From Phenylobacterium sp. (GTDB lineage: Bacteria; Pseudomonadota; Alphaproteobacteria; Caulobacterales; Caulobacteraceae): a DNA stretch of 64,000 nt. Both the position numbers and the translations under genes were made by a program. Positions 1 through 64,000 of the stretch are shown in pieces (the first letter of the stretch is position 1; each line of letters begins with the position of its first letter). Location: contig NZ_JAUYOJ010000080.1 of the NCBI RefSeq assembly GCF_030697925.1, positions 1 through 64,000 of the forward strand, in the 5' to 3' direction. The notes below the pieces were generated by a model, which worked only from the letters and a program-made list of their open reading frames with translations, was not told the DNA's origin and ran no database searches.

Positions 1-216
1 CTCCGGTGTGATCGGCTCGACATAGGTGGCGTCGGCCACGTCCGGGTCGGTCATGATCGTGGCCGGGTTCGAATTGACCAGCACGATGCGGTAGCCTTCG
101 GCGCGCAGCGCCTTGCAGGCCTGGACCCCCGAATAGTCGAACTCGCAGGCCTGTCCGATGACGATCGGGCCGGCGCCGATGATGAGGATCGACGAGATGT
201 CGGTGCGTTTGGGCAT
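1..216 (-). CDS. carB: Carbamoyl-phosphate synthase large subunit, N-terminal part (runs off window)
   Basis: Only the first 72 codons are present; the gene continues past the left edge. The protein opens [21 protein letters not shown], the typical start of the CarB ammonia/carbamate-forming half, followed by the [16 protein letters not shown] helix and [11 protein letters not shown]. The large subunit makes carbamoyl phosphate from bicarbonate, ATP and glutamine-derived ammonia for pyrimidine and arginine synthesis, in the cytoplasm, as a complex with CarA. carA lies on the same strand 3 kb upstream, with a cold-shock gene and an ECF module between them. The ATG follows directly on the recognisable N-terminus, so the start is secure. 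Confidence 0.95.
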
Positions 217-329
217 ATCTACTCGCGCACGAGGGCGGGCGCGGCTCGAAGCGCGCCCGGTCCCGGTCAAACTGCAGGTTAAGGGGGCCGTTTAGAGACG
301 GAGTCGCCCGGGCGCAAGCCGCGTTTCGC

Positions 330-364
330 CCAAAGAAAATGGGCCGGCGTCGCCGCCGGCCCAT
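330..364 (-). terminator. Rho-independent terminator of the cold-shock gene
   Basis: A perfect 11-bp inverted repeat (ATGGGCCGGCG at 339-349 and its complement at 354-364, 4-nt loop) sits just downstream of the cold-shock stop codon. On the minus strand it is followed by TTTTCTTTG. It separates the cold-shock transcript from carB. Confidence 0.8.
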
Positions 365-406
365 CATCGTTCTGACATAAGGGCCCGAGGGCCCGAATGC
401 GGTCGC

Positions 407-613
407 CTAGACCTGCAGGTTGCCGGCGGACATCTTGCCGCTGCGACGATCCTGTTCGAGCTCGTAGTTGACCTTTTGGCCTTCGTTCAGGCTACGCAGG
501 CCTGCGCGCTCGACGGCCGAAATGTGCACGAAGACGTCAGCGCCGCCGTCGTCGGGTTGGATGAAGCCGTAGCCCTTGGTTCCGTTGAACCATTTCACAG
601 TGCCGGTAGCCAT
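407..613 (-). CDS. CspA-family cold-shock protein
   Basis: This is a 68-residue single cold-shock domain, the usual length of the family. It binds single-stranded RNA and DNA as an RNA chaperone in the cytoplasm. RNP1 is seen as KGYGFI (residues 13-18) and RNP2 as VFVHIS (27-32); the N-terminal TGTVKWFN is also canonical. The reading frame stays open far upstream, but the ATG at 613 starts exactly at the family N-terminus, so the longer version is rejected. A strong terminator follows. The upstream stretch (614 to about 850) is long enough for the extended 5' leader typical of csp mRNAs, but I could not identify a thermosensor fold by eye. Confidence 0.95.
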
Positions 614-1205
614 AGAGATATTCGTCCTTGATAGATATGCCCGCGGCCCAAGCGGTTTGAGCAACGGATCAAAGGTCTCGGGGGATCGGGGAGCAGGTCC
701 GGAATCCCTGGCGGGATAAGGAAATTCAGCCGAACCGTACGAGTTTGACCCTCGAACCGTAGCGCGGTTCCAGCCACCCCGCAAGATGATCCGCCGAACA
801 CTGGTCTTGAGTTCGCGACGACTTGGTTTCCGTAGGCGATTGGCGGTCATTTCGAAGACTAGATGGTCATTTCCGTGAAACCCTCGGCCCTTACGGTGTA
901 GGCTTGCGAAGGTTTGGCGCCGCATCTGTACGACGGACTTGCTTGCCGCGCGCCCAGAAACCTGAATGCCGATGCTTTCGCTTTTCCTTGGTCAGGCCGC
1001 GGCGACCGCCCAGGCAAGCCGCCAGTCTCACGGATCTCGCGGCCGCCGGCGGCCTTCCAGACCACCCAGGTCGGCCGGCCGATCTTGCCGCAGTCGGGTC
1101 GCGATCAACAAGATCGGTGATCGCGGAACGACGGTTTCAGGGTTGCCTTGGCGCCTTGGCCTAGGGCAGCCTCGCGGTCCGTAAGACGGTCTGCGAACCC
1201 CCGGT
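614..1205. other. Intergenic region between csp and the ECF sigma gene
   Basis: This 592-nt gap separates two divergently oriented genes, so both promoters and probably a long csp leader lie here. Several short open frames exist on both strands, but none has a convincing ribosome site, known motif or expected codon pattern. I see no hairpin followed by T residues and no tRNA. No gene is called. Confidence 0.5.
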
Positions 1206-1760
1206 TTGAACGCGACTTCCTCGATCGACCCGCTCGCCGAACTGTTGCCGCGCATCGCGTCGGGCGATCGCGCGGCGCTGCGACAACTTTACCAGGCCAC
1301 GTCTTCGAAGCTTTTCGGCGTCTGTCTTCGTATTCTGTCGGACAGGGATGAGAGCGAAGACGTGTTGCAGGAGGTCTATCTGACGATCTGGCGAAGGGCC
1401 GACCGCTTCGAGGCGGGCCGGGCTAGCGTCATGACCTGGATATCGACCATTGCGCGCAATCGCGCCATCGACCGGCTGCGAGCGCGGGGTCCGCTCGCCT
1501 ATGCCGACCAGGTCGACGAGCTGGAGATCGACGACGGCAGGCCAAGCGCCGAGACCCTGCTGGCCGCCAGCCAGGACGGCCAGGCCCTGGGGCGCTGCCT
1601 GTCCGAATTGGACGAACGCACCCGGACGGTCATCCGCACGGCCTTCTTCGAGGGCGTCACCTACGAAGCCCTGGCCCAGCGCATGGACGCCCCGCTCGGC
1701 ACGGTGAAGAGTTGGATCCGCCGCGGCCTCCTCAAGCTCAGGGGGTGCCTGGAGCGATGA
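1206..1760 (+). CDS. ECF RNA polymerase sigma factor, SigK/SigL type
   Basis: A 184-residue group IV sigma factor. Region 2 covers roughly residues 20-95 (ALRQLYQATSSKLFGVCLRIL, then DESEDVLQEVYLTIWRR and the promoter-melting part SVMTWISTIARNRAIDRLR). Region 4 covers 125-182, with the helix-turn-helix GVTYEALAQRMDAPLGTVKSWIRRG. The last codons overlap the ATG of the downstream anti-sigma gene, so the two are translationally coupled. That partner carries an RskA-type domain, which places the sigma in the SigK/RskA-like group. The assigned start is a TTG; no better ATG is available in frame before region 2. A fasciclin gene downstream is the likely target, as with SigK in mycobacteria. Confidence 0.9.
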   Translation: MNATSSIDPLAELLPRIASGDRAALRQLYQATSSKLFGVCLRILSDRDESEDVLQEVYLTIWRRADRFEAGRASVMTWISTIARNRAIDRLRARGPLAYADQVDELEIDDGRPSAETLLAASQDGQALGRCLSELDERTRTVIRTAFFEGVTYEALAQRMDAPLGTVKSWIRRGLLKLRGCLER

Positions 1761-2476
1761 GCGACGTCGGCCCTGAACTGCACGACGACGAGGCCCTCGC
1801 GGCCGAACACGCCCTGGGCGTGCTCTCCGCGCGCGAGCGGGCCCTCGCGGAAGCCCGCATGGCCCGCGACCCCGCCTTCGCCGCCCAGGTCGGGGCCTGG
1901 CGCGAACGGCTGGCCCCGATGCTGACCGCCGTCGGCCCGGTGGAGGCGCCCGCCGGCCTCTGGGCGCGCATCGAACGCGCCCTGCCGGCCAACGACAACG
2001 GCCTCCTGAAGCGGATGCGCCTGTGGCGGGGGACGGCGATGGGCTCGATGGGCCTGGCCGCCGCCGGTATCGCCGCGGCCGCCATGCTGGCCAGCCAGCC
2101 GCCGGTGGTGATCCGCACCGCCCCGCCGCCGATGGCGCCGATGCTGGACGCGCGCCTGGCCTCCACCGCCGGCCAGCCGATGTTCGTGGCCGCCTACGAC
2201 CCGGCGCGGAAGGCCATGCTGGTGGCCTCGCTGATGGCTCCCGGCGCGGACCCGAACCATAGCCACGAGCTGTGGCTGATCCCCGCCGACGGCAAGCCGC
2301 GCTCGCTGGGCCTGGTGGCGCCCGGAACCTCCAAGTCCATGCCGATGAAGCCGGAGATGGCCGGTATGGTCACCGAGGGCGCGGCGTTGGCGGTCTCGGT
2401 CGAACCGATGGGCGGCTCCAAGTCCCAGGGCCCCTCAGGGCCGGTGGCCGCGATCGGCAAGCTCGCCAGGATCTGA
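1757..2476 (+). CDS. Anti-sigma factor, RskA-like
   Basis: The 239-residue protein has an N-terminal cytoplasmic zinc-finger-like anti-sigma segment (LHDDEALAAEHALGVLSARE, residues about 6-25), one transmembrane helix (about 96-113, MGLAAAGIAAAAMLAS) and a periplasmic C-terminal domain with HELWLIPADGKPRSLG and LAVSVEPMGGS, the signature of the RskA C-terminal family. It should hold the preceding sigma factor at the membrane until a periplasmic signal triggers its release or proteolysis. The ATG overlaps the sigma stop codon (ATGA), which fixes the start; a longer in-frame extension inside the sigma gene is rejected. Confidence 0.88.
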   Translation: MSDVGPELHDDEALAAEHALGVLSARERALAEARMARDPAFAAQVGAWRERLAPMLTAVGPVEAPAGLWARIERALPANDNGLLKRMRLWRGTAMGSMGLAAAGIAAAAMLASQPPVVIRTAPPPMAPMLDARLASTAGQPMFVAAYDPARKAMLVASLMAPGADPNHSHELWLIPADGKPRSLGLVAPGTSKSMPMKPEMAGMVTEGAALAVSVEPMGGSKSQGPSGPVAAIGKLARI

Positions 2477-2601
2477 GCCAGCCTAACTACGAAATCGGCT
2501 CGCCGACGAAGAAATGTGTCAACGCCCCGCATCCCTGGCGGACGCCGCTCCGTATTCCTGGTGTCGCTGAGATGGCGGCAGATAATCCAGGGACTCGACC
2601 T

Positions 2602-3183
2602 ATGTCTAACAAGTTCATCCCGGCGCTGGTCGCCGGCGTTGCTGCCGCATGTCTCGTCGGCGGCGCGGCTTCTGCTCAAATGACCTCGCCCGCGGGCAAG
2701 GAGAAGACCGTCATGGTCGGCGGCGCCGCCATGTATCCATCCAAGAACATCGTCGAAAATGCGGTCAATTCGAAGGACCACACCACCCTGGTCACCGCCA
2801 TTCAGGCGGCCGGCCTTGTGGACACCCTGGCGAGCCCGGGCCCGTTCACGGTCTTCGCTCCGACCAACGCCGCCTTCGCCAAGCTGCCCGCCGGCACGGT
2901 CGAGACCCTGGTGAAGCCCGAAAGCAAGGCGACCCTGACCAAGGTGCTGACCTATCACGTCGCGCCGGGCCGGCTGTCGGGCGCCGATCTCGCCGCCATG
3001 GTGAAGGCTGGGGGCGGCAAGGCCATGCTTAAGACCGTCCAGGGCGAGAACCTGACGGTCATGGCGATGGGCGGAGGCCTGATGATCCACGACGCCAGGG
3101 GCGGGACCTCGAAGGTGACCATCGCCGACGTCAACCAGTCGAACGGCGTGATCCACGTCGTCGACACGGTGCTAATGCCCTAA
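2602..3183 (+). CDS. Exported fasciclin-domain protein
   Basis: 193 residues with a Sec signal peptide (MSNKFIPALVAGVAAACLVGGAASA, cleavage near residue 25) and one FAS1 domain (about 45-190). FAS1 box H1 is seen as GPFTVFAPTNAAFAKLP and the H2 region as GVIHVVDTVLMP; LTYHVAPGRL lies between. FAS1 proteins act outside the cytoplasm in adhesion or surface structure. The gene follows the sigma/anti-sigma pair by 125 nt. In Mycobacterium tuberculosis the SigK-RskA pair drives the fasciclin genes mpt70 and mpt83, so the same wiring is likely here. That is inference from context; I could not identify a promoter consensus. Confidence 0.92.
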   Translation: MSNKFIPALVAGVAAACLVGGAASAQMTSPAGKEKTVMVGGAAMYPSKNIVENAVNSKDHTTLVTAIQAAGLVDTLASPGPFTVFAPTNAAFAKLPAGTVETLVKPESKATLTKVLTYHVAPGRLSGADLAAMVKAGGGKAMLKTVQGENLTVMAMGGGLMIHDARGGTSKVTIADVNQSNGVIHVVDTVLMP

Positions 3184-3200
3184 GGCGCCGTGACGTTCCG

Positions 3201-3236
3201 GAGCCCTTCTCGTCGCGTCCGCAGCGGGAAGGGCTC
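3201..3236. terminator. Inverted repeat between convergent fasciclin and carA genes
   Basis: A perfect 9-bp repeat, GAGCCCTTC at 3201-3209 and GAAGGGCTC at 3228-3236, lies in the 58-nt gap between two convergent genes. It has no T-run, so it may be a bidirectional, partly Rho-assisted terminator. Confidence 0.45.
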
Positions 3237-3241
3237 GCGCG

Positions 3242-4411
3242 CTACTTGGCCGCAGCGTCCATGAAGCCCGCGAAGCGCTCGAACAGGTAGAGCGAGTCCG
3301 TCGGGCCGGGAGAGGCCTCCGGGTGGTGCTGGACCGAGAAGACCGGGCGGTCTTTCAGCGCGATGCCGGCGTTGGTGCCGTCGAACAGCGAGACATGGGT
3401 CTCGACCACCGGCTCGGGCAGGCTGTCGCGATCGACGGTGAAGCCGTGGTTCATGGAGACGATCTCCACCTTGCCGGTGGTGATGTCCTTCACCGGGTGG
3501 TTCGCGCCATGGTGGCCCTGTTCCATCTTCACGGTGGTGGCGCCCAGCGCCAGGGCCATCATCTGGTGGCCGAGGCAGATGCCGAACACCGGCGTGCCGC
3601 TGTCGACCAGCTTCTTGATCTCCGGCACGGCGTACTCGCCGGTGGCCGCCGGATCGCCGGGGCCGTTGGAGAGCAGGATCCCGTCGGGCTTGCGGGCCAG
3701 GATGTCCTCGGCCGAGGTGCTGGCCGGGACCACGGTCGCCCGGGCGCCGATGGAGGTGAGCGCGCGCAGGATGTTGCGCTTCACGCCGTAGTCCAGGACC
3801 ACGACTTCGTACTTCGGCTGGCCGGCCTTGGCGTAGCCTTCGGGCCAGGTCCACAGGCCCTCGTCATAGACGAAGGGCTGCAGGCAGGAGGCGTCCTTGG
3901 CCAGGTCCAGGCCCACCAGGCCCGACCAGGCCTTGGCCTTGGCCACCAGGGCCGGGATGTCGAACTTGCCGTCGGGGCTATGGGCGATGACGCCGTGCGG
4001 CATGCCCTTCTCACGGATGGCGCGGGTCAGCGCCCGGGTGTCGACCCCGGCCAGGCCCACGACCTCGCGGCGCTTCATCCAGGTGTCGAGATCGCCCTCC
4101 GAGCGCCAGTTTGCGGGGGCGGTAGGAACGTCGCGGAAGATCGCGCCGCAGGCCGAGGTCTTGGCCGACCCGGACATCTGCTCGATGTCCTCGACGTTCA
4201 CCCCGGTGTTGCCCATGTGGGGGAAGGTGAAGGCCACGATCTGGGACATGTAGGAGGGGTCCGTCAGGATCTCCTGGTAACCGGTCATGGCGGTGTTGAA
4301 GCAGACCTCACCCACCGCCTCGCCCGCCGCGCCGACGCCGATCCCCTGCAGGACCGTGCCGTCCGCCAACACCAGGACACCGGTGACACCAGCAAGCAGG
4401 TCGGTGGTCAT
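3242..4411 (-). CDS. carA: Carbamoyl-phosphate synthase small (glutaminase) subunit
   Basis: 389 residues, normal for CarA. The N-terminal domain begins [14 protein letters not shown] and holds [21 protein letters not shown]. The C-terminal class I glutamine amidotransferase has the nucleophile loop [16 protein letters not shown] (catalytic Cys) and the His-Glu pair in [12 protein letters not shown] near the end. It supplies ammonia from glutamine to CarB. The ATG at 4411 ([11 protein letters not shown]) is chosen because a longer in-frame extension has no family similarity. carB is not adjacent: about 3 kb of unrelated genes lie between the two on the same strand. Confidence 0.96.
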
Positions 4412-4563
4412 GGGCGTGCTCCAATGGCGGGGCGCATGCTCGCAGAAGGTCCGGCCCAGGTGAACCCGGTCCGTTTTGATCTGCCTGCTTGTTGCGCAAA
4501 CGGCCGCGTAGTTAGTGATTCCCGAAGGGCCGGTCAATGCGCCCTATCGGGAGGAGACCTGTC

Positions 4564-4998
4564 ATGACCGCACACATCGATCCCGACCGCGACGCCTGGG
4601 CGATCTTCAAGGCCCTGCCGCGGGACCAGCCGATCCAGATGCTGAACCTGGTGCGGGTGAAGCCGCTGGCCGAATATCCCGCCGACCATCCCGACCACGG
4701 CAAGGGGCTCACCGGGCTGGAGGCCTATCGCGCCTATGGACGGACGACCGCGCCGATCTTCGCGCGTTTGGGCGGTCGCCAGGTCTGGGCCGGCAAGCCG
4801 CAGGTGATGGTGACCGGGCCGCAGGACGAGGCCTGGGACCTGGCCTTCATCGCCGAATATCCGAACGCGGCGGCCTTCCTGGCGATGGTGGCCGACCCCG
4901 AGTACCGCGAGTTCGTGAAGCACCGCACCGCTGGCGTCGCCGATTCGCGGCTCCTGCGGCTGTCACCGATCGAGCCGGGCGCGGGGTTCGGCGAATAG
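4564..4998 (+). CDS. DUF1330-family protein
   Basis: 144 residues with a ferredoxin-like (dimeric alpha-beta barrel) fold typical of DUF1330: QPIQMLNLVRVKPLAEYP near the N-terminus and the closing segment WDLAFIAEYPNAAAFLAMV, PEYREFVKHRTAGVADSRL. No catalytic activity is established for the family. A good ribosome site (GGGAGGAG) precedes the ATG by about 8 nt. The gene is divergent from carA, sharing a short promoter region. Confidence 0.8.
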   Translation: MTAHIDPDRDAWAIFKALPRDQPIQMLNLVRVKPLAEYPADHPDHGKGLTGLEAYRAYGRTTAPIFARLGGRQVWAGKPQVMVTGPQDEAWDLAFIAEYPNAAAFLAMVADPEYREFVKHRTAGVADSRLLRLSPIEPGAGFGE

Positions 4999-5051
4999 AT
5001 CTGGCTGAAAACGAGGGAAGTACGTCATTTCAGACGGATCGGAGAGTTGGC

Positions 5052-5330
5052 ATGGTGCAGGCTCCACCCATGGGAGTTTTGCCGATGCTGGCCCTCAAGC
5101 CCAACTGCGAATGCTGCGACAAGAACCTGCCGGCCGACGCGGCGGACGCCATGATCTGCACCTTCGAATGCACCTTCTGCGCCGACTGCGTCGAGAGGCG
5201 GCTGGGCGGCGCCTGCCCCAACTGCGGCGGCAATTTCGCGGCCCGGCCGATCCGGCCGGCGGCGGCGCTGGCCCGGTTCCCGGCCTCCACCGAGCGGTTC
5301 ACCAAGGCCCACAAGGCCTGCGCGGCCTAA
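5052..5330 (+). CDS. DUF1272 zinc-ribbon-like small protein
   Basis: 92 residues. The core LKPNCECCDKNLPADAADAMICTFECTFC followed by CPNCGGNF gives eight cysteines in paired CxxC-type knuckles, the pattern of DUF1272, presumably binding zinc. Function is unknown. An internal ATG at 5085 (MLALKPNCECC) matches the usual family start and is an alternative. The stop codon overlaps the stop of the convergent hybrid kinase gene by 3 nt. Confidence 0.82.
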   Translation: MVQAPPMGVLPMLALKPNCECCDKNLPADAADAMICTFECTFCADCVERRLGGACPNCGGNFAARPIRPAAALARFPASTERFTKAHKACAA

Positions 5331-6484
5331 CTCTCCAGCACCTCCGAGATCGCCTCGAACAGGGCCTCGGCCCGGACCGGCTTGGCGATGTGGCGGTCGG
5401 CGCCGGCGGCCTTGGACGCTTCGAGGTCGCCCGGCGAAGTGTTGGCGCTGATCACGATGATCGGCGCGCGCGGAAGGCCCGCCCCCTCGGCCCGGCGGAT
5501 GGCGCGGATGGCGTCCAGACCGTCCATGATCGGCATGCGCAGGTCCATCAGCACCAGGTCGAAGGCGCCTCCGCGCCAGGCCTGCACCGCCTGGGCGCCG
5601 TCCTCGACGCTGACCACATCGGCCCCGGCCGCTCCCAGCATCAGCTCGATGACCCTGCGGTTGGTGGGATTGTCGTCGGCCGCCAGCACCCGCAGCGGCG
5701 GCGCGTCGGGGGCGTGGACCATGGGACCGGCCGTGGGCGCCGTGTCGGCCTCACGGGCGGCGTCGCCATAGTCCAGCAGGTTGTTGACCAGGTCGTCCAG
5801 GGCGCGGGCCGAGTCTAGGATCTCACCGACGATCGCGCGCTGGTCCTCCGTCAGGCCTTGCCGCTCCAGGGCCAGCGCCAGGCCCATGACCCCGTTCAGC
5901 GGGGTGCGCAGCTCATGGCTCATATCGGCCAGGAACTCGCTCTTGGCGCGGCTGGCGGCCTCGGCCCGATGCAGGGCGTCCTCCAGGTCGGCGGCCTGGC
6001 GCTTGAGCTGGGTGATGTCGACCCGCAGGCCTATCACCCCGCCGTCGGCGGTGCGCCGCTCCTCGATCATCAGCCAGCGCCCGTCGGCCAGCCGTTGTTC
6101 GTGACGCTCGCCGGTGGGCGCCGTGAGCTTCTCGATGCGGGCGGCGAGCCATTCCTCCTCGCGGCCGATCGCGTCAGGATAGTCGCCTCGCGCGACGCCC
6201 ACCCGCAGGGTGTCGGCGAGCCTGGCGCCGGGGCTGAACAGGTCGGCGGAGCGGTGGTAGATCTCGGCGTAGCGCCGGTTCCACAGGATGTAGCGGCCCT
6301 CGGCGTCGAGGAAGACCACGCCTTCGGGCAGGACGTCGATGGCCTCGCGCAGGCGCGCTTCGGCCCGCCGGGCCTCGGCCTCGGCCTCGGCCAGGGCGCG
6401 TCCCCCCAGCCTGCGGCCGATATTGCGCGTCAGCCATCCGCGCAGTCCGCCCTTCGACATCCGCCGCCCCGGAGAATCACTCAA
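5327..6484 (-). CDS. PAS-DHp-receiver protein lacking the kinase ATPase domain
   Basis: 385 residues. A coiled segment (29-47) leads to a PAS domain (about 45-160), then a HisKA dimerisation/phosphotransfer domain with the phospho-acceptor His190 in DMSHELRTPLNG, then directly a receiver domain (about 264-383) with acidic pocket AADDN, phospho-acceptor Asp314 (LMDLRMP) and Lys368. Only about 25 residues separate the helical DHp from the receiver. The N, G1, F and G2 boxes of a HATPase_c domain are absent, and no frameshift remnant is visible. The protein cannot make its own phosphohistidine, so it may act as a phosphorelay module or as substrate of another kinase. No membrane segment was seen. 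An ATG at codon 9 is an alternative start. Confidence 0.88.
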   Translation of the reverse strand: MSDSPGRRMSKGGLRGWLTRNIGRRLGGRALAEAEAEARRAEARLREAIDVLPEGVVFLDAEGRYILWNRRYAEIYHRSADLFSPGARLADTLRVGVARGDYPDAIGREEEWLAARIEKLTAPTGERHEQRLADGRWLMIEERRTADGGVIGLRVDITQLKRQAADLEDALHRAEAASRAKSEFLADMSHELRTPLNGVMGLALALERQGLTEDQRAIVGEILDSARALDDLVNNLLDYGDAAREADTAPTAGPMVHAPDAPPLRVLAADDNPTNRRVIELMLGAAGADVVSVEDGAQAVQAWRGGAFDLVLMDLRMPIMDGLDAIRAIRRAEGAGLPRAPIIVISANTSPGDLEASKAAGADRHIAKPVRAEALFEAISEVLES

Positions 6485-6617
6485 CCACGGAGATCATTTG
6501 GGGCGTCGGATGTTGCCGGAATGCTTCGGCCGCCGGCTTGGCGGGCGGAAACGGCGCGGCGCCCGTCCCTTGTGCGGCGGGGCTCGATTTTCATGCACGA
6601 GCGGCTATGTGGAACAC

Positions 6618-7313
6618 ATGAGCATCACCACGGTCGGCTTGGACGCCGACGACACCCTTTGGCACAACGAGAACCTATTCCGCCTGACCCATGAGCGGTT
6701 CTGCGACCTGCTGGCCGAGGTGGCCGACCGAGGGGAGCTGGAGGCCAGGCTGGCCGAGGTCGAGCGGCGCAATTTGCGGCTCTATGGCTACGGGGTGAAG
6801 GGCTTCACCCTTTCGATGATCGAGACCGCCATGGATCTCACCGGGGGCGAAGCGCCCTCCAAGGTGGTCCGCGAGATCCTGGCCGTGGGCCGCGAGATGC
6901 TCACCGAGCCGGTCGAGCCCCTGCCCGGGGTCGAGGACGCCCTGGACGAGCTCTCCAAGACCTACCGGCTGGTGCTCATCACCAAGGGTGACCTGCTGCA
7001 CCAGGAGCAGAAGCTGGCGGCCTCGGGCCTGGGCGACCTGTTCGCCGCCGTGGAGATCGTCAGCGAGAAGGACGCCTCGACCTACGCCCGGGTGTTCGAG
7101 CGCCACGGCAGCGGCGCCGCGGAGGCCGTGATGTGCGGCAACTCCATGCGATCGGACATACTGCCGGCCATCGAGGCCGGGTCCTGGGGCGCCCACGTGC
7201 CCTATCCGCTGACCTGGGCGCACGAGGTCGCCGAGGCGCCGGTGGGCCACACGCGGTTCGTGGAACTGGCCTCGATCCGCGACCTGCCGGGTTGGGTGGC
7301 GGGGATCGGCTGA
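6618..7313 (+). CDS. HAD-superfamily hydrolase
   Basis: 231 residues, cytoplasmic. Motif I is VGLDADDTLW (nucleophile Asp9, acid Asp11), motif II is LVLITKGD, and a late motif is MCGNSMRSDILPAIEAG (motif IV, Mg ligands), with a helical C1 cap between. This is the YjjG/phosphoglycolate-phosphatase-like type, acting on phosphomonoesters; the substrate cannot be read from sequence. The ATG at 6618 sits exactly before motif I; a longer frame upstream is rejected. Confidence 0.88.
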   Translation: MSITTVGLDADDTLWHNENLFRLTHERFCDLLAEVADRGELEARLAEVERRNLRLYGYGVKGFTLSMIETAMDLTGGEAPSKVVREILAVGREMLTEPVEPLPGVEDALDELSKTYRLVLITKGDLLHQEQKLAASGLGDLFAAVEIVSEKDASTYARVFERHGSGAAEAVMCGNSMRSDILPAIEAGSWGAHVPYPLTWAHEVAEAPVGHTRFVELASIRDLPGWVAGIG

Positions 7314-7329
7314 TTTTCTTCACGGGCGA

Positions 7330-7356
7330 TGTCACAGGACTAAGCTCGGCTGCGTC
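7330..7356 (+). promoter_or_regulatory. ECF41-type promoter
   Basis: TGTCACA at 7330-7336, a 16-nt spacer and CGTC at 7353-7356 match the published ECF41 consensus (TGTCACA -35, CGTC -10). It lies 26 nt before the first gene of an operon that itself encodes an ECF41 sigma factor, so autoregulation is expected. Confidence 0.82.
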
Positions 7357-7381
7357 CTAGAGGCGAAGTCGGAGAAAGCCC

Positions 7382-7762
7382 ATGTCCCGCATCCTGGCCG
7401 CCGCCCTGGCCGCAATGCTCGCCGTCAACGCCCTGGCGATGCTGTTCGCCTCGTTCTGGTGGTACGGGGCTGTCCCCGGGGTCACCGCCACCGGCGCCTA
7501 CAACCCGCATTTCGTCAGGGATATCGGCGCGGCCTATCTGGTGACCGCGGGCGGTCTGGCCTGGTTCGCCTGGCGGCCGGTCCAGGGCTGGCCCGCCCTG
7601 GTGGCCGCGGCGGCCTTCCTGGTGCTGCACGCGGGGATCCACGTCTTCGACGCAAGCTGTTCGGCCAACCCCCTGGCCGACGTCATCCGCGACCTGCCAG
7701 GCGTCTACCTGCCAGCCCTGCTGGCGGCCTGGCTGGCGGTCGCCAAACGACCGGGATACTGA
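7382..7762 (+). CDS. Small four-helix membrane protein of the ECF41 operon
   Basis: 126 residues with about four hydrophobic helices (residues 5-25, 48-65, 68-88, 103-120). A short loop with FDASCSANPLADVIRD lies before the last helix. I do not recognise a named family. It is the first gene after a clear ECF41 promoter and lies 2 nt before the CMD-like gene, so it belongs to that operon. It may work with the redox-type CMD protein or as a membrane component of signal sensing; both are guesses. Confidence 0.75.
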   Translation: MSRILAAALAAMLAVNALAMLFASFWWYGAVPGVTATGAYNPHFVRDIGAAYLVTAGGLAWFAWRPVQGWPALVAAAAFLVLHAGIHVFDASCSANPLADVIRDLPGVYLPALLAAWLAVAKRPGY

Positions 7763-7764
7763 TC

Positions 7765-8307
7765 ATGCTGAAGACCTTCCTCACTAGCCAGATCGACAAG
7801 ATGGAGCGCACCTGGAGCTATGACGCGAGCTATATGCGCCATGTGCTGGAGGCGAGCCCCGCGACTTTCCTGAAGTTCGGCTTCGTCACTGGGCTCGTCG
7901 ACCGCAAGGCCGCGCCGGCGGCGGCCCTCGCGGCGGCCGGCATCGCCGGGACGCTGGCCGAGGACTGCGGACCCTGCACCCAGATCTCCGTCGACATGGC
8001 CGCGGCCGGCGGGGTGAAGCCCCACGTGCTGCGCGCCATCCTGGCCAGGGACGAGGCGGCCATGGGCGAGGACGCCGTGCTCGCCTGGCGTTTCGCCCAG
8101 GCCAGCCTGGCGCGCGACATGGAAGCCGCCGATCCCCTGCGCGACGAGATCGTGCGCCGCTGGGGCGACCGGGGGCTGGTGGCCGTAAGCATGGCGATCA
8201 CCACCGCGCGGATGTATCCGACCCTGAAATACGCCCTGGGCTACGGAAAGGCCTGCTCGCGGGTGACGGTGGCGGGCGAGCCGGCACCGTTGCGCCAAGC
8301 CGCCTAG
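7765..8307 (+). CDS. Carboxymuconolactone decarboxylase / AhpD-like protein
   Basis: 180 residues, all-helical. The AhpD-like redox motif is seen as AEDCGPCTQ (Cys68 and Cys71 with the preceding acidic residue), pointing to a thiol peroxidase or disulfide-reductase-like role rather than lactone decarboxylation. Genes of this family are the commonest partners and targets of ECF41 sigma factors, and here the sigma gene follows 11 nt later. The ATG lies 2 nt after the stop of the membrane protein gene. Confidence 0.85.
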   Translation: MLKTFLTSQIDKMERTWSYDASYMRHVLEASPATFLKFGFVTGLVDRKAAPAAALAAAGIAGTLAEDCGPCTQISVDMAAAGGVKPHVLRAILARDEAAMGEDAVLAWRFAQASLARDMEAADPLRDEIVRRWGDRGLVAVSMAITTARMYPTLKYALGYGKACSRVTVAGEPAPLRQAA

Positions 8308-8318
8308 GAGGGAGCGTC

Positions 8319-9182
8319 ATGATCCCCACCGGCGATGTTGAGGCCTTCGAGGCCCAGCGCCCGCGCCTGACGCGGCTGGCCTATCGCATGCTGGGCTCGG
8401 TGGCGGAGGCCGAGGACGTGGTGCAGGACGCCTGGCTGCGCTGGACTAAGGCGGAGGACGTCGAGGATGCGGCCGGCTGGCTGGTGCGGGTGACCTCGCG
8501 CCTCTGCATCGACCGCCTGCGCTCGGCAAAGGCGCGGCGGGAGGCCTATCGCGGCCCCTGGCTGCCCGAGCCGCTGATCGAGGAGCTCAGCGTCGATCCG
8601 GTGGAGCGGGCCGAGGACGTTTCGGTGGCCTTCCTGCTGGCCCTGGAGCGGCTCTCGCCCCTGGAGCGGGCGGTGTTCCTGCTGCACGACGTGTTCGACG
8701 AGGACTACGAGTCGGTGGCGCAGACCCTGGGCCGCAACGAGGCGGCGGTGCGCCAACTCGCCGCCCGGGCCAGGGCCCACGTCAAGGACAGCCGCCCGCG
8801 CTTCACGGTCAGCCAGGAGGATGCCGCCAAGCTTGCCGCCGCTTTCATGGCCGCCGCCAGCCAGGGCGACATGACGGCGCTTTCGGCGGTGCTGGCGGAG
8901 GATGCGGTGATGGTCACCGACGGGGGCGGCAAGCGCAAGGCGTCGCTGCGACCGCTTATCGGGCGCGAGGACATTCTGCGGCTGCTGGAGGGCCTGGCCT
9001 GGCGCCACGATGGCGAACCCTGGGCGATGAGCTTCCGCGCCGTGCGCATCAACGGCTATCCGGGCGTGATCCTGGAGGCCGAGGACGGCCCGATGACCGT
9101 GGCCTTCCAGCCCGGCGAGGGGGGCAAGCTCGCCGGCATCTACATGGTGCGCAATCCGGAGAAGCTGGGGCGGCTGAACTGA
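8319..9182 (+). CDS. ECF41-family sigma factor with fused SnoaL-like C-terminal domain
   Basis: 287 residues. Sigma region 2 (about 12-75, MLGSVAEAEDVVQDAWLRW) and region 4 (about 110-160, YESVAQTLGRNEAAVRQLAAR) are followed by a C-terminal NTF2/SnoaL-like domain (about 170-280). ECF41 signatures are visible: WLPEP in the linker, DGGGK, NGYPG and YMVRNPEKL. In this group the extension replaces a separate anti-sigma factor and both inhibits and assists the sigma. It is the last gene of an operon with a membrane protein and a CxxC CMD-like protein, preceded by the cognate promoter. Confidence 0.93.
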   Translation: MIPTGDVEAFEAQRPRLTRLAYRMLGSVAEAEDVVQDAWLRWTKAEDVEDAAGWLVRVTSRLCIDRLRSAKARREAYRGPWLPEPLIEELSVDPVERAEDVSVAFLLALERLSPLERAVFLLHDVFDEDYESVAQTLGRNEAAVRQLAARARAHVKDSRPRFTVSQEDAAKLAAAFMAAASQGDMTALSAVLAEDAVMVTDGGGKRKASLRPLIGREDILRLLEGLAWRHDGEPWAMSFRAVRINGYPGVILEAEDGPMTVAFQPGEGGKLAGIYMVRNPEKLGRLN

Positions 9183-9330
9183 TTTTTCCTCCCACATGAC
9201 CAACGGGAATGGGGGGAGGGGGACCGCCGATAGGCGGTGGAGGGGGCGGCCTCAGGCTCGGCGCCCGGTCTCGCCCCCTCCACCATCCTGACGGATGGTC
9301 CCCCTCCCCCGCTTCGCAGGGGAGGAAAAG
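9183..9330. repeat. Nested inverted-repeat element between the ECF41 operon and dnaG
   Basis: Two perfect nested palindromic arms are present: a 14-bp arm at 9212-9225 paired with 9297-9310, and inside it a 13-bp arm at 9236-9248 paired with 9272-9284. An outer TTTTTCCTCCC / GGGGAGGAAAA pair is nearly complementary. This resembles the intergenic palindromic repeats of Caulobacterales and may also terminate the ECF41 operon. I found no second full copy in this window. Confidence 0.75.
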
Positions 9331-9349
9331 CGGCGCATATGTTCATCCC

Positions 9350-11251
9350 GTGCGCTTCGACGAACACTTCCTCGACGAGATCAAATCCCGGCTCCGCCCC
9401 TCCGACGTGATCGGGCGGACGGTGAAACTGCGCAAGCAGGGGCGGGAGTATGTCGGGCTGTCGCCATTCAACAAGGAGAAGACCCCGTCGTTCTACGTCA
9501 ACGACGACAAGGGCCAGTTCTTCGACTTCTCCTCCGGCAAGAACGGCGACCTGATCACCTTCCTGCAGGAGACCGAGCGGCTGACTTTCATGGAGGCCGT
9601 GGAGCGTCTGGCCGCCGAGGCGGGGCTGACCCTGCCGGCCGCCGATCCCCGCGCCGCCGAACAGGAGAAGCAGCGCCAGGGCCTGTCGGACTGGCTGGAA
9701 CTGGCCGCCCAGTGGTTTGAGGCCGCCCTGCGCCGGCCCGAGGGCCGCGAAGCGCGGGCCTATCTGGAGAAGCGCGGCCTGCCCGAGTCCGAGTGGGGCC
9801 GCTTCCGCCTGGGCTTCTCGCCGGCCAGCCGAACGGCCCTGAAGGACTATCTGATCGCCAAGGGGGCCAGGCCCCCGGAACTTGTCGAGAGCGGCGTGCT
9901 GATCGCGCCCGAGGACGGCGGGGCGCCCTATGACCGGTTCCGCGACCGGATCATCTTTCCCATCGCCGACGCGCGAGGCCGGGTGCTGTCGTTCGGCGGG
10001 CGGGCCATGGATCCCGAGGCCCGCGCCAAGTACCTGAACGGGCCGGAGTCGCCGCTCTTCCACAAGGGCCGTTCGCTCTACGGCCTGGCCGAGGCCCGCA
10101 AGATCCTGGCCGCCGCCACGGGCGCGGAGACCCCGCCGGTGGTGGTGGTCGAAGGTTATATGGACGCCATCGCCTGCCAGAGGGCGGGGATCGCCGGGGT
10201 CGCGCCCCTGGGCACCGCGCTTACCGAAGACCAGATGGAGATGCTGTGGCGGCTCCACCCCGAACCGACACTCTGTTTCGACGGCGATCGGGCGGGGCGC
10301 CAGGCGGCCTCGCGGGCCATCGACCGGGCCCTGCCGATGCTGAAGCCCGGCAAGAGTTTCCGCTTCGCCCTCGTGGAGGGCGGCAAGGATCCCGACGAGG
10401 TGCTGCGCGAACAGGGGGCAGGGGCGCTTCGAGCCCAATTGTCGCAGACAACGCCGTTCGTCGACGCGCTGTTCGTGCGGGAACGCGACCAGGAGCCCCT
10501 GGATACGCCCGAAAGGCGGGCCGGACTGAAGGCCCGGCTACGCCAGTTGGCGGGGAGCATCGCCGACAAGGACCTGCAACAGGCCTATCGGGAGGACCTG
10601 CTGCAACGCCTGGATGCGCTCTCGCCTCGGGCCCAGCATGGCGGCGACGCTGGTGGCCGTCAGGGCCGCCGAAACTTCGGTCAATCAAGGGGTTGGCGTG
10701 GCGCGGGTCCGGCCTGGATCGATCCGGCGCCGACCGCCATGGGCCGGGCCGCGGCCCAGCGCCTGGCCCGCTCGCTGGACCCGCTGGCGGCCGCCATGGT
10801 CGCCCACGCCCTGGCCGATCCGAGCGTTCTGGACGACCACCTGGAGGACGTCTTCGCCGCCCAGGGCTTCGGCGATCCGGGGCTGGTGGAATTGACCAGG
10901 GAAATCATTCGGTTCCGTTTGGACACCGATCACCTTGACTCTGGAGCCCTCGCACGCCATCTCGCGTCTTGCGGGTTTGCCGCGCTCTTGACAGACATCG
11001 ACCAGGCCGCTGCGAAATCGGGCGCGCCTATCATGAAATCGGATGTCTCCCTCGATAGCGCGAAATCCCAGTGGTCGCATGCCTTCGCGGGCCTTTCCAG
11101 GCTCGCGGCGCTCGACGAGGCTATAACGTCCGCAAAGGGAAACCTGAGCGGTCGTTCCGACATGGAAGCCCTCGAGCGTCTCAAAGGCGAGCGCGACGCA
11201 CTGAAACGCGCGATCAGAACGGGAACGATTTGGGCGGGTGACGGGTCGTAG
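9350..11251 (+). CDS. dnaG: DNA primase
   Basis: 633 residues from a GTG start (MRFDEHFLDEIKSRLR). It makes RNA primers for replication. Order: N-terminal CHC2-like domain (1-95), Toprim catalytic core with EGYMDAIA, LCFDGDRAG and DPDEVL (about 230-360), and a C-terminal helicase-binding region. The zinc site of E. coli DnaG (CPFH ... CFGC) reads SPFN ... DFSS here, so all four ligands are replaced (Ser38, Asn41, Asp59, Ser62) while the surrounding EKTPSF motif is intact. This is likely a lineage trait rather than damage. A longer in-frame extension into the upstream palindrome is rejected. rpoD follows 85 nt later. Confidence 0.95.
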   Translation: MRFDEHFLDEIKSRLRPSDVIGRTVKLRKQGREYVGLSPFNKEKTPSFYVNDDKGQFFDFSSGKNGDLITFLQETERLTFMEAVERLAAEAGLTLPAADPRAAEQEKQRQGLSDWLELAAQWFEAALRRPEGREARAYLEKRGLPESEWGRFRLGFSPASRTALKDYLIAKGARPPELVESGVLIAPEDGGAPYDRFRDRIIFPIADARGRVLSFGGRAMDPEARAKYLNGPESPLFHKGRSLYGLAEARKILAAATGAETPPVVVVEGYMDAIACQRAGIAGVAPLGTALTEDQMEMLWRLHPEPTLCFDGDRAGRQAASRAIDRALPMLKPGKSFRFALVEGGKDPDEVLREQGAGALRAQLSQTTPFVDALFVRERDQEPLDTPERRAGLKARLRQLAGSIADKDLQQAYREDLLQRLDALSPRAQHGGDAGGRQGRRNFGQSRGWRGAGPAWIDPAPTAMGRAAAQRLARSLDPLAAAMVAHALADPSVLDDHLEDVFAAQGFGDPGLVELTREIIRFRLDTDHLDSGALARHLASCGFAALLTDIDQAAAKSGAPIMKSDVSLDSAKSQWSHAFAGLSRLAALDEAITSAKGNLSGRSDMEALERLKGERDALKRAIRTGTIWAGDGS

Positions 11252-11336
11252 AGAAAACGACCGTCGCCACGCCGCAATTAACCATCTTCGGCCCGAACCT
11301 TGCAGGGGGTTCGGATTGCCGAAATCGGAGACTTAG

Positions 11337-13289
<1,953 letters not shown>

Positions 13290-13320
13290 CGATCAGAGCC
13301 GTCGGGATGAGCATCGCGCC

Positions 13321-13572
13321 ATGGCCGACGGCGAACTGACCCTCAAGCTAGACGACGAGACCGCCCGCCGGCTGCAAGCCGCCGCGGACGCCGCCGGTCG
13401 CTCGGTCGGCGACTATGCGGCGGGTTTGATCGCCGAAGGGCTTGATGGCGACCACTGGCAGGGCGCACGCGAGGCGCTCGCCGAGTTCGATCGAACTGGC
13501 GAGAGCTTCGACGCCGAGACGACGATGGCCGAGTTTCGCGCCTCGGTGGCCCGGCGGGTCGCCAGCGATTGA
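13321..13572 (+). CDS. Antitoxin, ribbon-helix-helix type (ParD/CopG-like)
   Basis: 83 residues. The N-terminal half reads as a ribbon-helix-helix DNA-binding unit ([20 protein letters not shown], then [17 protein letters not shown]), and the C-terminal half is the acidic toxin-binding tail. It overlaps the following toxin start (TTGA), so they form a type II module. The antitoxin neutralises the toxin and probably represses the pair. It lies 31 nt after rpoD, which is a chromosomal setting. Confidence 0.82.
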
Positions 13573-13859
13573 AGCGGCAGGTTCTTGTCCTCGGCTGCGC
13601 CAAGCGAGACTTGGCGCGGCTTGGGGAATTCCTGTCAGTGAAAAGCCCGCGAGCGGCCAATCGCGCAGCGGCGGCGATCTCTGATGCGGTTCTGTCGCTC
13701 GCCGAACTTGCCGAGCGGGGACATCCGGATCCCGAGGGACGGTTCCGGGAAGTCGCCGTTCATTTCGGCCGTGATGGCTACGTGATCCAGTACCTCGTCG
13801 AACCCAAGCGCGTGCTGGTCGCGCGGATTTTTCACAGCCTCGAAGACCGTGCGCCGTAA
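13569..13859 (+). CDS. RelE/ParE-superfamily toxin
   Basis: 96 residues. The fold pattern fits ParE/Rel[22 protein letters not shown] (strand then helical hairpin), a middle helix with AAAISDAVLSLAELAERG, and the C-terminal strands FGRDGYVIQYLVEPKRVLVARIFHSLEDR. ParE members poison gyrase and RelE members cleave mRNA; residues alone do not decide between them. The proposed start is a TTG that overlaps the antitoxin stop codon, consistent with translational coupling. Confidence 0.8.
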   Translation: MKRQVLVLGCAKRDLARLGEFLSVKSPRAANRAAAAISDAVLSLAELAERGHPDPEGRFREVAVHFGRDGYVIQYLVEPKRVLVARIFHSLEDRAP

Positions 13860-13932
13860 CGATGGTTACGGCGACTTAATGTGCGCCGACCCCGCTTGCC
13901 CGCCTAAGCTCTGTGCCTAAGCGGGAGGCTGC

Positions 13933-15537
13933 ATGAAGTTCTTTAGGGTGCTGGCGGGCGTGTCCGCCGCTGTCTTGGCGGCGACGCCTGTGTCCGGCGC
14001 CGAGCCCGATCGCTCGGCCGAGCGGATCCGGGCCCATGTGGCGTTCCTGGCCGACGACCTGATGCAGGGTCGGGAGGCCGGATCCACCGGCCACGCCATC
14101 GCCGCCAACTATGTGGCCTCGCAACTCGCCCAGATCGGGGTGAAGCCGGGCGCGGCCGACGGTTCCTACTTCCAGCCCGTGCCGATGAGCGGCTTCCGCT
14201 CCGCCGACGAGGGCCGATTGGCCGTGATCGCCAAGGGCGGCCAAACGACGCCGCTGGTGTTCGGCGAGGACTATTTGCCCGGCCGCAATCCGCTGGCGGC
14301 GGCGACGGCGCGCAGCGCCCCGATGGTCTTCGTCGGCTTTGGCGTGGTGGCCGGCAAACGCGACGACTATGCGGGCCTCGACGTGAAGGGGAAGATCGTG
14401 GTGGCGCTCTCGGGCGCGCCCAAGACCTTCCAGACCGAGGAGCGCGCCTACTACGCCAACGGCCGCACCAAGCGGCTGCAGGCCGAGACGCGCGGCGCCG
14501 TGGGCTTCATCAGCGTCAACACACCCAGCGACGAGACGCGCCAGCCCTTCGTCGGCGCCACAAGGCAATGGAGGTCCTGGGGGATGAGCTGGCGCGAGCC
14601 CTCGGGTCAGGCCTTCGCCCCGGCCGGATCCACCCCCGAACTCGCTCGGATCAGCGTCAAGGGCGCGGCCAAGCTGTTCGCCGGAGCGCCCAAGCCCCTG
14701 GAGCAGGTCTACGCCGCCGCCGAGGCCGGCACGCCGCCGCGCTTCGCCCTGCCGTCCAGGCTGGACGCCGCGATCAACACCGAGCTGAAGACGCTGGAGA
14801 GCGTCAATGTGGTGGGCCTGATCGGGGGCTCCGACCCAATCCTCAAGAACGAAGTGGTGGCGCTCTCCGCCCACCTGGACCACATCGGCGTCTCGACCAG
14901 TCCGGTGAACGGCGACGCCATCAACAACGGTGCCCTGGACAATGCCGGCGGAGTGGCCACGACGCTGGAAGTCGCCCGGGCCTTCCTGGCGGGCAAGGCC
15001 CCGCGGCGGACCCTGCTGTTCCTGCTGAACACCGCCGAGGAAAAGGGCCTGATCGGTTTGGAATACTTCGCGCTGAACCCGACCACGGCGTCGCCCATCG
15101 TGGCCAACGTCAATCTGGATATGCCGATCCTGACCTACGACTTCATCGACGTGGTGGCGTTCGGGGCCGAGCGGTCGACCCTGGGCCCGGCGGTGACGCG
15201 GGCCGGGGCGCGCATGGCGGTGAAGCTGTCGCCCGATCCGCTGCCGGACGAGGGCCTGTTCACGCGCAGCGACCACTTTCGCTTTGTGGAGCGCGGCGTG
15301 CCGTCAGTGTTCCTGATGACCGGCTTCGAGAACGGCGGCCAGGCGGCGTTCACTGGTTTCTTGCGCGACAACTACCACAAGCCCAGCGACGACCTCGCCC
15401 AGCCGATCGACTATGCGGTGGGCGCCAAGTTCGCCCGGTTGAACTATGAGATCGCCCGCGAAATCGCGGACGCCGACCAGAAACCGGCCTGGAACAAGGG
15501 CGATTTCTTCGGCGAACTCTTCAAACCTCGACCGTGA
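13933..15537 (+). CDS. Exported M28-family metallopeptidase
   Basis: 534 residues with a Sec signal peptide (cleavage near ATPVSGA, residue 24). A protease-associated insert lies at about 120-250, and the M28 zinc domain at about 285-510. Metal-binding elements seen are VVALSAHLDHIGV (His, Asp), GALDNAGGVAT (bridging Asp), NTAEEKGLIG (catalytic and ligand Glu), NVNLDMP (Asp) and SDHFRF plus DNYHKPSDD (His). It should remove N-terminal residues from peptides in the periplasm or outside. The ribosome site GGGAGG precedes the ATG by 6 nt. Confidence 0.92.
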   Translation: MKFFRVLAGVSAAVLAATPVSGAEPDRSAERIRAHVAFLADDLMQGREAGSTGHAIAANYVASQLAQIGVKPGAADGSYFQPVPMSGFRSADEGRLAVIAKGGQTTPLVFGEDYLPGRNPLAAATARSAPMVFVGFGVVAGKRDDYAGLDVKGKIVVALSGAPKTFQTEERAYYANGRTKRLQAETRGAVGFISVNTPSDETRQPFVGATRQWRSWGMSWREPSGQAFAPAGSTPELARISVKGAAKLFAGAPKPLEQVYAAAEAGTPPRFALPSRLDAAINTELKTLESVNVVGLIGGSDPILKNEVVALSAHLDHIGVSTSPVNGDAINNGALDNAGGVATTLEVARAFLAGKAPRRTLLFLLNTAEEKGLIGLEYFALNPTTASPIVANVNLDMPILTYDFIDVVAFGAERSTLGPAVTRAGARMAVKLSPDPLPDEGLFTRSDHFRFVERGVPSVFLMTGFENGGQAAFTGFLRDNYHKPSDDLAQPIDYAVGAKFARLNYEIAREIADADQKPAWNKGDFFGELFKPRP

Positions 15538-15590
15538 CAACAGTCGAATAACGGCGTTAACCTTTCCCCAGGCAGGGCTTGGGGGCTGAC

Positions 15591-16070
15591 ATGAAGCGTC
15601 GTCCAGGGATTGGGATCATTGTCGCGGCGATGGTCGCGGCGGGAGCCGCGCAGGCCCAGGTCACCCCGGCCGACCGGGCCGGGGCCTTCAAGGCGGCCGG
15701 CGTCAAGTCCGGCAAGTGGGTGGACCGCGAGAGCGGGGCGGAGTGCCAGTATTCCATCGAGGCCGACGGGGTGAAGGACCTCAACGGCGACGGCCGGCCC
15801 GACATCGTCATCACCGGCTCGGGGACCTACTGCTACGGCAATACGGGCCAGGGCTATTTCATCACCGAGAAGACCGCCGCCGGGACCTGGCGTCTCATTG
15901 ACCAGAACCAGGGCATACCGACCTTCCTGCCCACCCGGGGCGCCGGCGGCTGGCCGGACATCGAGGTGGGTGGGCCGGGCTTCTGCTTCCCGATCGTGCG
16001 CTACAACGGCAAGGCATATGCCTTCCTGCGCAACAAGGAATATCAGCGCGGCGCCTGCGCCCGGCGCTGA
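15591..16070 (+). CDS. Exported protein with a VCBS/FG-GAP-like repeat
   Basis: 159 residues. There is a signal peptide (MKRRPGIGIIVAAMVAAGAAQAQ). The motif DLNGDGRPDIVITGSG is a calcium-type FG-GAP/VCBS blade, followed by TYCYGNTGQGYFITEKT and paired cysteines that may form disulfides. Function is unknown, but the protein acts outside the cytoplasm. The ATG is preferred over an in-frame TTG 12 nt earlier because it begins the signal peptide. It follows the M28 peptidase by 53 nt on the same strand. Confidence 0.75.
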   Translation: MKRRPGIGIIVAAMVAAGAAQAQVTPADRAGAFKAAGVKSGKWVDRESGAECQYSIEADGVKDLNGDGRPDIVITGSGTYCYGNTGQGYFITEKTAAGTWRLIDQNQGIPTFLPTRGAGGWPDIEVGGPGFCFPIVRYNGKAYAFLRNKEYQRGACARR

Positions 16071-16133
16071 CCTGCAGAGCCTTGTGGCGCGTGACGGTCG
16101 CCGAAACCGGCATCCACTTTCGGCTGTCACGCC

Positions 16134-16946
16134 CTAGTGGAGGCCGGTCGCGATCTGGGTCAGGGTGATGATGATCTCGAAGACGATCAGGCCCACGATG
16201 ATGGCCTCCAGGCGTAGCGAACGCTGGGTGTCGATCAGGTCGGTCATCACGGTGACGGTTTCGCCGATCAGCTCCAGCTTGCGGCCCAGGGTCTCGGCGC
16301 GCTCGACCAGTTCGTACTCATCCTCCAGCCGGGCGTAGAGCCGTTCCAGGTCCGGCCGATCCCAGAGGATGTCGGGCTTCTCCCGCACCGCCACCCGCTC
16401 GGCGACCCGGTGCTGGACCAGCAGGGCCGAGCCGATCAGCCGGATCATGTCGCGCCGACCGCCGGAGCTGCGCCCGGTCTCCGACAGGCGCCTGGCCCAC
16501 GGCTCGATGGTGTCGAACACCTCGGCCACCTGGCGTTCGTCGCTGGCGAGGGCGGCGCTCTTGGCCACCGCGTCGGCGACCACCAGCAGCTTGTCGGGCG
16601 ATAGCGCCCCAATGCGGATCACGCCGTCGGGCTGAACGCCCTCGTCCTGGTCGTCGCGGGCGGCCAGGCGGATGGTCTCTTCCTCGCGCTGGCTGACCGG
16701 GCCCTGGACGCGAGGCGCGACGCCGCGCAGCACCTCGTCCTCGGCGAGGGGGTCAAGGCCGATCATCACCACCACGCCGTAGCGGAACACCACCACCAGG
16801 CCGTCGGCGACCCGGAAGGAAAGGGGGGCGGTGGAGATCGCGTCGCGCCGCTCCAGGCCCACGGTGTCGATCCGCTCCCCCAGGACGACGGCGCGGGCCG
16901 TCAGCGGCTTGAGATCGGCGGGCGTCGGGAGCGGGGGCTCGACCAT
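16134..16946 (-). CDS. RMD1-family (DUF155) membrane-anchored protein
   Basis: 270 residues. The central part (ADGLVVVFRYGVVVMIGLDPLAEDEVL, about 47-75) and the helical part (DILWDRPDLERLYARLEDEYELVERAETLGRKLELI) match the RMD1/YagE DUF155 family. A single C-terminal transmembrane helix (about 247-266, EAIIVGLIVFEIIITLTQIA) anchors it. In eukaryotes the family includes mitochondrial proteins linked to translation; the bacterial role is unknown. It is convergent with the preceding gene, with an imperfect hairpin between them. Confidence 0.85.
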   Translation of the reverse strand: MVEPPLPTPADLKPLTARAVVLGERIDTVGLERRDAISTAPLSFRVADGLVVVFRYGVVVMIGLDPLAEDEVLRGVAPRVQGPVSQREEETIRLAARDDQDEGVQPDGVIRIGALSPDKLLVVADAVAKSAALASDERQVAEVFDTIEPWARRLSETGRSSGGRRDMIRLIGSALLVQHRVAERVAVREKPDILWDRPDLERLYARLEDEYELVERAETLGRKLELIGETVTVMTDLIDTQRSLRLEAIIVGLIVFEIIITLTQIATGLH

Positions 16947-16955
16947 GACGCCATC

Positions 16956-17576
16956 CTAGCGCCAGCCGTAGTTGAAGCTGATGGAGATTCGCTCACGCTT
17001 GGCCGCGTTGGCCGGGACCTCGTGGCGCAGCCAGCTCTCCCACATCAGGATCGTGCCGGGTTCAGGTTGCAGGTAGACGAAGCTCCTGGCCGCCTCGGAG
17101 GCGTCCGGCCGGCGGGGCGGAGCGGCCATCATCAAGGGCAGGCGGGGGTCCTCCAGTTTCAGCGCGCTGGCCCCGGGCGGGGTCGCCACATAGATCGTGC
17201 CGGAGATCACGCTGTGCGGATGGATGTGGCCCGAATGGGCCGCGCCGGGCTTGAGGACATTGACCCACAGGCTGTCCAGCTTCAGCCGCCGGGACCCCAG
17301 GTCGAACGCCAGGTCCTCGGCGAAGGCGCTCGCATGCCGGTCGAGCTTGCGTTTCAGGTCGCCGAACACGCTGGCCCGGGTCGGCAGGTCGTCCAGCGAG
17401 GCGTAGGAGGTGTAGCCGCCATAGGCGTTCTGCTTGCACCAGGCGCGTCCGGCCATGTCCTCATCCGCCAACATGCGGCAGGCGTCCTCGAGTTCGGCGT
17501 TGAAGCCCTCGAAGTCGCGCTCGCCCGCGAGCGAGGCCTCATAGACCTGGGTGACGAAGAGCGAGCGCAAAGCCAT
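16956..17576 (-). CDS. Putative 2OG-Fe(II) oxygenase (TIGR02466 family)
   Basis: 206 residues. The double-stranded beta-helix core shows the iron ligands in HSGHIHPHSVISGTIYV and the distal His in ILMWESWLRHEVPANA, followed by RISISFNYGW, the end signature of TIGR02466. Such proteins are predicted to hydroxylate an unknown substrate using 2-oxoglutarate. It lies 9 nt upstream of the RMD1-like gene on the same strand, so the two are probably co-transcribed. Confidence 0.85.
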   Translation of the reverse strand: MALRSLFVTQVYEASLAGERDFEGFNAELEDACRMLADEDMAGRAWCKQNAYGGYTSYASLDDLPTRASVFGDLKRKLDRHASAFAEDLAFDLGSRRLKLDSLWVNVLKPGAAHSGHIHPHSVISGTIYVATPPGASALKLEDPRLPLMMAAPPRRPDASEAARSFVYLQPEPGTILMWESWLRHEVPANAAKRERISISFNYGWR

Positions 17577-17620
17577 GACCGGCGGCTACTGGGCCTGGAG
17601 CGCTATGTCAAAACACTTGG

Positions 17621-17842
17621 CTAGGCCAGGATGTCCAGCAGGTCGCCCAGCATGTCGTCGGCGGTGCGGATCACCGCGGCGTTGGCCGAGAACTCGTGCT
17701 TGGCGGTGATCTGTTCGACCACCTCGAGGCCGAGGTCCACATTGGCGTTGGGGTCGCCCATCTGCGCGGTTCGGAAGGCCGAGGCCTCGAAACGGCGGCT
17801 GGCTGCGAGCATGCCGTACTGAGCGGTCGCAATCGGATCCAT
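17621..17842 (-). CDS. Small flagellar basal-body rod C-terminal-like protein
   Basis: 73 residues. The N-terminal part (IATAQYGMLAASRRFEASA) resembles the rod/hook N-terminal helix, and the C-terminal part (VEQITAKHEFSANAAVIRTADDMLGDLLDI) resembles the FlgC/FlgE terminal helix that packs in the rod core. Only the two helices remain and no D1 domain is present. It is an orphan with no flagellar genes nearby. It may be a minor axial component or a relic; its coding pattern looks intact. A much longer in-frame extension upstream is a shadow. Confidence 0.7.
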   Translation of the reverse strand: MDPIATAQYGMLAASRRFEASAFRTAQMGDPNANVDLGLEVVEQITAKHEFSANAAVIRTADDMLGDLLDILA

Positions 17843-17983
17843 GGCGGGCCCTCCCAACCGCCACCATGGGGCCTGGCGGTTAAGCCTTCGCTGGGAGACA
17901 TGGTGAATCTCGATAGCGTTCGCCGCCCGAAAGGCGCCACGCTTTGGGCGCCTTATGTTCGCGTGACTTCCGGAGGCCTCGAC

Positions 17984-18340
17984 ATGATCCGCACCTTCCT
18001 CATCGCCGCTGCCGCGCTCGCGGCCAGCTCGGGCTTGGCCCTGGCCCAGGGCGGGATGTCGGCCAACCCGCCGACCGAAACGACCATCTGCCTGGAGGTC
18101 GGCGGCCAGAGCCTGCCCGCGACCTGCAAGGTCCCGGGTAGCCGCTTGGACAAGCGCGAGGACATCTGCATCTGCCGCCAGGGCATGCGCGTCGACGCGC
18201 CGGTCTGCGCGCCTGGTCAGAAGGCGCCTACCGAAAACCTGGCCTTCGAAAAGGCGCGCAAGCTCGCCGCCCGCGACGGCAGCATCATCGGCGACCTCTA
18301 TGAAGGCCAGCCGATGTGCGTGGAACCGCGTAAACCCTAG
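17984..18340 (+). CDS. Exported small cysteine-containing protein
   Basis: 118 residues with a signal peptide (MIRTFLIAAAALAASSGLALA). The mature part has cysteines in TTICLEVG, PATCKVPG, EDICICRQGM, APVCAPG and QPMCVEP, suggesting disulfide-bonded structure in the periplasm. No named family is recognised. The ribosome site (GGAGG) lies 9 nt before the ATG; a longer reading frame upstream is rejected for lack of one. Confidence 0.7.
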   Translation: MIRTFLIAAAALAASSGLALAQGGMSANPPTETTICLEVGGQSLPATCKVPGSRLDKREDICICRQGMRVDAPVCAPGQKAPTENLAFEKARKLAARDGSIIGDLYEGQPMCVEPRKP

Positions 18341-19593
18341 AGCGGCCGACCCAGCGCCGCGTAGGTCAGTTTCTGGAACACCGGCAGGGCGGCGCGACCG
18401 CCCATGCGCTGGCCGGTGGCCAGTTGGGCGGCGGCTTCCGGGCCCAGCGGCATGGAGTTCTGGATCAGGTAGATCATCACCATGTCCTCCGCCGGGTCGG
18501 CCTGCCACCAGGTGCCAAAGGCGCCCGGCCAGCCAAACGAGCCCTCCGACCCCGCGCCCATCCAGGCCTGCTTCTCGGGATCGGTGATGACCGAGAGGCC
18601 CAGGCCGAAGCCCTGGCCCAGCCAGAACGGGATGCCCATGAACGCGATCTGGCGTTGTTCGTCGGTCAGGCGATTGGCCCTCATCAGTTCGACCGTTTCG
18701 CGCGTGAGGTAGCGCCGGCCGTCCAGTTCGCCGCCGTTCAGCATCATGCGGGCGAATTTCAGGTAGTCGTCGGCCGTCGAGATCAGGCCCCCGCCGCCGG
18801 CGCAGAAGGCCGGCGGGCCGTCCAGGAGCGGGAAGGAGACGTCCTGACGTTTGTCGGTCTCGGGATTGATCCGGTAGAGCTTGGCCATGCGGTCGCGCTT
18901 TTCGGGCGGGCACCAGAAGTCGGTGTCGTCCATGCCGAGCGGCTTCAGAATCCGCTCCACGATGAAATCGCGATAGGTCGCGCCCGCCACCCGGCCGACC
19001 AGGAAACCCAGGACGTCGGTGGCGTGGCTGTAGTGGAAGCGCTCGCCGGGCTGGTACGACAGCGGCAGCTGGCCCAGCCGCTTGAGCCACTCGTCTGGAC
19101 CGTGAGGTCCGCCCAGGGGCGGGCCCAGCGCGTCCTCATGGGCATGGGCGATGGGGCCGATCGAGGTGAAGCCATAGGCCAGGCCCGCGCGGTGGGTCAT
19201 CAGGTCGTCGATGGTGATGTCGCGCGCGGCGGGCACGGTCTCTGATAACGGCCCGGTCGCCGACTTCAGCACCTTCATGTCGGCGAATTCGGGCAACCAC
19301 TTGGTGATCGGGTCATCCAGCTTGAGCTTGCCTTCCTCCACCAGCATCAAGGCCGCCACCGAGGTGATCGGCTTGGTCATGGAGGCGATGCGGAACAGGG
19401 TGTCGCGGGTCATGGGCAGGCCCGATTCCGCATCGCGTAGGCCGAGCGTATTGACCTGGGCCAGTTCGCCCTTGCGCCACAGGAGGGTGACGAAGCCCGA
19501 GAGGTCGCCCGCCTCGACCACCGGCGCCAGGCTGGCCGGTATGGCCGCCAGGCCCTGCGAGGAGAAACCGCCCAAAGCCTGATCGCCGTCCAT
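18337..19593 (-). CDS. Serine hydrolase, class C beta-lactamase fold
   Basis: 418 residues. The SxxK motif is SMTK (Ser71-Lys74), the tyrosine motif is YSH (Tyr188), and the third box region is near MGAGSEGSFGWPGAFGTWW. No signal peptide is visible, so it is more like the cytoplasmic EstB-type esterases than a secreted beta-lactamase. The substrate is probably a short ester or amide. The stop overlaps the end of the convergent cysteine-rich gene by 4 nt. Confidence 0.88.
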   Translation of the reverse strand: MDGDQALGGFSSQGLAAIPASLAPVVEAGDLSGFVTLLWRKGELAQVNTLGLRDAESGLPMTRDTLFRIASMTKPITSVAALMLVEEGKLKLDDPITKWLPEFADMKVLKSATGPLSETVPAARDITIDDLMTHRAGLAYGFTSIGPIAHAHEDALGPPLGGPHGPDEWLKRLGQLPLSYQPGERFHYSHATDVLGFLVGRVAGATYRDFIVERILKPLGMDDTDFWCPPEKRDRMAKLYRINPETDKRQDVSFPLLDGPPAFCAGGGGLISTADDYLKFARMMLNGGELDGRRYLTRETVELMRANRLTDEQRQIAFMGIPFWLGQGFGLGLSVITDPEKQAWMGAGSEGSFGWPGAFGTWWQADPAEDMVMIYLIQNSMPLGPEAAAQLATGQRMGGRAALPVFQKLTYAALGRPL

Positions 19594-19678
19594 GTCGCCC
19601 GCTCCCGAGTGCCGCGCGAGCCGTCTCGGAGCCCGCTTCGGAGGGATTTGCGCCGGGTGACGCTAGGCGCGTCAAGCC

Positions 19679-20224
19679 CTACTGCCGGCTGGGCGCCTCA
19701 TAGGTGGCGACCATCTCGCCCTTGGCCAAGGTATGGCCCTTCAGCACGTTGAGCAGTTCCACCAGGGGCGTGTCCGGATCCATCTCCAGCCGCTGATCCA
19801 GGGCGAAGAGCTGGAAGTAGTAATGGTGCGGGCCGTGGCCCGCGAGCGGCATGGGCCCGAACCAACCATAGTCGCCATTGTCGTTGCGGCCCTGGATGAT
19901 CGGGTGGGGCGGATCGATGCGTTGGGCCAGGGGCACGCCCTCGGGCAGGCCGCCGGCCTCGGGCGGGATGTTCCAGATCATCCAGTGGACGAACGGCTTG
20001 TCCCGCGGCGCGTCCGGGTCCTCGACCACCAGGGCGTAGCTCTGTGCTCCTTCGATCCCGTTCCAGGTCAGGGGCGGGGAGATGTTGTCGTGATAGGCCG
20101 AATGGCGGTCGTCCAGACGACCGTCGGTCCCCTGGCTCGGGGACATGACGACCAGACCGCTGTCGTCGCGCGGATCGACCTTGAGGATGGTGATGGCTTC
20201 GCCGGAATGCTGGGGCGTGGTCAT
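19679..20224 (-). CDS. YbhB/YbcL-type PEBP (Raf kinase inhibitor-like) protein
   Basis: 181 residues. PEBP motifs are YHDNISPPLTWNGIEGAQSYALVVEDPDAP (ligand pocket), FVHWMIWNIPP and GPMPLAGHGPHHYYFQLFALD. The family binds phospholipid headgroups or small ligands; the physiological role in bacteria is unsettled. No signal peptide was seen. The ATG at 20224 (MTTPQHSGEAI) is preferred over an upstream in-frame extension. Confidence 0.9.
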   Translation of the reverse strand: MTTPQHSGEAITILKVDPRDDSGLVVMSPSQGTDGRLDDRHSAYHDNISPPLTWNGIEGAQSYALVVEDPDAPRDKPFVHWMIWNIPPEAGGLPEGVPLAQRIDPPHPIIQGRNDNGDYGWFGPMPLAGHGPHHYYFQLFALDQRLEMDPDTPLVELLNVLKGHTLAKGEMVATYEAPSRQ

Positions 20225-20306
20225 GGGATGGGCTCCTTCGCCTTCGCACAACCGGGCGGCGGCCCGGATGGTTGCGGGGCGGCGGGAACGCCGATAGCCC
20301 TGGGAC

Positions 20307-21194
20307 ATGCCGCTTCACGCCCCGCTCCGGCCGTTCCACCAGACCGCGCGGGCGGGCCTGATCGCGGCGGCGGCCGTGCTCGCCAGCGCCTGCACGCCGT
20401 TGGGCGTGTTCAACACCTTCGTGCCGCACGATCCGGCCCTGCGCAGCGCCACGGGCCAGGCCTACGGAACCGCGGCGCGCCAGACCCTCGACGTCTACGC
20501 CCCGCGCCGCATCGAGGCGCCACGGCCCATCGCGGTGTTCTTCTACGGCGGCTCGTGGGAGACGGGGCGGCGGCAGGACTACGAGTGGACGGCCCGGGCC
20601 CTGGCGGCCAAGGGCTTCGTCGTCGTGCTGCCCGACTACCGGCTCTATCCGGCGGTCCGTTTCCCGGCCTTCCTGGAGGACGGCGCCCTGGCGGTGCGCT
20701 GGGCGGTCGACCATGGCCCGGCCTATGGCGGCGATCCTGGCCGCATCGTGTTGCTCGGCCATTCGGCGGGGGCCTACAACGCCGTCATGCTGGCGCTGGA
20801 CGAGCGCTATCTGAAGGCCGCCGGGGTCGATCCGCGCACCGTCAAGGCGGTGGCGGGCTTGGCCGGGCCCTACGACTTCCTGCCGCTGAAAGGGGCGGGG
20901 GCGACCAATGTGTTCGGCCAACAGACGAATCTCGCGACGACCCAGCCAGCCACCTACGCCCGTCCCGACGCCCCGCCGATGTTCCTGGCCACGGGCGAGG
21001 CCGACGCGGAAGTGCCGCCGCGCGACACCGCCTATCTGGCCACGGCCCTGCGCCGGGCAGGGGCGAGCGTGGAGGAGCGTCATTATCCGGGCCTGGACCA
21101 CAACGGCGTCATGAAGGCCATCGCCCGGCCGTTCCGGAGCCTGGCGCCGCTGCTGGATGAGATGTCGGCCTTCCTGCACGAGAAGGCCGGCTAG
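20307..21194 (+). CDS. Alpha/beta hydrolase lipoprotein (esterase/lipase family)
   Basis: 295 residues. A type II signal with lipobox LASAC (Cys29) indicates a lipoprotein. The hydrolase domain has the oxyanion loop FFYGGSWETG, the nucleophile elbow GHSAG (Ser153), an Asp in TGEADAEVPP and a His in YPGLDHNGV. This is the HSL/BD-FAE-like type, probably acting on short-chain esters at the cell envelope. It is divergent from the PEBP gene with 82 nt between starts. Confidence 0.88.
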   Translation: MPLHAPLRPFHQTARAGLIAAAAVLASACTPLGVFNTFVPHDPALRSATGQAYGTAARQTLDVYAPRRIEAPRPIAVFFYGGSWETGRRQDYEWTARALAAKGFVVVLPDYRLYPAVRFPAFLEDGALAVRWAVDHGPAYGGDPGRIVLLGHSAGAYNAVMLALDERYLKAAGVDPRTVKAVAGLAGPYDFLPLKGAGATNVFGQQTNLATTQPATYARPDAPPMFLATGEADAEVPPRDTAYLATALRRAGASVEERHYPGLDHNGVMKAIARPFRSLAPLLDEMSAFLHEKAG

Positions 21195-21437
21195 GGCGGG
21201 CGGTCACAAAAATATCAGCTCACCCTACGTGATCGGGCGGCCCTAGACGCCAGCGAGCCTATCCCGCCGATTCTGCTGGAGAATCCCGCTCTCGACCTCG
21301 CCAAACGCCGGTACGCGACCAATTGACCTAGGGTCAGGTTTGTTGCATCGCGACAATTGAACCGCCTCATTTTCGCGGCTATATCCGCTGGCCCTTCATT
21401 TTGAGGGCATTGTGCACTGCACGTTGAAGGACCGCCC

Positions 21438-21794
21438 ATGCTGGTGACCCTGATGAAGGCCAAGCTGCACCGCGCCACGGTGACCCAGGCCGATCTCGAG
21501 TATGAAGGTTCGATCGCCATCGACCGCGATCTGCTGGACGCCTCGGGGATCCTGCCCCACGAGCAGGTCGACGTGCTGAACATCACCACCGGCGCGCGTT
21601 TCACCACCTACGCCATCGAGGCCCCCCGCGGTTCCAAGGTCATTGGCGTCAATGGCGCGGCCGCGCGCCTGGTGCAAAAGGGCGACAAGGTGATCGTGGT
21701 GACCTACGGCATGCTGCCGTCCGAGGAAGCCCGCAACTATTCCCCCACCGTCGTGCTGTTGGACGACGGCAACCACGTGAAGCTGGCCGCATGA
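21438..21794 (+). CDS. panD: Aspartate 1-decarboxylase
   Basis: 118 residues. PanD makes beta-alanine for pantothenate and CoA. The self-processing site is YEGSI, cleaved between Gly24 and Ser25 to give the pyruvoyl group, the same positions as in E. coli. [28 protein letters not shown] and INGAAA-like VNGAAARL are all conserved. A 243-nt leader precedes it, with a TGACC-TAG-GGTCA palindrome at 21324-21336 whose role is unknown. The stop overlaps the start of the following lipoprotein gene. Confidence 0.96.
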
Positions 21795-22240
21795 TCCGGC
21801 GCGCCGCAGGCCTCCTGCTCGCGGCGCTCCTCGTCTCCGCCTGCACGCCGAACGCGCCCGAAGGAGTCGACAAGGCAGTCCTGGACGAGGCGGTCGGCAA
21901 GGCGGTCGGCGATCCCGGAACCTGCGTGTTGATCGCTGAGGGCGGCAAGACGGTCTACCGCTTCGGCTCCAACGTGGTCTGCGGTCGCAAGCTGCCGGCC
22001 TGCGGCGGCGGCCTGGCCCAGACGCCGGACGACCTGCTGGAGGCCGCGCTCGCCGGCAGGACCCCGATGACCGCCAGCTGCCCCAGCAATCCCGACGGTT
22101 CGCGCCTTGTGGCCTGGGCGTCCGGCCCCATCGAGGGGCACGACATGGTCTACGCCGCGGTGATGGAGGGCGATCAGGTCCCCCCCGGCGTGGTGATCGC
22201 CGACAAGCTGGACGCCGCCTTCAAGGAGGCAGGACTCTAG
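21791..22240 (+). CDS. Small putative lipoprotein
   Basis: 149 residues. A lipobox LVSAC at residues 15-19 gives a lipoprotein. Cysteines in [24 protein letters not shown] and [10 protein letters not shown] suggest disulfides in the periplasm. No family is recognised. The ATG overlaps the panD stop, so it is co-transcribed, but nothing suggests a role in pantothenate synthesis. The end overlaps the convergent enoyl-CoA hydratase stop. Confidence 0.7.
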
Positions 22241-23040
22241 TCTCCGGTGAATTTCGGCGACCGCTTCTCGAGAAAGGCCGCCACGCCCTCCTGGAAATCC
22301 GAACTGCGGCTGGTCAACAGGAACTGGTCGCGGTCCATGAAGGTCGCCGCGTGATGGCCGGCCTTGGTCACCGCGTCGATCGCCTCCTTGGTCATACGTA
22401 CGGGCAGGGGCGGCAGGGCGGCGAGCTTGGCGGCCCAGGCCTGGGCCGCCGCCAGGGCCCCGCCGTCGGCGACCACCTCGTCGCAGAACCCCCAGTCCAG
22501 GCAGGTGGCGGCCGAGGCCGCTTCCCCGAACATCACGAACCGCTTGGCCCGCGCCGGACCGACCAGGGCGGTGATCCGCGGTAGGCTGCGCCAGCTCATA
22601 TTGATGCCGAGAGGCACCTCCGGCAGCCGCAGGGTCGCGCCCTGGCCCATGATCCGGAAATCGCAGGCCACGGCGAGCGCGCAGCCGCCGCCGATGCAGT
22701 AGCCCTCCAGCGCCGCCAGGGTGACCGCCTCGATCTCTTCCCAGGCCTCGCACATGTCGGGGCCGGCCATCACGGCCTGCCGGGTCTCGAGAAGCGTGGG
22801 TTTGCGCCGTTCGCCCTGGGCGCCGAGGTCGGCGCCGGCCGAGAAGAAGCGGTCGGTCCCGGTGAGGATCACCGCGGTGAGGTCGCTGCGCCGCCGGATC
22901 GCCCGGGCGAAGGCGGTGAGCTCTTCCATCAGGGCGGTGTTGAGCGCATTGCGCGCCGCGGGCCGATTGAGATGCACCAAAGCGACCGGGCCCTCCAGGC
23001 TGACGCTCAGATTGCTCCAAGCCTGCTCGAACGGATCCAT
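22237..23040 (-). CDS. Enoyl-CoA hydratase/isomerase family protein
   Basis: 267 residues of the crotonase fold. The oxyanion-hole segment DRFFSAGADLGA and the CoA/active-site region LEGYCIGGGCALAVACDFRIMG are clear, as is LPEVPLGINMSWRSLPRITALVG. The catalytic Glu equivalents of hydratases fall at PEVPLG. It would act on an acyl-CoA intermediate of fatty acid or aromatic breakdown. The start at 23040 (MDPFEQAWSN) is chosen over an earlier GTG-type extension. Confidence 0.88.
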   Translation of the reverse strand: MDPFEQAWSNLSVSLEGPVALVHLNRPAARNALNTALMEELTAFARAIRRRSDLTAVILTGTDRFFSAGADLGAQGERRKPTLLETRQAVMAGPDMCEAWEEIEAVTLAALEGYCIGGGCALAVACDFRIMGQGATLRLPEVPLGINMSWRSLPRITALVGPARAKRFVMFGEAASAATCLDWGFCDEVVADGGALAAAQAWAAKLAALPPLPVRMTKEAIDAVTKAGHHAATFMDRDQFLLTSRSSDFQEGVAAFLEKRSPKFTGD

Positions 23041-23111
23041 GGCGCCCCTCCCGATCGGTCGAGGGTCGCCGGTCCGGACGGCCGGCGCAAGCACCGGCCG
23101 TCCGTCGATGG

Positions 23112-23855
23112 CTAGCGGGTCATCTCATAGAGGGCGGTGACGTCGATCCGCACAGGCAGTTCGCCGCCCGAGATCGCCGTGCCGGACGAGTCGGCCTTCT
23201 CCATCCGCGCATAGGCCACCATCGGCATGGGCGGCGGGACGGAATAGCCGCCGCCTTCGCTCAGCGACACCAGCCGGCTGATACGGTGGCCGGTGGCCTG
23301 GCCGTAGAGCGCGGCCTTGGCGCTGAGCGCCTTGACCGCCTCGTGGCGCGCGGCGTTCTCGGCGGCGGTAGGATCCTTCAGGCCGAAGGAAATGCCGTTC
23401 ACCTGGTTGGCGCCGGCCTTGACCGTGGCGTCCACCGCGGCCCCCAGCTTGGCCAGATCGTTGACGGTCACGGTCACCTGGTTGGAGGCCTGGTAGCCGC
23501 GCAGCCTTGGCGGCTCGTTCTGCACATAGTCGTACTGCGGCGAGAGGTTGAGGCCCGAGGTCTGGATGTCTTTCTCGGCGATGCCGGCCTTGCGCAGGGC
23601 GGCGATGACGCTGTTCATCCGCTCGCCATTGGCCGAGAGCGCGCCGGCGGCGGTCGGAGCCTCGGTCACCACGCCCAGATTGATCGTGGCCTTGTCGGGC
23701 GCGACGCGGGTCTCGCCATAGGCCGAGAGGTTGAGGGTGGTGGCGTTGAACATGGAAGCGGCTCCAGCCGGCAGGGTTTGGGCCAGGGCGGCGGGCGCGG
23801 CCGCGGCGGTCGCGAGCAGCAGGGCCAGGGCGCCGGCGCGGACGAGGGTCTTCAT
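23112..23855 (-). CDS. SIMPL-domain (DUF541) periplasmic protein
   Basis: 247 residues with a Sec signal peptide (cleavage after AALAQ, residue 26). The SIMPL domain is recognised from LNLSAYGETRVAPDKATINLGV, IQTSGLNLSPQYDY, YQASNQVTVTVNDLAKLGAAVD and VNGISFGLKDP. The family includes oxidative-stress-related periplasmic proteins such as E. coli YggE. The gene stands alone between the hydratase and the tRNA. Confidence 0.9.
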   Translation of the reverse strand: MKTLVRAGALALLLATAAAAPAALAQTLPAGAASMFNATTLNLSAYGETRVAPDKATINLGVVTEAPTAAGALSANGERMNSVIAALRKAGIAEKDIQTSGLNLSPQYDYVQNEPPRLRGYQASNQVTVTVNDLAKLGAAVDATVKAGANQVNGISFGLKDPTAAENAARHEAVKALSAKAALYGQATGHRISRLVSLSEGGGYSVPPPMPMVAYARMEKADSSGTAISGGELPVRIDVTALYEMTR

Positions 23856-24011
23856 GGATGTCTCCAGTCGGGGATGAGCAGACTTGCCCGGAGCCGGCTC
23901 CTCGACCTAACGGCGAGCCGACCCTGGCGGTTCCGCTTGTTACAAACCTAACCTGAACGGCGGCTTTAAGGCGCGTGCAGGGCGTGGTAACCCGACGATC
24001 CGCCGCTGCAG

Positions 24012-24087
24012 GGGCCTGTAGCTCAATGGTTAGAGCCGACCGCTCATAACGGTCTGGTTGTAGGTTCGAGTCCTACCGGGCCCACCA
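24012..24087 (+). tRNA. tRNA with CAU anticodon, probably tRNA-Ile2
   Basis: The 76-nt cloverleaf is complete. Acceptor GGGCCTG pairs with CGGGCCC, D arm is GCTC/GAGC, anticodon stem is GACCG/CGGTC with loop CTCATAA (anticodon CAT), T arm has GGTTCGAGTCC, and the encoded end is ACCA. The 8-nt D loop and overall similarity to E. coli tRNA-Ile2 favour lysidine-modified Ile decoding AUA; elongator Met is the alternative. It is not initiator Met (no GGG-CCC anticodon stem pairs). Confidence 0.93.
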
Positions 24088-24130
24088 GCGCGCTTCCGTG
24101 GACGTCCATGCTCGGAACCGTCCAGCGGGA

Positions 24131-24146
24131 ACTTGCAATACGATAC
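24131..24146 (+). promoter_or_regulatory. Putative HxlR operator, site A
   Basis: ACTTGCAATACGATAC, 66 nt before the acyl-CoA synthetase start. It matches 14 of 16 positions of site C at 26943. Confidence 0.6.
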
Positions 24147-24212
24147 TGACTATGCGAGCGCTGGCGACGAGGCGGGACTCGACCCGCCGCTCATCCTGAC
24201 CCGGAGGCGAGC

Positions 24213-25901
24213 TTGCGCCCTAGTCCGCCCGAACGCGTTGCAGAATACCGCCGTCGGGGGTGGTGGCGGGGCCAGACCGTCGACGCGCTGTTCCGCGCGG
24301 CGGTCTTCGCGCGCGCCGGCGCAGAAGCCTTGATCGACGCGCCAAACCGGCAAGCCCTGGTGGGGACAGCGCCGCGGCGGCTGACCTTTGCCCAGGTCGA
24401 CGCCCAGGTGGACGCCATGGCGCAGGTCTTCGCAGGGCTCGGGGTCGGCCGTGGCGACGTGGTGGCCATCCAACTTCCCAATCTGGTGGAAGGGGTGTTG
24501 GCCCTCCTGGCCTGCGCCCGCATGGGCGCGATCCTGAGCCCGGTCGCCATGGCCTATCGTGGCCACGAGCTGCGCCAGATCCTGCCCATCATCGAGCCGA
24601 AGCTGTACCTAACGGTGGGCGACTTCCACGGTTGCGACCACGCAGCCATGCTGCTGGATTTGAAGGGCCAGGGCGCGACCGACGCCGCGATTGTTCGCCT
24701 CGGCGCCGAGGCGCCCGATGGGGCCCACGCCCTGGACAGCCTCCTCGCCGAGGCCGCGCCCGCGCCCTACGCCACGCCGTCCGACCTCGACGCCGCCGAG
24801 GCGCTGACCATCTGCTGGACCTCGGGCACCGAAGCCGCGCCCAAGGGCGTCCCGCGCCACCACGACCATTGGGTGGTCAATGGCGAGGGCCTCGTGGAGG
24901 CTGCGGGGCTCGAGGCCGGCGACACCATCCTGAACCCGTTCCCCCTGATCAATATCGCCGCCATCGGGGGCATGGTGATGCCCTGGCTGGTCTGCCAAGG
25001 CCGGCTGGTCCAGCATCATCCCTTCGACCTGCCGGTCTTCCTGTCCCAGATGCAGGACGAAGGCGTGGCCTACACTGTCGCCCCGCCGGCGGTGTTGAAC
25101 ATGCTGCTGCAGAATGAGGCCCTGCTGTCGGCCACGGACCTCTCCAGGCTGCGCTGCCTGGGCTCCGGTTCGGCGCCGCTGGCGCCCTGGATGGTGAAGG
25201 GCTGGCAGGACCGCCACGGCGTGACCGTGATGAACGTGTTCGGCTCCAATGAGGGCGCCTCGCTGTTCTCTACCGGACGAGCGATACCGGATCCGGAACA
25301 GCGGGCGCGGTTCTTCCCGCGGTTCGGGGTCGAGGGGCTGGACTGGGGGGCGGATTTTCCGGGCAAGATCGTCACCCGGTTGGTCGATCCGGAGACCGGC
25401 CGGGAGATCGTCGCGCCGGGGGTTGAGGGCGAGCTGCGCATCGCCGGGGCCATGACCTTCGACGGCTATGTGAAGGCGCCGGAACTGACCCGCCAGGCCT
25501 TCGACGACGAGGGGTTTTTCCGTACCGGCGACCTGTTCGAGATCGCGCCGGAGGCGGGCGGTCGCTACTACCGCTTCGTCGGTCGCCGCAAGGAGATCAT
25601 CATCCGCGGTGGGCTGAACATCTCGCCGGCCGAACTGGACGTGCTGATCGAGAGCCATCCCAAGGTGCGCGAGGCGGGCTGCGTGGCCTATCCCGACGAG
25701 CGGCTCGGCGAGCGGGTCTGCGCGGTGGTGGCCCTGCGGCCAGGCCAGGACCTGACCCTGGATGAGTTGAACACCCACCTGCGGACCCACGACATTGCGA
25801 CGTACAAGCTACCGGAGAAGCTGCGGGTCATTGAGGCCCTGCCGCGCAATCCCCTGGGCAAGGTGTTGCGGCGCGACCTGTCGGGTGTCGCGGCGAGCTG
25901 A
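24213..25901 (+). CDS. AMP-binding acyl-CoA synthetase
   Basis: 562 residues of the ANL superfamily, which activates a carboxylic acid to acyl-AMP and then acyl-CoA. The P-loop is WTSGTEAAPKGVP (about 205-217), the A5/A8 region shows FGSNEGAS and FFRTGDLFEI, followed by YYRFVGRRKEIIIRGGLNISP, and the catalytic Lys is in NPLGKVLRRD. The start is a TTG with ribosome site GGAGGCG; the usual N-terminal domain is complete from there. It is the first gene of the island with the repeated operator. The substrate is not readable from sequence. Confidence 0.88.
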   Translation: MRPSPPERVAEYRRRGWWRGQTVDALFRAAVFARAGAEALIDAPNRQALVGTAPRRLTFAQVDAQVDAMAQVFAGLGVGRGDVVAIQLPNLVEGVLALLACARMGAILSPVAMAYRGHELRQILPIIEPKLYLTVGDFHGCDHAAMLLDLKGQGATDAAIVRLGAEAPDGAHALDSLLAEAAPAPYATPSDLDAAEALTICWTSGTEAAPKGVPRHHDHWVVNGEGLVEAAGLEAGDTILNPFPLINIAAIGGMVMPWLVCQGRLVQHHPFDLPVFLSQMQDEGVAYTVAPPAVLNMLLQNEALLSATDLSRLRCLGSGSAPLAPWMVKGWQDRHGVTVMNVFGSNEGASLFSTGRAIPDPEQRARFFPRFGVEGLDWGADFPGKIVTRLVDPETGREIVAPGVEGELRIAGAMTFDGYVKAPELTRQAFDDEGFFRTGDLFEIAPEAGGRYYRFVGRRKEIIIRGGLNISPAELDVLIESHPKVREAGCVAYPDERLGERVCAVVALRPGQDLTLDELNTHLRTHDIATYKLPEKLRVIEALPRNPLGKVLRRDLSGVAAS

Positions 25902-25906
25902 ATGCG

Positions 25907-25922
25907 GCTTGCATAGTCACAC
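25907..25922 (+). promoter_or_regulatory. Putative HxlR operator, site B
   Basis: GCTTGCATAGTCACAC, 59 nt before the first tandem HxlR regulator gene. This position would allow autoregulation. Confidence 0.55.
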
Positions 25923-25981
25923 CCGTTCCGCGACTCTTGGAGACCTGAAGTTTTCCGGGCCTTCAAGAGCAAGCCTGACCC

Positions 25982-26929
25982 ATGACGTCGCCGAAATTCA
26001 TCCGCACCTGCTCGATCTGGCGGGCGCTGGAGGTGGTTGGAGACACCTCCGTCCTGCTGATCCTGGAGGCCTCCTGGATCGGGGCGCGGCGTTTCGATGA
26101 GTATCGCGCCCGCACGGGCCTGCTGCAGACCCTGCTCAGCGACCGGCTGAAGCGGTTGGTGGCGGCCGATGTCCTTGAGAAGGCGCTCTACAGCCAGTCG
26201 CCGCCCCGGTTCGAATACCGCCTGACCCGCAAGGGTCGCGACCTCTACTGGCCGGCCCTGATGATGCTGCGCTGGGAGCGTCGCTGGAGCGCGCCGGAGG
26301 GCAAGCTGCAACTGCGGCTGCGGCACCGGACCTGCGGTCAGGTCTTCGAGCCCGTGCCCACCTGCCTGAAATGCGGCGACGAGATCAGCGCCCGCGATGT
26401 GGACTGGACCGAGGGGCCTGGAGTCGGCTGGATGGCCGCGCGCTACAGCCGCCGCCGCCAGCAGCGCCACGCCGCCGAGGCCTCTTCCTCCTTGATGGTC
26501 GACGTGGCCCAGATCACCGGCGACAGGTGGGCGAGCCTGGTGCTGCGCTCGATCTTCACGGGCCTGCGCCGGTTCGACGAAATCCACCGTGATACGGCCA
26601 TGGCCACCAACATCCTGTCGGAGCGCCTTTCCTGGCTCACCGCCTTCGGGGTGATCCGGGCCCACGACCTGGGCGGTCGGCGGTCCGAGTACCGGCTGAC
26701 CGAGAAGGGCATCGACTACTACCCGGTCCTGCTCATGCTGCTGCAATGGGGCGACAAATATTACGTCTCGCCCGAGGGCCCGCCGCTGCTGCTGCGCCAT
26801 AAGGCCCACGGACACGACCTGGAGCCCGCGGTCACCTGCTCCTGCTGCAGCCAGCCGGTGGAGGCGCACGACGTGACCTTCGAGGTGATCGAGGCCGAGG
26901 CCTCCCGAACGCTCGAGACGGCCGGCTAG
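25982..26929 (+). CDS. Transcriptional regulator with two HxlR domains in one chain
   Basis: 315 residues. Two HxlR winged-helix units are present: residues about 10-105 (IWRALEVVGDTSVLLILEA, RRFDEYRARTGLLQTLLSDRLKRLV, FEYRLTRKGRDLYWP) and about 170-262 (VAQITGDRWASLVLRSIF, RRFDEIHRDTAMATNILSERLSWL, SEYRLTEKGIDYYP). Each is followed by a cysteine-rich tail: C118, C128 and C131 after the first, and a degraded version with C286, C288 and C289 after the second. HxlR proteins are normally about 110-residue homodimers, so this looks like a fused dimer. A related protein is encoded at 31622. It probably controls the surrounding catabolic genes. Confidence 0.88.
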   Translation: MTSPKFIRTCSIWRALEVVGDTSVLLILEASWIGARRFDEYRARTGLLQTLLSDRLKRLVAADVLEKALYSQSPPRFEYRLTRKGRDLYWPALMMLRWERRWSAPEGKLQLRLRHRTCGQVFEPVPTCLKCGDEISARDVDWTEGPGVGWMAARYSRRRQQRHAAEASSSLMVDVAQITGDRWASLVLRSIFTGLRRFDEIHRDTAMATNILSERLSWLTAFGVIRAHDLGGRRSEYRLTEKGIDYYPVLLMLLQWGDKYYVSPEGPPLLLRHKAHGHDLEPAVTCSCCSQPVEAHDVTFEVIEAEASRTLETAG

Positions 26930-26941
26930 TTTCCCGCCAGT

Positions 26942-26964
26942 CACTTGCATAACGATACGAAGTG
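26942..26964 (+). promoter_or_regulatory. Putative HxlR operator, site C
   Basis: The core ACTTGCATAACGATAC at 26943-26958 is flanked by CACTT at 26942-26946 and its complement AAGTG at 26960-26964, giving a dyad. It lies 32 nt before the SDR start and is the best match to the consensus. Confidence 0.65.
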
Positions 26965-26996
26965 TGGATGATCAGTCTCGGGAGAGAGGTCGCCAC

Positions 26997-27932
26997 ATGC
27001 AAGAGACGATCGCGGAGAGCGCCGGACGCGCGCAGGACATGCGTGAGCGGGTGGTGATCGTCACCGGGGCGGGCAAGGGCCTGGGCCGCGCCTACGCCCT
27101 GGATCTCGCCGAGCGCGGCGCCTCAGTGGTGGTCAACAATCGCTGGAGCGACCGCGGCCAGGCGCCCAGCGCGGAGGCGGTCGTCGACGAGATCCGCGCG
27201 GCGGGCGGCCGGGCCGTGGCCAGTCTGGAGTCCGCCGAGGACCCGGGGGCTGGCGAGGCGCTGGTGGCCCAGGCCGTCGCCGAGTTCGGCCGCCTTGACG
27301 CGGTGGTCTCCAACGCCGGCGTGCCGGAGACCATTCGACTGCACCGGCAGACCCGCGACGGCTTCCGCCGGATCTTCGATATCAACTTCTTCGGCGCCCT
27401 CCACCTGATCCAGGCGGCTTGGCCGGCGCTCTCGGCGTCGGGGGCTGGACGGATCGTGGTCAGCACCTCGTCGGCCGGCCTGCACGGCGGCGACGGCATG
27501 ACGGGCTACGCCTCCTCCAAGGCGGCGTTGATCGGCCTCGTCCGGGGACTGGCCGTCGAGGGGGCGTTGCGCGCCGTGCGCATCAACGCCATCGCCCCCT
27601 ACGCCTTCACGGCCATGACCGAGCCGCATCTGCCGCCAGGCATGGCCGAACGGATGGACCCGGCGGCCGTGGCGCCCCTGGTCTCCTGGCTGGTGAGCGA
27701 GGCCTGCGATGTCACCGGCCAGACCCTGGTCAGCGGTGGTGGACGCCTTCGCGCGGCCTTCGCCGTGGAGGGTCGGCCCGTGGCCCTGGAAGAGGGTGCG
27801 ATCGGACCGGCGGTCCACACCGCCCTGAGGGCCGAGCCGCGCGAGGCCTATGGCGACGCCCACCAGGCCTTCGCGGCCTTCATGGACGGCCGCCCGACCT
27901 TGGCCCCGGATCGTCAGGCCATGGACGCATGA
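26997..27932 (+). CDS. SDR-family oxidoreductase (3-hydroxyacyl-CoA dehydrogenase-like)
   Basis: 311 residues. The Rossmann glycine motif is VTGAGKGLGRAYALDLAERGA, followed by NNAG-like VSNAGV. Catalytic residues are Ser in VVSTSSAG and Tyr-x3-Lys in YASSK. The extended C-terminal part resembles the SDR portion of peroxisomal MFE-2-type proteins. It probably oxidises a hydroxyacyl-CoA or alcohol with NAD(P). The ATG at 26997 with ribosome site GAGAGAGG is chosen over a GTG-like start at 26964, which falls inside the operator. The stop overlaps the next start (ATGA). Confidence 0.85.
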   Translation: MQETIAESAGRAQDMRERVVIVTGAGKGLGRAYALDLAERGASVVVNNRWSDRGQAPSAEAVVDEIRAAGGRAVASLESAEDPGAGEALVAQAVAEFGRLDAVVSNAGVPETIRLHRQTRDGFRRIFDINFFGALHLIQAAWPALSASGAGRIVVSTSSAGLHGGDGMTGYASSKAALIGLVRGLAVEGALRAVRINAIAPYAFTAMTEPHLPPGMAERMDPAAVAPLVSWLVSEACDVTGQTLVSGGGRLRAAFAVEGRPVALEEGAIGPAVHTALRAEPREAYGDAHQAFAAFMDGRPTLAPDRQAMDA

Positions 27933-29716
27933 CCATGCCCGCCGACGCCCTGGCCGCGCCGTTCCGCGAAGCCCACCTGATGCCCGTGGACCTGGAGGTC
28001 GAGCGGCGCGCCGATGGGACCGTCCTGATCACCTCGAAGATCCCGCTGCGCGCCTATGAGGCCAACATCCCCGCCGCCTTCGCGCGGCGGGCCGCGGCGT
28101 CGGGCGACAAGCCCGCCCTGGCCCAACGGGGCGCGGACGGCGCATGGGTCTTCACTTCGTTCGCCCAGCTCAAGCGCGACATGGACGCGGCCGCCCAATG
28201 GCTGATGGACCAGGCGCCGCCAGGCCCAGTGCTGATCCTGGCCGGTAACACGCCGGCCTTCGCGGTGATGAGCTTCGCCGCCCAGGCCGCCGGGCGCGCC
28301 GCCTGTCCGGTCAGCGTCACCTATGCGGCCCTGGGCGGCGACTACGGCCGCCTCGCCCACGTAATCGCCAAGGTGGAGCCCGCCGTGGTGTTCGCCCAGG
28401 ACAGCGCCATGGCCGCCGGGGCGCTCGAAGCGCTGGACCTGGGCGGAGCGAAGCTCGTCACCACCGACCCCTCGCGGGTGTCGAAACCGGCCGTGTCCTA
28501 TGCCGAGGTGCTGGCCACCGTGGCGACGCCCGAGGTCGCCAGATCCATCGATAGGTTGAAGCCCCACGACCGCGCCGCTCTGATGCTGACCTCGGGGTCC
28601 ACCGGCCTGCCCAAGGTGGTGCCGATCACCTTCGACAACCTCGCCGCCAACAGCGCCCAGTGCCAGCAGACCATCGGCGAGGCGGCGGGCTGGCATGAGG
28701 TGATGCTGGACTGGCTGCCCTGGCATCATGCGGCCGGGGCCTTCGTCCTGCGGACCACCCTGCTGGAAGGCGGCACGCTCTATGTCGACGACGGCAAGCC
28801 GGCGCCGGGCCTGTTCGAGACCTCGATCCGCAATCTGCGGGAGATTTCGGTCAGCTATTTCAACAACGTGCCGCTGGGCTACGCCATGCTGGCCGACGCC
28901 CTGGAGAAGGACCCGGTGCTGCGGGCGACCTTCTTCCGGAAGATGCGGCTGATGCTCTATGGCGGGGCAGGGCTCTCCCAGGCCGTCCATGACCGCCTGC
29001 AGGCCTGCGCGGTGGCCGAGACCGGCTGCCGCATCATGATGACCAGCGGCTACGGCATGACCGAGACCGTCTCCGCCTTCATGGTCATCCATTTCGAGAC
29101 CGATAAGGTGGGCATCGGCCTGCCGGCGCCGGGCACGACCCTGAAGCTGGCTCCGGTGGGCGACCGCTATGAGGTGCGGGCGCGGGGTCCGAACGTGACG
29201 CGGGGCTATCTCGATGAGCCGGAGAAGACGGCGCTCGCCTTCGACGAGGAGGGCTTCTACCGCACCGGCGACCTGGCGGTGTTCCACGACCCGGCCGACC
29301 CGACCCAGGGCCTGGCCTTCGCCGGCCGGGCGGCCGAGGAGTTCAAGCTCTCCAGCGGGACCTGGGTCTATGGCGGATTCCTGCGCGACGGCCTGATCAA
29401 GACCCTGTCGCCCCTGGTCCTGGACCTGGTGCTCTGCGACGACGGCCGGCCCTATCTGGGGGTGATGCTGTGGCCGACGGCCGGCTCCGATCCCGCGGAG
29501 ATCGCCCGGCGCCTGGCGGCGTTCAACACCGGCCAGCGCGGCGGCGCGGCGCGGGTGAAGCGCGCACTGCTGCTGACCGAACCCCCCAGCGCCAACGCTC
29601 ACGAAATCTCCGATAAGGGCACGATCAATCGCCGCGCCGTGATCGATCGGCGGGCCGAGCAGGTGGAGCGGCTGTTCGCCGAGGCGCCGGACGAGGGCGT
29701 CATGGCGCTGGGCTGA
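27929..29716 (+). CDS. Feruloyl-CoA synthase-like acyl-CoA ligase
   Basis: 595 residues of the ANL superfamily. The P-loop is LTSGSTGLPKVVP (about 215-227); GGAGLSQAVHDRL, SGYGMTETVS and FYRTGDLAVF follow. The segment FAGRAAEEFKLSSGTWVYGG.LR is typical of feruloyl-CoA synthases rather than fatty acyl ligases, and the catalytic Lys is in ISDKGTINRR. It should activate a phenylpropanoid or similar aromatic acid. It overlaps the SDR by 4 nt, so the two are coupled. A longer in-frame extension through the SDR gene is a shadow. Confidence 0.88.
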   Translation: MTMPADALAAPFREAHLMPVDLEVERRADGTVLITSKIPLRAYEANIPAAFARRAAASGDKPALAQRGADGAWVFTSFAQLKRDMDAAAQWLMDQAPPGPVLILAGNTPAFAVMSFAAQAAGRAACPVSVTYAALGGDYGRLAHVIAKVEPAVVFAQDSAMAAGALEALDLGGAKLVTTDPSRVSKPAVSYAEVLATVATPEVARSIDRLKPHDRAALMLTSGSTGLPKVVPITFDNLAANSAQCQQTIGEAAGWHEVMLDWLPWHHAAGAFVLRTTLLEGGTLYVDDGKPAPGLFETSIRNLREISVSYFNNVPLGYAMLADALEKDPVLRATFFRKMRLMLYGGAGLSQAVHDRLQACAVAETGCRIMMTSGYGMTETVSAFMVIHFETDKVGIGLPAPGTTLKLAPVGDRYEVRARGPNVTRGYLDEPEKTALAFDEEGFYRTGDLAVFHDPADPTQGLAFAGRAAEEFKLSSGTWVYGGFLRDGLIKTLSPLVLDLVLCDDGRPYLGVMLWPTAGSDPAEIARRLAAFNTGQRGGAARVKRALLLTEPPSANAHEISDKGTINRRAVIDRRAEQVERLFAEAPDEGVMALG

Positions 29717-29753
29717 CGGCCAGTTCGCGTGCGAACCTTGCGAAACCTGACTA

Positions 29754-29769
29754 ACTTGCATAGAGAGAC
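29754..29769 (+). promoter_or_regulatory. Putative HxlR operator, site D
   Basis: ACTTGCATAGAGAGAC, 46 nt before the DUF1295 gene and therefore in front of the DUF1295/nitronate monooxygenase operon. Confidence 0.6.
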
Positions 29770-29815
29770 TAATAGATCGTCCCCTTGAACGGGGCGGCAA
29801 ATCGGGGGTGAGGCT

Positions 29816-30625
29816 ATGCCGGATTTCGTCGTGGTGCTGGCGATCAACGCCGGGGTCGTCCTGGCCCTGTTCGTCCTGGCCTGGGCCGCCTGCGTGGCCA
29901 TGCGCGACTGCACGCCGGTCGACAGCCTCTGGGCCCTGGGCATGGGGGCGGTGGCCGTCTCGACCTTCCTGCAGACCGGCGGCGGCACGCCGCGGCGGGT
30001 GGTGCTGACGGCGATCTGCGTCGCCTGGGCCCTGCGCCTGGGCGGCTACATGCTGTGGCGCTGGCGCGACCATGGTCCCGACCGCCGCTATGTGCGGCTG
30101 CTGGACAAGGCCAAGACCGAACGCGGTTGGAACTACGGCTACGCTGCCTTCCGCCTGGTGTTCATGCTGCAGATGCCGCTGCTCTGGCTGGTCTGCCTGC
30201 CGGTCCAGCTGGGCCAGGTCGCCCCCGAATCCGCGGAACTCGGCGCCCTCGGCCTGGCCGGGGCGGGCCTTGCCGTCTTGGGCCTGATCTTCGAAAGCCT
30301 GGCCGACTGGCAGCTGGTCCGGTTCCGGAAGGACCCCGCCAATGAGGGCCAGGTGATGGACAGGGGCCTGTGGCGCTACACCCGCCATCCCAACTATTTC
30401 GGCGACGCCTGCGTCTGGTTCGGCCTTTGGCTGGTGGCCGCAGAGACCACGCTCGGCCTGTTCTCCATCGTCGGCCCGCTCTACCTGGTCTTCACCCTGA
30501 CCCGCTGGAGCGGCGTGCCGACCGTCGAGGGCCGCATGCGCCGCCGCAAGCCCGGCTACGAGGACTATATGCGTCGCACGTCAGGCTTCATCCCCTGGCC
30601 GCCCAAGCCGCCGGAAGTCGTCTGA
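29816..30625 (+). CDS. DUF1295 (steroid 5-alpha-reductase-like) membrane protein
   Basis: 269 residues with about six transmembrane helices. The C-terminal signature of the steroid reductase/isoprenylcysteine methyltransferase superfamily is clear: GLWRYTRHPNYFGDACVWFGLWL, then PTVEGRMRRRKPGYEDYMRRTSGFIPWPP. The family reduces double bonds of steroid-like substrates or has unknown function. It is followed 2 nt later by the flavoenzyme gene. In this island a role on a hydrophobic ring substrate is plausible but unproven. Confidence 0.88.
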   Translation: MPDFVVVLAINAGVVLALFVLAWAACVAMRDCTPVDSLWALGMGAVAVSTFLQTGGGTPRRVVLTAICVAWALRLGGYMLWRWRDHGPDRRYVRLLDKAKTERGWNYGYAAFRLVFMLQMPLLWLVCLPVQLGQVAPESAELGALGLAGAGLAVLGLIFESLADWQLVRFRKDPANEGQVMDRGLWRYTRHPNYFGDACVWFGLWLVAAETTLGLFSIVGPLYLVFTLTRWSGVPTVEGRMRRRKPGYEDYMRRTSGFIPWPPKPPEVV

Positions 30626-30627
30626 GC

Positions 30628-31551
30628 ATGTCCTTGCCGACACGCATCGCCGAGCGCCTGCGGATTCCCGCCATCGCCGCGCCGATGTTCCTGGTCTCCG
30701 GCGTCGACATGGTGCTGGCCGCCTGCAAGGCCGGGATCGTCGGGTCCTTCCCGGCCAACAACGCCAGGACCCTGGATGATCTCGACGCCTGGATGGGCCA
30801 GATCGCCGCGACCCTACCGGCTGACGCGCCGCCCTGGGCGATCAACATCATGGTCCACCGCTCCTATTCCCGCTGGGAGGAGGAGCTCGAACTGGTCCTG
30901 AAGCACAGGCCGCCGATCGTGATCACGGCGCTGGGCAGTCCAGCGGCGGTGGTCGAGGCGATTCATGCTTATGGCGGCGTGGTCTATGCCGACGTGAATT
31001 CCCTGACCTACGCCCAGAAGGCGGCCAGGACCGGGGTGGACGGGTTGATCCTGGTGGCGTCCGGAGCCGGCGGCCATACGGGGCCCCTGTCGGCCTTCGC
31101 CTTCACGCCGGCGGTGCGGGAGGTGTTCGACGGAACCATCGTGCTGGGCGGCGGGATCGGATCGGGCCAGGCCATCCGGGCCGCCCAGGTGCTGGGGGCG
31201 GACCTGGCCTATCTCGGCACCCGGCTGATCGCCTGCGAAGAGAGCCTGGCGGTTCCGGGCTACAAGCAGATGCTCATCGAGTCCGGCGCCGACGACATCG
31301 TCACATCCGCCGCCCTGACGGGGATCCCCGCCAACTGGCTGAAGGCCAGCCTGACGGCGGCGGGCTATGATTCCGAAGGCCTGAAGGCCAAGACCGAGAT
31401 CAATCTGGGCGCGCCCGAGGAGGCCGCCAAGCGCTGGCGCGACGTCTGGGCGGCAGGGCAGGGCGTCGGCGAGGTGCGGGCCGTCGAGCCCCTGGCGGCC
31501 ATCGTCGAGGCGTTGGCGCGGGAGTATGCGGAGGCGCGCCGCCGAGCCTGA
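30628..31551 (+). CDS. Nitronate monooxygenase-family flavoprotein
   Basis: 307 residues, TIM barrel with FMN. Seen: RIPAIAAPMFLVSG at the N-terminus, VYADVNSLTYAQKAARTGVDGLILVASGAGGHTG (substrate and FMN loop with the conserved His), and IVLGGGIGSGQAIRAAQVLGADLAYLGTRLIACEES (phosphate-binding loops). Members oxidise nitronates or act as other FMN-dependent oxidoreductases. The gene is 2 nt after DUF1295 in the same operon. Confidence 0.88.
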   Translation: MSLPTRIAERLRIPAIAAPMFLVSGVDMVLAACKAGIVGSFPANNARTLDDLDAWMGQIAATLPADAPPWAINIMVHRSYSRWEEELELVLKHRPPIVITALGSPAAVVEAIHAYGGVVYADVNSLTYAQKAARTGVDGLILVASGAGGHTGPLSAFAFTPAVREVFDGTIVLGGGIGSGQAIRAAQVLGADLAYLGTRLIACEESLAVPGYKQMLIESGADDIVTSAALTGIPANWLKASLTAAGYDSEGLKAKTEINLGAPEEAAKRWRDVWAAGQGVGEVRAVEPLAAIVEALAREYAEARRRA

Positions 31552-31621
31552 GCCGGGCGTCCCGCGGCCTTGACAAGCCTGGTTCGGGACAGAAGGGTCG
31601 GGGTCCGAAACCAGAGGCGAC

Positions 31622-32581
31622 ATGGCCGACCGCACCAGCATCCCGGACAGGCCGCCGCTCCCCCAACTGATACAGGCCAACTCGGCCACCCGAGCGCTCA
31701 ATGTCCTGGGGGACCGCTGGATCCTGATGATCCTCTATCTGGCGTTCCAGCGGGTCCGCCGGTTCGATGAGTTCCAGGGCAAGATCGGCCTGGCGCGCAG
31801 CCTGCTGATCGGACGCCTGCGCCGCCTGCAGGCTGTCGGCATCCTCGAGAAGGTGCGCTATCGCGAGCGGCCGATACGCGAGGAGTATCATCTCTCCGAG
31901 ATGGGCCGGGACCTCTACAGCCTGGCCCTGATGATCATCCGCTGGGAGAAACGGTGGTTCTACGACGCGGCCGATCCCGCCCATCGCCTGAAGCACAAGT
32001 GCGGCCACGAGTTCACGCCGGAGTACCGCTGCGGCCATTGCGGCGAACTGGTCAGCCCGCGCGACGTCTATGCCGAGGCCGGTCCGGGGGCCGGCTACGA
32101 TCCGTCCCTGCCGCCGCGCGCCCAACGGCGCTCCAGCGTTCCCGGCGGCGCGCTCAACCAGGGCAATCCGATGCTGGACCGCGCCTTCCAGGTGCTGGGC
32201 GACCGATGGACCAGCCACGTGATCGCCTCGGCCTTCATGGGACGGCGACGTTTCAACGATTTCCAGAACGCGCTCGGTGTGGCCCCCAATATCCTGTCGG
32301 ACCGGCTATCGCGACTGGTGGAGTTGGGCGTGCTGCGCCGGGAGCTCTACCAGCAACGACCCGATCGCTGGGAATATCGGCTGACAGACGAGGGACGCGA
32401 CCTCTACCCTTTGATCGCTGAGCTGATCGGCTGGGGCGACCGCTGGCTCGACGATGGCAAGGGACCGCCGTTGATCACCTACCATCGCACCTGCGGCCAC
32501 AGGCTGGCGGCCAAGGTCACCTGCGACCAGTGCGGCGAGGTGGTCGACGCGTTCAACGTAACGCCGTCGGCTCCCGTCTAG
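31622..32581 (+). CDS. Second regulator with two HxlR domains and two zinc ribbons
   Basis: 319 residues. HxlR unit 1 is at about 20-112 (ALNVLGDRWILMILYLAF, RRFDEFQGKIGLARSLLIGRLRRL, EYHLSEMGRDLYS) and unit 2 at about 183-275 (AFQVLGDRWTSHVIASAF, RRRFNDFQNALGVAPNILSDRLSRL, EYRLTDEGRDLYP). Each is followed by a complete CxH...CxxC ribbon: C127-H129-C137-C140 and C291-H293-C301-C304. Architecture is the same as the protein at 25982, so the two are paralogues. No operator copy is seen just upstream. It follows the flavoprotein gene by 70 nt. Confidence 0.88.
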   Translation: MADRTSIPDRPPLPQLIQANSATRALNVLGDRWILMILYLAFQRVRRFDEFQGKIGLARSLLIGRLRRLQAVGILEKVRYRERPIREEYHLSEMGRDLYSLALMIIRWEKRWFYDAADPAHRLKHKCGHEFTPEYRCGHCGELVSPRDVYAEAGPGAGYDPSLPPRAQRRSSVPGGALNQGNPMLDRAFQVLGDRWTSHVIASAFMGRRRFNDFQNALGVAPNILSDRLSRLVELGVLRRELYQQRPDRWEYRLTDEGRDLYPLIAELIGWGDRWLDDGKGPPLITYHRTCGHRLAAKVTCDQCGEVVDAFNVTPSAPV

Positions 32582-32582
32582 G

Positions 32583-33017
32583 TCAACTTGCGGCCAGGGG
32601 GCGGTCGAGCAGGCTGTCGACCTGGGCGCTGAGCGGCTCGCCGGCCTTCTGCTGGGCCGCGACGCCAAGATCGACATAGTCGCGCCAGCCGACGATCAGG
32701 TCGCCGCGGAAGTCGAGCACCCCGGCATAGGGCGTGGCCACGCGCTTGCCGTCGCTGGTGCGGTAGTCGTCGACGCCTTCGACGAATAGACGATCGCCGG
32801 TCTCGGAATAGGAGAAGATTCGCCATTCGATGGCGTGCATGTCGGCCTGGAAGCGTTCCAGGAGCTTGCGCGCGGCGGCCTTGCCGCGGACCGGCGGCAT
32901 GGCGGCGGCGGCATAGTGCCAAACGATGTCGTCAGCCATGTGGGAGAGGACCCGGTCGACATCCTTGGCCTGCCAGGCCTCGATGACCTGGCGGAGGATC
33001 TCGTAGCGGCGGCCCAT
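32583..33017 (-). CDS. NTF2/SnoaL-like protein, limonene-epoxide-hydrolase type without the Arg
   Basis: 144 residues, cone-shaped NTF2 fold. The end resembles limonene-1,2-epoxide hydrolase (VEGVDDYRTSDG then VGWRDYVDLG): both Asp positions are kept but the catalytic Arg position is Gly, so chemistry may differ. No signal peptide. The ribosome site GGAGG lies about 8 nt before the ATG. It is convergent with the HxlR gene (1-nt gap) and downstream of the TonB receptor on the same strand, so probably in its operon. Confidence 0.8.
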   Translation of the reverse strand: MGRRYEILRQVIEAWQAKDVDRVLSHMADDIVWHYAAAAMPPVRGKAAARKLLERFQADMHAIEWRIFSYSETGDRLFVEGVDDYRTSDGKRVATPYAGVLDFRGDLIVGWRDYVDLGVAAQQKAGEPLSAQVDSLLDRPLAAS

Positions 33018-33078
33018 GGGCGGTCCTCCAGGCAAAGGGAACGGCCGGGCGGAGGTCCGCCCGGCCGCGCGGTGAAGG

Positions 33079-35346
33079 CTAGAACGCCGCGGAGACTTCC
33101 ACACCGTAGGTCCGGGGCGCGCCGAAGGACGACATCTCCTCTTGGAAGAAGGGGATGATGTTGGTGCGATACCGGGTCTTGCCCAGGTTCTTGCCGTAGA
33201 CCGACAGGGTCCAGTTCTGGTCGGGCACGGTCAGGGTCACCCGGCCGTCGAGGGTGCCGTAGTCCTTCTCCCAGGTGGTGTTTTCCGGCGCCCAGGGCAT
33301 CTTGCCCTGCCAGCGATAGGCCAGGCGGGCCGAAAGGGCGTCTTCCCAACCGCCGACATCGGTGGTGACCTCGGCGCCTACCGCCAGCTGCCATTTCGGG
33401 GTTCGCTGCAGCAGTTTCCCGGAATTGTTGACGCCGGCGAAGACGAAGGTGTCGTAGGTGGCGTCCACGTAGCTGGTGCTGGCCCAACTGCGGAACCACG
33501 AGGTCGGCGCGAACTGCACGTCGCTCTCCACGCCCTTGATGGTGGCGCCAGGGGCGTTGCTGATCACGTTGCAGAGGCAGGAGGCCAGGGTCTGCTGCAC
33601 CTGCAGGTTCTTGTACTTCATGTAGAACACCGCGGTGTTCCAGCGAAGGATGCGGCCGAAGAGCTCGGTCTTGTAGCCGGCCTCGTAGTTGGTGACCGTC
33701 TCCGGGTCGTAGGGCGTGGCCGCGGCGAAGGCGTTGGAGGCGTTGTTCTGGAAGCCGCCGCCCTTGAAGCCCTTGGAAACCGTCAGATAGGCCATGTTCA
33801 GGTCGTCGGGCGTCCAACGCAGGGTGGCCTGCGGTGTCAGCTCCTTCCAGCTCTCTCCGTAGGCCGTCGCGAAGTTGACGGTCAGCGGGGTGAGTGGCGC
33901 GGTGTCGTTCGGATTCAGTCGGTCGCCGGTTGCCACGATGATGCCCCGCTGGAACCCGGTCTTCTCGTCGTGGGTGTAGCGGGCGCCGACGTCCAGCTTG
34001 ACGGTGTCGGTGATCTGGAAGCCGATCTGGGCGAAGATCGCCATGTCCTCGTTGCGGCCGTGGTCGTCCCAATGGGACTCGCCCGACAGGGTCGGCAGGA
34101 CCGTCGATTCACCCCAGAACCGGTTGTACTGGTGGACCTTGGTCTTCTGGTAATAGGCGCCGACGATCCAGTCGAAGCGGCTGTCGTCGTCCGTGGAGGT
34201 GAGGCGGACCTCTTGGGAGATCTGGTTCATGCCCTCAATGAAATTCACAGGTTCGGCGAACAGCAGCGGGGCGGCGACGTTGAAGCCGTTGGCCGGCCCC
34301 AGTCCCGTCTGGTCGTAGAGCGTGAACGACTGGTTGTTGCGATAGCCGGTGATGCTGGAGAACCGGATGTTCTCGGCCACGTCCTTCTCGACCTTGACGA
34401 TGATGTCGTAGGTCTTGTGCCGGGCGCTCTGCGGCGTCGGAGCGGCGTCGCCCTTGAAGTGCGGCCAGATCGGCAGGCTCTCGTCCAGGTCCAGGTGGCC
34501 GCGGCGCGCGGCGATCAGGGCGCGGGTGCCTGACCAGGGCGTGAAGCTGGCCGGCAGGGTGGGGCTCTTCAGTCCGACCCGATGGATGCCGTCATTGCTG
34601 TCCTTGGCGTAGTCGACATTCAGGCTCGCGCGTAGGTCGGAATTCTCGGGCGCGTAGGCCAACTGGACCCGCGCCTGGGTGGAATCCAGGTTTTCCAGCT
34701 CGGTGTTGTGCAGGATGTCCTTGTAGTAGCCCCCGCGGTTTATGGTCTGGAACGAGAGACGGCCGGCGAGGGTCTCGGTCAGGGCGCCGGTGAAATAGCC
34801 GGTGGTCTGGCGCAGGTCGTAGTTGCCCAGCGTCGCTGTGAACTTGCCCGAACGTTCGAAGCTGGGGGCGTTGCTGATGATGTTCACCGCGCCGCCGGCC
34901 ACGTTCTTGCCCAGCAGCACCCCTTGCGGGCCGCGCACGACCTCGATCCGGGCCACGTCGTAGAAGGCCGAGTTCAGGTTGCCCGAACGGCTCACATAGA
35001 CGTCGTCGACGAAGGTGGAGACCGACTGGTCGGCGGTCGGCGAGGAGAGGCGGGTGTTCACCACACCGCGGATGTTGATCTCGTTGGCTTGCGGCGAGTT
35101 CGCGGTGAACGAGATCCCGGTCATGTTGTGGCCGAGGTCTTCCAGGGTCAGGACCCGATCCTTGGCCAGGCTGGCGCCGGAGACGGCAGTGATCGCCAGG
35201 GGCGCGTCCTGGACGTTCTCCTCGCGCTTCTGGGCGGTGACGATCAGTTCTTCGAGTTGAGTGCTCTGGGCGGCGGCCTGGCCCGGCATGGCCATCGCCA
35301 TGCCCGAGAGCAGCGCGATGACGGACGTCGTGTGTTGCAGCTTCAC
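33079..35346 (-). CDS. TonB-dependent outer-membrane receptor of the catabolic island
   Basis: 755 residues from a GTG start. A signal peptide (to AAAQS, residue 27) is followed by a TonB box-like LEELIVTAQKREE, the plug domain (DAPLAITAVSGASL to VEVVRGPQGVLLGKNVAGGAVNII) and a 22-strand barrel ending GVEVSAAF with the terminal Phe. It imports a ligand too large or scarce for porins, using the proton motive force via TonB. The nearby enzymes suggest an aromatic or terpenoid ligand. A copy of the repeated operator lies 148 nt upstream. Confidence 0.93.
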   Translation of the reverse strand: MKLQHTTSVIALLSGMAMAMPGQAAAQSTQLEELIVTAQKREENVQDAPLAITAVSGASLAKDRVLTLEDLGHNMTGISFTANSPQANEINIRGVVNTRLSSPTADQSVSTFVDDVYVSRSGNLNSAFYDVARIEVVRGPQGVLLGKNVAGGAVNIISNAPSFERSGKFTATLGNYDLRQTTGYFTGALTETLAGRLSFQTINRGGYYKDILHNTELENLDSTQARVQLAYAPENSDLRASLNVDYAKDSNDGIHRVGLKSPTLPASFTPWSGTRALIAARRGHLDLDESLPIWPHFKGDAAPTPQSARHKTYDIIVKVEKDVAENIRFSSITGYRNNQSFTLYDQTGLGPANGFNVAAPLLFAEPVNFIEGMNQISQEVRLTSTDDDSRFDWIVGAYYQKTKVHQYNRFWGESTVLPTLSGESHWDDHGRNEDMAIFAQIGFQITDTVKLDVGARYTHDEKTGFQRGIIVATGDRLNPNDTAPLTPLTVNFATAYGESWKELTPQATLRWTPDDLNMAYLTVSKGFKGGGFQNNASNAFAAATPYDPETVTNYEAGYKTELFGRILRWNTAVFYMKYKNLQVQQTLASCLCNVISNAPGATIKGVESDVQFAPTSWFRSWASTSYVDATYDTFVFAGVNNSGKLLQRTPKWQLAVGAEVTTDVGGWEDALSARLAYRWQGKMPWAPENTTWEKDYGTLDGRVTLTVPDQNWTLSVYGKNLGKTRYRTNIIPFFQEEMSSFGAPRTYGVEVSAAF

Positions 35347-35494
35347 TGGTTTTTCCCCCGGGTCGGACCGGCCTGAAAGTCGCCGGAGGGCCCTGTTGTG
35401 TCCCGCGTTAGGCGGGGTTTTTCCGATGCGTTGAAGGGTGCGGCGTATTCAGGAAGGCCAGTCCAGGGCGGGTACGGTCGACGGTGCGGCGTCA

Positions 35495-35513
35495 ACTTGC
35501 ATAACAGCGCAAG
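35495..35513 (+). promoter_or_regulatory. Putative HxlR operator, site E
   Basis: ACTTGCATAACAGCGC followed by AAG. CTTGC at 35496-35500 and GCAAG at 35509-35513 form an inverted repeat with an 8-nt spacer. It lies 149 nt before the TonB receptor start, in opposite orientation to that gene. Confidence 0.6.
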
Positions 35514-35749
35514 CAACGGTCCGAGCTGGATTGGGCCTGCAGGCGTGACGGCCTGCGATCTGTCCTGGTTACGACTTTCCCTCGTTCTTTTTTCGGCTTG
35601 TCTACACCTCCGAGGTTAGGCGACTTTTTTAAGTCTCGTCAAGCAAGTCACTACCCGCGCGGGGCCCGAGGCGGTCGGTTCGGCGGCCCGCAACCGGCCG
35701 CCTGACGCGACGGATTCTGCGTCCGCCGAAATAGACTTGCCAGCCGTAG

Positions 35750-35765
35750 GTACTATTATGCAAGT
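35750..35765 (-). promoter_or_regulatory. Putative HxlR operator, site F
   Basis: Reads ACTTGCATAATAGTAC on the minus strand, 58 nt before the LEH-like gene on the plus strand. Confidence 0.62.
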
Positions 35766-35823
35766 TAATTTTCAACAAGGCCGGGGGCGCTCGGCCCCGT
35801 CGCCGCCACGGAGGACCCCCACC

Positions 35824-36240
35824 ATGACCGCGAAGCTTACGGACGAACAGAAGATCGCGATGGGTTGGGAGATGGCCCAGGCCTGGCGCGACCTGAATTG
35901 GCGCAAGGTCGCCGACATGTTCGCCCCCGACGGGGTGCTGCATTCGATGATGGTCGACCCCATCGTCGGCCGCGAAGCGGTCTACAAACGGGTCAGGGGC
36001 CTGGGCGAAGATCTGGCGTCGATCACCCTCAACATCCGCCAGATGGGCGTGATCGACGGCGTCCTCTACATGGAGCGCGTCGACGAGTTCGTGATCGCGG
36101 GCCGGCCGGGTTCGGTCCCGGTGGTCGGCGTGCTCGAGTTCGACGGACCGCTGATCAAGGCTTGGCGGGAATATTACGACCGCGCCCACCTGCTGAAGGC
36201 GATGGGCTTGGCGGAGGACTTCGACCAGAAGACCCGCTGA
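35824..36240 (+). CDS. Limonene-1,2-epoxide-hydrolase-family protein (cytoplasmic)
   Basis: 138 residues, NTF2 fold. The LEH catalytic triad pattern is complete: Arg85 and Asp87 in MERVDEF, and Asp119 in WREYYDRAH, with almost the same spacing as Arg99, Asp101 and Asp132 of the Rhodococcus enzyme. It should add water to an epoxide in one step. No signal peptide. It is a close relative of the exported protein at 39013 (shared GVL.SMM, VGR.A, RPGSVPVVGVL, WREYYDRA). Operator F lies upstream. Confidence 0.85.
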   Translation: MTAKLTDEQKIAMGWEMAQAWRDLNWRKVADMFAPDGVLHSMMVDPIVGREAVYKRVRGLGEDLASITLNIRQMGVIDGVLYMERVDEFVIAGRPGSVPVVGVLEFDGPLIKAWREYYDRAHLLKAMGLAEDFDQKTR

Positions 36241-36247
36241 GCGCCGC

Positions 36248-36634
36248 CTAACGCCCGAAGCTGCGCAGCGCCGCCGACTTGGCGGAGTCGAGATACTCGT
36301 CCAGGCGGGTGATGACGCCGTTCTCGATCCGCACCACGACGCAGGCGTCCATCGCCCACTTCGAGCCGTCGGGCAGGGTGGCCTCAAGGACGTGCTGCTG
36401 CAGGAACCCGTCGTGCAGGGCTTCGCGCCGCAGGACGCGGTAGTTGCGGTCGGGGAGGGTGCGGATGAACCAGTCCAGCACCTTCATGTTCTGGTCGACT
36501 GTCTGCTCGATCCCGTCGCTGTTGTGCCAGAGCTTGGCGTCCGGCGCGTAGCAGGCGCGCACGGTGTCGGTGTCGCCGCTCTGGATCGCGTCCACGAAGC
36601 GCTCGGCGAAGTCCAGGTATTGTTGAGGGGTCAT
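36248..36634 (-). CDS. NTF2/SnoaL-like protein
   Basis: 128 residues. The N-terminal helix and acidic ligand region (RACYAPDAKLWHNSDGIEQTVDQNMKVLDWFIRTL) and the sheet ending VRIENGVITRLDEYLDSAK give an NTF2-like fold of the SnoaL/ketosteroid-isomerase kind. It lacks the Arg-x-Asp pair of epoxide hydrolases. Substrate unknown. It lies 11 nt after the SDR gene on the same strand (SDR, then this gene), so they are co-transcribed. Confidence 0.8.
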   Translation of the reverse strand: MTPQQYLDFAERFVDAIQSGDTDTVRACYAPDAKLWHNSDGIEQTVDQNMKVLDWFIRTLPDRNYRVLRREALHDGFLQQHVLEATLPDGSKWAMDACVVVRIENGVITRLDEYLDSAKSAALRSFGR

Positions 36635-36645
36635 GGGTCTCTCGC

Positions 36646-37404
36646 TCAGCGGCCGGTGGTGACGCGCTCGCCCGACAGCGAGCGGCGCATGGAAAGTTCG
36701 AGGGCCTTGGGGTCGCGGGCCAGATTGGCGCGCACGTCCACGGCCATAAAGTCGGTGTCCACCTCGTCGGCGCCTTTGCGGATCGCCTTCAGGCCGGCCT
36801 GGGCGATGGTGTCGGGGGTTTCCTTGAACCCCTCCACATGGCTGGCCATGCGGGTGTCGACCGAGCCCACGATCAAGGCCGTGACGCTGGTGTTCTGGGC
36901 CGCGAGCTCGGCGCGGACGCAGGTGGTCATGGCGCGGCCTGCGAACTTGGAGGGACTGTAGCCGCCCATGCCGGGCACGGCGACGATGCCGCCCGCCGAC
37001 AGCACGTTGGCTATGGCGCTCTCATTGTGGCGGCCCAGGATCGGGGCGAAGGCGCGGCACATGGCCAGAGGGCCGAAATAGTTGATCTCCATTTCCGAGC
37101 GCGCGGCCGACAGGTCCGGCGCCGTCATCAGGGTTTGCATCGAGAACTGGCCGGCGTTGTTGACCAGGATACTGACGTCCTGGCACTGGGCGGCGGCGGC
37201 CTCGATCTGTTCGGGCTTGCTGACGTCGAGGCCTACGGCGACCACGCGACCGCCGCCTTCGTCGATCAGATGCCGGGCGTTGGCGGCGTCCCGCGTCGCC
37301 ACATAGACCCGGGCCGATCCCGCGGCCAGGAAGGCGCGCACGAAGGCCTCGCCGATGCCGCGGTTGCCGCCGGTCACCAGGGCGACGCTGTCCTTGAGTT
37401 CCAT
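36646..37404 (-). CDS. SDR-family oxidoreductase
   Basis: 252 residues. Cofactor motif VTGGNRGIGEAFVRAFLAAG, LVNNAGQ, and catalytic Tyr-x3-Lys in YSPSK. The catalytic Ser is in NVLSAGG. It should interconvert an alcohol and a carbonyl with NAD(P). It is part of the minus-strand run carotenoid oxygenase, SDR, NTF2-like, so it may act on the aldehyde or alcohol released by the oxygenase. That link is inference. Confidence 0.88.
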   Translation of the reverse strand: MELKDSVALVTGGNRGIGEAFVRAFLAAGSARVYVATRDAANARHLIDEGGGRVVAVGLDVSKPEQIEAAAAQCQDVSILVNNAGQFSMQTLMTAPDLSAARSEMEINYFGPLAMCRAFAPILGRHNESAIANVLSAGGIVAVPGMGGYSPSKFAGRAMTTCVRAELAAQNTSVTALIVGSVDTRMASHVEGFKETPDTIAQAGLKAIRKGADEVDTDFMAVDVRANLARDPKALELSMRRSLSGERVTTGR

Positions 37405-37419
37405 CGTCGTCGTCCTGAA

Positions 37420-38907
37420 CTAGGTTGCGGGGGCGTCGACGAAGCCGTTGCGGATCAGCTCGCGGTCGGCCCACACCGAATGGGTGCCGCTGGAGAGCTT
37501 GTGCGGCAGGGCGATGCGGACCACCGGCCCGTCGGCGAAGCGCTTGGCGTCGATCAGCACGCACTCCGAGGTCTGGGTGTTCTCGTCGATGATGAAGCTC
37601 ACCAGATAGCCGTCGTCCTCGTCCTTGGCGCCGATGCGCGGGACGAAGGGCGCTTCGCTGGCGTAGCGGCCCTCGGGCAGGGTCACCTCCCAGGACTCCC
37701 CGGTCTCCAGGTCGTGCTTGACGAAGCCGGTGAACAGGAACCAGCCGGGCTTGCTGGTGGTCGAGTAGGCGTACCGATAGGGCTTGCCGGCATGGCGCTG
37801 GTTGAACATCCCGAATTCAAGGACGCGGTCGTCCAGGTGGCCCTCCGTGGTCTCGCCGGTCTTCAGGTTGAAGCGCCAGCGGTGCAGCTTGGGCAGGAAG
37901 GAATGCTCGTCCAGGAAGCCCATCATGTGGCCGTGGCCGTCCGGCGCGCCGGCCAGGGGACCCGGCGTGGGGTTCTCCTCGAAGTAGCCGTCCATGACGA
38001 TCTCGTCGCCGTCCTCATAGGCGTTGAGGAAGTGCAGGATGTAGGTGGGATCGGCCTCGAACCAGCGGACATCCTTGGCGTCGCCGTAGCGCGGGATGAC
38101 CCCGAAGCGGGACGGCAGGCCCCGGTGGGCGCGCACCGCATGGATGCCGCGTTTCAGAAGCTCTTCGTCCCAGAACACCGGCAGGTCGTTGAGGATCGAA
38201 TAGTGTTCGGTGAAGGCCATGTCGTGCGGCAGGCGGGGCCCGGGCAGGGGTACGGGCGTGTAGTGGGTGAGCTTCCCGTGCCGGTCGACCACCCCGTAAT
38301 GCATGTAGGGCGCATGCTTGGAATAGTTGAAGAACAGCAGCTCGCCGGTGGCCTCGTCGACCTTGGTGTGGGCCGAGACGCCATCCAGCGGCCCCCAGCT
38401 CGCCACGCCGCCCTGCTCGAGGGTCTCGGGGTCCAGCCAGTAGGCCTCGCCGCATTGATAGAAGGTCGAGACGATCTTGCCGCCATGCACGACCACGTCT
38501 GTGGAGGATGAATCCTTCAGGCCGCCATGGGCGCCGAAGCCGGGCCGCAGGGAGACTTCGGGTCCGTCCATCAGCCCGCCCCAGAGCGCCTGGCCCGCCT
38601 CCTGTTCCGTCTCGAAGCCGCGGGTGCGCACAAAGCGGTTCCGGTAGTCGGCACGGCCGCCTTTGAAGCTGATCATGTGCAGCATCCCGTCGCCGTCGAA
38701 GGGATGGTAGCGGCCCAGGGGCTGCTGCACGGGGTTCTCTGTGTTGCGCACATAGACCCCGTCGATGTCGGTCGGGATGGCGCCTTCGATCATCTCCAGG
38801 TCCGTGGCGTCGACCTCTTCATGCAGCGGCGTCCAGGCCCCGGTCAGATAGGGGTGGTTGCTGGGCCGCAGCGACGTCTTCACCGGCGCCAGGCGCTCCA
38901 TCTTCAT
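37420..38907 (-). CDS. Carotenoid-cleavage-type dioxygenase (lignostilbene dioxygenase family)
   Basis: 495 residues forming a seven-bladed propeller with non-haem iron. The four iron ligands are visible: His180 (VSAHTKVD), His228 (LPHDMAFTEHYSI), His292 (ILHFLNAYEDG) and His476 (SGTHSVWA). The family cleaves a C=C bond of carotenoids, apocarotenoids or stilbenes into two carbonyls. No signal peptide, so cytoplasmic. The start MKMERL has a second ATG two codons on. It heads the operon with SDR and NTF2-like genes. The neighbouring feruloyl-CoA-synthase-like ligase favours a stilbene-like substrate, but carotenoid use is not excluded. Confidence 0.92.
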   Translation of the reverse strand: MKMERLAPVKTSLRPSNHPYLTGAWTPLHEEVDATDLEMIEGAIPTDIDGVYVRNTENPVQQPLGRYHPFDGDGMLHMISFKGGRADYRNRFVRTRGFETEQEAGQALWGGLMDGPEVSLRPGFGAHGGLKDSSSTDVVVHGGKIVSTFYQCGEAYWLDPETLEQGGVASWGPLDGVSAHTKVDEATGELLFFNYSKHAPYMHYGVVDRHGKLTHYTPVPLPGPRLPHDMAFTEHYSILNDLPVFWDEELLKRGIHAVRAHRGLPSRFGVIPRYGDAKDVRWFEADPTYILHFLNAYEDGDEIVMDGYFEENPTPGPLAGAPDGHGHMMGFLDEHSFLPKLHRWRFNLKTGETTEGHLDDRVLEFGMFNQRHAGKPYRYAYSTTSKPGWFLFTGFVKHDLETGESWEVTLPEGRYASEAPFVPRIGAKDEDDGYLVSFIIDENTQTSECVLIDAKRFADGPVVRIALPHKLSSGTHSVWADRELIRNGFVDAPAT

Positions 38908-38967
38908 CAGGGGTCTCCGAATTTCGATCCTGGCGGCCAGCGCCCTTGAATTCAGCCTAGCACCATG

Positions 38968-38983
38968 GTCTTGTTGTGCAAGT
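38968..38983 (-). promoter_or_regulatory. Putative HxlR operator, site G
   Basis: Reads ACTTGCACAACAAGAC on the minus strand. It lies 60 nt before the carotenoid oxygenase start and 29 nt before the exported LEH-like gene, so one site could serve both divergent promoters. Confidence 0.58.
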
Positions 38984-39012
38984 GACACCTGGAATTAAGA
39001 CCCGGAGGAATG

Positions 39013-39471
39013 ATGGCGCGGATTTTCAGCCTGATGGCGGTGGTTCTGACCCTGGCCGTGACGGCCCTGCCGGCCCACGCGGCCGACAGCGACGCCGACA
39101 AGGTCGCGGTGGCGCGCGAGATGATCCACGCCTGGAAGGACGCCGACTGGCGGAAGGTCGCCGACCTGTTCGCCGAGGACGGCGTCCTGCGTTCGATGAT
39201 GATTGAACCGGTGGTCGGGCGGACGGCGATCTATGACCGGATCGCGGCCCTAGGCGCCGGCGCGCCCGGCGGCGTGATCCTCGACGTCTCCCACATGGGG
39301 GTCATAGACGGGCTGGTGTTCATCGAGCGGGTCGACCGCTTCGTCTACAAGGGCCGCCCGGGATCGGTCCCGGTGGTCGGCGTTCTCGACATCCGCGACG
39401 GCAAGGTTCGTGAGTGGCGAGAATACTATGACCGCGCTCAGCTTCTGAACGCCCTGGGCGAAGCGCGCTAG
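39013..39471 (+). CDS. Exported limonene-1,2-epoxide-hydrolase-family protein
   Basis: 152 residues with a Sec signal peptide (MARIFSLMAVVLTLAVTALPAHAA), then an NTF2 domain related to the cytoplasmic protein at 35824. The triad is kept: Arg and Asp in IERVDRF and Asp in WREYYDRA. It should act in the periplasm. GGAGG is only 1 nt from an ATG at 39010 and 4 nt from the one at 39013, so the second is preferred. It is divergent from the carotenoid oxygenase with a shared operator. A strong hairpin follows the stop. Confidence 0.83.
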   Translation: MARIFSLMAVVLTLAVTALPAHAADSDADKVAVAREMIHAWKDADWRKVADLFAEDGVLRSMMIEPVVGRTAIYDRIAALGAGAPGGVILDVSHMGVIDGLVFIERVDRFVYKGRPGSVPVVGVLDIRDGKVREWREYYDRAQLLNALGEAR

Positions 39472-39506
39472 AGAAAAATCCGATCTGATTGGATCGGATT
39501 CTTCTC
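39471..39506 (+). terminator. Hairpin terminator after the exported LEH-like gene
   Basis: AATCCGATC at 39477-39485 pairs perfectly with 39492-39500 across a 6-nt loop. GAGAA and TTCTC extend the stem with one mismatch. It begins at the stop codon. The T-run is weak (ATTCTTCTC). Confidence 0.65.
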
Positions 39507-39520
39507 AAACCTCTTTGAAT

Positions 39521-39573
39521 CTAGACCATTTTCTTCGCCGAATCGGCGCCCACTTCGGCGGAAAATGGTCTAG
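39521..39573. repeat. Long near-perfect intergenic hairpin
   Basis: CTAGACCATTTTC at 39521-39533 pairs with 39561-39573, and CGCCGAA at 39536-39542 pairs with TTCGGCG at 39554-39560, with a 2-nt bulge. The result is a 20-bp stem between convergent genes. It could be a bidirectional terminator or a dispersed palindromic element. Confidence 0.7.
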
Positions 39574-39660
39574 GGGGCGACCGCCGCCTTCCGGGAGCAG
39601 GTCTGCGGATCGAAAACCGTTTGCGTCGGGCGGCCGGCGCAAACTCGGCGGCGCCTGAAA

Positions 39661-41664
39661 TCAGCGGCGAATCGTCAGGCCGAGGCGGACGGTCCGCGGT
39701 GCGGAATAGCTCTCCACCCCGTCGGCTGTCTCACCCACCTCGAGCTCTTCGTCGAACAGGTTCTCTGCGGCCAGATAGACCTCGGCATAGTCGGCCATGC
39801 GCCAGGTGGCCCGGGCGTCCAGCTGCACGCCGGCCGACAGGCGGCGGCTGTTGAGATCGTCTTCCCAGCGGTTGCTTTCGTAACGGACGTCGGCCGACAG
39901 GCCCAACCGCTCCAGCGGCTGGAAGGTCACCCCGCCGGTGAGGGTCAGCTTCGGCGTCTGGGCGGGCCTCAGCCCGGTGAGCTGCGGGGCGCTCGCCCCG
40001 CCGTCCACCTCGGCGTCGGTGTAGGCGAAGGCGGCCCGCCAGCCGAGGGATTGCGCCGCCTCGCCAGCGACCTCGCCCTCGACGCCCCAGGCCCTGATCT
40101 CGCCGGCGTTCCGCCGTTGGCGCAGGGTTCCGCCGGCCGGAACGAAGCCCGCCGTCGGGAACGCGCCCGGGCCGACGCCGATCGTGACATTGGCGATGGG
40201 GTCTTGAAGCCGGTTGTGGAAGAGGGTCGCGGCCCAGCCGAGCGGCCCCTCGCCGCCGACGCCAAGCTCGACGCCCTGCAGGGTTTCGGGCTTCAGGGTC
40301 GGATTGGCCTCGGTGATGTCGTTGCCCACCCGGAACGGCCGATGCAGTTCGTTGAGCGTCGGCGGACGGAAGCCGGCATAGGCGGCGGCCCGCACGTAGA
40401 GCGCCTCGCTCAGTTCGTAGCGCAGTCCGAGCCGGCCGGTTGGGGTCGTGTTGGAACGGTCGGCGCCCGGCTGGTTGAGGGTAAGCGCGCCCGTGGCGGT
40501 GTCCCGCTCCCGCCGCACTGCGTCGTAGGCCCGCGAACGGTCGATCCGCAGGCCCGCGGTGGCGAGCCAGGGCCCTTCATCCAGCGCCGCCTCGGCATAG
40601 GCGCCGGCCACCAGCGTCTTGCCGCCGGCTTCGCGGTCGCGGGTGAAGGCGCCGGCCATGAACCGGAAGCGCTCGTGCTCGGTTCCCTCGGCCAGGCGGA
40701 GGTCCGCCCCGATCTCCCACGCCAAGGCGCCCTGCATGCCCTGCCAGGCGGCGTTCAGGCCATAGCCGGTGGCCGGGGTGTCGTACTGGTCGTTGGCCGG
40801 CGTGGTTGTCGCGCGGCCGGCCGCCACCGCCACCGAGCTGTTCTCGAGATTGCTCTTGCGCACCCAGCCCTGTAGGCGCCAGCCGCCGACGCCCTCGGCC
40901 GCCGGCTGGGCCAGGGTGAGGACCGCCGAGCTTCCGGTGGTGTTGGACCGCGCGCCCGCGAGGCCGGCCTGCTGGTTGACCTGGAAGGCCGAGACTCGCA
41001 CGGCCGCCTGCACGCCGCCGAAGTCGTGCTGCACGCGCAGGGCGGCCACTGCGTCGTCCAGGCGCAGCCGCGTGTCGGCCGCCCCGCGGCGGGCTCCGCG
41101 CACCGGGTGGTAGCCCTCCGTCCGGGAGCCGCCCACGGTCACCAGCACGCCCGGCAGACCCGCCACCGCCACCGCGCGGTAGCTGTCGCGCGCGCCGACG
41201 GAGACCTCAGCCGCCGCCAGCCCCTGCGGCGCGCTGCGCTCCTGCAGCGCCACCACCCCGGTGAGAGCGCCCGCGCCGTAGGGACCCGCGCCGGCGCCGC
41301 GGACCACCGTCGCGCCATCCAAGCCCTCGGACGGAAGCCCGCTCCAGATCACCCAGCCGCCGAACGGATCGTTCTGCGGGGCGCCGTCCAGGGTCACCAG
41401 GGTCCGGCCCGCGCCCGATGGCGCGATAGCCCTCAGCGAGAGCCCCTGGGTGGTCGGGTTGGCCGCGCCGCTGCCGGTGCGGCGGAACAGCGACACGCCG
41501 GGCACGCTCTTCAGCGCCTCATCCAGGCGCGGCTCGGTTCTGAGGGTTTCGGGCCCGATCCGCACGGCGCTGAACGCCGCCTCGCCGCCCAGGGGCGCGA
41601 GCCGCGGCGGATGGACGATCACGATCTCGACTTCGGGGGCCGGGGGAGGCGGCAGATCTGGCAT
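39661..41664 (-). CDS. TonB-dependent receptor without a visible signal peptide
   Basis: 667 residues. A TonB box-like EVEIVIVHPP sits near the N-terminus, followed by the plug (DEALKSVPGVSLFRRTGSG to VVRGAGAGPYGAGALTGVV) and the barrel, ending TVRLGLTIRR. The proline-rich start MPDLPPPPAPE has no Sec signal, and an in-frame TGA lies just upstream of the ATG, so a longer protein is impossible in this frame. Either the signal was lost by a frameshift or the protein is non-functional at the outer membrane. The last residue is Arg rather than Phe. It is divergent from the DOMON-like gene. Confidence 0.85.
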   Translation of the reverse strand: MPDLPPPPAPEVEIVIVHPPRLAPLGGEAAFSAVRIGPETLRTEPRLDEALKSVPGVSLFRRTGSGAANPTTQGLSLRAIAPSGAGRTLVTLDGAPQNDPFGGWVIWSGLPSEGLDGATVVRGAGAGPYGAGALTGVVALQERSAPQGLAAAEVSVGARDSYRAVAVAGLPGVLVTVGGSRTEGYHPVRGARRGAADTRLRLDDAVAALRVQHDFGGVQAAVRVSAFQVNQQAGLAGARSNTTGSSAVLTLAQPAAEGVGGWRLQGWVRKSNLENSSVAVAAGRATTTPANDQYDTPATGYGLNAAWQGMQGALAWEIGADLRLAEGTEHERFRFMAGAFTRDREAGGKTLVAGAYAEAALDEGPWLATAGLRIDRSRAYDAVRRERDTATGALTLNQPGADRSNTTPTGRLGLRYELSEALYVRAAAYAGFRPPTLNELHRPFRVGNDITEANPTLKPETLQGVELGVGGEGPLGWAATLFHNRLQDPIANVTIGVGPGAFPTAGFVPAGGTLRQRRNAGEIRAWGVEGEVAGEAAQSLGWRAAFAYTDAEVDGGASAPQLTGLRPAQTPKLTLTGGVTFQPLERLGLSADVRYESNRWEDDLNSRRLSAGVQLDARATWRMADYAEVYLAAENLFDEELEVGETADGVESYSAPRTVRLGLTIRR

Positions 41665-41828
41665 GGCGCTTCAGGGGCTCGTTGGGCTGTAGGCGGACAG
41701 GGTCTTCAGGAGGTCTTTGATTCCGTCCAGGCGGCCCGAATTGCAGACAAACGATGAAGACCGGTCACAACGTCAAGTCCGGCGTCCTCTTCGGTGGCGT
41801 CGGCGCGCGTCGCCGCTATCATGCGGGT

Positions 41829-42380
41829 ATGCGGGCCTTGCGACTCCACTCGGACACAGTTTGCCCAGCCGTGGGGCGCATCGAGGCGGAGGTTAGCCGC
41901 CGGCGGCCTGGCTTGCTGACCCTGCGCTACGTCGTGTCGGGCGCGATGCGCGCGCTGAGCCTGCCGCCCCCGGCGACGCCCGCGCGCGCCGACGGGCTCT
42001 GGCAGCGAACCTGCTTCGAGGCGTTCCTCCGCCCCGGGCCTGGCGAAGCCTATTACGAATTCAACTTCTCCCCCTCGACGGAGTGGGCCGCCTATCGATT
42101 CGACGGCTATCGGCAAGGGATGAGGCCCGCCGAAGGCCTCCAGGCGCCGCGCATTGAACCGAGCGCGACCGACGAGGCTTTCGAGCTGCGCGTCTCGCTC
42201 GACCTGGATCAGGTTCCGGACTTGCCGATGGCCGGCGCCTGGGGGCTTGGCCTTGCCGCAGTGATCGAGGACGCGGGCGGCGCCATCTCGTACTGGGCGC
42301 TGGCCCATCCGCCGGGTAAGGCGGACTTCCATCACGCCGACGGCTTCGCACTAAACCTTTCAGCCCCCGGGGCCCCATGA
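41829..42380 (+). CDS. DOMON-like domain protein
   Basis: 183 residues. The middle shows a beta-sandwich carbohydrate/haem-type DOMON pattern: LWQRTCFEAFLRPGPGEAYYEFNFSPSTEWAAYRFDGYRQGM, then AFELRVSLDLDQVP and ISYWALAHPPGKADFHHADGF. No signal peptide. The stop overlaps the start of the NamZ-like gene (ATGA), so the two are translationally coupled and may act on the same glycan. The ATG at 41829 is preferred over a longer frame from 41754. Confidence 0.82.
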   Translation: MRALRLHSDTVCPAVGRIEAEVSRRRPGLLTLRYVVSGAMRALSLPPPATPARADGLWQRTCFEAFLRPGPGEAYYEFNFSPSTEWAAYRFDGYRQGMRPAEGLQAPRIEPSATDEAFELRVSLDLDQVPDLPMAGAWGLGLAAVIEDAGGAISYWALAHPPGKADFHHADGFALNLSAPGAP

Positions 42381-43579
42381 GATTTGGCATAGATCGACTG
42401 CTCGACGAACCGTCCCTGCGCGCGCCGCTGGCGGGCCGTCGGATCGCCTTGCTTGCTCATCCGGCGTCGGTCACCCGGGACCTGGATCATTCGCTCGACG
42501 CCCTGACGGCCTGCGCGGATCTGAAGATCACCGCCGCCATCGGACCGCAACATGGCCTGCGTGGCGACAAGCAGGACAATATGGTCGAGTCACCGGACTT
42601 CAACGATCCGGTGCACGGCGTCCCGGTCTTCAGCCTCTATGGCGAGATCCGTCGGCCGACCTCGGCGATGATGGAGAGCTTCGACGTCCTGCTCGTCGAC
42701 CTGCAGGACCTGGGCTGCCGCATCTACACCTTCATCACCACCCTTCGCTACGTGCTGGAAGCGGCGGCCGAACACGGCAAGGCCGTGTGGGTGCTGGACC
42801 GGCCCAATCCGGTCGGCCGGCCCGTCGAGGGGCTGACCCTGCGCCCGGGCTGGGAGAGCTTCGTCGGCGCCGGGCCCATGCCCATGCGCCATGGGCTGAC
42901 CCTCGGAGAGCTGGGTCACTGGTTCATCAAAACCCTCAAGCTCGACGTCGAGTATCGGGTGATCGAGATGGACGACTGGGCGCCGGATTCCGGGCCTGGC
43001 TTCGGCTGGCCCCTGGGTGGGCGGACCTGGGTCAATCCCAGCCCGAACGCGCCCAACCTCTGGATGGCGCGGGCCTATGCCGGAACGGTCATGCTGGAAG
43101 GCGCGACCCTGTCGGAGGGCCGCGGCACGACCCGGCCGCTGGAGCTGTTCGGCGCACCGGACATCGACGCCCGGCAGGTCATCCAGGAGATGCGGGCGCT
43201 CGCGCCCCAGTGGCTGGCCGGCTGTCATCTGCGCGACTGCTGGTTCGAGCCCACCTTCCACAAGCATGTGGGTCAGCTCTGTAACGGGGTGCAGATCCAC
43301 ACCGAGGGGCCCGTCTACGACCACGCGGCCTTCCGGCCCTGGCGTCTGCAGGCGCTGGCCTTCAAGGCCATCCGCCGGCTCTATCCGGACTATCCGCTGT
43401 GGCGCGACTTCCCCTACGAGTACGAAGTCGGCAAGCTCGCCATCGACGTCATCAACGGCGGCCCCAGCCTGCGCGAATGGGTGGACGACGCGAACGCCAT
43501 GCCTGGGGACCTCGAGGCCCTGACCGCGCCGGACGAGCGGGCCTGGCTGGTCGAGCGGCGGGAATTCGAACTCTATTGA
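42377..43579 (+). CDS. NamZ-like (DUF1343) exo-beta-N-acetylmuramidase family protein
   Basis: 400 residues. DUF1343 signatures: RIALLAHPASVTRDLDHSLDAL, AAIGPQHGLRGDKQDN, PVFSLYGEIRRPT, DVLLVDLQDLGCRIYTF, WVLDRPNPVGR, GLTLGELGHWF and TLSEGRGTTRPLELFGAP. Characterised NamZ removes terminal MurNAc from peptidoglycan fragments. Here no signal peptide is visible, so it would act on muropeptides inside the cell, consistent with recycling. It is coupled to the DOMON-like gene. Confidence 0.88.
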   Translation: MRFGIDRLLDEPSLRAPLAGRRIALLAHPASVTRDLDHSLDALTACADLKITAAIGPQHGLRGDKQDNMVESPDFNDPVHGVPVFSLYGEIRRPTSAMMESFDVLLVDLQDLGCRIYTFITTLRYVLEAAAEHGKAVWVLDRPNPVGRPVEGLTLRPGWESFVGAGPMPMRHGLTLGELGHWFIKTLKLDVEYRVIEMDDWAPDSGPGFGWPLGGRTWVNPSPNAPNLWMARAYAGTVMLEGATLSEGRGTTRPLELFGAPDIDARQVIQEMRALAPQWLAGCHLRDCWFEPTFHKHVGQLCNGVQIHTEGPVYDHAAFRPWRLQALAFKAIRRLYPDYPLWRDFPYEYEVGKLAIDVINGGPSLREWVDDANAMPGDLEALTAPDERAWLVERREFELY

Positions 43580-43761
43580 GATCACGCCGACGCGCTGTCG
43601 GCCGCCGCAGGGGTTGCACGGTCTTCGCCTGCCGCGTGCAACGGAATGCAACTTGCGGATGCCGCACGACGCTCGCCGCTGCACCTCACCGCAACGGCGC
43701 GGCCACGTCACAAACTCTCCCAACACGAGCGGCCCGGCCGCCGGATTTGGGAGAAACGACC

Positions 43762-44238
43762 TTGATCCAGGTCTTCACCACCACGGCTTCCTTCCTTCGG
43801 AAGCCAGTCGCCCTCGCCACCCTCGCCGTCGGCCTGCTGGTCTGCGCCTCGGCCGCGGCGGCCTCCGACTACCTGCTTGAACTCGACGGCGTGAAGGGCG
43901 AGCCCAGCGTGCGCCGCGGGACCCTTGAGATCGACAGCTTCGGCTGGGGCGTCGGCGGCCCGATCCAGAGCTGCCACGGCCGCTCGGGCCGCGGCGAGGC
44001 GACCCTCACCGGTCCCGCCATCGCCTCCGACGCCCGCCTGGTCGCCGCGGCCGCGTCGGGCAAGGTGATCCCGCGCGCCAAGCTGTTCGCCCGCAAGTCC
44101 GGCTCGGAAAGCACCACCGAGATCAAGCTGGAGAAGGTGATGGTCAGCTCGCTCGCCCCGGGCGGCCGAACGGCCGGCGAGGTCAGGCTCAGCTTCGCCA
44201 ACGCCAGCTGGTCTGTTCAGGGCTGCCGGCTCGGCTAG
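43762..44238 (+). CDS. Exported Hcp-like (type VI tube-like) orphan protein
   Basis: 158 residues from a TTG start with ribosome site GGAGAAA. A signal peptide (to CASAAAAS, about residue 34) precedes an Hcp-like barrel: YLLELDGVKGEPSVRRGTLEIDSFGWG, KLFARKSGSESTTEIKLEKVMVSSL and VRLSFANASWSVQ. Hcp proteins normally form the T6SS tube and have no Sec signal. No other T6SS gene is in the window. The function is probably periplasmic or secreted and unrelated to tube building. An ACTTGC half-site lies at 43651-43656, of uncertain meaning. Confidence 0.75.
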   Translation: MIQVFTTTASFLRKPVALATLAVGLLVCASAAAASDYLLELDGVKGEPSVRRGTLEIDSFGWGVGGPIQSCHGRSGRGEATLTGPAIASDARLVAAAASGKVIPRAKLFARKSGSESTTEIKLEKVMVSSLAPGGRTAGEVRLSFANASWSVQGCRLG

Positions 44239-44255
44239 GTGCGGCGAAGGCGGGT

Positions 44256-44332
44256 GTCACCTGAGCCGAACCCCAAGGGGGAAGGGCGCCGCGATTGCTG
44301 GGGGAGGAGGCTTCGCGGCTGGCTCAGGTGAC
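44256..44332. repeat. Nested inverted repeat downstream of the Hcp-like gene
   Basis: A perfect 12-bp outer arm (GTCACCTGAGCC at 44256-44267 with 44321-44332) encloses a 7-bp inner arm (GCCGCGA at 44288-44294 with 44313-44319). No T-run follows. The layout resembles the nested palindrome at 9183 but the sequence differs. Confidence 0.65.
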
Positions 44333-44358
44333 GGGGCGACTAGGGGACATGATTTACT

Positions 44359-44374
44359 AGTTGCATAATAACTG
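44359..44374 (+). promoter_or_regulatory. Operator-like sequence outside the island, site H
   Basis: AGTTGCATAATAACTG resembles the island element, with AGTT/AACT ends. It lies between two convergent gene ends, not before any called gene, so it may be a chance match or mark an unannotated transcript. Confidence 0.3.
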
Positions 44375-44427
44375 TAGTTCGCGGTCGCGCGACGCGCAAG
44401 CTCGATTTTCGGATCCGCGAACGATGG

Positions 44428-45630
44428 TCAGCCGAACGGCTTTTCCAGGCTGGGTTGGGGCTGCGTGAACCACGCGGCCCCTTCCGTCGTGACGTGGAAA
44501 TGGTCTTCCAGCCGCACGCCGAAGGCGTCGGGGATGACGATCATCGGCTCGTTGGAGAAACACATGCCGGGCTGGAGCGGGGTCTTGTCGCCACGCACCA
44601 GATAGGGCGCCTCGTGGATCGACAGGCCGATGCCGTGGCCGGTGCGATGGGGCAGGCCCGGCAGGTCGTAGTCGGGGCTGAAGCCGGCGGCGGCCAGCAC
44701 CGAGCGAGCCACCGCATCGATCTCCTCGCAGGGGACTCCGGGTTTCACGGCGGCGAAGGCGGCGGCCTGGGCGCGTTTCTCCACCTCCCAGACGCGGCGG
44801 TGCTCGGGAGAGGGCTCGCCGAACGCGTAGGTGCGGGTGATGTCGGAGTTGTAGCCCTGCACACGGCAGCCGGTGTCGATCAGCACCAGGTCGCCGTCGG
44901 CCAGGGCCTGCTCACCGGGCAGGCCGTGGGGATAGGCGCTAGCCACCCCGAACTGCACCGCGCAGAAGGACGAGCCGTCATCGGCGCCCAGCGCCCGGTG
45001 CGCCTGGTCGATGAAGCGGCGCACCGCCGTGGTGGTGATCCCCGGCGCCAGGATGGCCGCGGCGCGGCGGTGGACCTCCAGGGTCATGGCCTTGGCCTGG
45101 GACATCAGGGCCAGTTCGGCGGGCGACTTGATCATCCGGCAGCCGTCGATGACCGGCGCCCCGTCCAGCAACTCGACGCCTGGCGCGGCCAGCCGCAGGC
45201 CGTTGAACACGAAGAAGGGTAGGGCGGGATCGATGGCCAGGCTCTTGGCGTCGAGCTCCCGCAGGGCGCTGGCGGTGAGCGCATAGGGGCTCTCATGCTC
45301 CTCCCAGAGCAGCATCTGCGCCTCGATCCCGAGCGAGGCTTCCAGCGAGCCCAGCTCGAAGCGGGGGCACACCATTCTCAGCGGGCCTGTCAGCGGCAGG
45401 ATCATCGCCACCAGCCGCTCGGTGCCGTTCCAGCCCACACCGGCGAAGTAACGCAGTGAGGCGCCGGCCCCGACGATCAGGGCGTCGGCCCCGATCTCGA
45501 CCATAAGCTCGCGGGCGCGGGCGATCCGCGCCATCCGCTCGTCGCGACCGATGGCCGGCGCGGGATGGTGCCAGGGGGCGAGCTGCGAGAGTTCGATCTC
45601 GGCAGTCGAGCCGCCAATGCCATGGGTCAT
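44428..45630 (-). CDS. M24-family (Xaa-Pro) peptidase
   Basis: 400 residues. A creatinase-type N-terminal domain (1-165) precedes the pita-bread metallopeptidase. Metal ligands are in VLIDTGCRVQGYNSDITRTY (two Asp), HRTGHGIGLSIHE (His), FSNEPMIVIP (Glu) and VRLEDHFHVT (Glu). It should cleave Xaa-Pro dipeptides or remove N-terminal residues ahead of Pro, in the cytoplasm. The ATG at 45630 is favoured over an upstream in-frame extension. Confidence 0.92.
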   Translation of the reverse strand: MTHGIGGSTAEIELSQLAPWHHPAPAIGRDERMARIARARELMVEIGADALIVGAGASLRYFAGVGWNGTERLVAMILPLTGPLRMVCPRFELGSLEASLGIEAQMLLWEEHESPYALTASALRELDAKSLAIDPALPFFVFNGLRLAAPGVELLDGAPVIDGCRMIKSPAELALMSQAKAMTLEVHRRAAAILAPGITTTAVRRFIDQAHRALGADDGSSFCAVQFGVASAYPHGLPGEQALADGDLVLIDTGCRVQGYNSDITRTYAFGEPSPEHRRVWEVEKRAQAAAFAAVKPGVPCEEIDAVARSVLAAAGFSPDYDLPGLPHRTGHGIGLSIHEAPYLVRGDKTPLQPGMCFSNEPMIVIPDAFGVRLEDHFHVTTEGAAWFTQPQPSLEKPFG

Positions 45631-45690
45631 GCTGAAACTCCGCTGCTGGGCGCTAGCCTGGCTTCCTAACCCCACCTACAACTTGCCGCC

Positions 45691-46599
45691 ATGGCTGGAA
45701 GTCAGGATTTCGCCGCCGATCCGCGCAACGCGACGGCGCTCATCTATCTCAACGGCGATCTCGTGCCGCGCGAGGCGGCGAAGGTCTCGATCTTCGACGC
45801 GGGCTTCGTGCTGGGCGACGGGGTCTGGGAGGGCCTGCGCCTGCACAAGGGCGCCCTGCTGTTCCTCGACGCCCATATGGACCGGCTCTACGAAGGCGCG
45901 CGAACCATCGACCTGGACATCGGCCTGACGCGGGAGGCCCTGGTCGCCGAGATCCGCCGGCTGCTGGCCGCCAACGGCATGGAGGACGGCGCCCATCTGC
46001 GGCTGATGGTGACCCGGGGCGAGAAGGCCGCCGCCAACCAGGACCCGCGCAACTGGCTGGGCAGGCCGACCATCGTGGTCACCGCGGAATACAAGTCGCC
46101 CAGCCCGGAGATCGTTGCCCGCGGCCTGTCGCTGTTCACCTCGACCATCCGCTGCACGCCCGCCGACATGTTCGACATGCGGCTCAATTCCCATAGCCGG
46201 CTCAACCTCATCCAGGCCTTGCTGCAGGCGATCAAGGCCGGGGCCGACGAGGCGCTGATGCTGGACCCGCACGGCTTCGTGTCCAGCTGCAACGCCACCA
46301 ACTTCTTCTTCGTTCGCGGAGGGCGGGTGATGACTTCCTCGGGCGCCTACTGCTTCAACGGCGTCACCCGGGCCAATGTGATCCGCCTCTGCCATGACCA
46401 CGGCGTGCCGATCACCCTGGGCGATTTCAGCCTGGCCGAGGCCTATTCGGCCGACGAGGCCTTCGTCACCGGCACATTCGGCGGGCTCACCCCGGTGCGC
46501 TCGGTCGACGGCCGCGAACTGCCGGCCACGCGGCCGGGGCCGGTGACCCACAAGCTGCGCGCCGCCTATGAGGCGCTCAAGGACGCCCAGGCCCGCTGA
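45691..46599 (+). CDS. Class IV aminotransferase-fold protein lacking the PLP lysine
   Basis: 302 residues. The fold is clear: ALIYLNGDLVPREAAKVSIFDAGFVLGDGVWEGLR at the N-terminus and GYCFNGVTR-like AYCFNGVTRANVI plus VTGTFGGLTPVRSVDGR at the C-terminus. In BCAT and D-amino acid aminotransferases a Lys lies about 22 residues before the (E)ALMLD strand. Here that stretch reads DMRLNSHSRLNLI with no Lys between residue 136 and Lys182. The Glu that contacts the pyridine nitrogen is also absent (VSSCNATNFF). It overlaps the next gene (TGATG). It may be a pseudoenzyme or use different chemistry. Confidence 0.82.
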   Translation: MAGSQDFAADPRNATALIYLNGDLVPREAAKVSIFDAGFVLGDGVWEGLRLHKGALLFLDAHMDRLYEGARTIDLDIGLTREALVAEIRRLLAANGMEDGAHLRLMVTRGEKAAANQDPRNWLGRPTIVVTAEYKSPSPEIVARGLSLFTSTIRCTPADMFDMRLNSHSRLNLIQALLQAIKAGADEALMLDPHGFVSSCNATNFFFVRGGRVMTSSGAYCFNGVTRANVIRLCHDHGVPITLGDFSLAEAYSADEAFVTGTFGGLTPVRSVDGRELPATRPGPVTHKLRAAYEALKDAQAR

Positions 46600-47333
46600 T
46601 GGAGCCGGTGCGGATCGCCATGTGGTCGGGGCCACGCAACATCTCCACGGCGATGATGCGGGCCTTCGAGAACCGGCCGGACACCGCGGTGGTCGATGAG
46701 CCGTTCTACGCGGCCTATCTGGCGCAGACGGGCCTGGACCACCCGATGCGCGAGGAGGTCCTGGCTTCGCAGCCGCTGGACTGGCGCGAGGTGGCGTCGG
46801 CCATGGCAGGGGACGCGCCCGGCGGGTGCGCGGTCTTCTACCAGAAGCACATGACCCACCACATGCTGCCGGGCTTCGGCCTGGACTGGACCCGGGCCTG
46901 CCGCAACGCCTTCCTGATCCGCGAGCCCGAGGCCGTGCTGGCCTCCTATGCCGTCAAGCGCGCCGAGGTGACCCTGGACGACATCGGGCTGGTGCGGCAG
47001 CACGAGCTGTTCACGCGCGAATGCGATCGCCTTGGCGCCGCCCCGCCGGTGGTGCTGGGGGCCGACGTCCTGGCCGATCCGCGCGGCATGCTCACCGCGC
47101 TCTGCGCGGCGCTCGCCATTCCGTTCCGCGAAGAGATGCTGAGCTGGCCCGCCAGGCGGCGCGACACCGACGGGGTCTGGGCGCCGGCGTGGTACGACGC
47201 GGTGGAGCGCTCAACGGGATTCGAGACCCCCACGCCACGCCCGCCGCCGTCGCTGTCCGACGAGCTACGGCGCATCGCCGACCAGGCGCGGCCGCACTAT
47301 GAGGCGCTCGTGGCGCACAAGCTTCACCGGTAA
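46599..47333 (+). CDS. Sulfotransferase-like P-loop protein
   Basis: 244 residues. The N-terminal phosphosulfate loop is IAMWSGPRNISTAMMRAFE (about 5-23), and the 3'-phosphate-binding region is FLIREPEAVLASYAVKR (about 108-124). Such proteins transfer sulfate from PAPS, or are related ATPases. It is coupled to the aminotransferase-fold gene by a 1-nt overlap. In other bacteria related sulfotransferase and branched-chain aminotransferase domains occur together, which suggests a shared pathway. Confidence 0.82.
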   Translation: MEPVRIAMWSGPRNISTAMMRAFENRPDTAVVDEPFYAAYLAQTGLDHPMREEVLASQPLDWREVASAMAGDAPGGCAVFYQKHMTHHMLPGFGLDWTRACRNAFLIREPEAVLASYAVKRAEVTLDDIGLVRQHELFTRECDRLGAAPPVVLGADVLADPRGMLTALCAALAIPFREEMLSWPARRRDTDGVWAPAWYDAVERSTGFETPTPRPPPSLSDELRRIADQARPHYEALVAHKLHR

Positions 47334-47391
47334 ACCCGATTTCAACGAACGTCGGCCAGGTTCAGGCTGTCATTCCTGGACGCGCGAACAG

Positions 47392-48246
47392 ATGAGCGAT
47401 CGCCGAAGACTGCCGAGTTCCAGCCTCACGCCCGGCGACCTTTCGGGCCTGAAGATTCTGGTCGTGGATGATCACTCCAATACGGTGCGCCTGATCGGCG
47501 ACGTCCTGCGGGCGGCCGGGGTCGGCGAGGTGCACACGGCCTCCGACGGCCTAAAGGCCCGCGAAGTGCTCTATCACCGCCAGCCCGACCTGATCTTCAC
47601 CGACGCCCGGATGCCGTTCATGGACGGCATGGAGCTGACCCGCTCGATCCGACGCGCCGCCGTCATCCCCGATCCGCGCGTGCCCAATCCCGAGGTGCCC
47701 ATCGTCATGGTCACCAGCGAGCGCAGCGCGGGCCACGTGCACCGGGCGCGCCTGGCCGGGGTCAACGAGTTCGTCATCAAGCCGTTCACGCCGGCGGCCC
47801 TGCTGTCGCGGATCCAGCTCGTCCTGACCAAGCCCAGGCCGTTCATCGTCAGCGAAGTCTATGTCGGCCCCTGCCGCCGCCGGCGCCTGGAGCTCAACTA
47901 TTCCGGACCGATGCGCCGCGGCGAGGACCCGGTCGAGGTCGCCGACTCCGGCGGCCGCGCCGAGGCGCGCGACACCATCCGGGTGGAGCTGGACGCCATG
48001 CGTCGGATGATTTCGGCGGTGGATCGGCCGACCCTGCAGATGATCCACCGGGTGATGCAGCACACGGTCTTCCGCGCCCGACAGGTACGCGACAAGGCCG
48101 TCGAGTGGGCGGCCGTGGCCCTGGTCGAATATGTGGACGCCGTGGGCCTGCCCGAGCTGTGCGACATCAAGATCATCGAGGGTCATTTCACGACCATCGC
48201 AAACCTGCTCGGAACCGAGGACCTGGACGCTCTGGCGGCCGCCTGA
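47392..48246 (+). CDS. Response regulator with a C-terminal helical extension
   Basis: 284 residues. The receiver domain (about 20-145) has KILVVDDHS, the phospho-acceptor Asp71 in FTDARMPFMDG, the Thr/Ser in MVTSE and Lys130 in FVIKPF. The C-terminal half (about 145-284) is mostly helical (DAMRRMISAVDRPTLQMIHRVMQHTVFRARQVRDKAVEW) and has no recognisable DNA-binding or enzymatic domain. It probably signals through protein contact. The ATG at 47392 is chosen; a longer frame overlaps the preceding gene. Confidence 0.85.
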   Translation: MSDRRRLPSSSLTPGDLSGLKILVVDDHSNTVRLIGDVLRAAGVGEVHTASDGLKAREVLYHRQPDLIFTDARMPFMDGMELTRSIRRAAVIPDPRVPNPEVPIVMVTSERSAGHVHRARLAGVNEFVIKPFTPAALLSRIQLVLTKPRPFIVSEVYVGPCRRRRLELNYSGPMRRGEDPVEVADSGGRAEARDTIRVELDAMRRMISAVDRPTLQMIHRVMQHTVFRARQVRDKAVEWAAVALVEYVDAVGLPELCDIKIIEGHFTTIANLLGTEDLDALAAA

Positions 48247-48268
48247 GGGCGTTCGTATATTGGCGGCC

Positions 48269-48766
48269 ATGGCCGAAGCCTTCAACGACCTCATCCTGCC
48301 CGCCGACAAGGCTGCGCGCTATGGCGCGGTCGCCGAGGAGATCGCCGCCGTCCTCGATGGCGAACCGAACCTGACCGCCCGGATGGCCACGGTCGCCTCC
48401 ATGCTGGCGGCGACCTTCGACAGCTATTTCTGGACCGGCTTCTACGTGGTCGATCCCGACAGGCCGCGCGAGCTGGTCGTCGGGCCCTATCAAGGTACGC
48501 TGGGTTGCCTACGCATCGCCTATGGGCGCGGGGTGTGCGGGGCTGCGGCGGAGAGCGGCCAGACCCAGGTTGTGGCCGACGTCCACGCCTTTCCCGGCCA
48601 CATCGTCTGCGACAGCCGTTCGGCCAGCGAGATCGTGGTTCCGGTCTTCGGCAAGGCCGGCGAGCTGATCGCGGTGTTCGACGTGGACTCGGCGGAACCG
48701 GCCGCCTTCGACGAGACCGACGCGGCCTGGCTGCAAGCCATTCTCCGGGATACGTTTTCGGCCTGA
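48269..48766 (+). CDS. msrC: Free methionine-(R)-sulfoxide reductase (GAF domain)
   Basis: 165 residues, a single GAF domain. It reduces free Met-R-sulfoxide using thioredoxin. The three functional cysteines are Cys80 (GTLGCLRI), Cys90 (GRGVCGA) and Cys114 (HIVCDSRS), corresponding in spacing to Cys84, Cys94 and Cys118 of E. coli fRMsr. YFWTGFYVV and VVGPYQG are also canonical. It follows the response regulator by 22 nt on the same strand. Confidence 0.92.
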   Translation: MAEAFNDLILPADKAARYGAVAEEIAAVLDGEPNLTARMATVASMLAATFDSYFWTGFYVVDPDRPRELVVGPYQGTLGCLRIAYGRGVCGAAAESGQTQVVADVHAFPGHIVCDSRSASEIVVPVFGKAGELIAVFDVDSAEPAAFDETDAAWLQAILRDTFSA

Positions 48767-48823
48767 GCCTTGCATCGGCCGGTCCACCTTTCCCTAACCG
48801 GGACAAGCTAGACTGGTGTTCTG

Positions 48824-49966
48824 ATGCTGACCGCCGAAACCTTCCATCCGGTCTATCTGTCGGAGTCCGACATCGCCACCTGGCGCGGGCTCTGCGCTTC
48901 GCGGCCGGACTTCGCCAACCCTTTGCTGGGTCCGGACTTCGCGTTGGCGGTCGGCGAGGTGCGGGCCGACGCGCGGGTGACCGTGTGGCGCTGGCCGGAG
49001 CGGGTGGCGGGGTTTCTGGCCTATCATCGCCGGCCCGGCGGCTTCGCCCGTCCGATCGGCGCGCCTCTATCGGACTACCACGCCCTGGTGGCGGCGCCGG
49101 GCCTGGACGCCGAGCACGCCCTGACCGTCGCGGGCCTGGCCGCCTTCCGCTTCACCGGCCTGATCGATCCCAACCATGCCTTCGGCGCCGGGATCGCCGC
49201 CGAGCATGAGGCCTATCTGATCAACCTGCACGGTCCGGCCGAGGCCTATCTGGAAGCCCTGCGCGCCGAGAGCCCCAAGCGGTTCAAGAATTATCGCCGT
49301 CTCGACCACAAGCTGGACCGCGAGGTGGGCGAACTCACCATCCGCGCCCCGGATCGCGATCCAGAGGCCTTCGACAAGCTGATCGCCTGGAAGCGGGCCC
49401 AACTCGTCCGCACCGGCGCTCACGACTTCCTGCGCCCGAGCTGGACCCAGGCCCTGATGGCCTCGCTGTTCAACCGCGACCGCGGCGATTTCCAGGGCCT
49501 GATGATCAATCTCTATGCGGGCGAGCGCCTGGTGGCCGGCCACTTCGGCATTCGCGCCGGCGGCGTCTACCACCCCTGGATCGCCTCGACCGATCCGGAC
49601 CTCGCCGCCTGGTCGCCCGGACAGGTCTTCCTGCAGCGGGCCATCGCCGCCATGCCCGAGCTCGGCCTGACCACCTACGATCTTGGACCCGGCCATGACC
49701 ACTACAAGCGGCCCTACGCCCTGGCCACTCGCCTCATCGCCGAGGGCACGGCCACCAGCTCCGGATCGCGCGGCCTGATGGCCCAGGCCTCGGAACAGGC
49801 CTGGGCGCTGGCCGGGGCCAATCGCGCGGGTCTGGTCGGCAGCTTCCGCCGCCGACTGGACGTGATTTCCGCGGCCGAACTCTCGCTCGCCGACCGCGCC
49901 GCAGGCCTGGCCGACGCCTTGGCCGCCAAGGCGCGCGGGGGATCCAGCGTGGCGGAGGCCGCCTGA
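48824..49966 (+). CDS. CelD/BcsL-like GNAT acetyltransferase
   Basis: 380 residues. A CelD-type acetyltransferase: the central helix with AYLEALRAESPKRFKNYRRLDHKLDREVG and the GNAT half with GLMINLYAGERLVAGHFGIRAGGVYHPWI, then GLTTYDLGPGHDHYKRPYA. Relatives modify exopolysaccharide sugars or act in holdfast and cellulose clusters. It lies 4 nt before a glycosyltransferase and just upstream of a cupin-like gene, so the trio is likely an operon for a surface glycan. Confidence 0.87.
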   Translation: MLTAETFHPVYLSESDIATWRGLCASRPDFANPLLGPDFALAVGEVRADARVTVWRWPERVAGFLAYHRRPGGFARPIGAPLSDYHALVAAPGLDAEHALTVAGLAAFRFTGLIDPNHAFGAGIAAEHEAYLINLHGPAEAYLEALRAESPKRFKNYRRLDHKLDREVGELTIRAPDRDPEAFDKLIAWKRAQLVRTGAHDFLRPSWTQALMASLFNRDRGDFQGLMINLYAGERLVAGHFGIRAGGVYHPWIASTDPDLAAWSPGQVFLQRAIAAMPELGLTTYDLGPGHDHYKRPYALATRLIAEGTATSSGSRGLMAQASEQAWALAGANRAGLVGSFRRRLDVISAAELSLADRAAGLADALAAKARGGSSVAEAA

Positions 49967-49970
49967 TCCC

Positions 49971-50903
49971 ATGAGCTCCCCGCTGGTCAGCCTGATCATC
50001 CCGACCCAGCGCCGCCGGGATGGCCTGATCTCGGCCGCGCTCTCGACCTTTCGCCAGGCCGGCGTCGATCTGAACGCGCTCGAGCTGATCATTGTCGACA
50101 ACGACCAGGTTGATTCCGCACGCGCCACGGTGCGCGCGCTCGCCGATGAGGCGCCGTTCCCGGTGACCTATGTCCACGAGCCCGAGCCCGGCGTCGCCAA
50201 TGCGCGCAACGCCGCCATGGCGTGGGCCAAGGGCGACCTGATCGCCTTCCTGGACGACGACGAGGAGGCGCCGGAGGGCTGGCTGGCCGCCCTGCTGGCC
50301 GCCATGGCGCGGCACCAGGCCGACGTGGTTTTCGGGCCGGTGCGGGGCCGGGCGCCGGAAACCGTCGTCGCCCACCGAGACTATCTGGAGAGGTTCTTCT
50401 CCCGCGAGGGGCCGGCCGAGGCGGGCCTGCTCGACCATTATTACGGTTGCGGCTGTTCGCTGCTGCGCCGCGCCGCCCTGCCGGACCCCAAGGCGCCGTT
50501 CTCCGCCATCCGCAACCACATCGGCGGCGAGGACGACCTGCTGTTCGGCCAGATGAAGCGCGACGGCGCGAAGTTCGCCTGGGAGCCGGCGGCCTGGGTC
50601 TGGGAAGACCCCGTGGCCGCCCGCCTGACCCTGGGCTACACGATCCCCCGCGCCTTCGCCTACGGCCAGGGACCGGCCTCGGCCTGCGCGGCCGCCAGCC
50701 CGCCCGATCGGCTCGGCGTCGCCCGGTGGATGGCCCAGGGATTGCTCCAGGCCGCGGTTTTCGGAACGTTGGCGGGGTTCAAGTGGCTGATCCGCGCCCC
50801 CGATTTCGCCCCCACCCTGGACCGCGCCGCGCGTGGCCTGGGCAAGACCCTGTGGTGGGGCCCGTTCAAGATCCACTTCTATGGCCTGAGGGCTGGCGCA
50901 TGA
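49971..50903 (+). CDS. Family 2 glycosyltransferase
   Basis: 310 residues. GT-A fold: LVSLIIPTQRRRDGLISAALST at the N-terminus, the nucleotide-binding ELIIVDNDQ, VANARNAAMAWAKGDLIAFLDDDEEAP with the DDD metal motif, and the acceptor loop GGEDDLLFGQMKRDG (the ED acid/base pair). It transfers a sugar from a nucleotide donor at the cytoplasmic face; no multi-helix pore is present. The stop overlaps the following gene (ATGA). Confidence 0.9.
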   Translation: MSSPLVSLIIPTQRRRDGLISAALSTFRQAGVDLNALELIIVDNDQVDSARATVRALADEAPFPVTYVHEPEPGVANARNAAMAWAKGDLIAFLDDDEEAPEGWLAALLAAMARHQADVVFGPVRGRAPETVVAHRDYLERFFSREGPAEAGLLDHYYGCGCSLLRRAALPDPKAPFSAIRNHIGGEDDLLFGQMKRDGAKFAWEPAAWVWEDPVAARLTLGYTIPRAFAYGQGPASACAAASPPDRLGVARWMAQGLLQAAVFGTLAGFKWLIRAPDFAPTLDRAARGLGKTLWWGPFKIHFYGLRAGA

Positions 50904-51814
50904 GCCTGATCACCGACTGGACGCCGCAGAAGGGCGCGGCCTTCGGCAAGGCCAACCTGGCCTTCAAGCATGGGCTGCACGAGCGTCCGATGTTTTCCGA
51001 CGCGGGGCTTGAGGAACTGCTGGACCGCTATCCACGTGAGAAGCTCGGCGTCTTCACCATGGGCGAGGACCCCGTGGCCTGGACCACCTGGCGCAAAGGT
51101 GCGGCGAACGGGTTGTCAGGCTCCAAGCTGCTGGAGGCCGCCCAGGCCGGCCGCATCTGGCTGAACCTGCGCCAGACCAACGACCACCTTCCGGAATACG
51201 CCCGGCTGGGCGACGAGATCTTCTCCGAGAAGGAGGCGATGAGTCCAGGCCTGAAGACCTTCAAGCGCGACCTGGGCATGCTGATCTCCTCGGCCAACGC
51301 CCAGGTGTTCTACCATCTGGATGTGCCGCTGGTGTCGCTGTGGCAGCTCCGCGGCCAGAAGCGGGTCTGGGTCTATCCGGTCGCCGATCCCTATGTGGGG
51401 GAGGAGACCCTGGAGCGGATCGTGCTCAAGGAAACCGCCGAGCAGTTCACCTTCGATCCCGCCTGGGACGCCGGCGCCGAGGTCCATGACCTGACGCCAG
51501 GCAAGATGGTCACCTGGGAACAGAACGCCCCGCACCGGATCGAGAACGGCCCGATGCTCAATGTCTCGCTCTCCATCGAGTTCATGACGCCGCAGGCCCT
51601 GATGCGGGCCAATGTGATCTACGCCAACGGCGTCCTGCGGCGGCGGCTGGGTGCGCGGCCGACCATCCAGGATGGTTTCACGCCCGGCGCGCTGGGCAAG
51701 CTGGCCATCGCCCGCGCGGCCAAGGCGCTCAAGCTCCAGACCCCCCAGGAACGGGTGCTGCCGACCAGCTTCCGGCTGGACGTCAAGCGGCCCGGAATGC
51801 TGCTTCCGGTCTAG
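50900..51814 (+). CDS. Cupin-like/JmjC-type domain protein
   Basis: 304 residues. The cupin core is seen in NAQVFYHLDVPLVSLWQLRGQKRVWVYPV and VTWEQNAPHRIENGPMLNVSLSIEF. The first gives a His-x-Asp iron-ligand-like pair (HLD) and the second a distal His, as in Fe(II)-dependent JmjC-like hydroxylases. The target is unknown. It is coupled to the glycosyltransferase by a 4-nt overlap, so it may modify the same glycan or a lipid. Confidence 0.78.
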   Translation: MSLITDWTPQKGAAFGKANLAFKHGLHERPMFSDAGLEELLDRYPREKLGVFTMGEDPVAWTTWRKGAANGLSGSKLLEAAQAGRIWLNLRQTNDHLPEYARLGDEIFSEKEAMSPGLKTFKRDLGMLISSANAQVFYHLDVPLVSLWQLRGQKRVWVYPVADPYVGEETLERIVLKETAEQFTFDPAWDAGAEVHDLTPGKMVTWEQNAPHRIENGPMLNVSLSIEFMTPQALMRANVIYANGVLRRRLGARPTIQDGFTPGALGKLAIARAAKALKLQTPQERVLPTSFRLDVKRPGMLLPV

Positions 51815-51900
51815 TTGCCGCGCGATGTTGGCTTACGCCGCGTCGACCCCCTAAATAGCCTCCGACGCGCGAACGACGCGCAAATCTCGGGAGCGGAATC

Positions 51901-53073
51901 ATGGGCGAAGCCTATATCGTTGCAGCCACCCGCACGGCCGGCGGCCGCAAAGGCGGCAAGCTGAAGGACTGGCACCCGGTCGATCTGGGCGCGGTCGTGC
52001 TCAACGACCTCATGGACCGCACGGGCGCCGATCCGGCCCTGGTCGAGGACGTGGTCATGGGCTGCGTCGGCCAGGTGGGCGAACAGGCGATCAATGTTGC
52101 GCGCAACGCCGTGCTGGCTTCGCGCCTGCCCGAGAGCGTCCCGGGCACCAGCGTCGACCGCCAGTGCGGCTCCTCGCAGCAGGCCCTGCATTTCGCGGCC
52201 CAGGCGGTGATGAGCGGCACGATGGACGTGGTGATCGCCGCCGGCGTCGAGAGCATGACCCGTGTGCCCATGGGCCTCTCGGCGGCCCTGCCGGCCCAGA
52301 ACGGCTTCGGCAACTATATGAGCCCGCGGATGCAGGCGCAGTATCCCAACATCCAGTTCAGCCAGTTCATGGGCGCCGAGATGGTGGCCGAGAAGTACGG
52401 CCTGACCAAGGACGAGATCGACGAGTTCAGCTACCAGTCCCACCAGCGCGCCATCGCCGCGACCCAGGCCGGGGCCTTCAAGAACGAGATCGTCGGCCTC
52501 GAGATCACCGACGCCGATGGCAACGTCACCGTCCACAATATCGACGAAGGCATCCGCTTCGACGCCAGCCTGGACGGCATCAAGGGCGTGAAGCTGCTGC
52601 GCGAGGGCGGCCGCTTGACCGCGGCCTCGTCCAGCCAGATCTGCGACGGCGCCTCGGGCGTGATGGTGGTCTCTGAAAAGGGCCTGAAGGAGCTGGGCGT
52701 CAAGCCGCTGGCCCGCATCCACCACCTGTCCCTGCTGGGCCACGACCCGGTGATCATGCTGGAGGCCCCGATCCCGGCCACCGAGCGCGCCCTGAAGAAG
52801 GCCGGCATGAAGGTCGACGACATCGACCTGTTCGAGGTCAATGAGGCCTTCGGTTCCGTGCCCGTCGCCTTCATCAAGACCCTGGGCGTCGACCGCGAAA
52901 AGGTGAACGCCAATGGCGGCGCCATCGCGCTGGGCCACCCGCTGGGCGCCTCGGGCACGAAGCTGATGGCCACCCTGCTGAACGGGCTGGAGCAGCGCGG
53001 CGGCAAGTACGGCCTGCAGACCATGTGCGAAGGCGGCGGCATGGCCAACGTCACCATCGTCGAGCGACTCTAG
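51901..53073 (+). CDS. Acetyl-CoA acyltransferase (thiolase)
   Basis: 390 residues. Active-site Cys89 is in VDRQCGSSQQALHFAAQAV, the catalytic His in NGGAIALGHPLGASG, and the second Cys in MCEGGGMANVTIVERL. Thiolases cleave 3-ketoacyl-CoA in beta-oxidation or condense acetyl-CoA. The MCEGGGMA ending is typical of acyl-degrading or steroid-type members rather than PhaA. It is followed 12 nt later by an SDR gene. Confidence 0.92.
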   Translation: MGEAYIVAATRTAGGRKGGKLKDWHPVDLGAVVLNDLMDRTGADPALVEDVVMGCVGQVGEQAINVARNAVLASRLPESVPGTSVDRQCGSSQQALHFAAQAVMSGTMDVVIAAGVESMTRVPMGLSAALPAQNGFGNYMSPRMQAQYPNIQFSQFMGAEMVAEKYGLTKDEIDEFSYQSHQRAIAATQAGAFKNEIVGLEITDADGNVTVHNIDEGIRFDASLDGIKGVKLLREGGRLTAASSSQICDGASGVMVVSEKGLKELGVKPLARIHHLSLLGHDPVIMLEAPIPATERALKKAGMKVDDIDLFEVNEAFGSVPVAFIKTLGVDREKVNANGGAIALGHPLGASGTKLMATLLNGLEQRGGKYGLQTMCEGGGMANVTIVERL

Positions 53074-53085
53074 GAAGAAACGCCC

Positions 53086-53778
53086 ATGACCGGACGCGTC
53101 TTTGCAGTCACGGGCGCGTCCGGCGTCCTGGGCTCGGCGGTGGCCAAGGCCGCCGCCGCGCAAGGGGCCCGCGTGGCCCTGATCGACTACGCCGCGCATT
53201 CCGACGCCCTGGCGGCCTGCGGGCCCGAGGCGATCATGCTGGGCGGGGTGGACCTCACCGACGCCGTGGCCGCCGGCGCCGCGATCGACGCCGTGGCCGA
53301 TCGGTTCGGCGGGCTGGACGCGGTGATCAACGTGGCCGGAGGCTTCAAGTGGGTGACGCTTGAGGACAGCCAGATGGAAAGCTGGCACCGGCTGTTCCTG
53401 ATGAACCTCCAGACCGCCGCCAACACCAGCCGCGCCGCCATCCCGCACCTCAAGCGCAGCCTGGCCGGGCGGATCGTCAATATCGGCGCGAACGGCGCGC
53501 TCAAGGCTTCGCTAGGGATGGGCCCCTACGCCGCCTCCAAGGCCGGGGTCCACGCGCTCACCGAGAGCCTGGCCGAGGAGCTGAAGGCCGACGGCGTCAC
53601 CGTCAACGCCGTCTTGCCTTCGATCATCGACACCCCGACCAACCGGGCCGACATGCCGAAGGCCGATTTCGCCGCCTGGGTCTCGCCCGAGGATTTGGCG
53701 GCCGTGATCCTGTTCCTGGCCTCGCCCGACGCCTGCGCCGTGACCGGCGCCCTGATCCCGGTGACCGGCAGGACCTGA
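53086..53778 (+). CDS. SDR-family oxidoreductase
   Basis: 230 residues. Cofactor loop VTGASGVLGSAVAKAAAAQG, INVAGG instead of the usual NNAG, and catalytic YAASK. Ser of the triad is replaced by a region NIGANGA. It is in an operon with the thiolase, so it may handle a hydroxyacyl-CoA or an unrelated alcohol. The ATG follows the thiolase stop by 12 nt. Confidence 0.87.
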   Translation: MTGRVFAVTGASGVLGSAVAKAAAAQGARVALIDYAAHSDALAACGPEAIMLGGVDLTDAVAAGAAIDAVADRFGGLDAVINVAGGFKWVTLEDSQMESWHRLFLMNLQTAANTSRAAIPHLKRSLAGRIVNIGANGALKASLGMGPYAASKAGVHALTESLAEELKADGVTVNAVLPSIIDTPTNRADMPKADFAAWVSPEDLAAVILFLASPDACAVTGALIPVTGRT

Positions 53779-53899
53779 CCTTCGCTGTAGCGCCAGCGCC
53801 GCAGGGCAGGGCAAAAGCTCACGCCTCAGGCAGAGTTTTCTGGCGTTCGGTATGAGACGCCGCCTAACCTGGGAGGCGGGGAAGGGGAGCCCCGGTTCC

Positions 53900-55924
53900 A
53901 TGAATCTTGCCGGCGTCATCGCCGTCGCGGCGCTTGCGGCGACCCTCTGTTCGACGCCGGCCGCCGCCCAGGAGCCGCCGGGCGGCGTGATCGCCTATCC
54001 GCCGGCCTTCTTCGCGGAGATGGGGACTTCCACCGCGCTCGACATGGTCCAGCGGCTGCCGGGCTTCAACTTCGACAAGGGCGCGGCGGTGCGGGGCCTG
54101 GCCGGGGCCGGCGGCAATGTGCTGATCGACGGCGAGCCGCCGGTCTCCAAGAACGACACCCTGGAGGAGGTGCTCAAGCGCATCCCCATCGGCTCCATCG
54201 TCCGCATCGAGGTGATCCGCGGCGGGGCGCCAGGCATCGACATGCAAGGCCGGACCGTGATGGCCAATGTGGTGCGCAAGCAGGTCTCCGGCACGCGCGG
54301 CGCGGTCAGCGTCTCCGTCCATCCCTTGGCCGACGGCCGGGTCCTGAACGCCCTGCGCGCCGAGGGCCAGTGGCGGTGGGACGGCAAGCTCGCCGAGCTC
54401 TCCATGGTCCATGGCAAGGGCCCCGACGACAGCTATGGCGACGGGCCCCGGGCCCGCTACGGCCCGGCGGGCCAGGTGCTGATCCGCTCGCGAGTGGACG
54501 CCGACGCCCAGGGCGAGCGGCGATGGCTGATCGGAGCCTTCGAGAGCCCCTTCGCCAAGGGACGCCTGCGGGTGAACGGCGCCTATCTCGACAACATCTC
54601 TGATATCGAACTCTACGATCATCTGAGCGTGCCGTCGGCGACCCGAGAGGACGAGCGGATCAGCGTCGACCGCCTGCAGGCCGAATTGGGCGGGCGCTAT
54701 ACCCGGCGGTTCGGCGCGACCTCGCTGGAAGTGGTCGCCTTCCAGCAGTGGAACAACAACGACACCCAGGCCCGCTTCACCAGCGCCGCGGTCAACCGGC
54801 TGTTCGCCAGCGACAAGAAGGTCACCGAGAGCGTGGGCCGGCTGAACCTGCGCCGGCGCCAGACCGACAAGCTGTCGCTGGAGGTCGGGATCGAGGGGGC
54901 GTTCAACGGCCTGGACTCCGAAACCAGCCTCAGCGTCAACGGCGCTCGCATCGCGGTGCCCGCCGCCAATGTCCGGGTCGAGGAGGCGCGCGGCGAGGTG
55001 TTCGGAGTCGCCACCTGGCGGCCGACGGCGGAGCTGACGGTGGAGGGCGGCCTGCGCCAGGAGGCCTCGAAGATCACCTCGACCGGCGACGTGCGGCTGG
55101 AGAAGTCGCTGTCCTTCCTCAAGCCCCGGCTGGCGGTGACCTGGGCGCCGAACGCCGCCGATCAGTTGCGCCTGCGCCTCGAGCGTGAGGTGAGCCAGCT
55201 CAATTTCGACGACTTCGTCGCCTCGTCCTCGGTGGCCAGCACCGGCGTGGTCCTGGCCGGCAATCCCGACCTCTCGCCGCAGCAGGCCTGGGTGGCCGAG
55301 GCGGCCTTCGAACGGCGGTTCTGGGGGAGCGGGGCGGCGGTGCTGACCCTGCGCCACTTCGAGCTTACCGACGTGATCGACCGCGCGCCGATCGGCTCGG
55401 GCGTCGTGGTCGCCGACGGACCGGCCAATATCGGCGAGGGGACCAAGGACGAGGTCGCGGCGAGCCTGACCGTACCCCTGGCGCGGCTCGGGGTGAAGAA
55501 CGCCACGCTCCGCGGCCAGGCGACCTGGCGGGAGTCGGCGGTGACCGATCCCGCGACCGGACAAGAGCGCGAGATTTCTGGTTTGAATCCCGTCAGTTGG
55601 GACGCTCATTTCACCCACGATCTGCCGCGGTGGAAGGCGATCTGGGGCGTCGACGTCTTCGGCGGGTTCCGCGAGACCTACTACCGGCTGACCGAGATCG
55701 AGACCCGCAAGTTCGAGACCTTCGTCACCGTCTTCGCCGAGCTGAAGCCGCGGCCCGACCTGATCCTGCGCATCGAGGCGCAGAACATCGGCGAGCGCGA
55801 TGTCCAGCGCATCCGCGAGGTCTATGCCGGCTCACGCAGCACGGCGGCTATCGCCTATACCGACGTGCGCGACCTGGAGTGGGGCAGGGCGCTGTTCCTG
55901 CGCCTGCGCAAGATCATCGGTTAG
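53900..55924 (+). CDS. TonB-dependent receptor-like outer-membrane protein
   Basis: 674 residues. A signal peptide (to AAAQE, residue 24) leads directly to the plug (ALDMVQRLPGFNFDKGAAVRGLAGAGGNVLIDGEPPVSK, then IEVIRGGAPGIDMQGR) and a barrel ending LFLRLRKIIG. No TonB box is evident between signal and plug and the terminal residue is not Phe. The QRLPGF.F..G plug is typical of a Caulobacterales and sphingomonad subfamily with unknown ligands. The ATG at 53900 starts the signal peptide; an earlier in-frame ATG at 53852 is less likely. The end overlaps the convergent gene by 4 nt. Confidence 0.87.
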   Translation: MNLAGVIAVAALAATLCSTPAAAQEPPGGVIAYPPAFFAEMGTSTALDMVQRLPGFNFDKGAAVRGLAGAGGNVLIDGEPPVSKNDTLEEVLKRIPIGSIVRIEVIRGGAPGIDMQGRTVMANVVRKQVSGTRGAVSVSVHPLADGRVLNALRAEGQWRWDGKLAELSMVHGKGPDDSYGDGPRARYGPAGQVLIRSRVDADAQGERRWLIGAFESPFAKGRLRVNGAYLDNISDIELYDHLSVPSATREDERISVDRLQAELGGRYTRRFGATSLEVVAFQQWNNNDTQARFTSAAVNRLFASDKKVTESVGRLNLRRRQTDKLSLEVGIEGAFNGLDSETSLSVNGARIAVPAANVRVEEARGEVFGVATWRPTAELTVEGGLRQEASKITSTGDVRLEKSLSFLKPRLAVTWAPNAADQLRLRLEREVSQLNFDDFVASSSVASTGVVLAGNPDLSPQQAWVAEAAFERRFWGSGAAVLTLRHFELTDVIDRAPIGSGVVVADGPANIGEGTKDEVAASLTVPLARLGVKNATLRGQATWRESAVTDPATGQEREISGLNPVSWDAHFTHDLPRWKAIWGVDVFGGFRETYYRLTEIETRKFETFVTVFAELKPRPDLILRIEAQNIGERDVQRIREVYAGSRSTAAIAYTDVRDLEWGRALFLRLRKIIG

Positions 55925-57228
55925 GGTTTGGCGGGCGCGACGCGCCAGACGATATCGCCCACGTCATCGGCGACCAAGAGAGCTCCGGTCCTGTCGACAG
56001 CCACGCCGACGGGACGACCCAGCGCCTGGTCCTTGGCGTCGAGGAAGCCGGTCAGGAAGGCTTGAGGCGGACCGGTCGGCTTGCCATTGGCGAAGGGCAC
56101 GAAGACCACGCGATAGCCGTTGGGCGGGTTGCGGTTCCAGGAGCCGTGCTGGCCGATGAACACGCCGCCCCTATAGGCTGCCGGAAAGGCGTCGGCCTTG
56201 TAGAAGGCCAGGCCCAGCGAGGCGGTGTGCGGGCCCAACGCATAGTCGGGGGCGATGGCCTTGGCGACCAGGTCCGGGCGCGGGGGCTTCACTCGCGCAT
56301 CGACGTTCTGGCCGAAATAGCTGTAGGGCCAGCCGTAGAAGCCACCGTCCTTGAGGCTGGTCATGTAGTCGGGGACCAGGTCGTCGCCGATCATGTCGCG
56401 CTCGTTGACCGCCGTCCAAAGGGCGCCGGTGACCGGCTCCCAGTCCAGGCCATTGGGATTGCGCAGGCCCGAGGCGTAGATGCGGACTGGGCCGGCGGGC
56501 AGGGTGTATTCCAGCACCGCGGCGCGGCTGGTCTCGTTCTCCATGCCGTTCTCGCCGATGTTCGAGTTCGAGCCCACCGTGGCGTAGAGCTTGCCCCCGT
56601 CCGGGCTGGCGATGACGTTCTTGGTCCAGTGGTGGTTGATCGGTCCGCCGGGCAGGTCGAACACCTTCTCGCCGGGGCCCGTCACCGAGATCTGCCCGTG
56701 GGCGTAGGGGAACTTCACCACCGCGTCGTCATTGGCCACATAGAGAGTGTCGCCGACCAGGGTCATGCCGAACGGGCGCTTCAGGCCCGTGGCGAAGTCG
56801 GTTTTCATCTCCGCCACGCCGTCGCCGTCGGCGTCGCGCAGCAGAACGATCTTGTTCGGGCTGGGCCCCGCGGCGCCGGCCTTCCGCTGCAGCGCGTTTG
56901 CGATCCAGCCCTCGATGCTCTTGGCGGGCTTGGTCTCGGTGGTCGCCTCCGAGACCAGGACGTCACCGTTGGGCAGGACCAGCAGCCAGCGCGGATGGTC
57001 GAGCTCCGATCCGAACCGCGTCACCGTGAAGCCGGCGGGCGCCGTGGGCTGGCCCCCCGCCGGCCAACCCACGGCCTTGCGGGCGTTGAGCGTCGGCAGG
57101 CCGCCGGTCTTGGGCTCCGGCAAGGCGGGCCTGGCGCCGAACCCCACGAAGGGGTCGGAGGAACCCTGCGAGCAGGCGCCCAGGGCGAGGGCGGCCAGGC
57201 CGGCGGCGGCGGCGAGCATGAGGCGCAT
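55921..57228 (-). CDS. L-sorbosone dehydrogenase-like PQQ-type lipoprotein
   Basis: 435 residues. A lipobox LALGAC at about residue 19 gives a lipoprotein. The six-bladed propeller of soluble aldose/sorbosone dehydrogenases follows: HPRWLLVLPNGDVLVSE, RPFGMTLVGDTLYVANDDAVVKF, HWTKNVIASPDGGKLYATVGSNSN, GLRNPNGLDWEP, GFYGWPYSYFG, GGVFIGQHGSWNR and VGVAVDRTGALLVADDVG. It should oxidise a sugar or aldehyde in the periplasm using PQQ. No PQQ synthesis genes are nearby. The start at 57228 is chosen for the lipoprotein signal. Confidence 0.88.
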   Translation of the reverse strand: MRLMLAAAAGLAALALGACSQGSSDPFVGFGARPALPEPKTGGLPTLNARKAVGWPAGGQPTAPAGFTVTRFGSELDHPRWLLVLPNGDVLVSEATTETKPAKSIEGWIANALQRKAGAAGPSPNKIVLLRDADGDGVAEMKTDFATGLKRPFGMTLVGDTLYVANDDAVVKFPYAHGQISVTGPGEKVFDLPGGPINHHWTKNVIASPDGGKLYATVGSNSNIGENGMENETSRAAVLEYTLPAGPVRIYASGLRNPNGLDWEPVTGALWTAVNERDMIGDDLVPDYMTSLKDGGFYGWPYSYFGQNVDARVKPPRPDLVAKAIAPDYALGPHTASLGLAFYKADAFPAAYRGGVFIGQHGSWNRNPPNGYRVVFVPFANGKPTGPPQAFLTGFLDAKDQALGRPVGVAVDRTGALLVADDVGDIVWRVAPAKP

Positions 57229-57482
57229 GGCGTTCTCCCGAAACTGTTCGACGGAGCTTGGGCTCAACCGATCTTCGGCGACACCATAGCCGAACAGCGA
57301 GGCGCCTCGCGCGGTTGCGTCGAGGTGAGCGGGTGGGCGCCATGGCGGCGCTCTCGCCCGATTGATGCCCGGTTGCTCGCTGGGCGTGCTACTGTGGCGG
57401 AAAGGAAACCGGCCGTTCGGCCGGGAAGGGTGCAAACCGCCGCGCGTCGCGCGTCTTGGCGCCCGCTCCTGAAAGCCGCCGC

Positions 57483-57821
57483 ATGCCCCTCAAAAAACAA
57501 CGCGCCCTTCGGATGCAGAGCGAAGGCTATTGGGCCGTGGAAATCCGGCTGGCCGAGAGCAACGCCGTCCGTCCCCGCTACATCTGCCACGCCAGCAACG
57601 ACAAGCACGCCCAGAACATCGCTGGCGACCTGATGGGGCCGACCAGCGGCTCGCACGGCTTCAACTACTACCGCCTGCAATTGCCGATCACCGACCGCGC
57701 CACGGCCAGCCTGCCTAGCCTCGGCGGTTGGGAGAGGGTGGGCTCCGAGACCTGGCCCAACCTGATGGCCTCGCACGCCGCTTCCGAGGCGGCCTTCGAG
57801 ACCAGCGCGACGCGCTCATGA
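57483..57821 (+). CDS. Small conserved-looking protein of unknown function
   Basis: 112 residues. Mixed alpha/beta without membrane segments; features are RMQSEGYWAVEIRLAESN, RYICHASNDKHAQNIAGDLMG and FNYYRLQLPITDR. No family recognised. The ATG at 57483 is favoured over a TTG 27 nt earlier. Its stop overlaps the start of the sigma region 2-like gene (ATGA), so they are translated together. Confidence 0.65.
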   Translation: MPLKKQRALRMQSEGYWAVEIRLAESNAVRPRYICHASNDKHAQNIAGDLMGPTSGSHGFNYYRLQLPITDRATASLPSLGGWERVGSETWPNLMASHAASEAAFETSATRS

Positions 57822-58093
57822 CCCCGTCCGCTCCAGATCTAGGCGGCCAGATCCAGGCGCTGGAGACGCGCCTGCTCGAATGCGCCACCAGCCTGACCGG
57901 GGACACCGCCCAGGCCCAGGCCCTGGTCCGCGAGACCCTGACCATCGCCCGCGATCCGGCCTATGGCGCCGGTGAGGTGGTCGATCCCCAGGTCTGGATT
58001 TTCCGCCTGCTGCGCCAGCGCTTCCACGTGTTGGGCCGCGACCAGGAGCGCCGGCGTTCGCGCACGGGCGCCACGGCGGTCGCCGCCGTCTAG
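57818..58093 (+). CDS. Sigma region 2-like small protein
   Basis: 91 residues. The stretch from about 25 to 82 (SLTGDTAQAQALVRETLTIARD, then VVDPQVWIFRLLRQRFHVLGRDQERR) matches ECF sigma region 2, including the region 2.1-2.2 helix and the RAWLFRILRN-type promoter-melting helix. No region 4 follows: the frame ends and there is no downstream helix-turn-helix. It could be a decayed sigma gene or a regulator that binds RNA polymerase or an anti-sigma factor. Confidence 0.65.
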   Translation: MTPSAPDLGGQIQALETRLLECATSLTGDTAQAQALVRETLTIARDPAYGAGEVVDPQVWIFRLLRQRFHVLGRDQERRRSRTGATAVAAV

Positions 58094-58127
58094 ACGTTCT
58101 ATCCCCCAACTCGCAGAGGAGATCCGC

Positions 58128-58241
58128 ATGGCTAAGGGTCAGAAGAAGAGCAACAAGGAAACCCGAAAACCCAAGACCGCCAAGGCGAAGCCGACGGATG
58201 CGCCGAAGTCGTTCCTGACACCGCCGTCGACGAAGAAATAG
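58128..58241 (+). CDS. Very small lysine-rich protein
   Basis: 37 residues, MAKGQKKSNKETRKPK and ending FLTPPSTKK. About a third is Lys. Similar short basic proteins starting MAKGQ.KSNKE are widespread in Proteobacteria with no known role; nucleic acid or ribosome binding is a guess. A good ribosome site (GAGGAG) lies 8 nt before the ATG. Confidence 0.72.
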   Translation: MAKGQKKSNKETRKPKTAKAKPTDAPKSFLTPPSTKK

Positions 58242-58252
58242 CGGCCCCCGCC

Positions 58253-58501
58253 ATGGCGCGAGAAACCGTGCACCTCGTCCAGGCCTATACGGCCGGACGA
58301 GGCCAGGCGCTCAAGTCCGAGCCGGCGGTGGCCTGCGCCACGGCCGAGGACGCACGCCGCAAGGCCGAGCGCCTCTCGACCCTGCGGCTGGGCGTCGTGG
58401 CCTATTCCGCCTCGGCCGACACCGAGATGGGCGACTATGACGAGAGCCCGGTGATCCTGTTCCGGTCCGGCCGCCTGCCGCCGCCCTTCGACGAGCTCTA
58501 G
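58253..58501 (+). CDS. Small protein of unknown function
   Basis: 82 residues, soluble. The pattern VHLVQAYTAGRGQALKSEPAVACATAEDARRKAERLS then LGVVAYSASADTEMGDYDESPVILFRSGRLP is consistent with an alpha/beta two-layer fold. No family recognised. It lies 11 nt after the lysine-rich gene and is probably co-transcribed with it. Confidence 0.65.
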   Translation: MARETVHLVQAYTAGRGQALKSEPAVACATAEDARRKAERLSTLRLGVVAYSASADTEMGDYDESPVILFRSGRLPPPFDEL

Positions 58502-58629
58502 CTTGGCCACGGCCCTGGGAGCGGATCGTCAAACCGTGGAGCTGTGGTTCATCCCAAGAATCAATGATAAGTAGCGATAGATCATGAACTTCCTATAGGT
58601 TGACTTCGCGCCTCCACCGGAAACGCCAC

Positions 58630-60435
58630 ATGTTTGGCCGCCCCCGCAAGACCGGCGTCTCGACCGACGCCCTCGACACCAAGCGCCGCCTCGAGGGAAT
58701 CGTCGCCTCGGCGATGGACGGCATCATCACCGTCAACGACCTGCAGATTGTAATCCTGTTCAACCCGGCCGCTGAGCGCATGTTCGGCCTCTCGGCCGAA
58801 GAGGCTGTTGGCCAGCACATCTCCAGGTTCATCCCGGAGCGATTTCGTGCGGCGCACGCGGAACATATCCACCTGTTCGCCAAGACCGGCGTGACCAATC
58901 GGCAGATGGGATCGCTCGGCGCGATCAGCGGCATGCGTTCCGACGGCACGGAGTTTCCCATCGAGGCGTCGATTTCGCAGGTCGAGGTCGGCGGCGAGCG
59001 CCTGGCGACCGTCATTCTGCGCGACATCACAGAACGCAGGGCCGCCGAGGACGCCCTGGTGGAGAGCCGCCGTCGAATGGAAGGCATCGTCGAGTCGGCC
59101 ATGGACGCGCTGATCACCGTGGATGAGCAGCAACGGGTCATGCTGTTCAACCCCGCGGCAGAGCTCATGTTCGGCGTCAAGGCGTCCGAGGCGATCGGGT
59201 CGCCGATCGAGACCTTCATTCCCATGCGGTTTCGTGCCGGTCATGGCGAACACATTCGTCGTTTCCACGACGCGGGAATGACCAACCGCAGGATGGGCGC
59301 GCTGGGCGCCATCAGCGGAGTGCGGGCCAATGGCGAGGAATTCCCGATCGAGGCGTCGATCTCGCAGCTCGATATCGGCGGGGCGAAGATCGCAACCGTG
59401 ATCCTGCGAGACATCACGGAACGCAAGGCCAATGAGGAGGCGCGCCAACTGCTCGCCAGGGAGGTCGACCACAGGGCCAAGAACGCGCTGGCCGTCGTGC
59501 AGGCCCTGGTCAACCTGACCAAGGCGCCGACCAAGGAGGCCTTTATCGCCGCCGTCTGTGGGCGGGTGGCCGCTCTGGGGCGCGCCCATTCGCTCCTGGC
59601 GCAAAACCGCTGGGCAGGCGCCAGCCTCGCCCAGGTCGTGGCCGACGAAACGTCGCCCTACCACAGACCGGGCCAACTGCGGGCGCAAGGCCCGAACATC
59701 GTCCTCGGCCCGCATGCCGTCCAGCCTGTCGGTCTTCTACTGCATGAACTCGCGACGAACGCGGTCAAGTACGGCGCGCTGTCGGTCGAAGGGGGCCACG
59801 TGGAGATCAGCTGGAGGGTCCTTTCGACCGGCGACCTGGAACTGAGCTGGATCGAGGCCGGCGGACCAGAGATCAGCGCGCCCGCGTCGCGGGGGTTCGG
59901 GTCGACCCTGGTGGCCGAGGTCTCAAGACGCCAGCTAGGTGGGGTTCTCGACATTCGCTGGCCGAAGGAGGGTTTGCAGCTGTCGGTGACGCTTCCGCCG
60001 ACGGTCTATCGCCGTGGCGCAGGCCAGGATCCACCGGTCACGGATCAGGCGAAAGCGCCACTGCCCATGGGCGCGGCACGCGGCTGCATTCTCGTCGTCG
60101 AAGACGAAACGCTCATTGGGATGGAACTTTGCAACAGCCTGATGTCGATGGGCTGGCGGGTGGTCGGCCCCGCGGCGACAATTGACGAGGCCATGCGGCT
60201 CGTCGCCGAGACGCCGCACCTGCACGCAGCCATCCTGGACGTCAACCTCGGCGGCACGCCGGTTTATCCGGTGGCAGAGTTGCTGCAGGCCCAGCGCGTG
60301 CCGGTCGTCTTCTGTACGGGCTACGAGGAGCTTGATCATCAGGATCGCTTCCGAAGTTGCCCCATCATTCGAAAACCCATCGACGTGGGATTGCTGGATA
60401 TCGAACTTCGCCGAGCTCCGGCAGTGGCGGCCTAG
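58630..60435 (+). CDS. HWE-family hybrid histidine kinase with two PAS domains and a receiver
   Basis: 601 residues, soluble. PAS1 (about 18-138) and PAS2 (about 148-266) are near-copies of each other. The HWE-type phosphotransfer region has His281 in EVDHRAKNALAVVQALV, and the ATPase has Asn377 in HELATNAVKYGAL and GFGSTLV. A C-terminal receiver (about 485-595) has VEDE, Asp537 (ILDVNL) and Lys582. PAS sequences of the FFGY/FixL kind (FNPAAERMFG) suggest sensing of redox, light or a small ligand. The ATG at 58630 is preferred to a TTG at 58600. The upstream 90 nt are relatively AT-rich. Confidence 0.92.
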   Translation: MFGRPRKTGVSTDALDTKRRLEGIVASAMDGIITVNDLQIVILFNPAAERMFGLSAEEAVGQHISRFIPERFRAAHAEHIHLFAKTGVTNRQMGSLGAISGMRSDGTEFPIEASISQVEVGGERLATVILRDITERRAAEDALVESRRRMEGIVESAMDALITVDEQQRVMLFNPAAELMFGVKASEAIGSPIETFIPMRFRAGHGEHIRRFHDAGMTNRRMGALGAISGVRANGEEFPIEASISQLDIGGAKIATVILRDITERKANEEARQLLAREVDHRAKNALAVVQALVNLTKAPTKEAFIAAVCGRVAALGRAHSLLAQNRWAGASLAQVVADETSPYHRPGQLRAQGPNIVLGPHAVQPVGLLLHELATNAVKYGALSVEGGHVEISWRVLSTGDLELSWIEAGGPEISAPASRGFGSTLVAEVSRRQLGGVLDIRWPKEGLQLSVTLPPTVYRRGAGQDPPVTDQAKAPLPMGAARGCILVVEDETLIGMELCNSLMSMGWRVVGPAATIDEAMRLVAETPHLHAAILDVNLGGTPVYPVAELLQAQRVPVVFCTGYEELDHQDRFRSCPIIRKPIDVGLLDIELRRAPAVAA

Positions 60436-60460
60436 TCGCTGCGTCCAGCGCTCGCCGGCT

Positions 60461-61033
60461 CTAACGAACGAGCTTGCGGAGCTGGCCGATGGCGCGCTCC
60501 GCCGGCGTCCCGTAACCGATCGGTTCGACAAAGCCGCCGTCCTTGTCGAACAGATAGATCGCCGAGGAATGGTCGATGGTGTAGCCGCCGTCGTCCGTCG
60601 GGACCTTGGCGTAATAGACCCGGTAGGCCTTGGCCGCCGCCGCGACGCTCTCAGGTGTGCCGGTGAAGCCCTGGATGCGCGGGTCGAAGTTGGCGAGGTA
60701 GGTCTTGAGTTGGGCCGGGGTGTCGCGCTCGGGGTCCACCGAAACGAAGACCACGTTCAGCCGGTCAGCGTCGGGGCCGAGCGCCGTCAGCCAGTTGGTC
60801 AGCTCCGCCATAGTGGTCGGGCAGACCTCCGGGCAATAGGTGAAGCCAAAGAAGACTGCCGTGGGCTTGCCCAGCAACGCCTTCTCGGTCACCGGCCGGC
60901 CGGCGGTGTCGACGAGTTGGAACGGTCCGCCGATCCTGACGCTCGGCTGAGTGGTCTGCGCCTTCTGCGGCGATGGTCCGCAGGCGCTCAGGGTCAGGGT
61001 GGCCGCCGCGACGGCCCAGGCCAGGGCGCGCAT
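60461..61033 (-). CDS. SCO-family copper-delivery lipoprotein
   Basis: 190 residues. Lipobox LSAC (Cys18) and a thioredoxin fold with the copper ligands Cys67 and Cys71 (FTYCPEVCPTT) and His155 (DHSSAIY). SCO proteins help assemble the CuA site of cytochrome c oxidase or protect against copper. It is coupled to PCu(A)C by a 1-nt overlap (TGATG) at the end of a copper operon. Confidence 0.93.
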   Translation of the reverse strand: MRALAWAVAAATLTLSACGPSPQKAQTTQPSVRIGGPFQLVDTAGRPVTEKALLGKPTAVFFGFTYCPEVCPTTMAELTNWLTALGPDADRLNVVFVSVDPERDTPAQLKTYLANFDPRIQGFTGTPESVAAAAKAYRVYYAKVPTDDGGYTIDHSSAIYLFDKDGGFVEPIGYGTPAERAIGQLRKLVR

Positions 61034-61494
61034 CAGTGACCCTCGTGATGGTGCGTCGCCGGGGTGGCGGCGTCGCGGATCGGCGCGCTGATCTTCTTCG
61101 GCGGCGCGGTCTTGAAGGTCAGGGTCAGCGGCACGGTCCCGCCGGCGGCCAGGGTCTTCTTAGGGGCGATGATCATCACGTGCTCGGCCCCCGGCTTCAG
61201 GGTGACCGCCTTGCCGGCCGGCAGGGCCAGGCCGTCCTTGAGCTGGCGCATGCGCATGACACCGCCGGTCATGTCCATGCTGTGGATCTCCGTGCGCTTG
61301 GCGGCGGGCGTGGCCACCGAGATCAGGCGGTCGTCGGCGTCGGCGGTCAGGGTGAGGTAGCAGCCGCCGGTCAGGGCCCCGACCGGGGCGGCGCGGCACC
61401 AGGCGCCGGTGACGGCCACCGCGGCGGACGCCTGGACGGCAGGCGCGCAGCCGGCGGCGAGGGTCAGGGCGAAAACGGCGAAGAGGGGCTTCAT
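61033..61494 (-). CDS. PCu(A)C copper chaperone
   Basis: 153 residues. A signal peptide (to AVQASA, about residue 24; a Cys16 could also make it a lipoprotein) precedes the cupredoxin-like PCu(A)C domain with the copper set His71 (EIHSMDM), Met82, His105 and Met107 (AEHVM). The C-terminus is His-rich (THHHEGH), an additional metal site. It passes Cu(I) to cytochrome oxidase with SCO. It follows the TonB receptor by 64 nt. Confidence 0.92.
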   Translation of the reverse strand: MKPLFAVFALTLAAGCAPAVQASAAVAVTGAWCRAAPVGALTGGCYLTLTADADDRLISVATPAAKRTEIHSMDMTGGVMRMRQLKDGLALPAGKAVTLKPGAEHVMIIAPKKTLAAGGTVPLTLTFKTAPPKKISAPIRDAATPATHHHEGH

Positions 61495-61558
61495 GGTCAG
61501 GCTCCTGCCTGTAACGCCACGCGGCCACGCGGCTGGGAAAGGGATAGGGGGCTCACGC

Positions 61559-63598
61559 TCAGAACGCCACGGTGAGGCCGCCGAAGACGGAGCGTCCGTC
61601 GCCGGGCCAGTAGGCGGCAGTGGCGGATGTGGTGAGGATCGCGGCCTGGACGTTGGAGACATAGGCCTCGTCGGTCAGGTTGCGGGCGTCGAGGAACAGC
61701 GAGACCGCCGGGTTGAGGGGCCAGCCGAGGTTGAGGTTGAGGACGGCGTAGGACGGCGAACTGGTGGTGTTGCGGTAATCGACCCAGGCGTCCGAAGCCG
61801 ACCATTCCACGGAAGGTGCGCAGAACCAGCCGGCGGGATGTTCGTAGCGCAGCTCGGCGCGGTAGAAATGCTCGGGCACGATCGGTAGGCGGTTGTCGCC
61901 ATACTGGGCGTCGCCGTCGAAGCGGAAGTCCGACCAGGTCCAGATCTGGCGAAGACGCCATTGAGGCGCAAACCGCCAGTCGACGGCGGCTTCCAGCCCC
62001 TCGTGGATCGTCCGGTCGGCGTTGAAGGTCGCCGCCGGGTGGTCGGCGTCCACCGCGAATTGCAGCAGCTCCTTGTTCAGCTCGGCCCGGTAGATCGTCA
62101 CGTCCCAGGTGAGCGGACCGCGGCGGCCTCGCACGCCGACCTCGCTGGTCCAGGCCGCCTGCGCCTCGACGGGGGCGAAGCCGGTCCCGGTGGGCGAGAG
62201 CGAGCCGAAATTGGGCGGCTCAACGGACCTGGTGAGGTTGGCGAACACCTGGGCGCCGTCCTCGGACTCCCACAGGACGCCGACGCGGGGCGCGACCCAG
62301 TCGAAGTCCTTCGAGGCGGTGAGGTCGAAGGCCCCGGCGACGCCCGGCAGGGCGAAGCCGCGATATTCGCGGCTGGCGGTTCCCCAGGTCAGGCCGCCGA
62401 CTAGGGCGAGCTCGTTGGTGACGAACAGCCGTCCCTCGGCGAACAGGTCGCTGGCCTTGGCGTTCTGGAGGGACAGGGCGCGTGGCGCGCCTCGCGCGCC
62501 CTTGGTGTTGATGTAGAAGGCGGAATCCAGATCGCCCCGGCGCAGCCACAGACCAACGAAGGCGTCGGCCCGCATCCCGGCGAGTTCGCCGCCCCAGTCG
62601 AGGCGCCCGAAGGCGCCGTAGTTGCGGCTCTGCTGGTCGATCACCTGGAAGATCGGGTGGTCGAGGTCCTTCCAGATGGCATAGAGGCCGCCCTCGAAGA
62701 TCAAGGTCTCGTTCAGTCGCCAGGTGGTCCGCAGCGAGCCGCGCAGGCCCCGCGCGTTGCGTCCGTGGTCGTTTGCGTAGTTCCCCGGCGCGGGCTGGCG
62801 GGGATTTGCCTGGAACTGGGCCCAGGTCAGCGAACCCGGGATCTCCTGGGCGATATTGGCGCCATTGACGATAAGGCGGACCTCGCGGCCCTCGCCGAGG
62901 CTGCGGCCGATACTGAGCGAGCCGAACTGTAGGTTCTGCTGGCTCTGCGGTCGCCACCCCTGTCCGGTCTGGGTGGTGGCCGCGGCGAACACGTTCCAGT
63001 CGTCGTGCTGGCGGGCCAAGCCGACGTGTTCGCGCAGCATGCCGAACGAACCGCCGTCGAGGCGCAACTGGGTCTCGAACCCGGCATTGGCCCCAGTGGG
63101 CGTCGCCATGTTGATCGCCCCGCCCAGCAGAGCGCCGCCGAAGCGCAACGCATTGCCGCCGCGATAGACCTCGGTGTAGCGGGCCTGCAGCGGGTCAGCG
63201 ATCTGGCTGTCGCCGAAGCCGTCGGCCTCGTTCAGCGGCAGGCCGTCCTGGGCCAGCAGCAGGCCGCGATTGTGGTTGGCGGCGCCGATCCCTGAGCCGC
63301 GGATCGAGATGCGGATGTCGCCGCCCCACTTGCGCTGGGCGTAGACGCCGGGCGCGTCGCGCAGCATGTCGTCCAGCGCCAGCGCGAACCGGTTCTCGTA
63401 GGACTCCGAGGCGATGACCGAGACCGCGCCGGGAGTCTCGGAGAGCCGCTGGCGGGCTCGGGCGACAACGGCGGGGTCCTCAGGATCGGGACGGGCGGTG
63501 ACGATCACCAAGTCGACGGTGGCCGCGTCGTCGGCCACGGCCAGGGCGGGACAGCCCAGGGCCATGAGGGCGCTCGAAACGAGCAGGAAACACTTCAC
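61559..63598 (-). CDS. TonB-dependent receptor, probably for copper
   Basis: 679 residues from a GTG start. A signal peptide (to LAVADD) precedes a TonB box-like VDLVIVTARP, the plug (ALDDMLRDAPGVYAQRKWGGDIRISIRGSGIG to VYRGGNALRFGGALLGGAINM) and the barrel with terminal Phe (GLTVAF). This is the FecA/OprC-like class. It stands between a DUF2946 gene and PCu(A)C/SCO, so copper import is the most economical role. Direct metal-binding residues are not conspicuous. Confidence 0.9.
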   Translation of the reverse strand: MKCFLLVSSALMALGCPALAVADDAATVDLVIVTARPDPEDPAVVARARQRLSETPGAVSVIASESYENRFALALDDMLRDAPGVYAQRKWGGDIRISIRGSGIGAANHNRGLLLAQDGLPLNEADGFGDSQIADPLQARYTEVYRGGNALRFGGALLGGAINMATPTGANAGFETQLRLDGGSFGMLREHVGLARQHDDWNVFAAATTQTGQGWRPQSQQNLQFGSLSIGRSLGEGREVRLIVNGANIAQEIPGSLTWAQFQANPRQPAPGNYANDHGRNARGLRGSLRTTWRLNETLIFEGGLYAIWKDLDHPIFQVIDQQSRNYGAFGRLDWGGELAGMRADAFVGLWLRRGDLDSAFYINTKGARGAPRALSLQNAKASDLFAEGRLFVTNELALVGGLTWGTASREYRGFALPGVAGAFDLTASKDFDWVAPRVGVLWESEDGAQVFANLTRSVEPPNFGSLSPTGTGFAPVEAQAAWTSEVGVRGRRGPLTWDVTIYRAELNKELLQFAVDADHPAATFNADRTIHEGLEAAVDWRFAPQWRLRQIWTWSDFRFDGDAQYGDNRLPIVPEHFYRAELRYEHPAGWFCAPSVEWSASDAWVDYRNTTSSPSYAVLNLNLGWPLNPAVSLFLDARNLTDEAYVSNVQAAILTTSATAAYWPGDGRSVFGGLTVAF

Positions 63599-63691
63599 TT
63601 GCGGTGTCCTTTAGCCCGCCGGGGAGGGCGGGCGTGAGTATGCTGGGGAGGGCGCGCAGGCGCGCCGGCGGACGGCCATGCGGCCGTTCAC

Positions 63692-64000
63692 TCAGATCAG
63701 CAGGCTGGGAGGTCCGCGGGCGGGCAAAGGCGGGGCGGCGAGGCCCCGGCCGGGCGCCAGATCGACGGGCGCGATGGGCGCTACGTGGCGGCGATAGGCG
63801 ACGAACTCGACGACGCCGATGGCGACCGGGCTCGGGGCCGGGGCGGTCGCGGCGTGCCCGGCGAAGGCGCAGGGGCTGTCGTGGTCGGCTGCGTCGCCGC
63901 CATCGTCGTGTTCCGGCGCGGCCTGGCTGGGCTCGACCGCCACCGCGCCCTGGGCCGTGCAGAGCACAAGGGCGAAGGGCAGGTCGTTCGTGGCCGTGCG
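63692..64000 (-). CDS. DUF2946-family protein, 5' end outside window
   Basis: 103 codons are present and the start is beyond the right edge. NDLPFALVLCTAQGAVA, a DHDSPCAFAGHAA segment with His and Cys, and the proline-rich end LPARGPPSLL are typical of DUF2946, which is often found beside copper genes and TonB receptors. The spaced His, Asp and Cys may bind copper. It lies 93 nt upstream of the TonB receptor on the same strand and is probably the operon's first or second gene. Confidence 0.78.
   Translation of the reverse strand, partial: RTATNDLPFALVLCTAQGAVAVEPSQAAPEHDDGGDAADHDSPCAFAGHAATAPAPSPVAIGVVEFVAYRRHVAPIAPVDLAPGRGLAAPPLPARGPPSLLI

Follow-up and report, generated by a model that had tools for sequence, protein, structure and literature searches.

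Regulators of the HxlR type are common and, to our knowledge, little studied. HypR, YodB and QsrR, which are single-domain HxlR/DUF24 regulators engaged in redox sensing, are unfused, unlike the two regulators of the present locus, here named Hx1 and Hx2; in addition, Hx2 lacks the sensing cysteine that the HypR/YodB type carries near its N-terminus. For PA1607 and PA1374 we know of no operator. Both of these proteins (PDB 2F2E and 4GCV, respectively) are a single unit, again in contrast to the fused Hx1 and Hx2. HxlR of Bacillus subtilis, which belongs to the same DNA-binding family (PF01638) as Hx1 and Hx2, is represented by a DNA complex (PDB 7BZG, PMC7835342); it is an activator and senses formaldehyde. 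The oligonucleotide of the co-crystal, CAGTATCCTCGAGGATACTG, contains GATACT, the ACT of which lies 6.5-8.5 bp from the dyad, compared with 6-8 bp in the candidate operator presented here; however, in the crystal HxlR sits on a perfect palindrome as a dimer of single-domain chains, whereas Hx1 and Hx2 consist of two fused domains and are associated with unequal half-sites. The engineered HxlR-cpYFP-HxlR sensor resembles Hx1 and Hx2 in having two HxlR units per chain, but it is artificial, its units are identical, and it is a sensor and not a gene regulator (PMC7835342). Among the matches listed in a search of open-licence literature (titles and abstract openings), neither a tandem HxlR regulator nor its operator was described.

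The window (the whole 64,000-nucleotide stretch of Phenylobacterium sp. DNA that was analysed) contains two HxlR genes, each of which encodes two HxlR domains. PF01638 matched two stretches in each protein, with 104.8 bits for Hx1 and 139.8 bits for Hx2, the cut-off being 20.8 bits. The halves of Hx1 are 38% identical to one another, and its structure was predicted with a pLDDT of 91.5 and a pTM of 0.89; the fold is indeed like that of solved HxlR proteins. With 315 and 319 amino acids, respectively, Hx1 and Hx2 depart from the single homodimer domain of about 100-150 amino acids, and since each has two domains, they constitute a fused variant of the HxlR family. Besides Caulobacterales and Sphingomonadales, this subfamily occurs in Hyphomonas, Kordiimonas and others. 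The two proteins fall in different clades, and Cys10, invariant in 12 Hx1 proteins, is absent from Hx2. They were the only regulators among the 14 island genes scanned. The island is laid out below, where T13 and G13 refer to the base at position 13 of the candidate operator, and the bit scores derive from a 22-column family matrix whose training set includes the window's own sites.

24129..24149, + strand: candidate operator A, T13 class, 5' of CoA ligase A; 26.4 bits, own-genome profile match
24213..25901, + strand: acyl-CoA ligase A (AMP-binding)
25905..25925, + strand: weak candidate operator B, left half only, 5' of Hx1; 10.5 bits
25982..26929, + strand: Hx1, tandem HxlR-HxlR regulator, 315 aa, two HxlR stretches
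26941..26961, + strand: candidate operator C, T13 class, 5' of the SDR1/ligase B operon; 30.9 bits, best own-genome profile match
26997..27932, + strand: short-chain dehydrogenase SDR1
27926..29716, + strand: CoA ligase B; nearest NCBIfam model PRK12582, score under its cut-off
29734..29754, + strand: secondary weak candidate operator (site 29736), 18 bp upstream of D; 14.2 bits
29752..29772, + strand: candidate operator D, G13 class, 5' of the DUF1295-NMO-Hx2 operon; 33.1 bits, profile match
29816..30625, + strand: DUF1295 (steroid 5-alpha-reductase-like) protein
30625..31551, + strand: nitronate monooxygenase-like / enoyl reductase-like protein (NMO)
31622..32581, + strand: Hx2, the other tandem HxlR-HxlR regulator, 319 aa, two HxlR stretches
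32583..33017, - strand: LEH1, SnoaL/LEH-like protein; start set by eye
33079..35346, - strand: TonB-dependent receptor
35493..35513, + strand: weak candidate operator E, left half only, 5' of the TonB receptor; 10.2 bits
35630..35650, - strand: candidate operator F, G13 class, TonB receptor/LEH2 gap; 26.6 bits, consensus and profile match
35747..35767, - strand: candidate operator G, T13 class, 5' of LEH2; 31.5 bits, profile match
35824..36240, + strand: LEH-like protein LEH2
36248..36634, - strand: SnoaL-like protein LEH3
36646..37404, - strand: short-chain dehydrogenase SDR2
37420..38907, - strand: carotenoid cleavage oxygenase (RPE65 family); start set by eye
38965..38985, - strand: candidate operator H, G13 class, carotenoid oxygenase/LEH4 gap; 25.8 bits, profile match
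39010..39471, + strand: exported LEH/SnoaL-like protein LEH4

The carotenoid oxygenase came close to both apocarotenoid and lignostilbene models, in every case under the cut-off of the model.

The initial annotation had listed seven repeated sites in this island, and a site match was indeed found at each of them. Five are strong (25.8-33.1 bits), but those at 25907 (10.5 bits) and 35495 (10.2 bits) match in the left half only and are near the window background, in which the next unrelated matches reached 9.8 and 8.3 bits; counterparts of site 25907 occur in seven other islands, and sites like 35495 in four. The core ACTTGCATA, which had been called nearly invariant, is exact in four of the seven and inexact in the other three, while the orientations had been given correctly: four sites face their gene, two face away, and one lies within a divergent gap. 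The consensus ACTTGCATAACGATAC, when allowed up to three mismatches, gave six matches in the window, at 24131, 26943, 29754, 35633 (-), 35750 (-) and 38968 (-), against 0.03 expected from 100 shuffles. Site 35633 (operator F, 26.6 bits) is strong and conserved in other islands, and had been absent from the annotation. At the same threshold, the whole 4.8-Mb genome held nine matches, six of them inside the island, as compared with three for the reversed control pattern. A concentration of the motif in the island had been anticipated, and the profile search of the genome, with 150 of the 155 first-look candidates scored, returned six matches at E<=10, every one inside it.

The candidate operator is best described by a 21-bp inverted repeat with imperfect symmetry, TnACTTGCATAACGAKACTnA, in which K denotes T or G. 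Its best inverted centre falls at position 8, with a similarity of 0.68 (p=0.021 against column permutation); the symmetry is modest and the half-sites differ. A direct repeat with a period of 14 was considered and rejected, as its similarity of 0.50 was in no excess over permutation (p=0.37). The operator of locus L168 is near-palindromic; over 104 loci, the similarity of the helices did not correlate with the palindromicity of the operator (rho -0.03), L168 alone fitting such a relation. Nor did single-domain HxlR proteins follow a simple helix code, as the palindromes that it predicted were not found at 20 loci: there were six one-off matches against three in shuffled DNA, none adjoining the HxlR gene, and a pattern test of the same loci gave no match at up to two mismatches and, at three, fewer than the control patterns. 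The single-domain HxlR genes of these loci have other inverted repeats upstream. The modest symmetry, the missing correlation and the missing palindromes all weigh against the operator reading given below.

The site is retained in orthologous islands, as the initial annotation would have it, and next to other tandem-HxlR genes; it adjoins nearly every such gene examined in Caulobacteraceae, Sphingomonas, Hyphomonas, Maricaulis, Stappia and Kordiimonas. In 23 genomes, 86 of the 91 profile matches share a contig with a tandem HxlR gene, at a distance of up to 23 kb; 15 of the 17 genomes with profile matches had also supplied sites to the profile. Six genomes of the same genus with no tandem-HxlR match gave no profile match. 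When a matrix was built from the window and loci L039-L053 and applied to 45 other tandem-HxlR loci, 134 matches scored at least 11 bits, against 15 for the reversed matrix and a mean of 7.35 (largest 25) for 20 permuted ones, and each of these 45 loci outside the training set carried at least one. With the family matrix at 18 bits or more, 49 further loci (L118-L166) yielded 142 matches, against 9 reversed and a mean of 3.0 permuted, and a match was present in 46 of the 49; in 240 kb of control DNA, there was none at 13 bits or above. Site counts of this kind are inflated by relatedness, because the sites are not independent. L160 and L169 had no site, and L141 and L161 weak sites only. An apparent absence from the Hx2-only loci L056-L058 in a pattern scan (up to four mismatches) was overturned by the matrix scan, which found single matches of 13-19 bits. 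Neither regulator was accepted as the sole binder: sites remain in loci where Hx2 was not found (L039, L050-L053 and L055; the genomes without Hx2 include some at 83-97% completeness), which speaks against Hx2 alone, and in loci whose sole tandem HxlR gene is Hx2-like, which speaks against Hx1 alone.

We regard it as likely that the sites are operators of the island's two tandem HxlR regulators, each a covalent pseudo-dimer. Evidence at the level of sequence comes from the sites, their conservation, the association with tandem HxlR genes, the T/G partition and the covariation of helix and half-site, from which we infer binding, the assignment of domains to halves, repression and a ligand. That some other regulator binds the site is improbable: although five of the 91 profile matches are on contigs that carry no tandem HxlR gene, Hx1 and Hx2 are alone among the scanned island genes in being regulators, the site tracks tandem HxlR genes across families despite different neighbours, and it covaries with their recognition helices. 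Where the C-helix is of the usual kind, the left triplet is TKY in 247 of 277 sites, but where it is not, in 4 of 26, a changed left half-site going with a changed C-terminal recognition helix. Still less credible is a core promoter element, e.g. that of an alternative sigma factor, for which the constant spacing of a -10-like hexamer in some gene-directed sites would speak. The orientation is not fixed, in that 169 of 363 sites have a same-direction gene within 150 nt and 113 an opposite-direction one (29 in both counts; 106 are near no query gene and 4 within a recognised gene), and the conserved stretch is 21 bp long with some inverted symmetry; the element was rejected on site orientation, and the two counts agree with an operator, as the initial annotation had argued. 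Its regulon reading is supported, refined to an inverted repeat of about 21 bp, two-domain HxlR genes and a probable division of the sites.

In the HxlR operator reading, one chain with two winged-helix domains would form a built-in dimer on the imperfect repeat, with ACTTKCAT, the left half, which is conserved, probably read by the C-terminal domain, and the right half, which varies between GATACT and GAGACT, by the N-terminal one. A gene-facing site would probably cover the -35 region and spacer of the promoter, which makes repression, relieved by a pathway compound, the likeliest mode; the fused proteins probably act on the operator as repressors, and weak operator B upstream of Hx1 suggests possible autoregulation. 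Activation, as by B. subtilis HxlR, appears doubtful. HxlR is called a transcriptional activator in the PDB and a positive regulator in PMC7835342, and same-direction sites lie mostly 24-120 nt upstream of starts, where an activator could use them too. Against this, the left arm occupies the -35 place in part of the gene-directed sites, 41 of 133 having a -10-like TAnnnT at +24 to +26, 16-18 bp past TTGCAT, so that a bound protein is expected to cover the promoter; the hexamer is contributed largely by loci that are related to one another (ligA of one genus, carotenoid oxygenases), and none of the 21 sites with it at +24 is from the window. Hx1 and Hx2 probably divide the sites between them, Hx1 preferring those with T13 (ligase A, SDR1/ligase B, LEH2) and Hx2 those with G13 (its own DUF1295-NMO-Hx2 operon, the TonB receptor, carotenoid oxygenase/LEH4). 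T13 indeed occurs at ligase, SDR and LEH2 promoters, mostly with the first regulator, and G13 at DUF1295-NMO-HxlR operons, TonB receptors and carotenoid oxygenases, mostly with the second; sites 5' of Hx1 belong to neither class, position 13 being C in five of seven. Where the N-helix is of the [AP]R type, 108 of 138 sites carry G13, against 23 of 184 elsewhere. We give less credence to both proteins binding all sites, with position 13 reflecting promoter ancestry only. In favour of this, the association mainly follows one ancient clade split, with which the N-helix split largely overlaps. Some loci also break the rule: G163 has Hx1 only and retains a G13 site at its carotenoid oxygenase, and G13 sites are present at L124 and at several Sphingomonas/Blastomonas loci, all of the Hx1 type. 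However, the split goes promoter by promoter inside ten two-regulator islands (T in 10/10 at ligA, G in 10/10 DUF1295 sites), and the orthologous DUF1295 site has T in an Hx1-only genus (2/2) and G in Phenylobacterium with Hx2 alone (6/6).

The locus provides a concrete, testable candidate operator and regulon for the fused HxlR subfamily. Judging from these comparisons, the chances seem evenly poised that such proteins are widespread natural single-chain pseudo-dimers whose half-sites evolve independently per domain (C helix with left, N helix with right), and that the T/G split at position 13 after duplication parted the island into two sub-regulons. Since a fused dimer lets each half-site change alone, it would offer a clean natural system for the co-evolution of regulator and site after duplication. 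The regulon would also unite the carotenoid oxygenase, two CoA ligases, DUF1295, NMO, SnoaL/LEH proteins and the TonB receptor as one catabolic pathway, and the ligand of the regulator may be a route to the pathway's substrate.

When ACTTGCATAACGATAC was taken as the consensus of the putative operator and up to 3 mismatches were allowed, 6 matches were found in the window against 0.03 expected, and 9 in the 4.8-Mb genome, 6 of them inside the island, compared with 3 for the reversed control pattern. A 22-position profile, made from 65 sites and run on the whole genome with 150 of the 155 first-pass candidates scored, returned 6 matches at E<=10, all at 24.1-39.0 kb of the window; this is the concentration in the island that the initial annotation had anticipated. 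Its site coordinates were indeed correct, but it overlooked a strong site at 35633 (minus), and two of its entries, 25907 and 35495, were left-half matches only (about 10 bits). A CTTGCCA resembling the left half-site (35736-35742), conserved at the same place in other islands, is separated by a few bases from operator G, which lies between it and the LEH-like gene LEH2. At the island's left edge, a tRNA-Met gene (anticodon CAT, 24012-24087) directly precedes operator A.

Information in 214 distinct sites extended from position -2 to +18. Position 8 was the best inverted-repeat centre, with a similarity of 0.68 and a permutation p of 0.021. Its two half-sites are related but unequal, reading TnACTTGCAT and, when the second is reversed, TnAGTMTCGTT. 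A direct repeat received no support from the permutation test. The oligonucleotide of an HxlR-DNA crystal was CAGTATCCTCGAGGATACTG (PMC7835342); the ACT of its GATACT is 6.5-8.5 bp away from the dyad, as compared with 6-8 bp in the tandem-HxlR site.

Hx1, one of the two tandem HxlR genes of the island, was matched at E<=1e-30 in 81 of the 249 genomes of the family, and in 17 of these, besides the window's own, at 75-92% identity over nearly the whole length. Most islands of these 17 retained the gene order, and most had a site before ligase A, Hx1, gene X (present in relatives, absent from the window), SDR1, DUF1295 and the carotenoid oxygenase, and in the TonB receptor/LEH2 gap, although some lacked some sites; the motif is conserved in orthologous islands, as a regulon of the kind first proposed would have it. 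A first matrix drew on 67 distinct sites, all from the window and L039-L053. Applied to another 45 loci (L054-L098), almost all of which carry diverged tandem HxlR genes, it gave 134 matches at 11 bits or more, at least one in every locus; its reversed form gave 15, and 20 column-permuted versions averaged 7.35, with a maximum of 25. With a family matrix, 49 loci from a contig scan of genomes, a few of them sampled before (L118-L166), gave 142 matches of at least 18 bits against 9 reversed and a mean of 3.0 permuted, covering 46 loci (all except L141, L160 and L161); at 13 bits or more, 48 of the 49 had a match, but the reversed matrix already gave 71 against 183. Nine of ten class-level loci with regulators 31-70% identical (L167 duplicating L119) had a match of at least 12 bits, L169 having none at that threshold, and 240 kb of control DNA in 12 stretches (10 from relatives, 2 from the window outside the island) had none at 13 bits. 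In the reduced islands L039 (genome G163) and L054 (G039), Hx1 and the carotenoid oxygenase gene remain adjacent, in L054 together with a DUF1295 gene, which suggests that these form the core of the regulon.

Across the loci examined, the site accompanies tandem HxlR genes, and no other regulator was found among the 14 island genes. Sites were kept where Hx1 was present and Hx2, the second tandem gene, was not found at 1e-30, namely in four congeneric genomes (completeness 83-97%), G163 and G019, and also in many loci with only an Hx2-like gene. Six genomes of the same genus in which tandem HxlR was not matched had no profile match. The profile gave 91 matches in 17 of 23 genomes, 5 of them on contigs where no tandem HxlR gene was found, a co-occurrence that is partly by construction, since 15 of the 17 had supplied sites to the profile. 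Ten g22 genomes (G035, G096, G106, G134, G167, G170, G185, G209, G218, G221) carry ACTTGCATATCGATAC or ACTTGCATACCGATAC away from the tandem HxlR gene, either as a distant regulon member or as a coding match. The Hx1 genes of L121, L123 and L125, from Comamonadaceae/Ramlibacter metagenome bins, branch within the Phenylobacterium/Caulobacter group, through either gene transfer or misbinning.

Both the C-domain recognition helix (TAMATNILSERL in Hx1) and the left half-site are nearly invariant. With the usual C-helix, the left triplet was TKY in 247 of 277 sites, versus 4 of 26 with other helices, and position 13 was G in 108 of 138 sites with an [AP]R N-helix versus 23 of 184 without, although related sites enter both tallies as if independent, which inflates the apparent evidence. 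Where the C-helix is altered, the left triplet usually is too; the clear cases are L091 (mostly ACTTCA/ACTTCC) and one clade, with ACTATT in four Kordiimonadaceae and ACTTCA/ACTTCT in two Sphingomonadaceae, which makes two origins on the tree. Three other loci that belong to the unusual C-helix set, L098, L168 and L174, keep TKY sites. Most Hx1-type proteins have LLQT, LLPT or LLK- in the N-domain helix and most Hx2-type proteins ARS, PRN or PRS, a split that mainly follows a single old clade division. Closely matched N and C helices occur only in L168, and both of its sites are almost perfect palindromes, but palindromicity was not predicted by helix similarity across 104 loci (rho -0.03), and the palindromes predicted by a simple helix code were not seen at twenty single-domain HxlR loci. 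Inverted repeats such as TTGAATCCGAAC..GAGTCAA or AATCCGAAC..GTTCG recur among several single-domain HxlR genes of the family (L187-L206), some 70-130 nt ahead of the matched region, and are perhaps the operators of these genes.

Position 13 is T or G in most sites. A first tally gave T in 20 of 24 sites of Hx1-only loci and G in 103 of 126 of Hx2-like loci; where both genes were present, T stood in 33 and G in 28 of 66 sites. Within ten islands that have both regulators, the base follows the promoter, as listed.

Position 13 by promoter in ten two-regulator islands
Ligase A promoter: T in 10 of 10
Gene X promoter: T in 7 of 9
SDR1 promoter: T in 5 of 7
LEH2-proximal site: T in 10 of 11
DUF1295 promoter: G in all 10 sites, from nine islands (in one island two sites, the second weak)
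Middle of the TonB/LEH2 gap: G in 9 of 13
Carotenoid oxygenase/LEH4 gap: G in 3 of 3
Before Hx1 itself: C 5, G 1, T 1 (neither class)
Four sites without promoter assignment: G 2, A 2

The DUF1295 site has T in 2 of 2 cases in the Hx1-only genus and G in 6 of 6 in Hx2-only Phenylobacterium. Against a putative split into two sub-regulons stand G163, which has Hx1 only and retains a G13 carotenoid-oxygenase site, the 4 of 4 sites of L124 with G, and several Hx1-type loci of Sphingomonas and Blastomonas with G at the carotenoid oxygenase.

Within 150 nt, 169 of 363 sites precede a same-direction gene and 113 an opposite-direction one (29 in both counts); 106 are near none of the query genes and 4 lie inside recognised genes. 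A TAnnnT hexamer peaked at +24 to +26 in 41 of 133 gene-directed sites, mainly from related loci, the window's own sites being absent from the 21 at +24. We propose that this spacing places the left arm at the -35 position, so that protein bound at gene-directed sites would overlie the promoter; such placement would make repression preferable to activation, and from sequence we consider it roughly twice as probable for the tandem HxlR regulators.

In the island of a relative (L044), Hx1 and SDR1 are separated by a DapB_N-type gene, and SDR1 and ligase B by a thiolase gene; other relatives have gaps of similar size. Both are absent from the window (26929-27932 region); in its genome (90% complete), the former had no match at 1e-20, and for the latter just a 51% relative was found, at another place.

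HxlR regulators are already known, as are their palindromes; among the matches listed from open-licence literature, by title and abstract opening, none described a tandem HxlR regulator, its operator or this regulon. The island enzymes would suit the degradation of some hydrophobic compound that contains C=C bonds.
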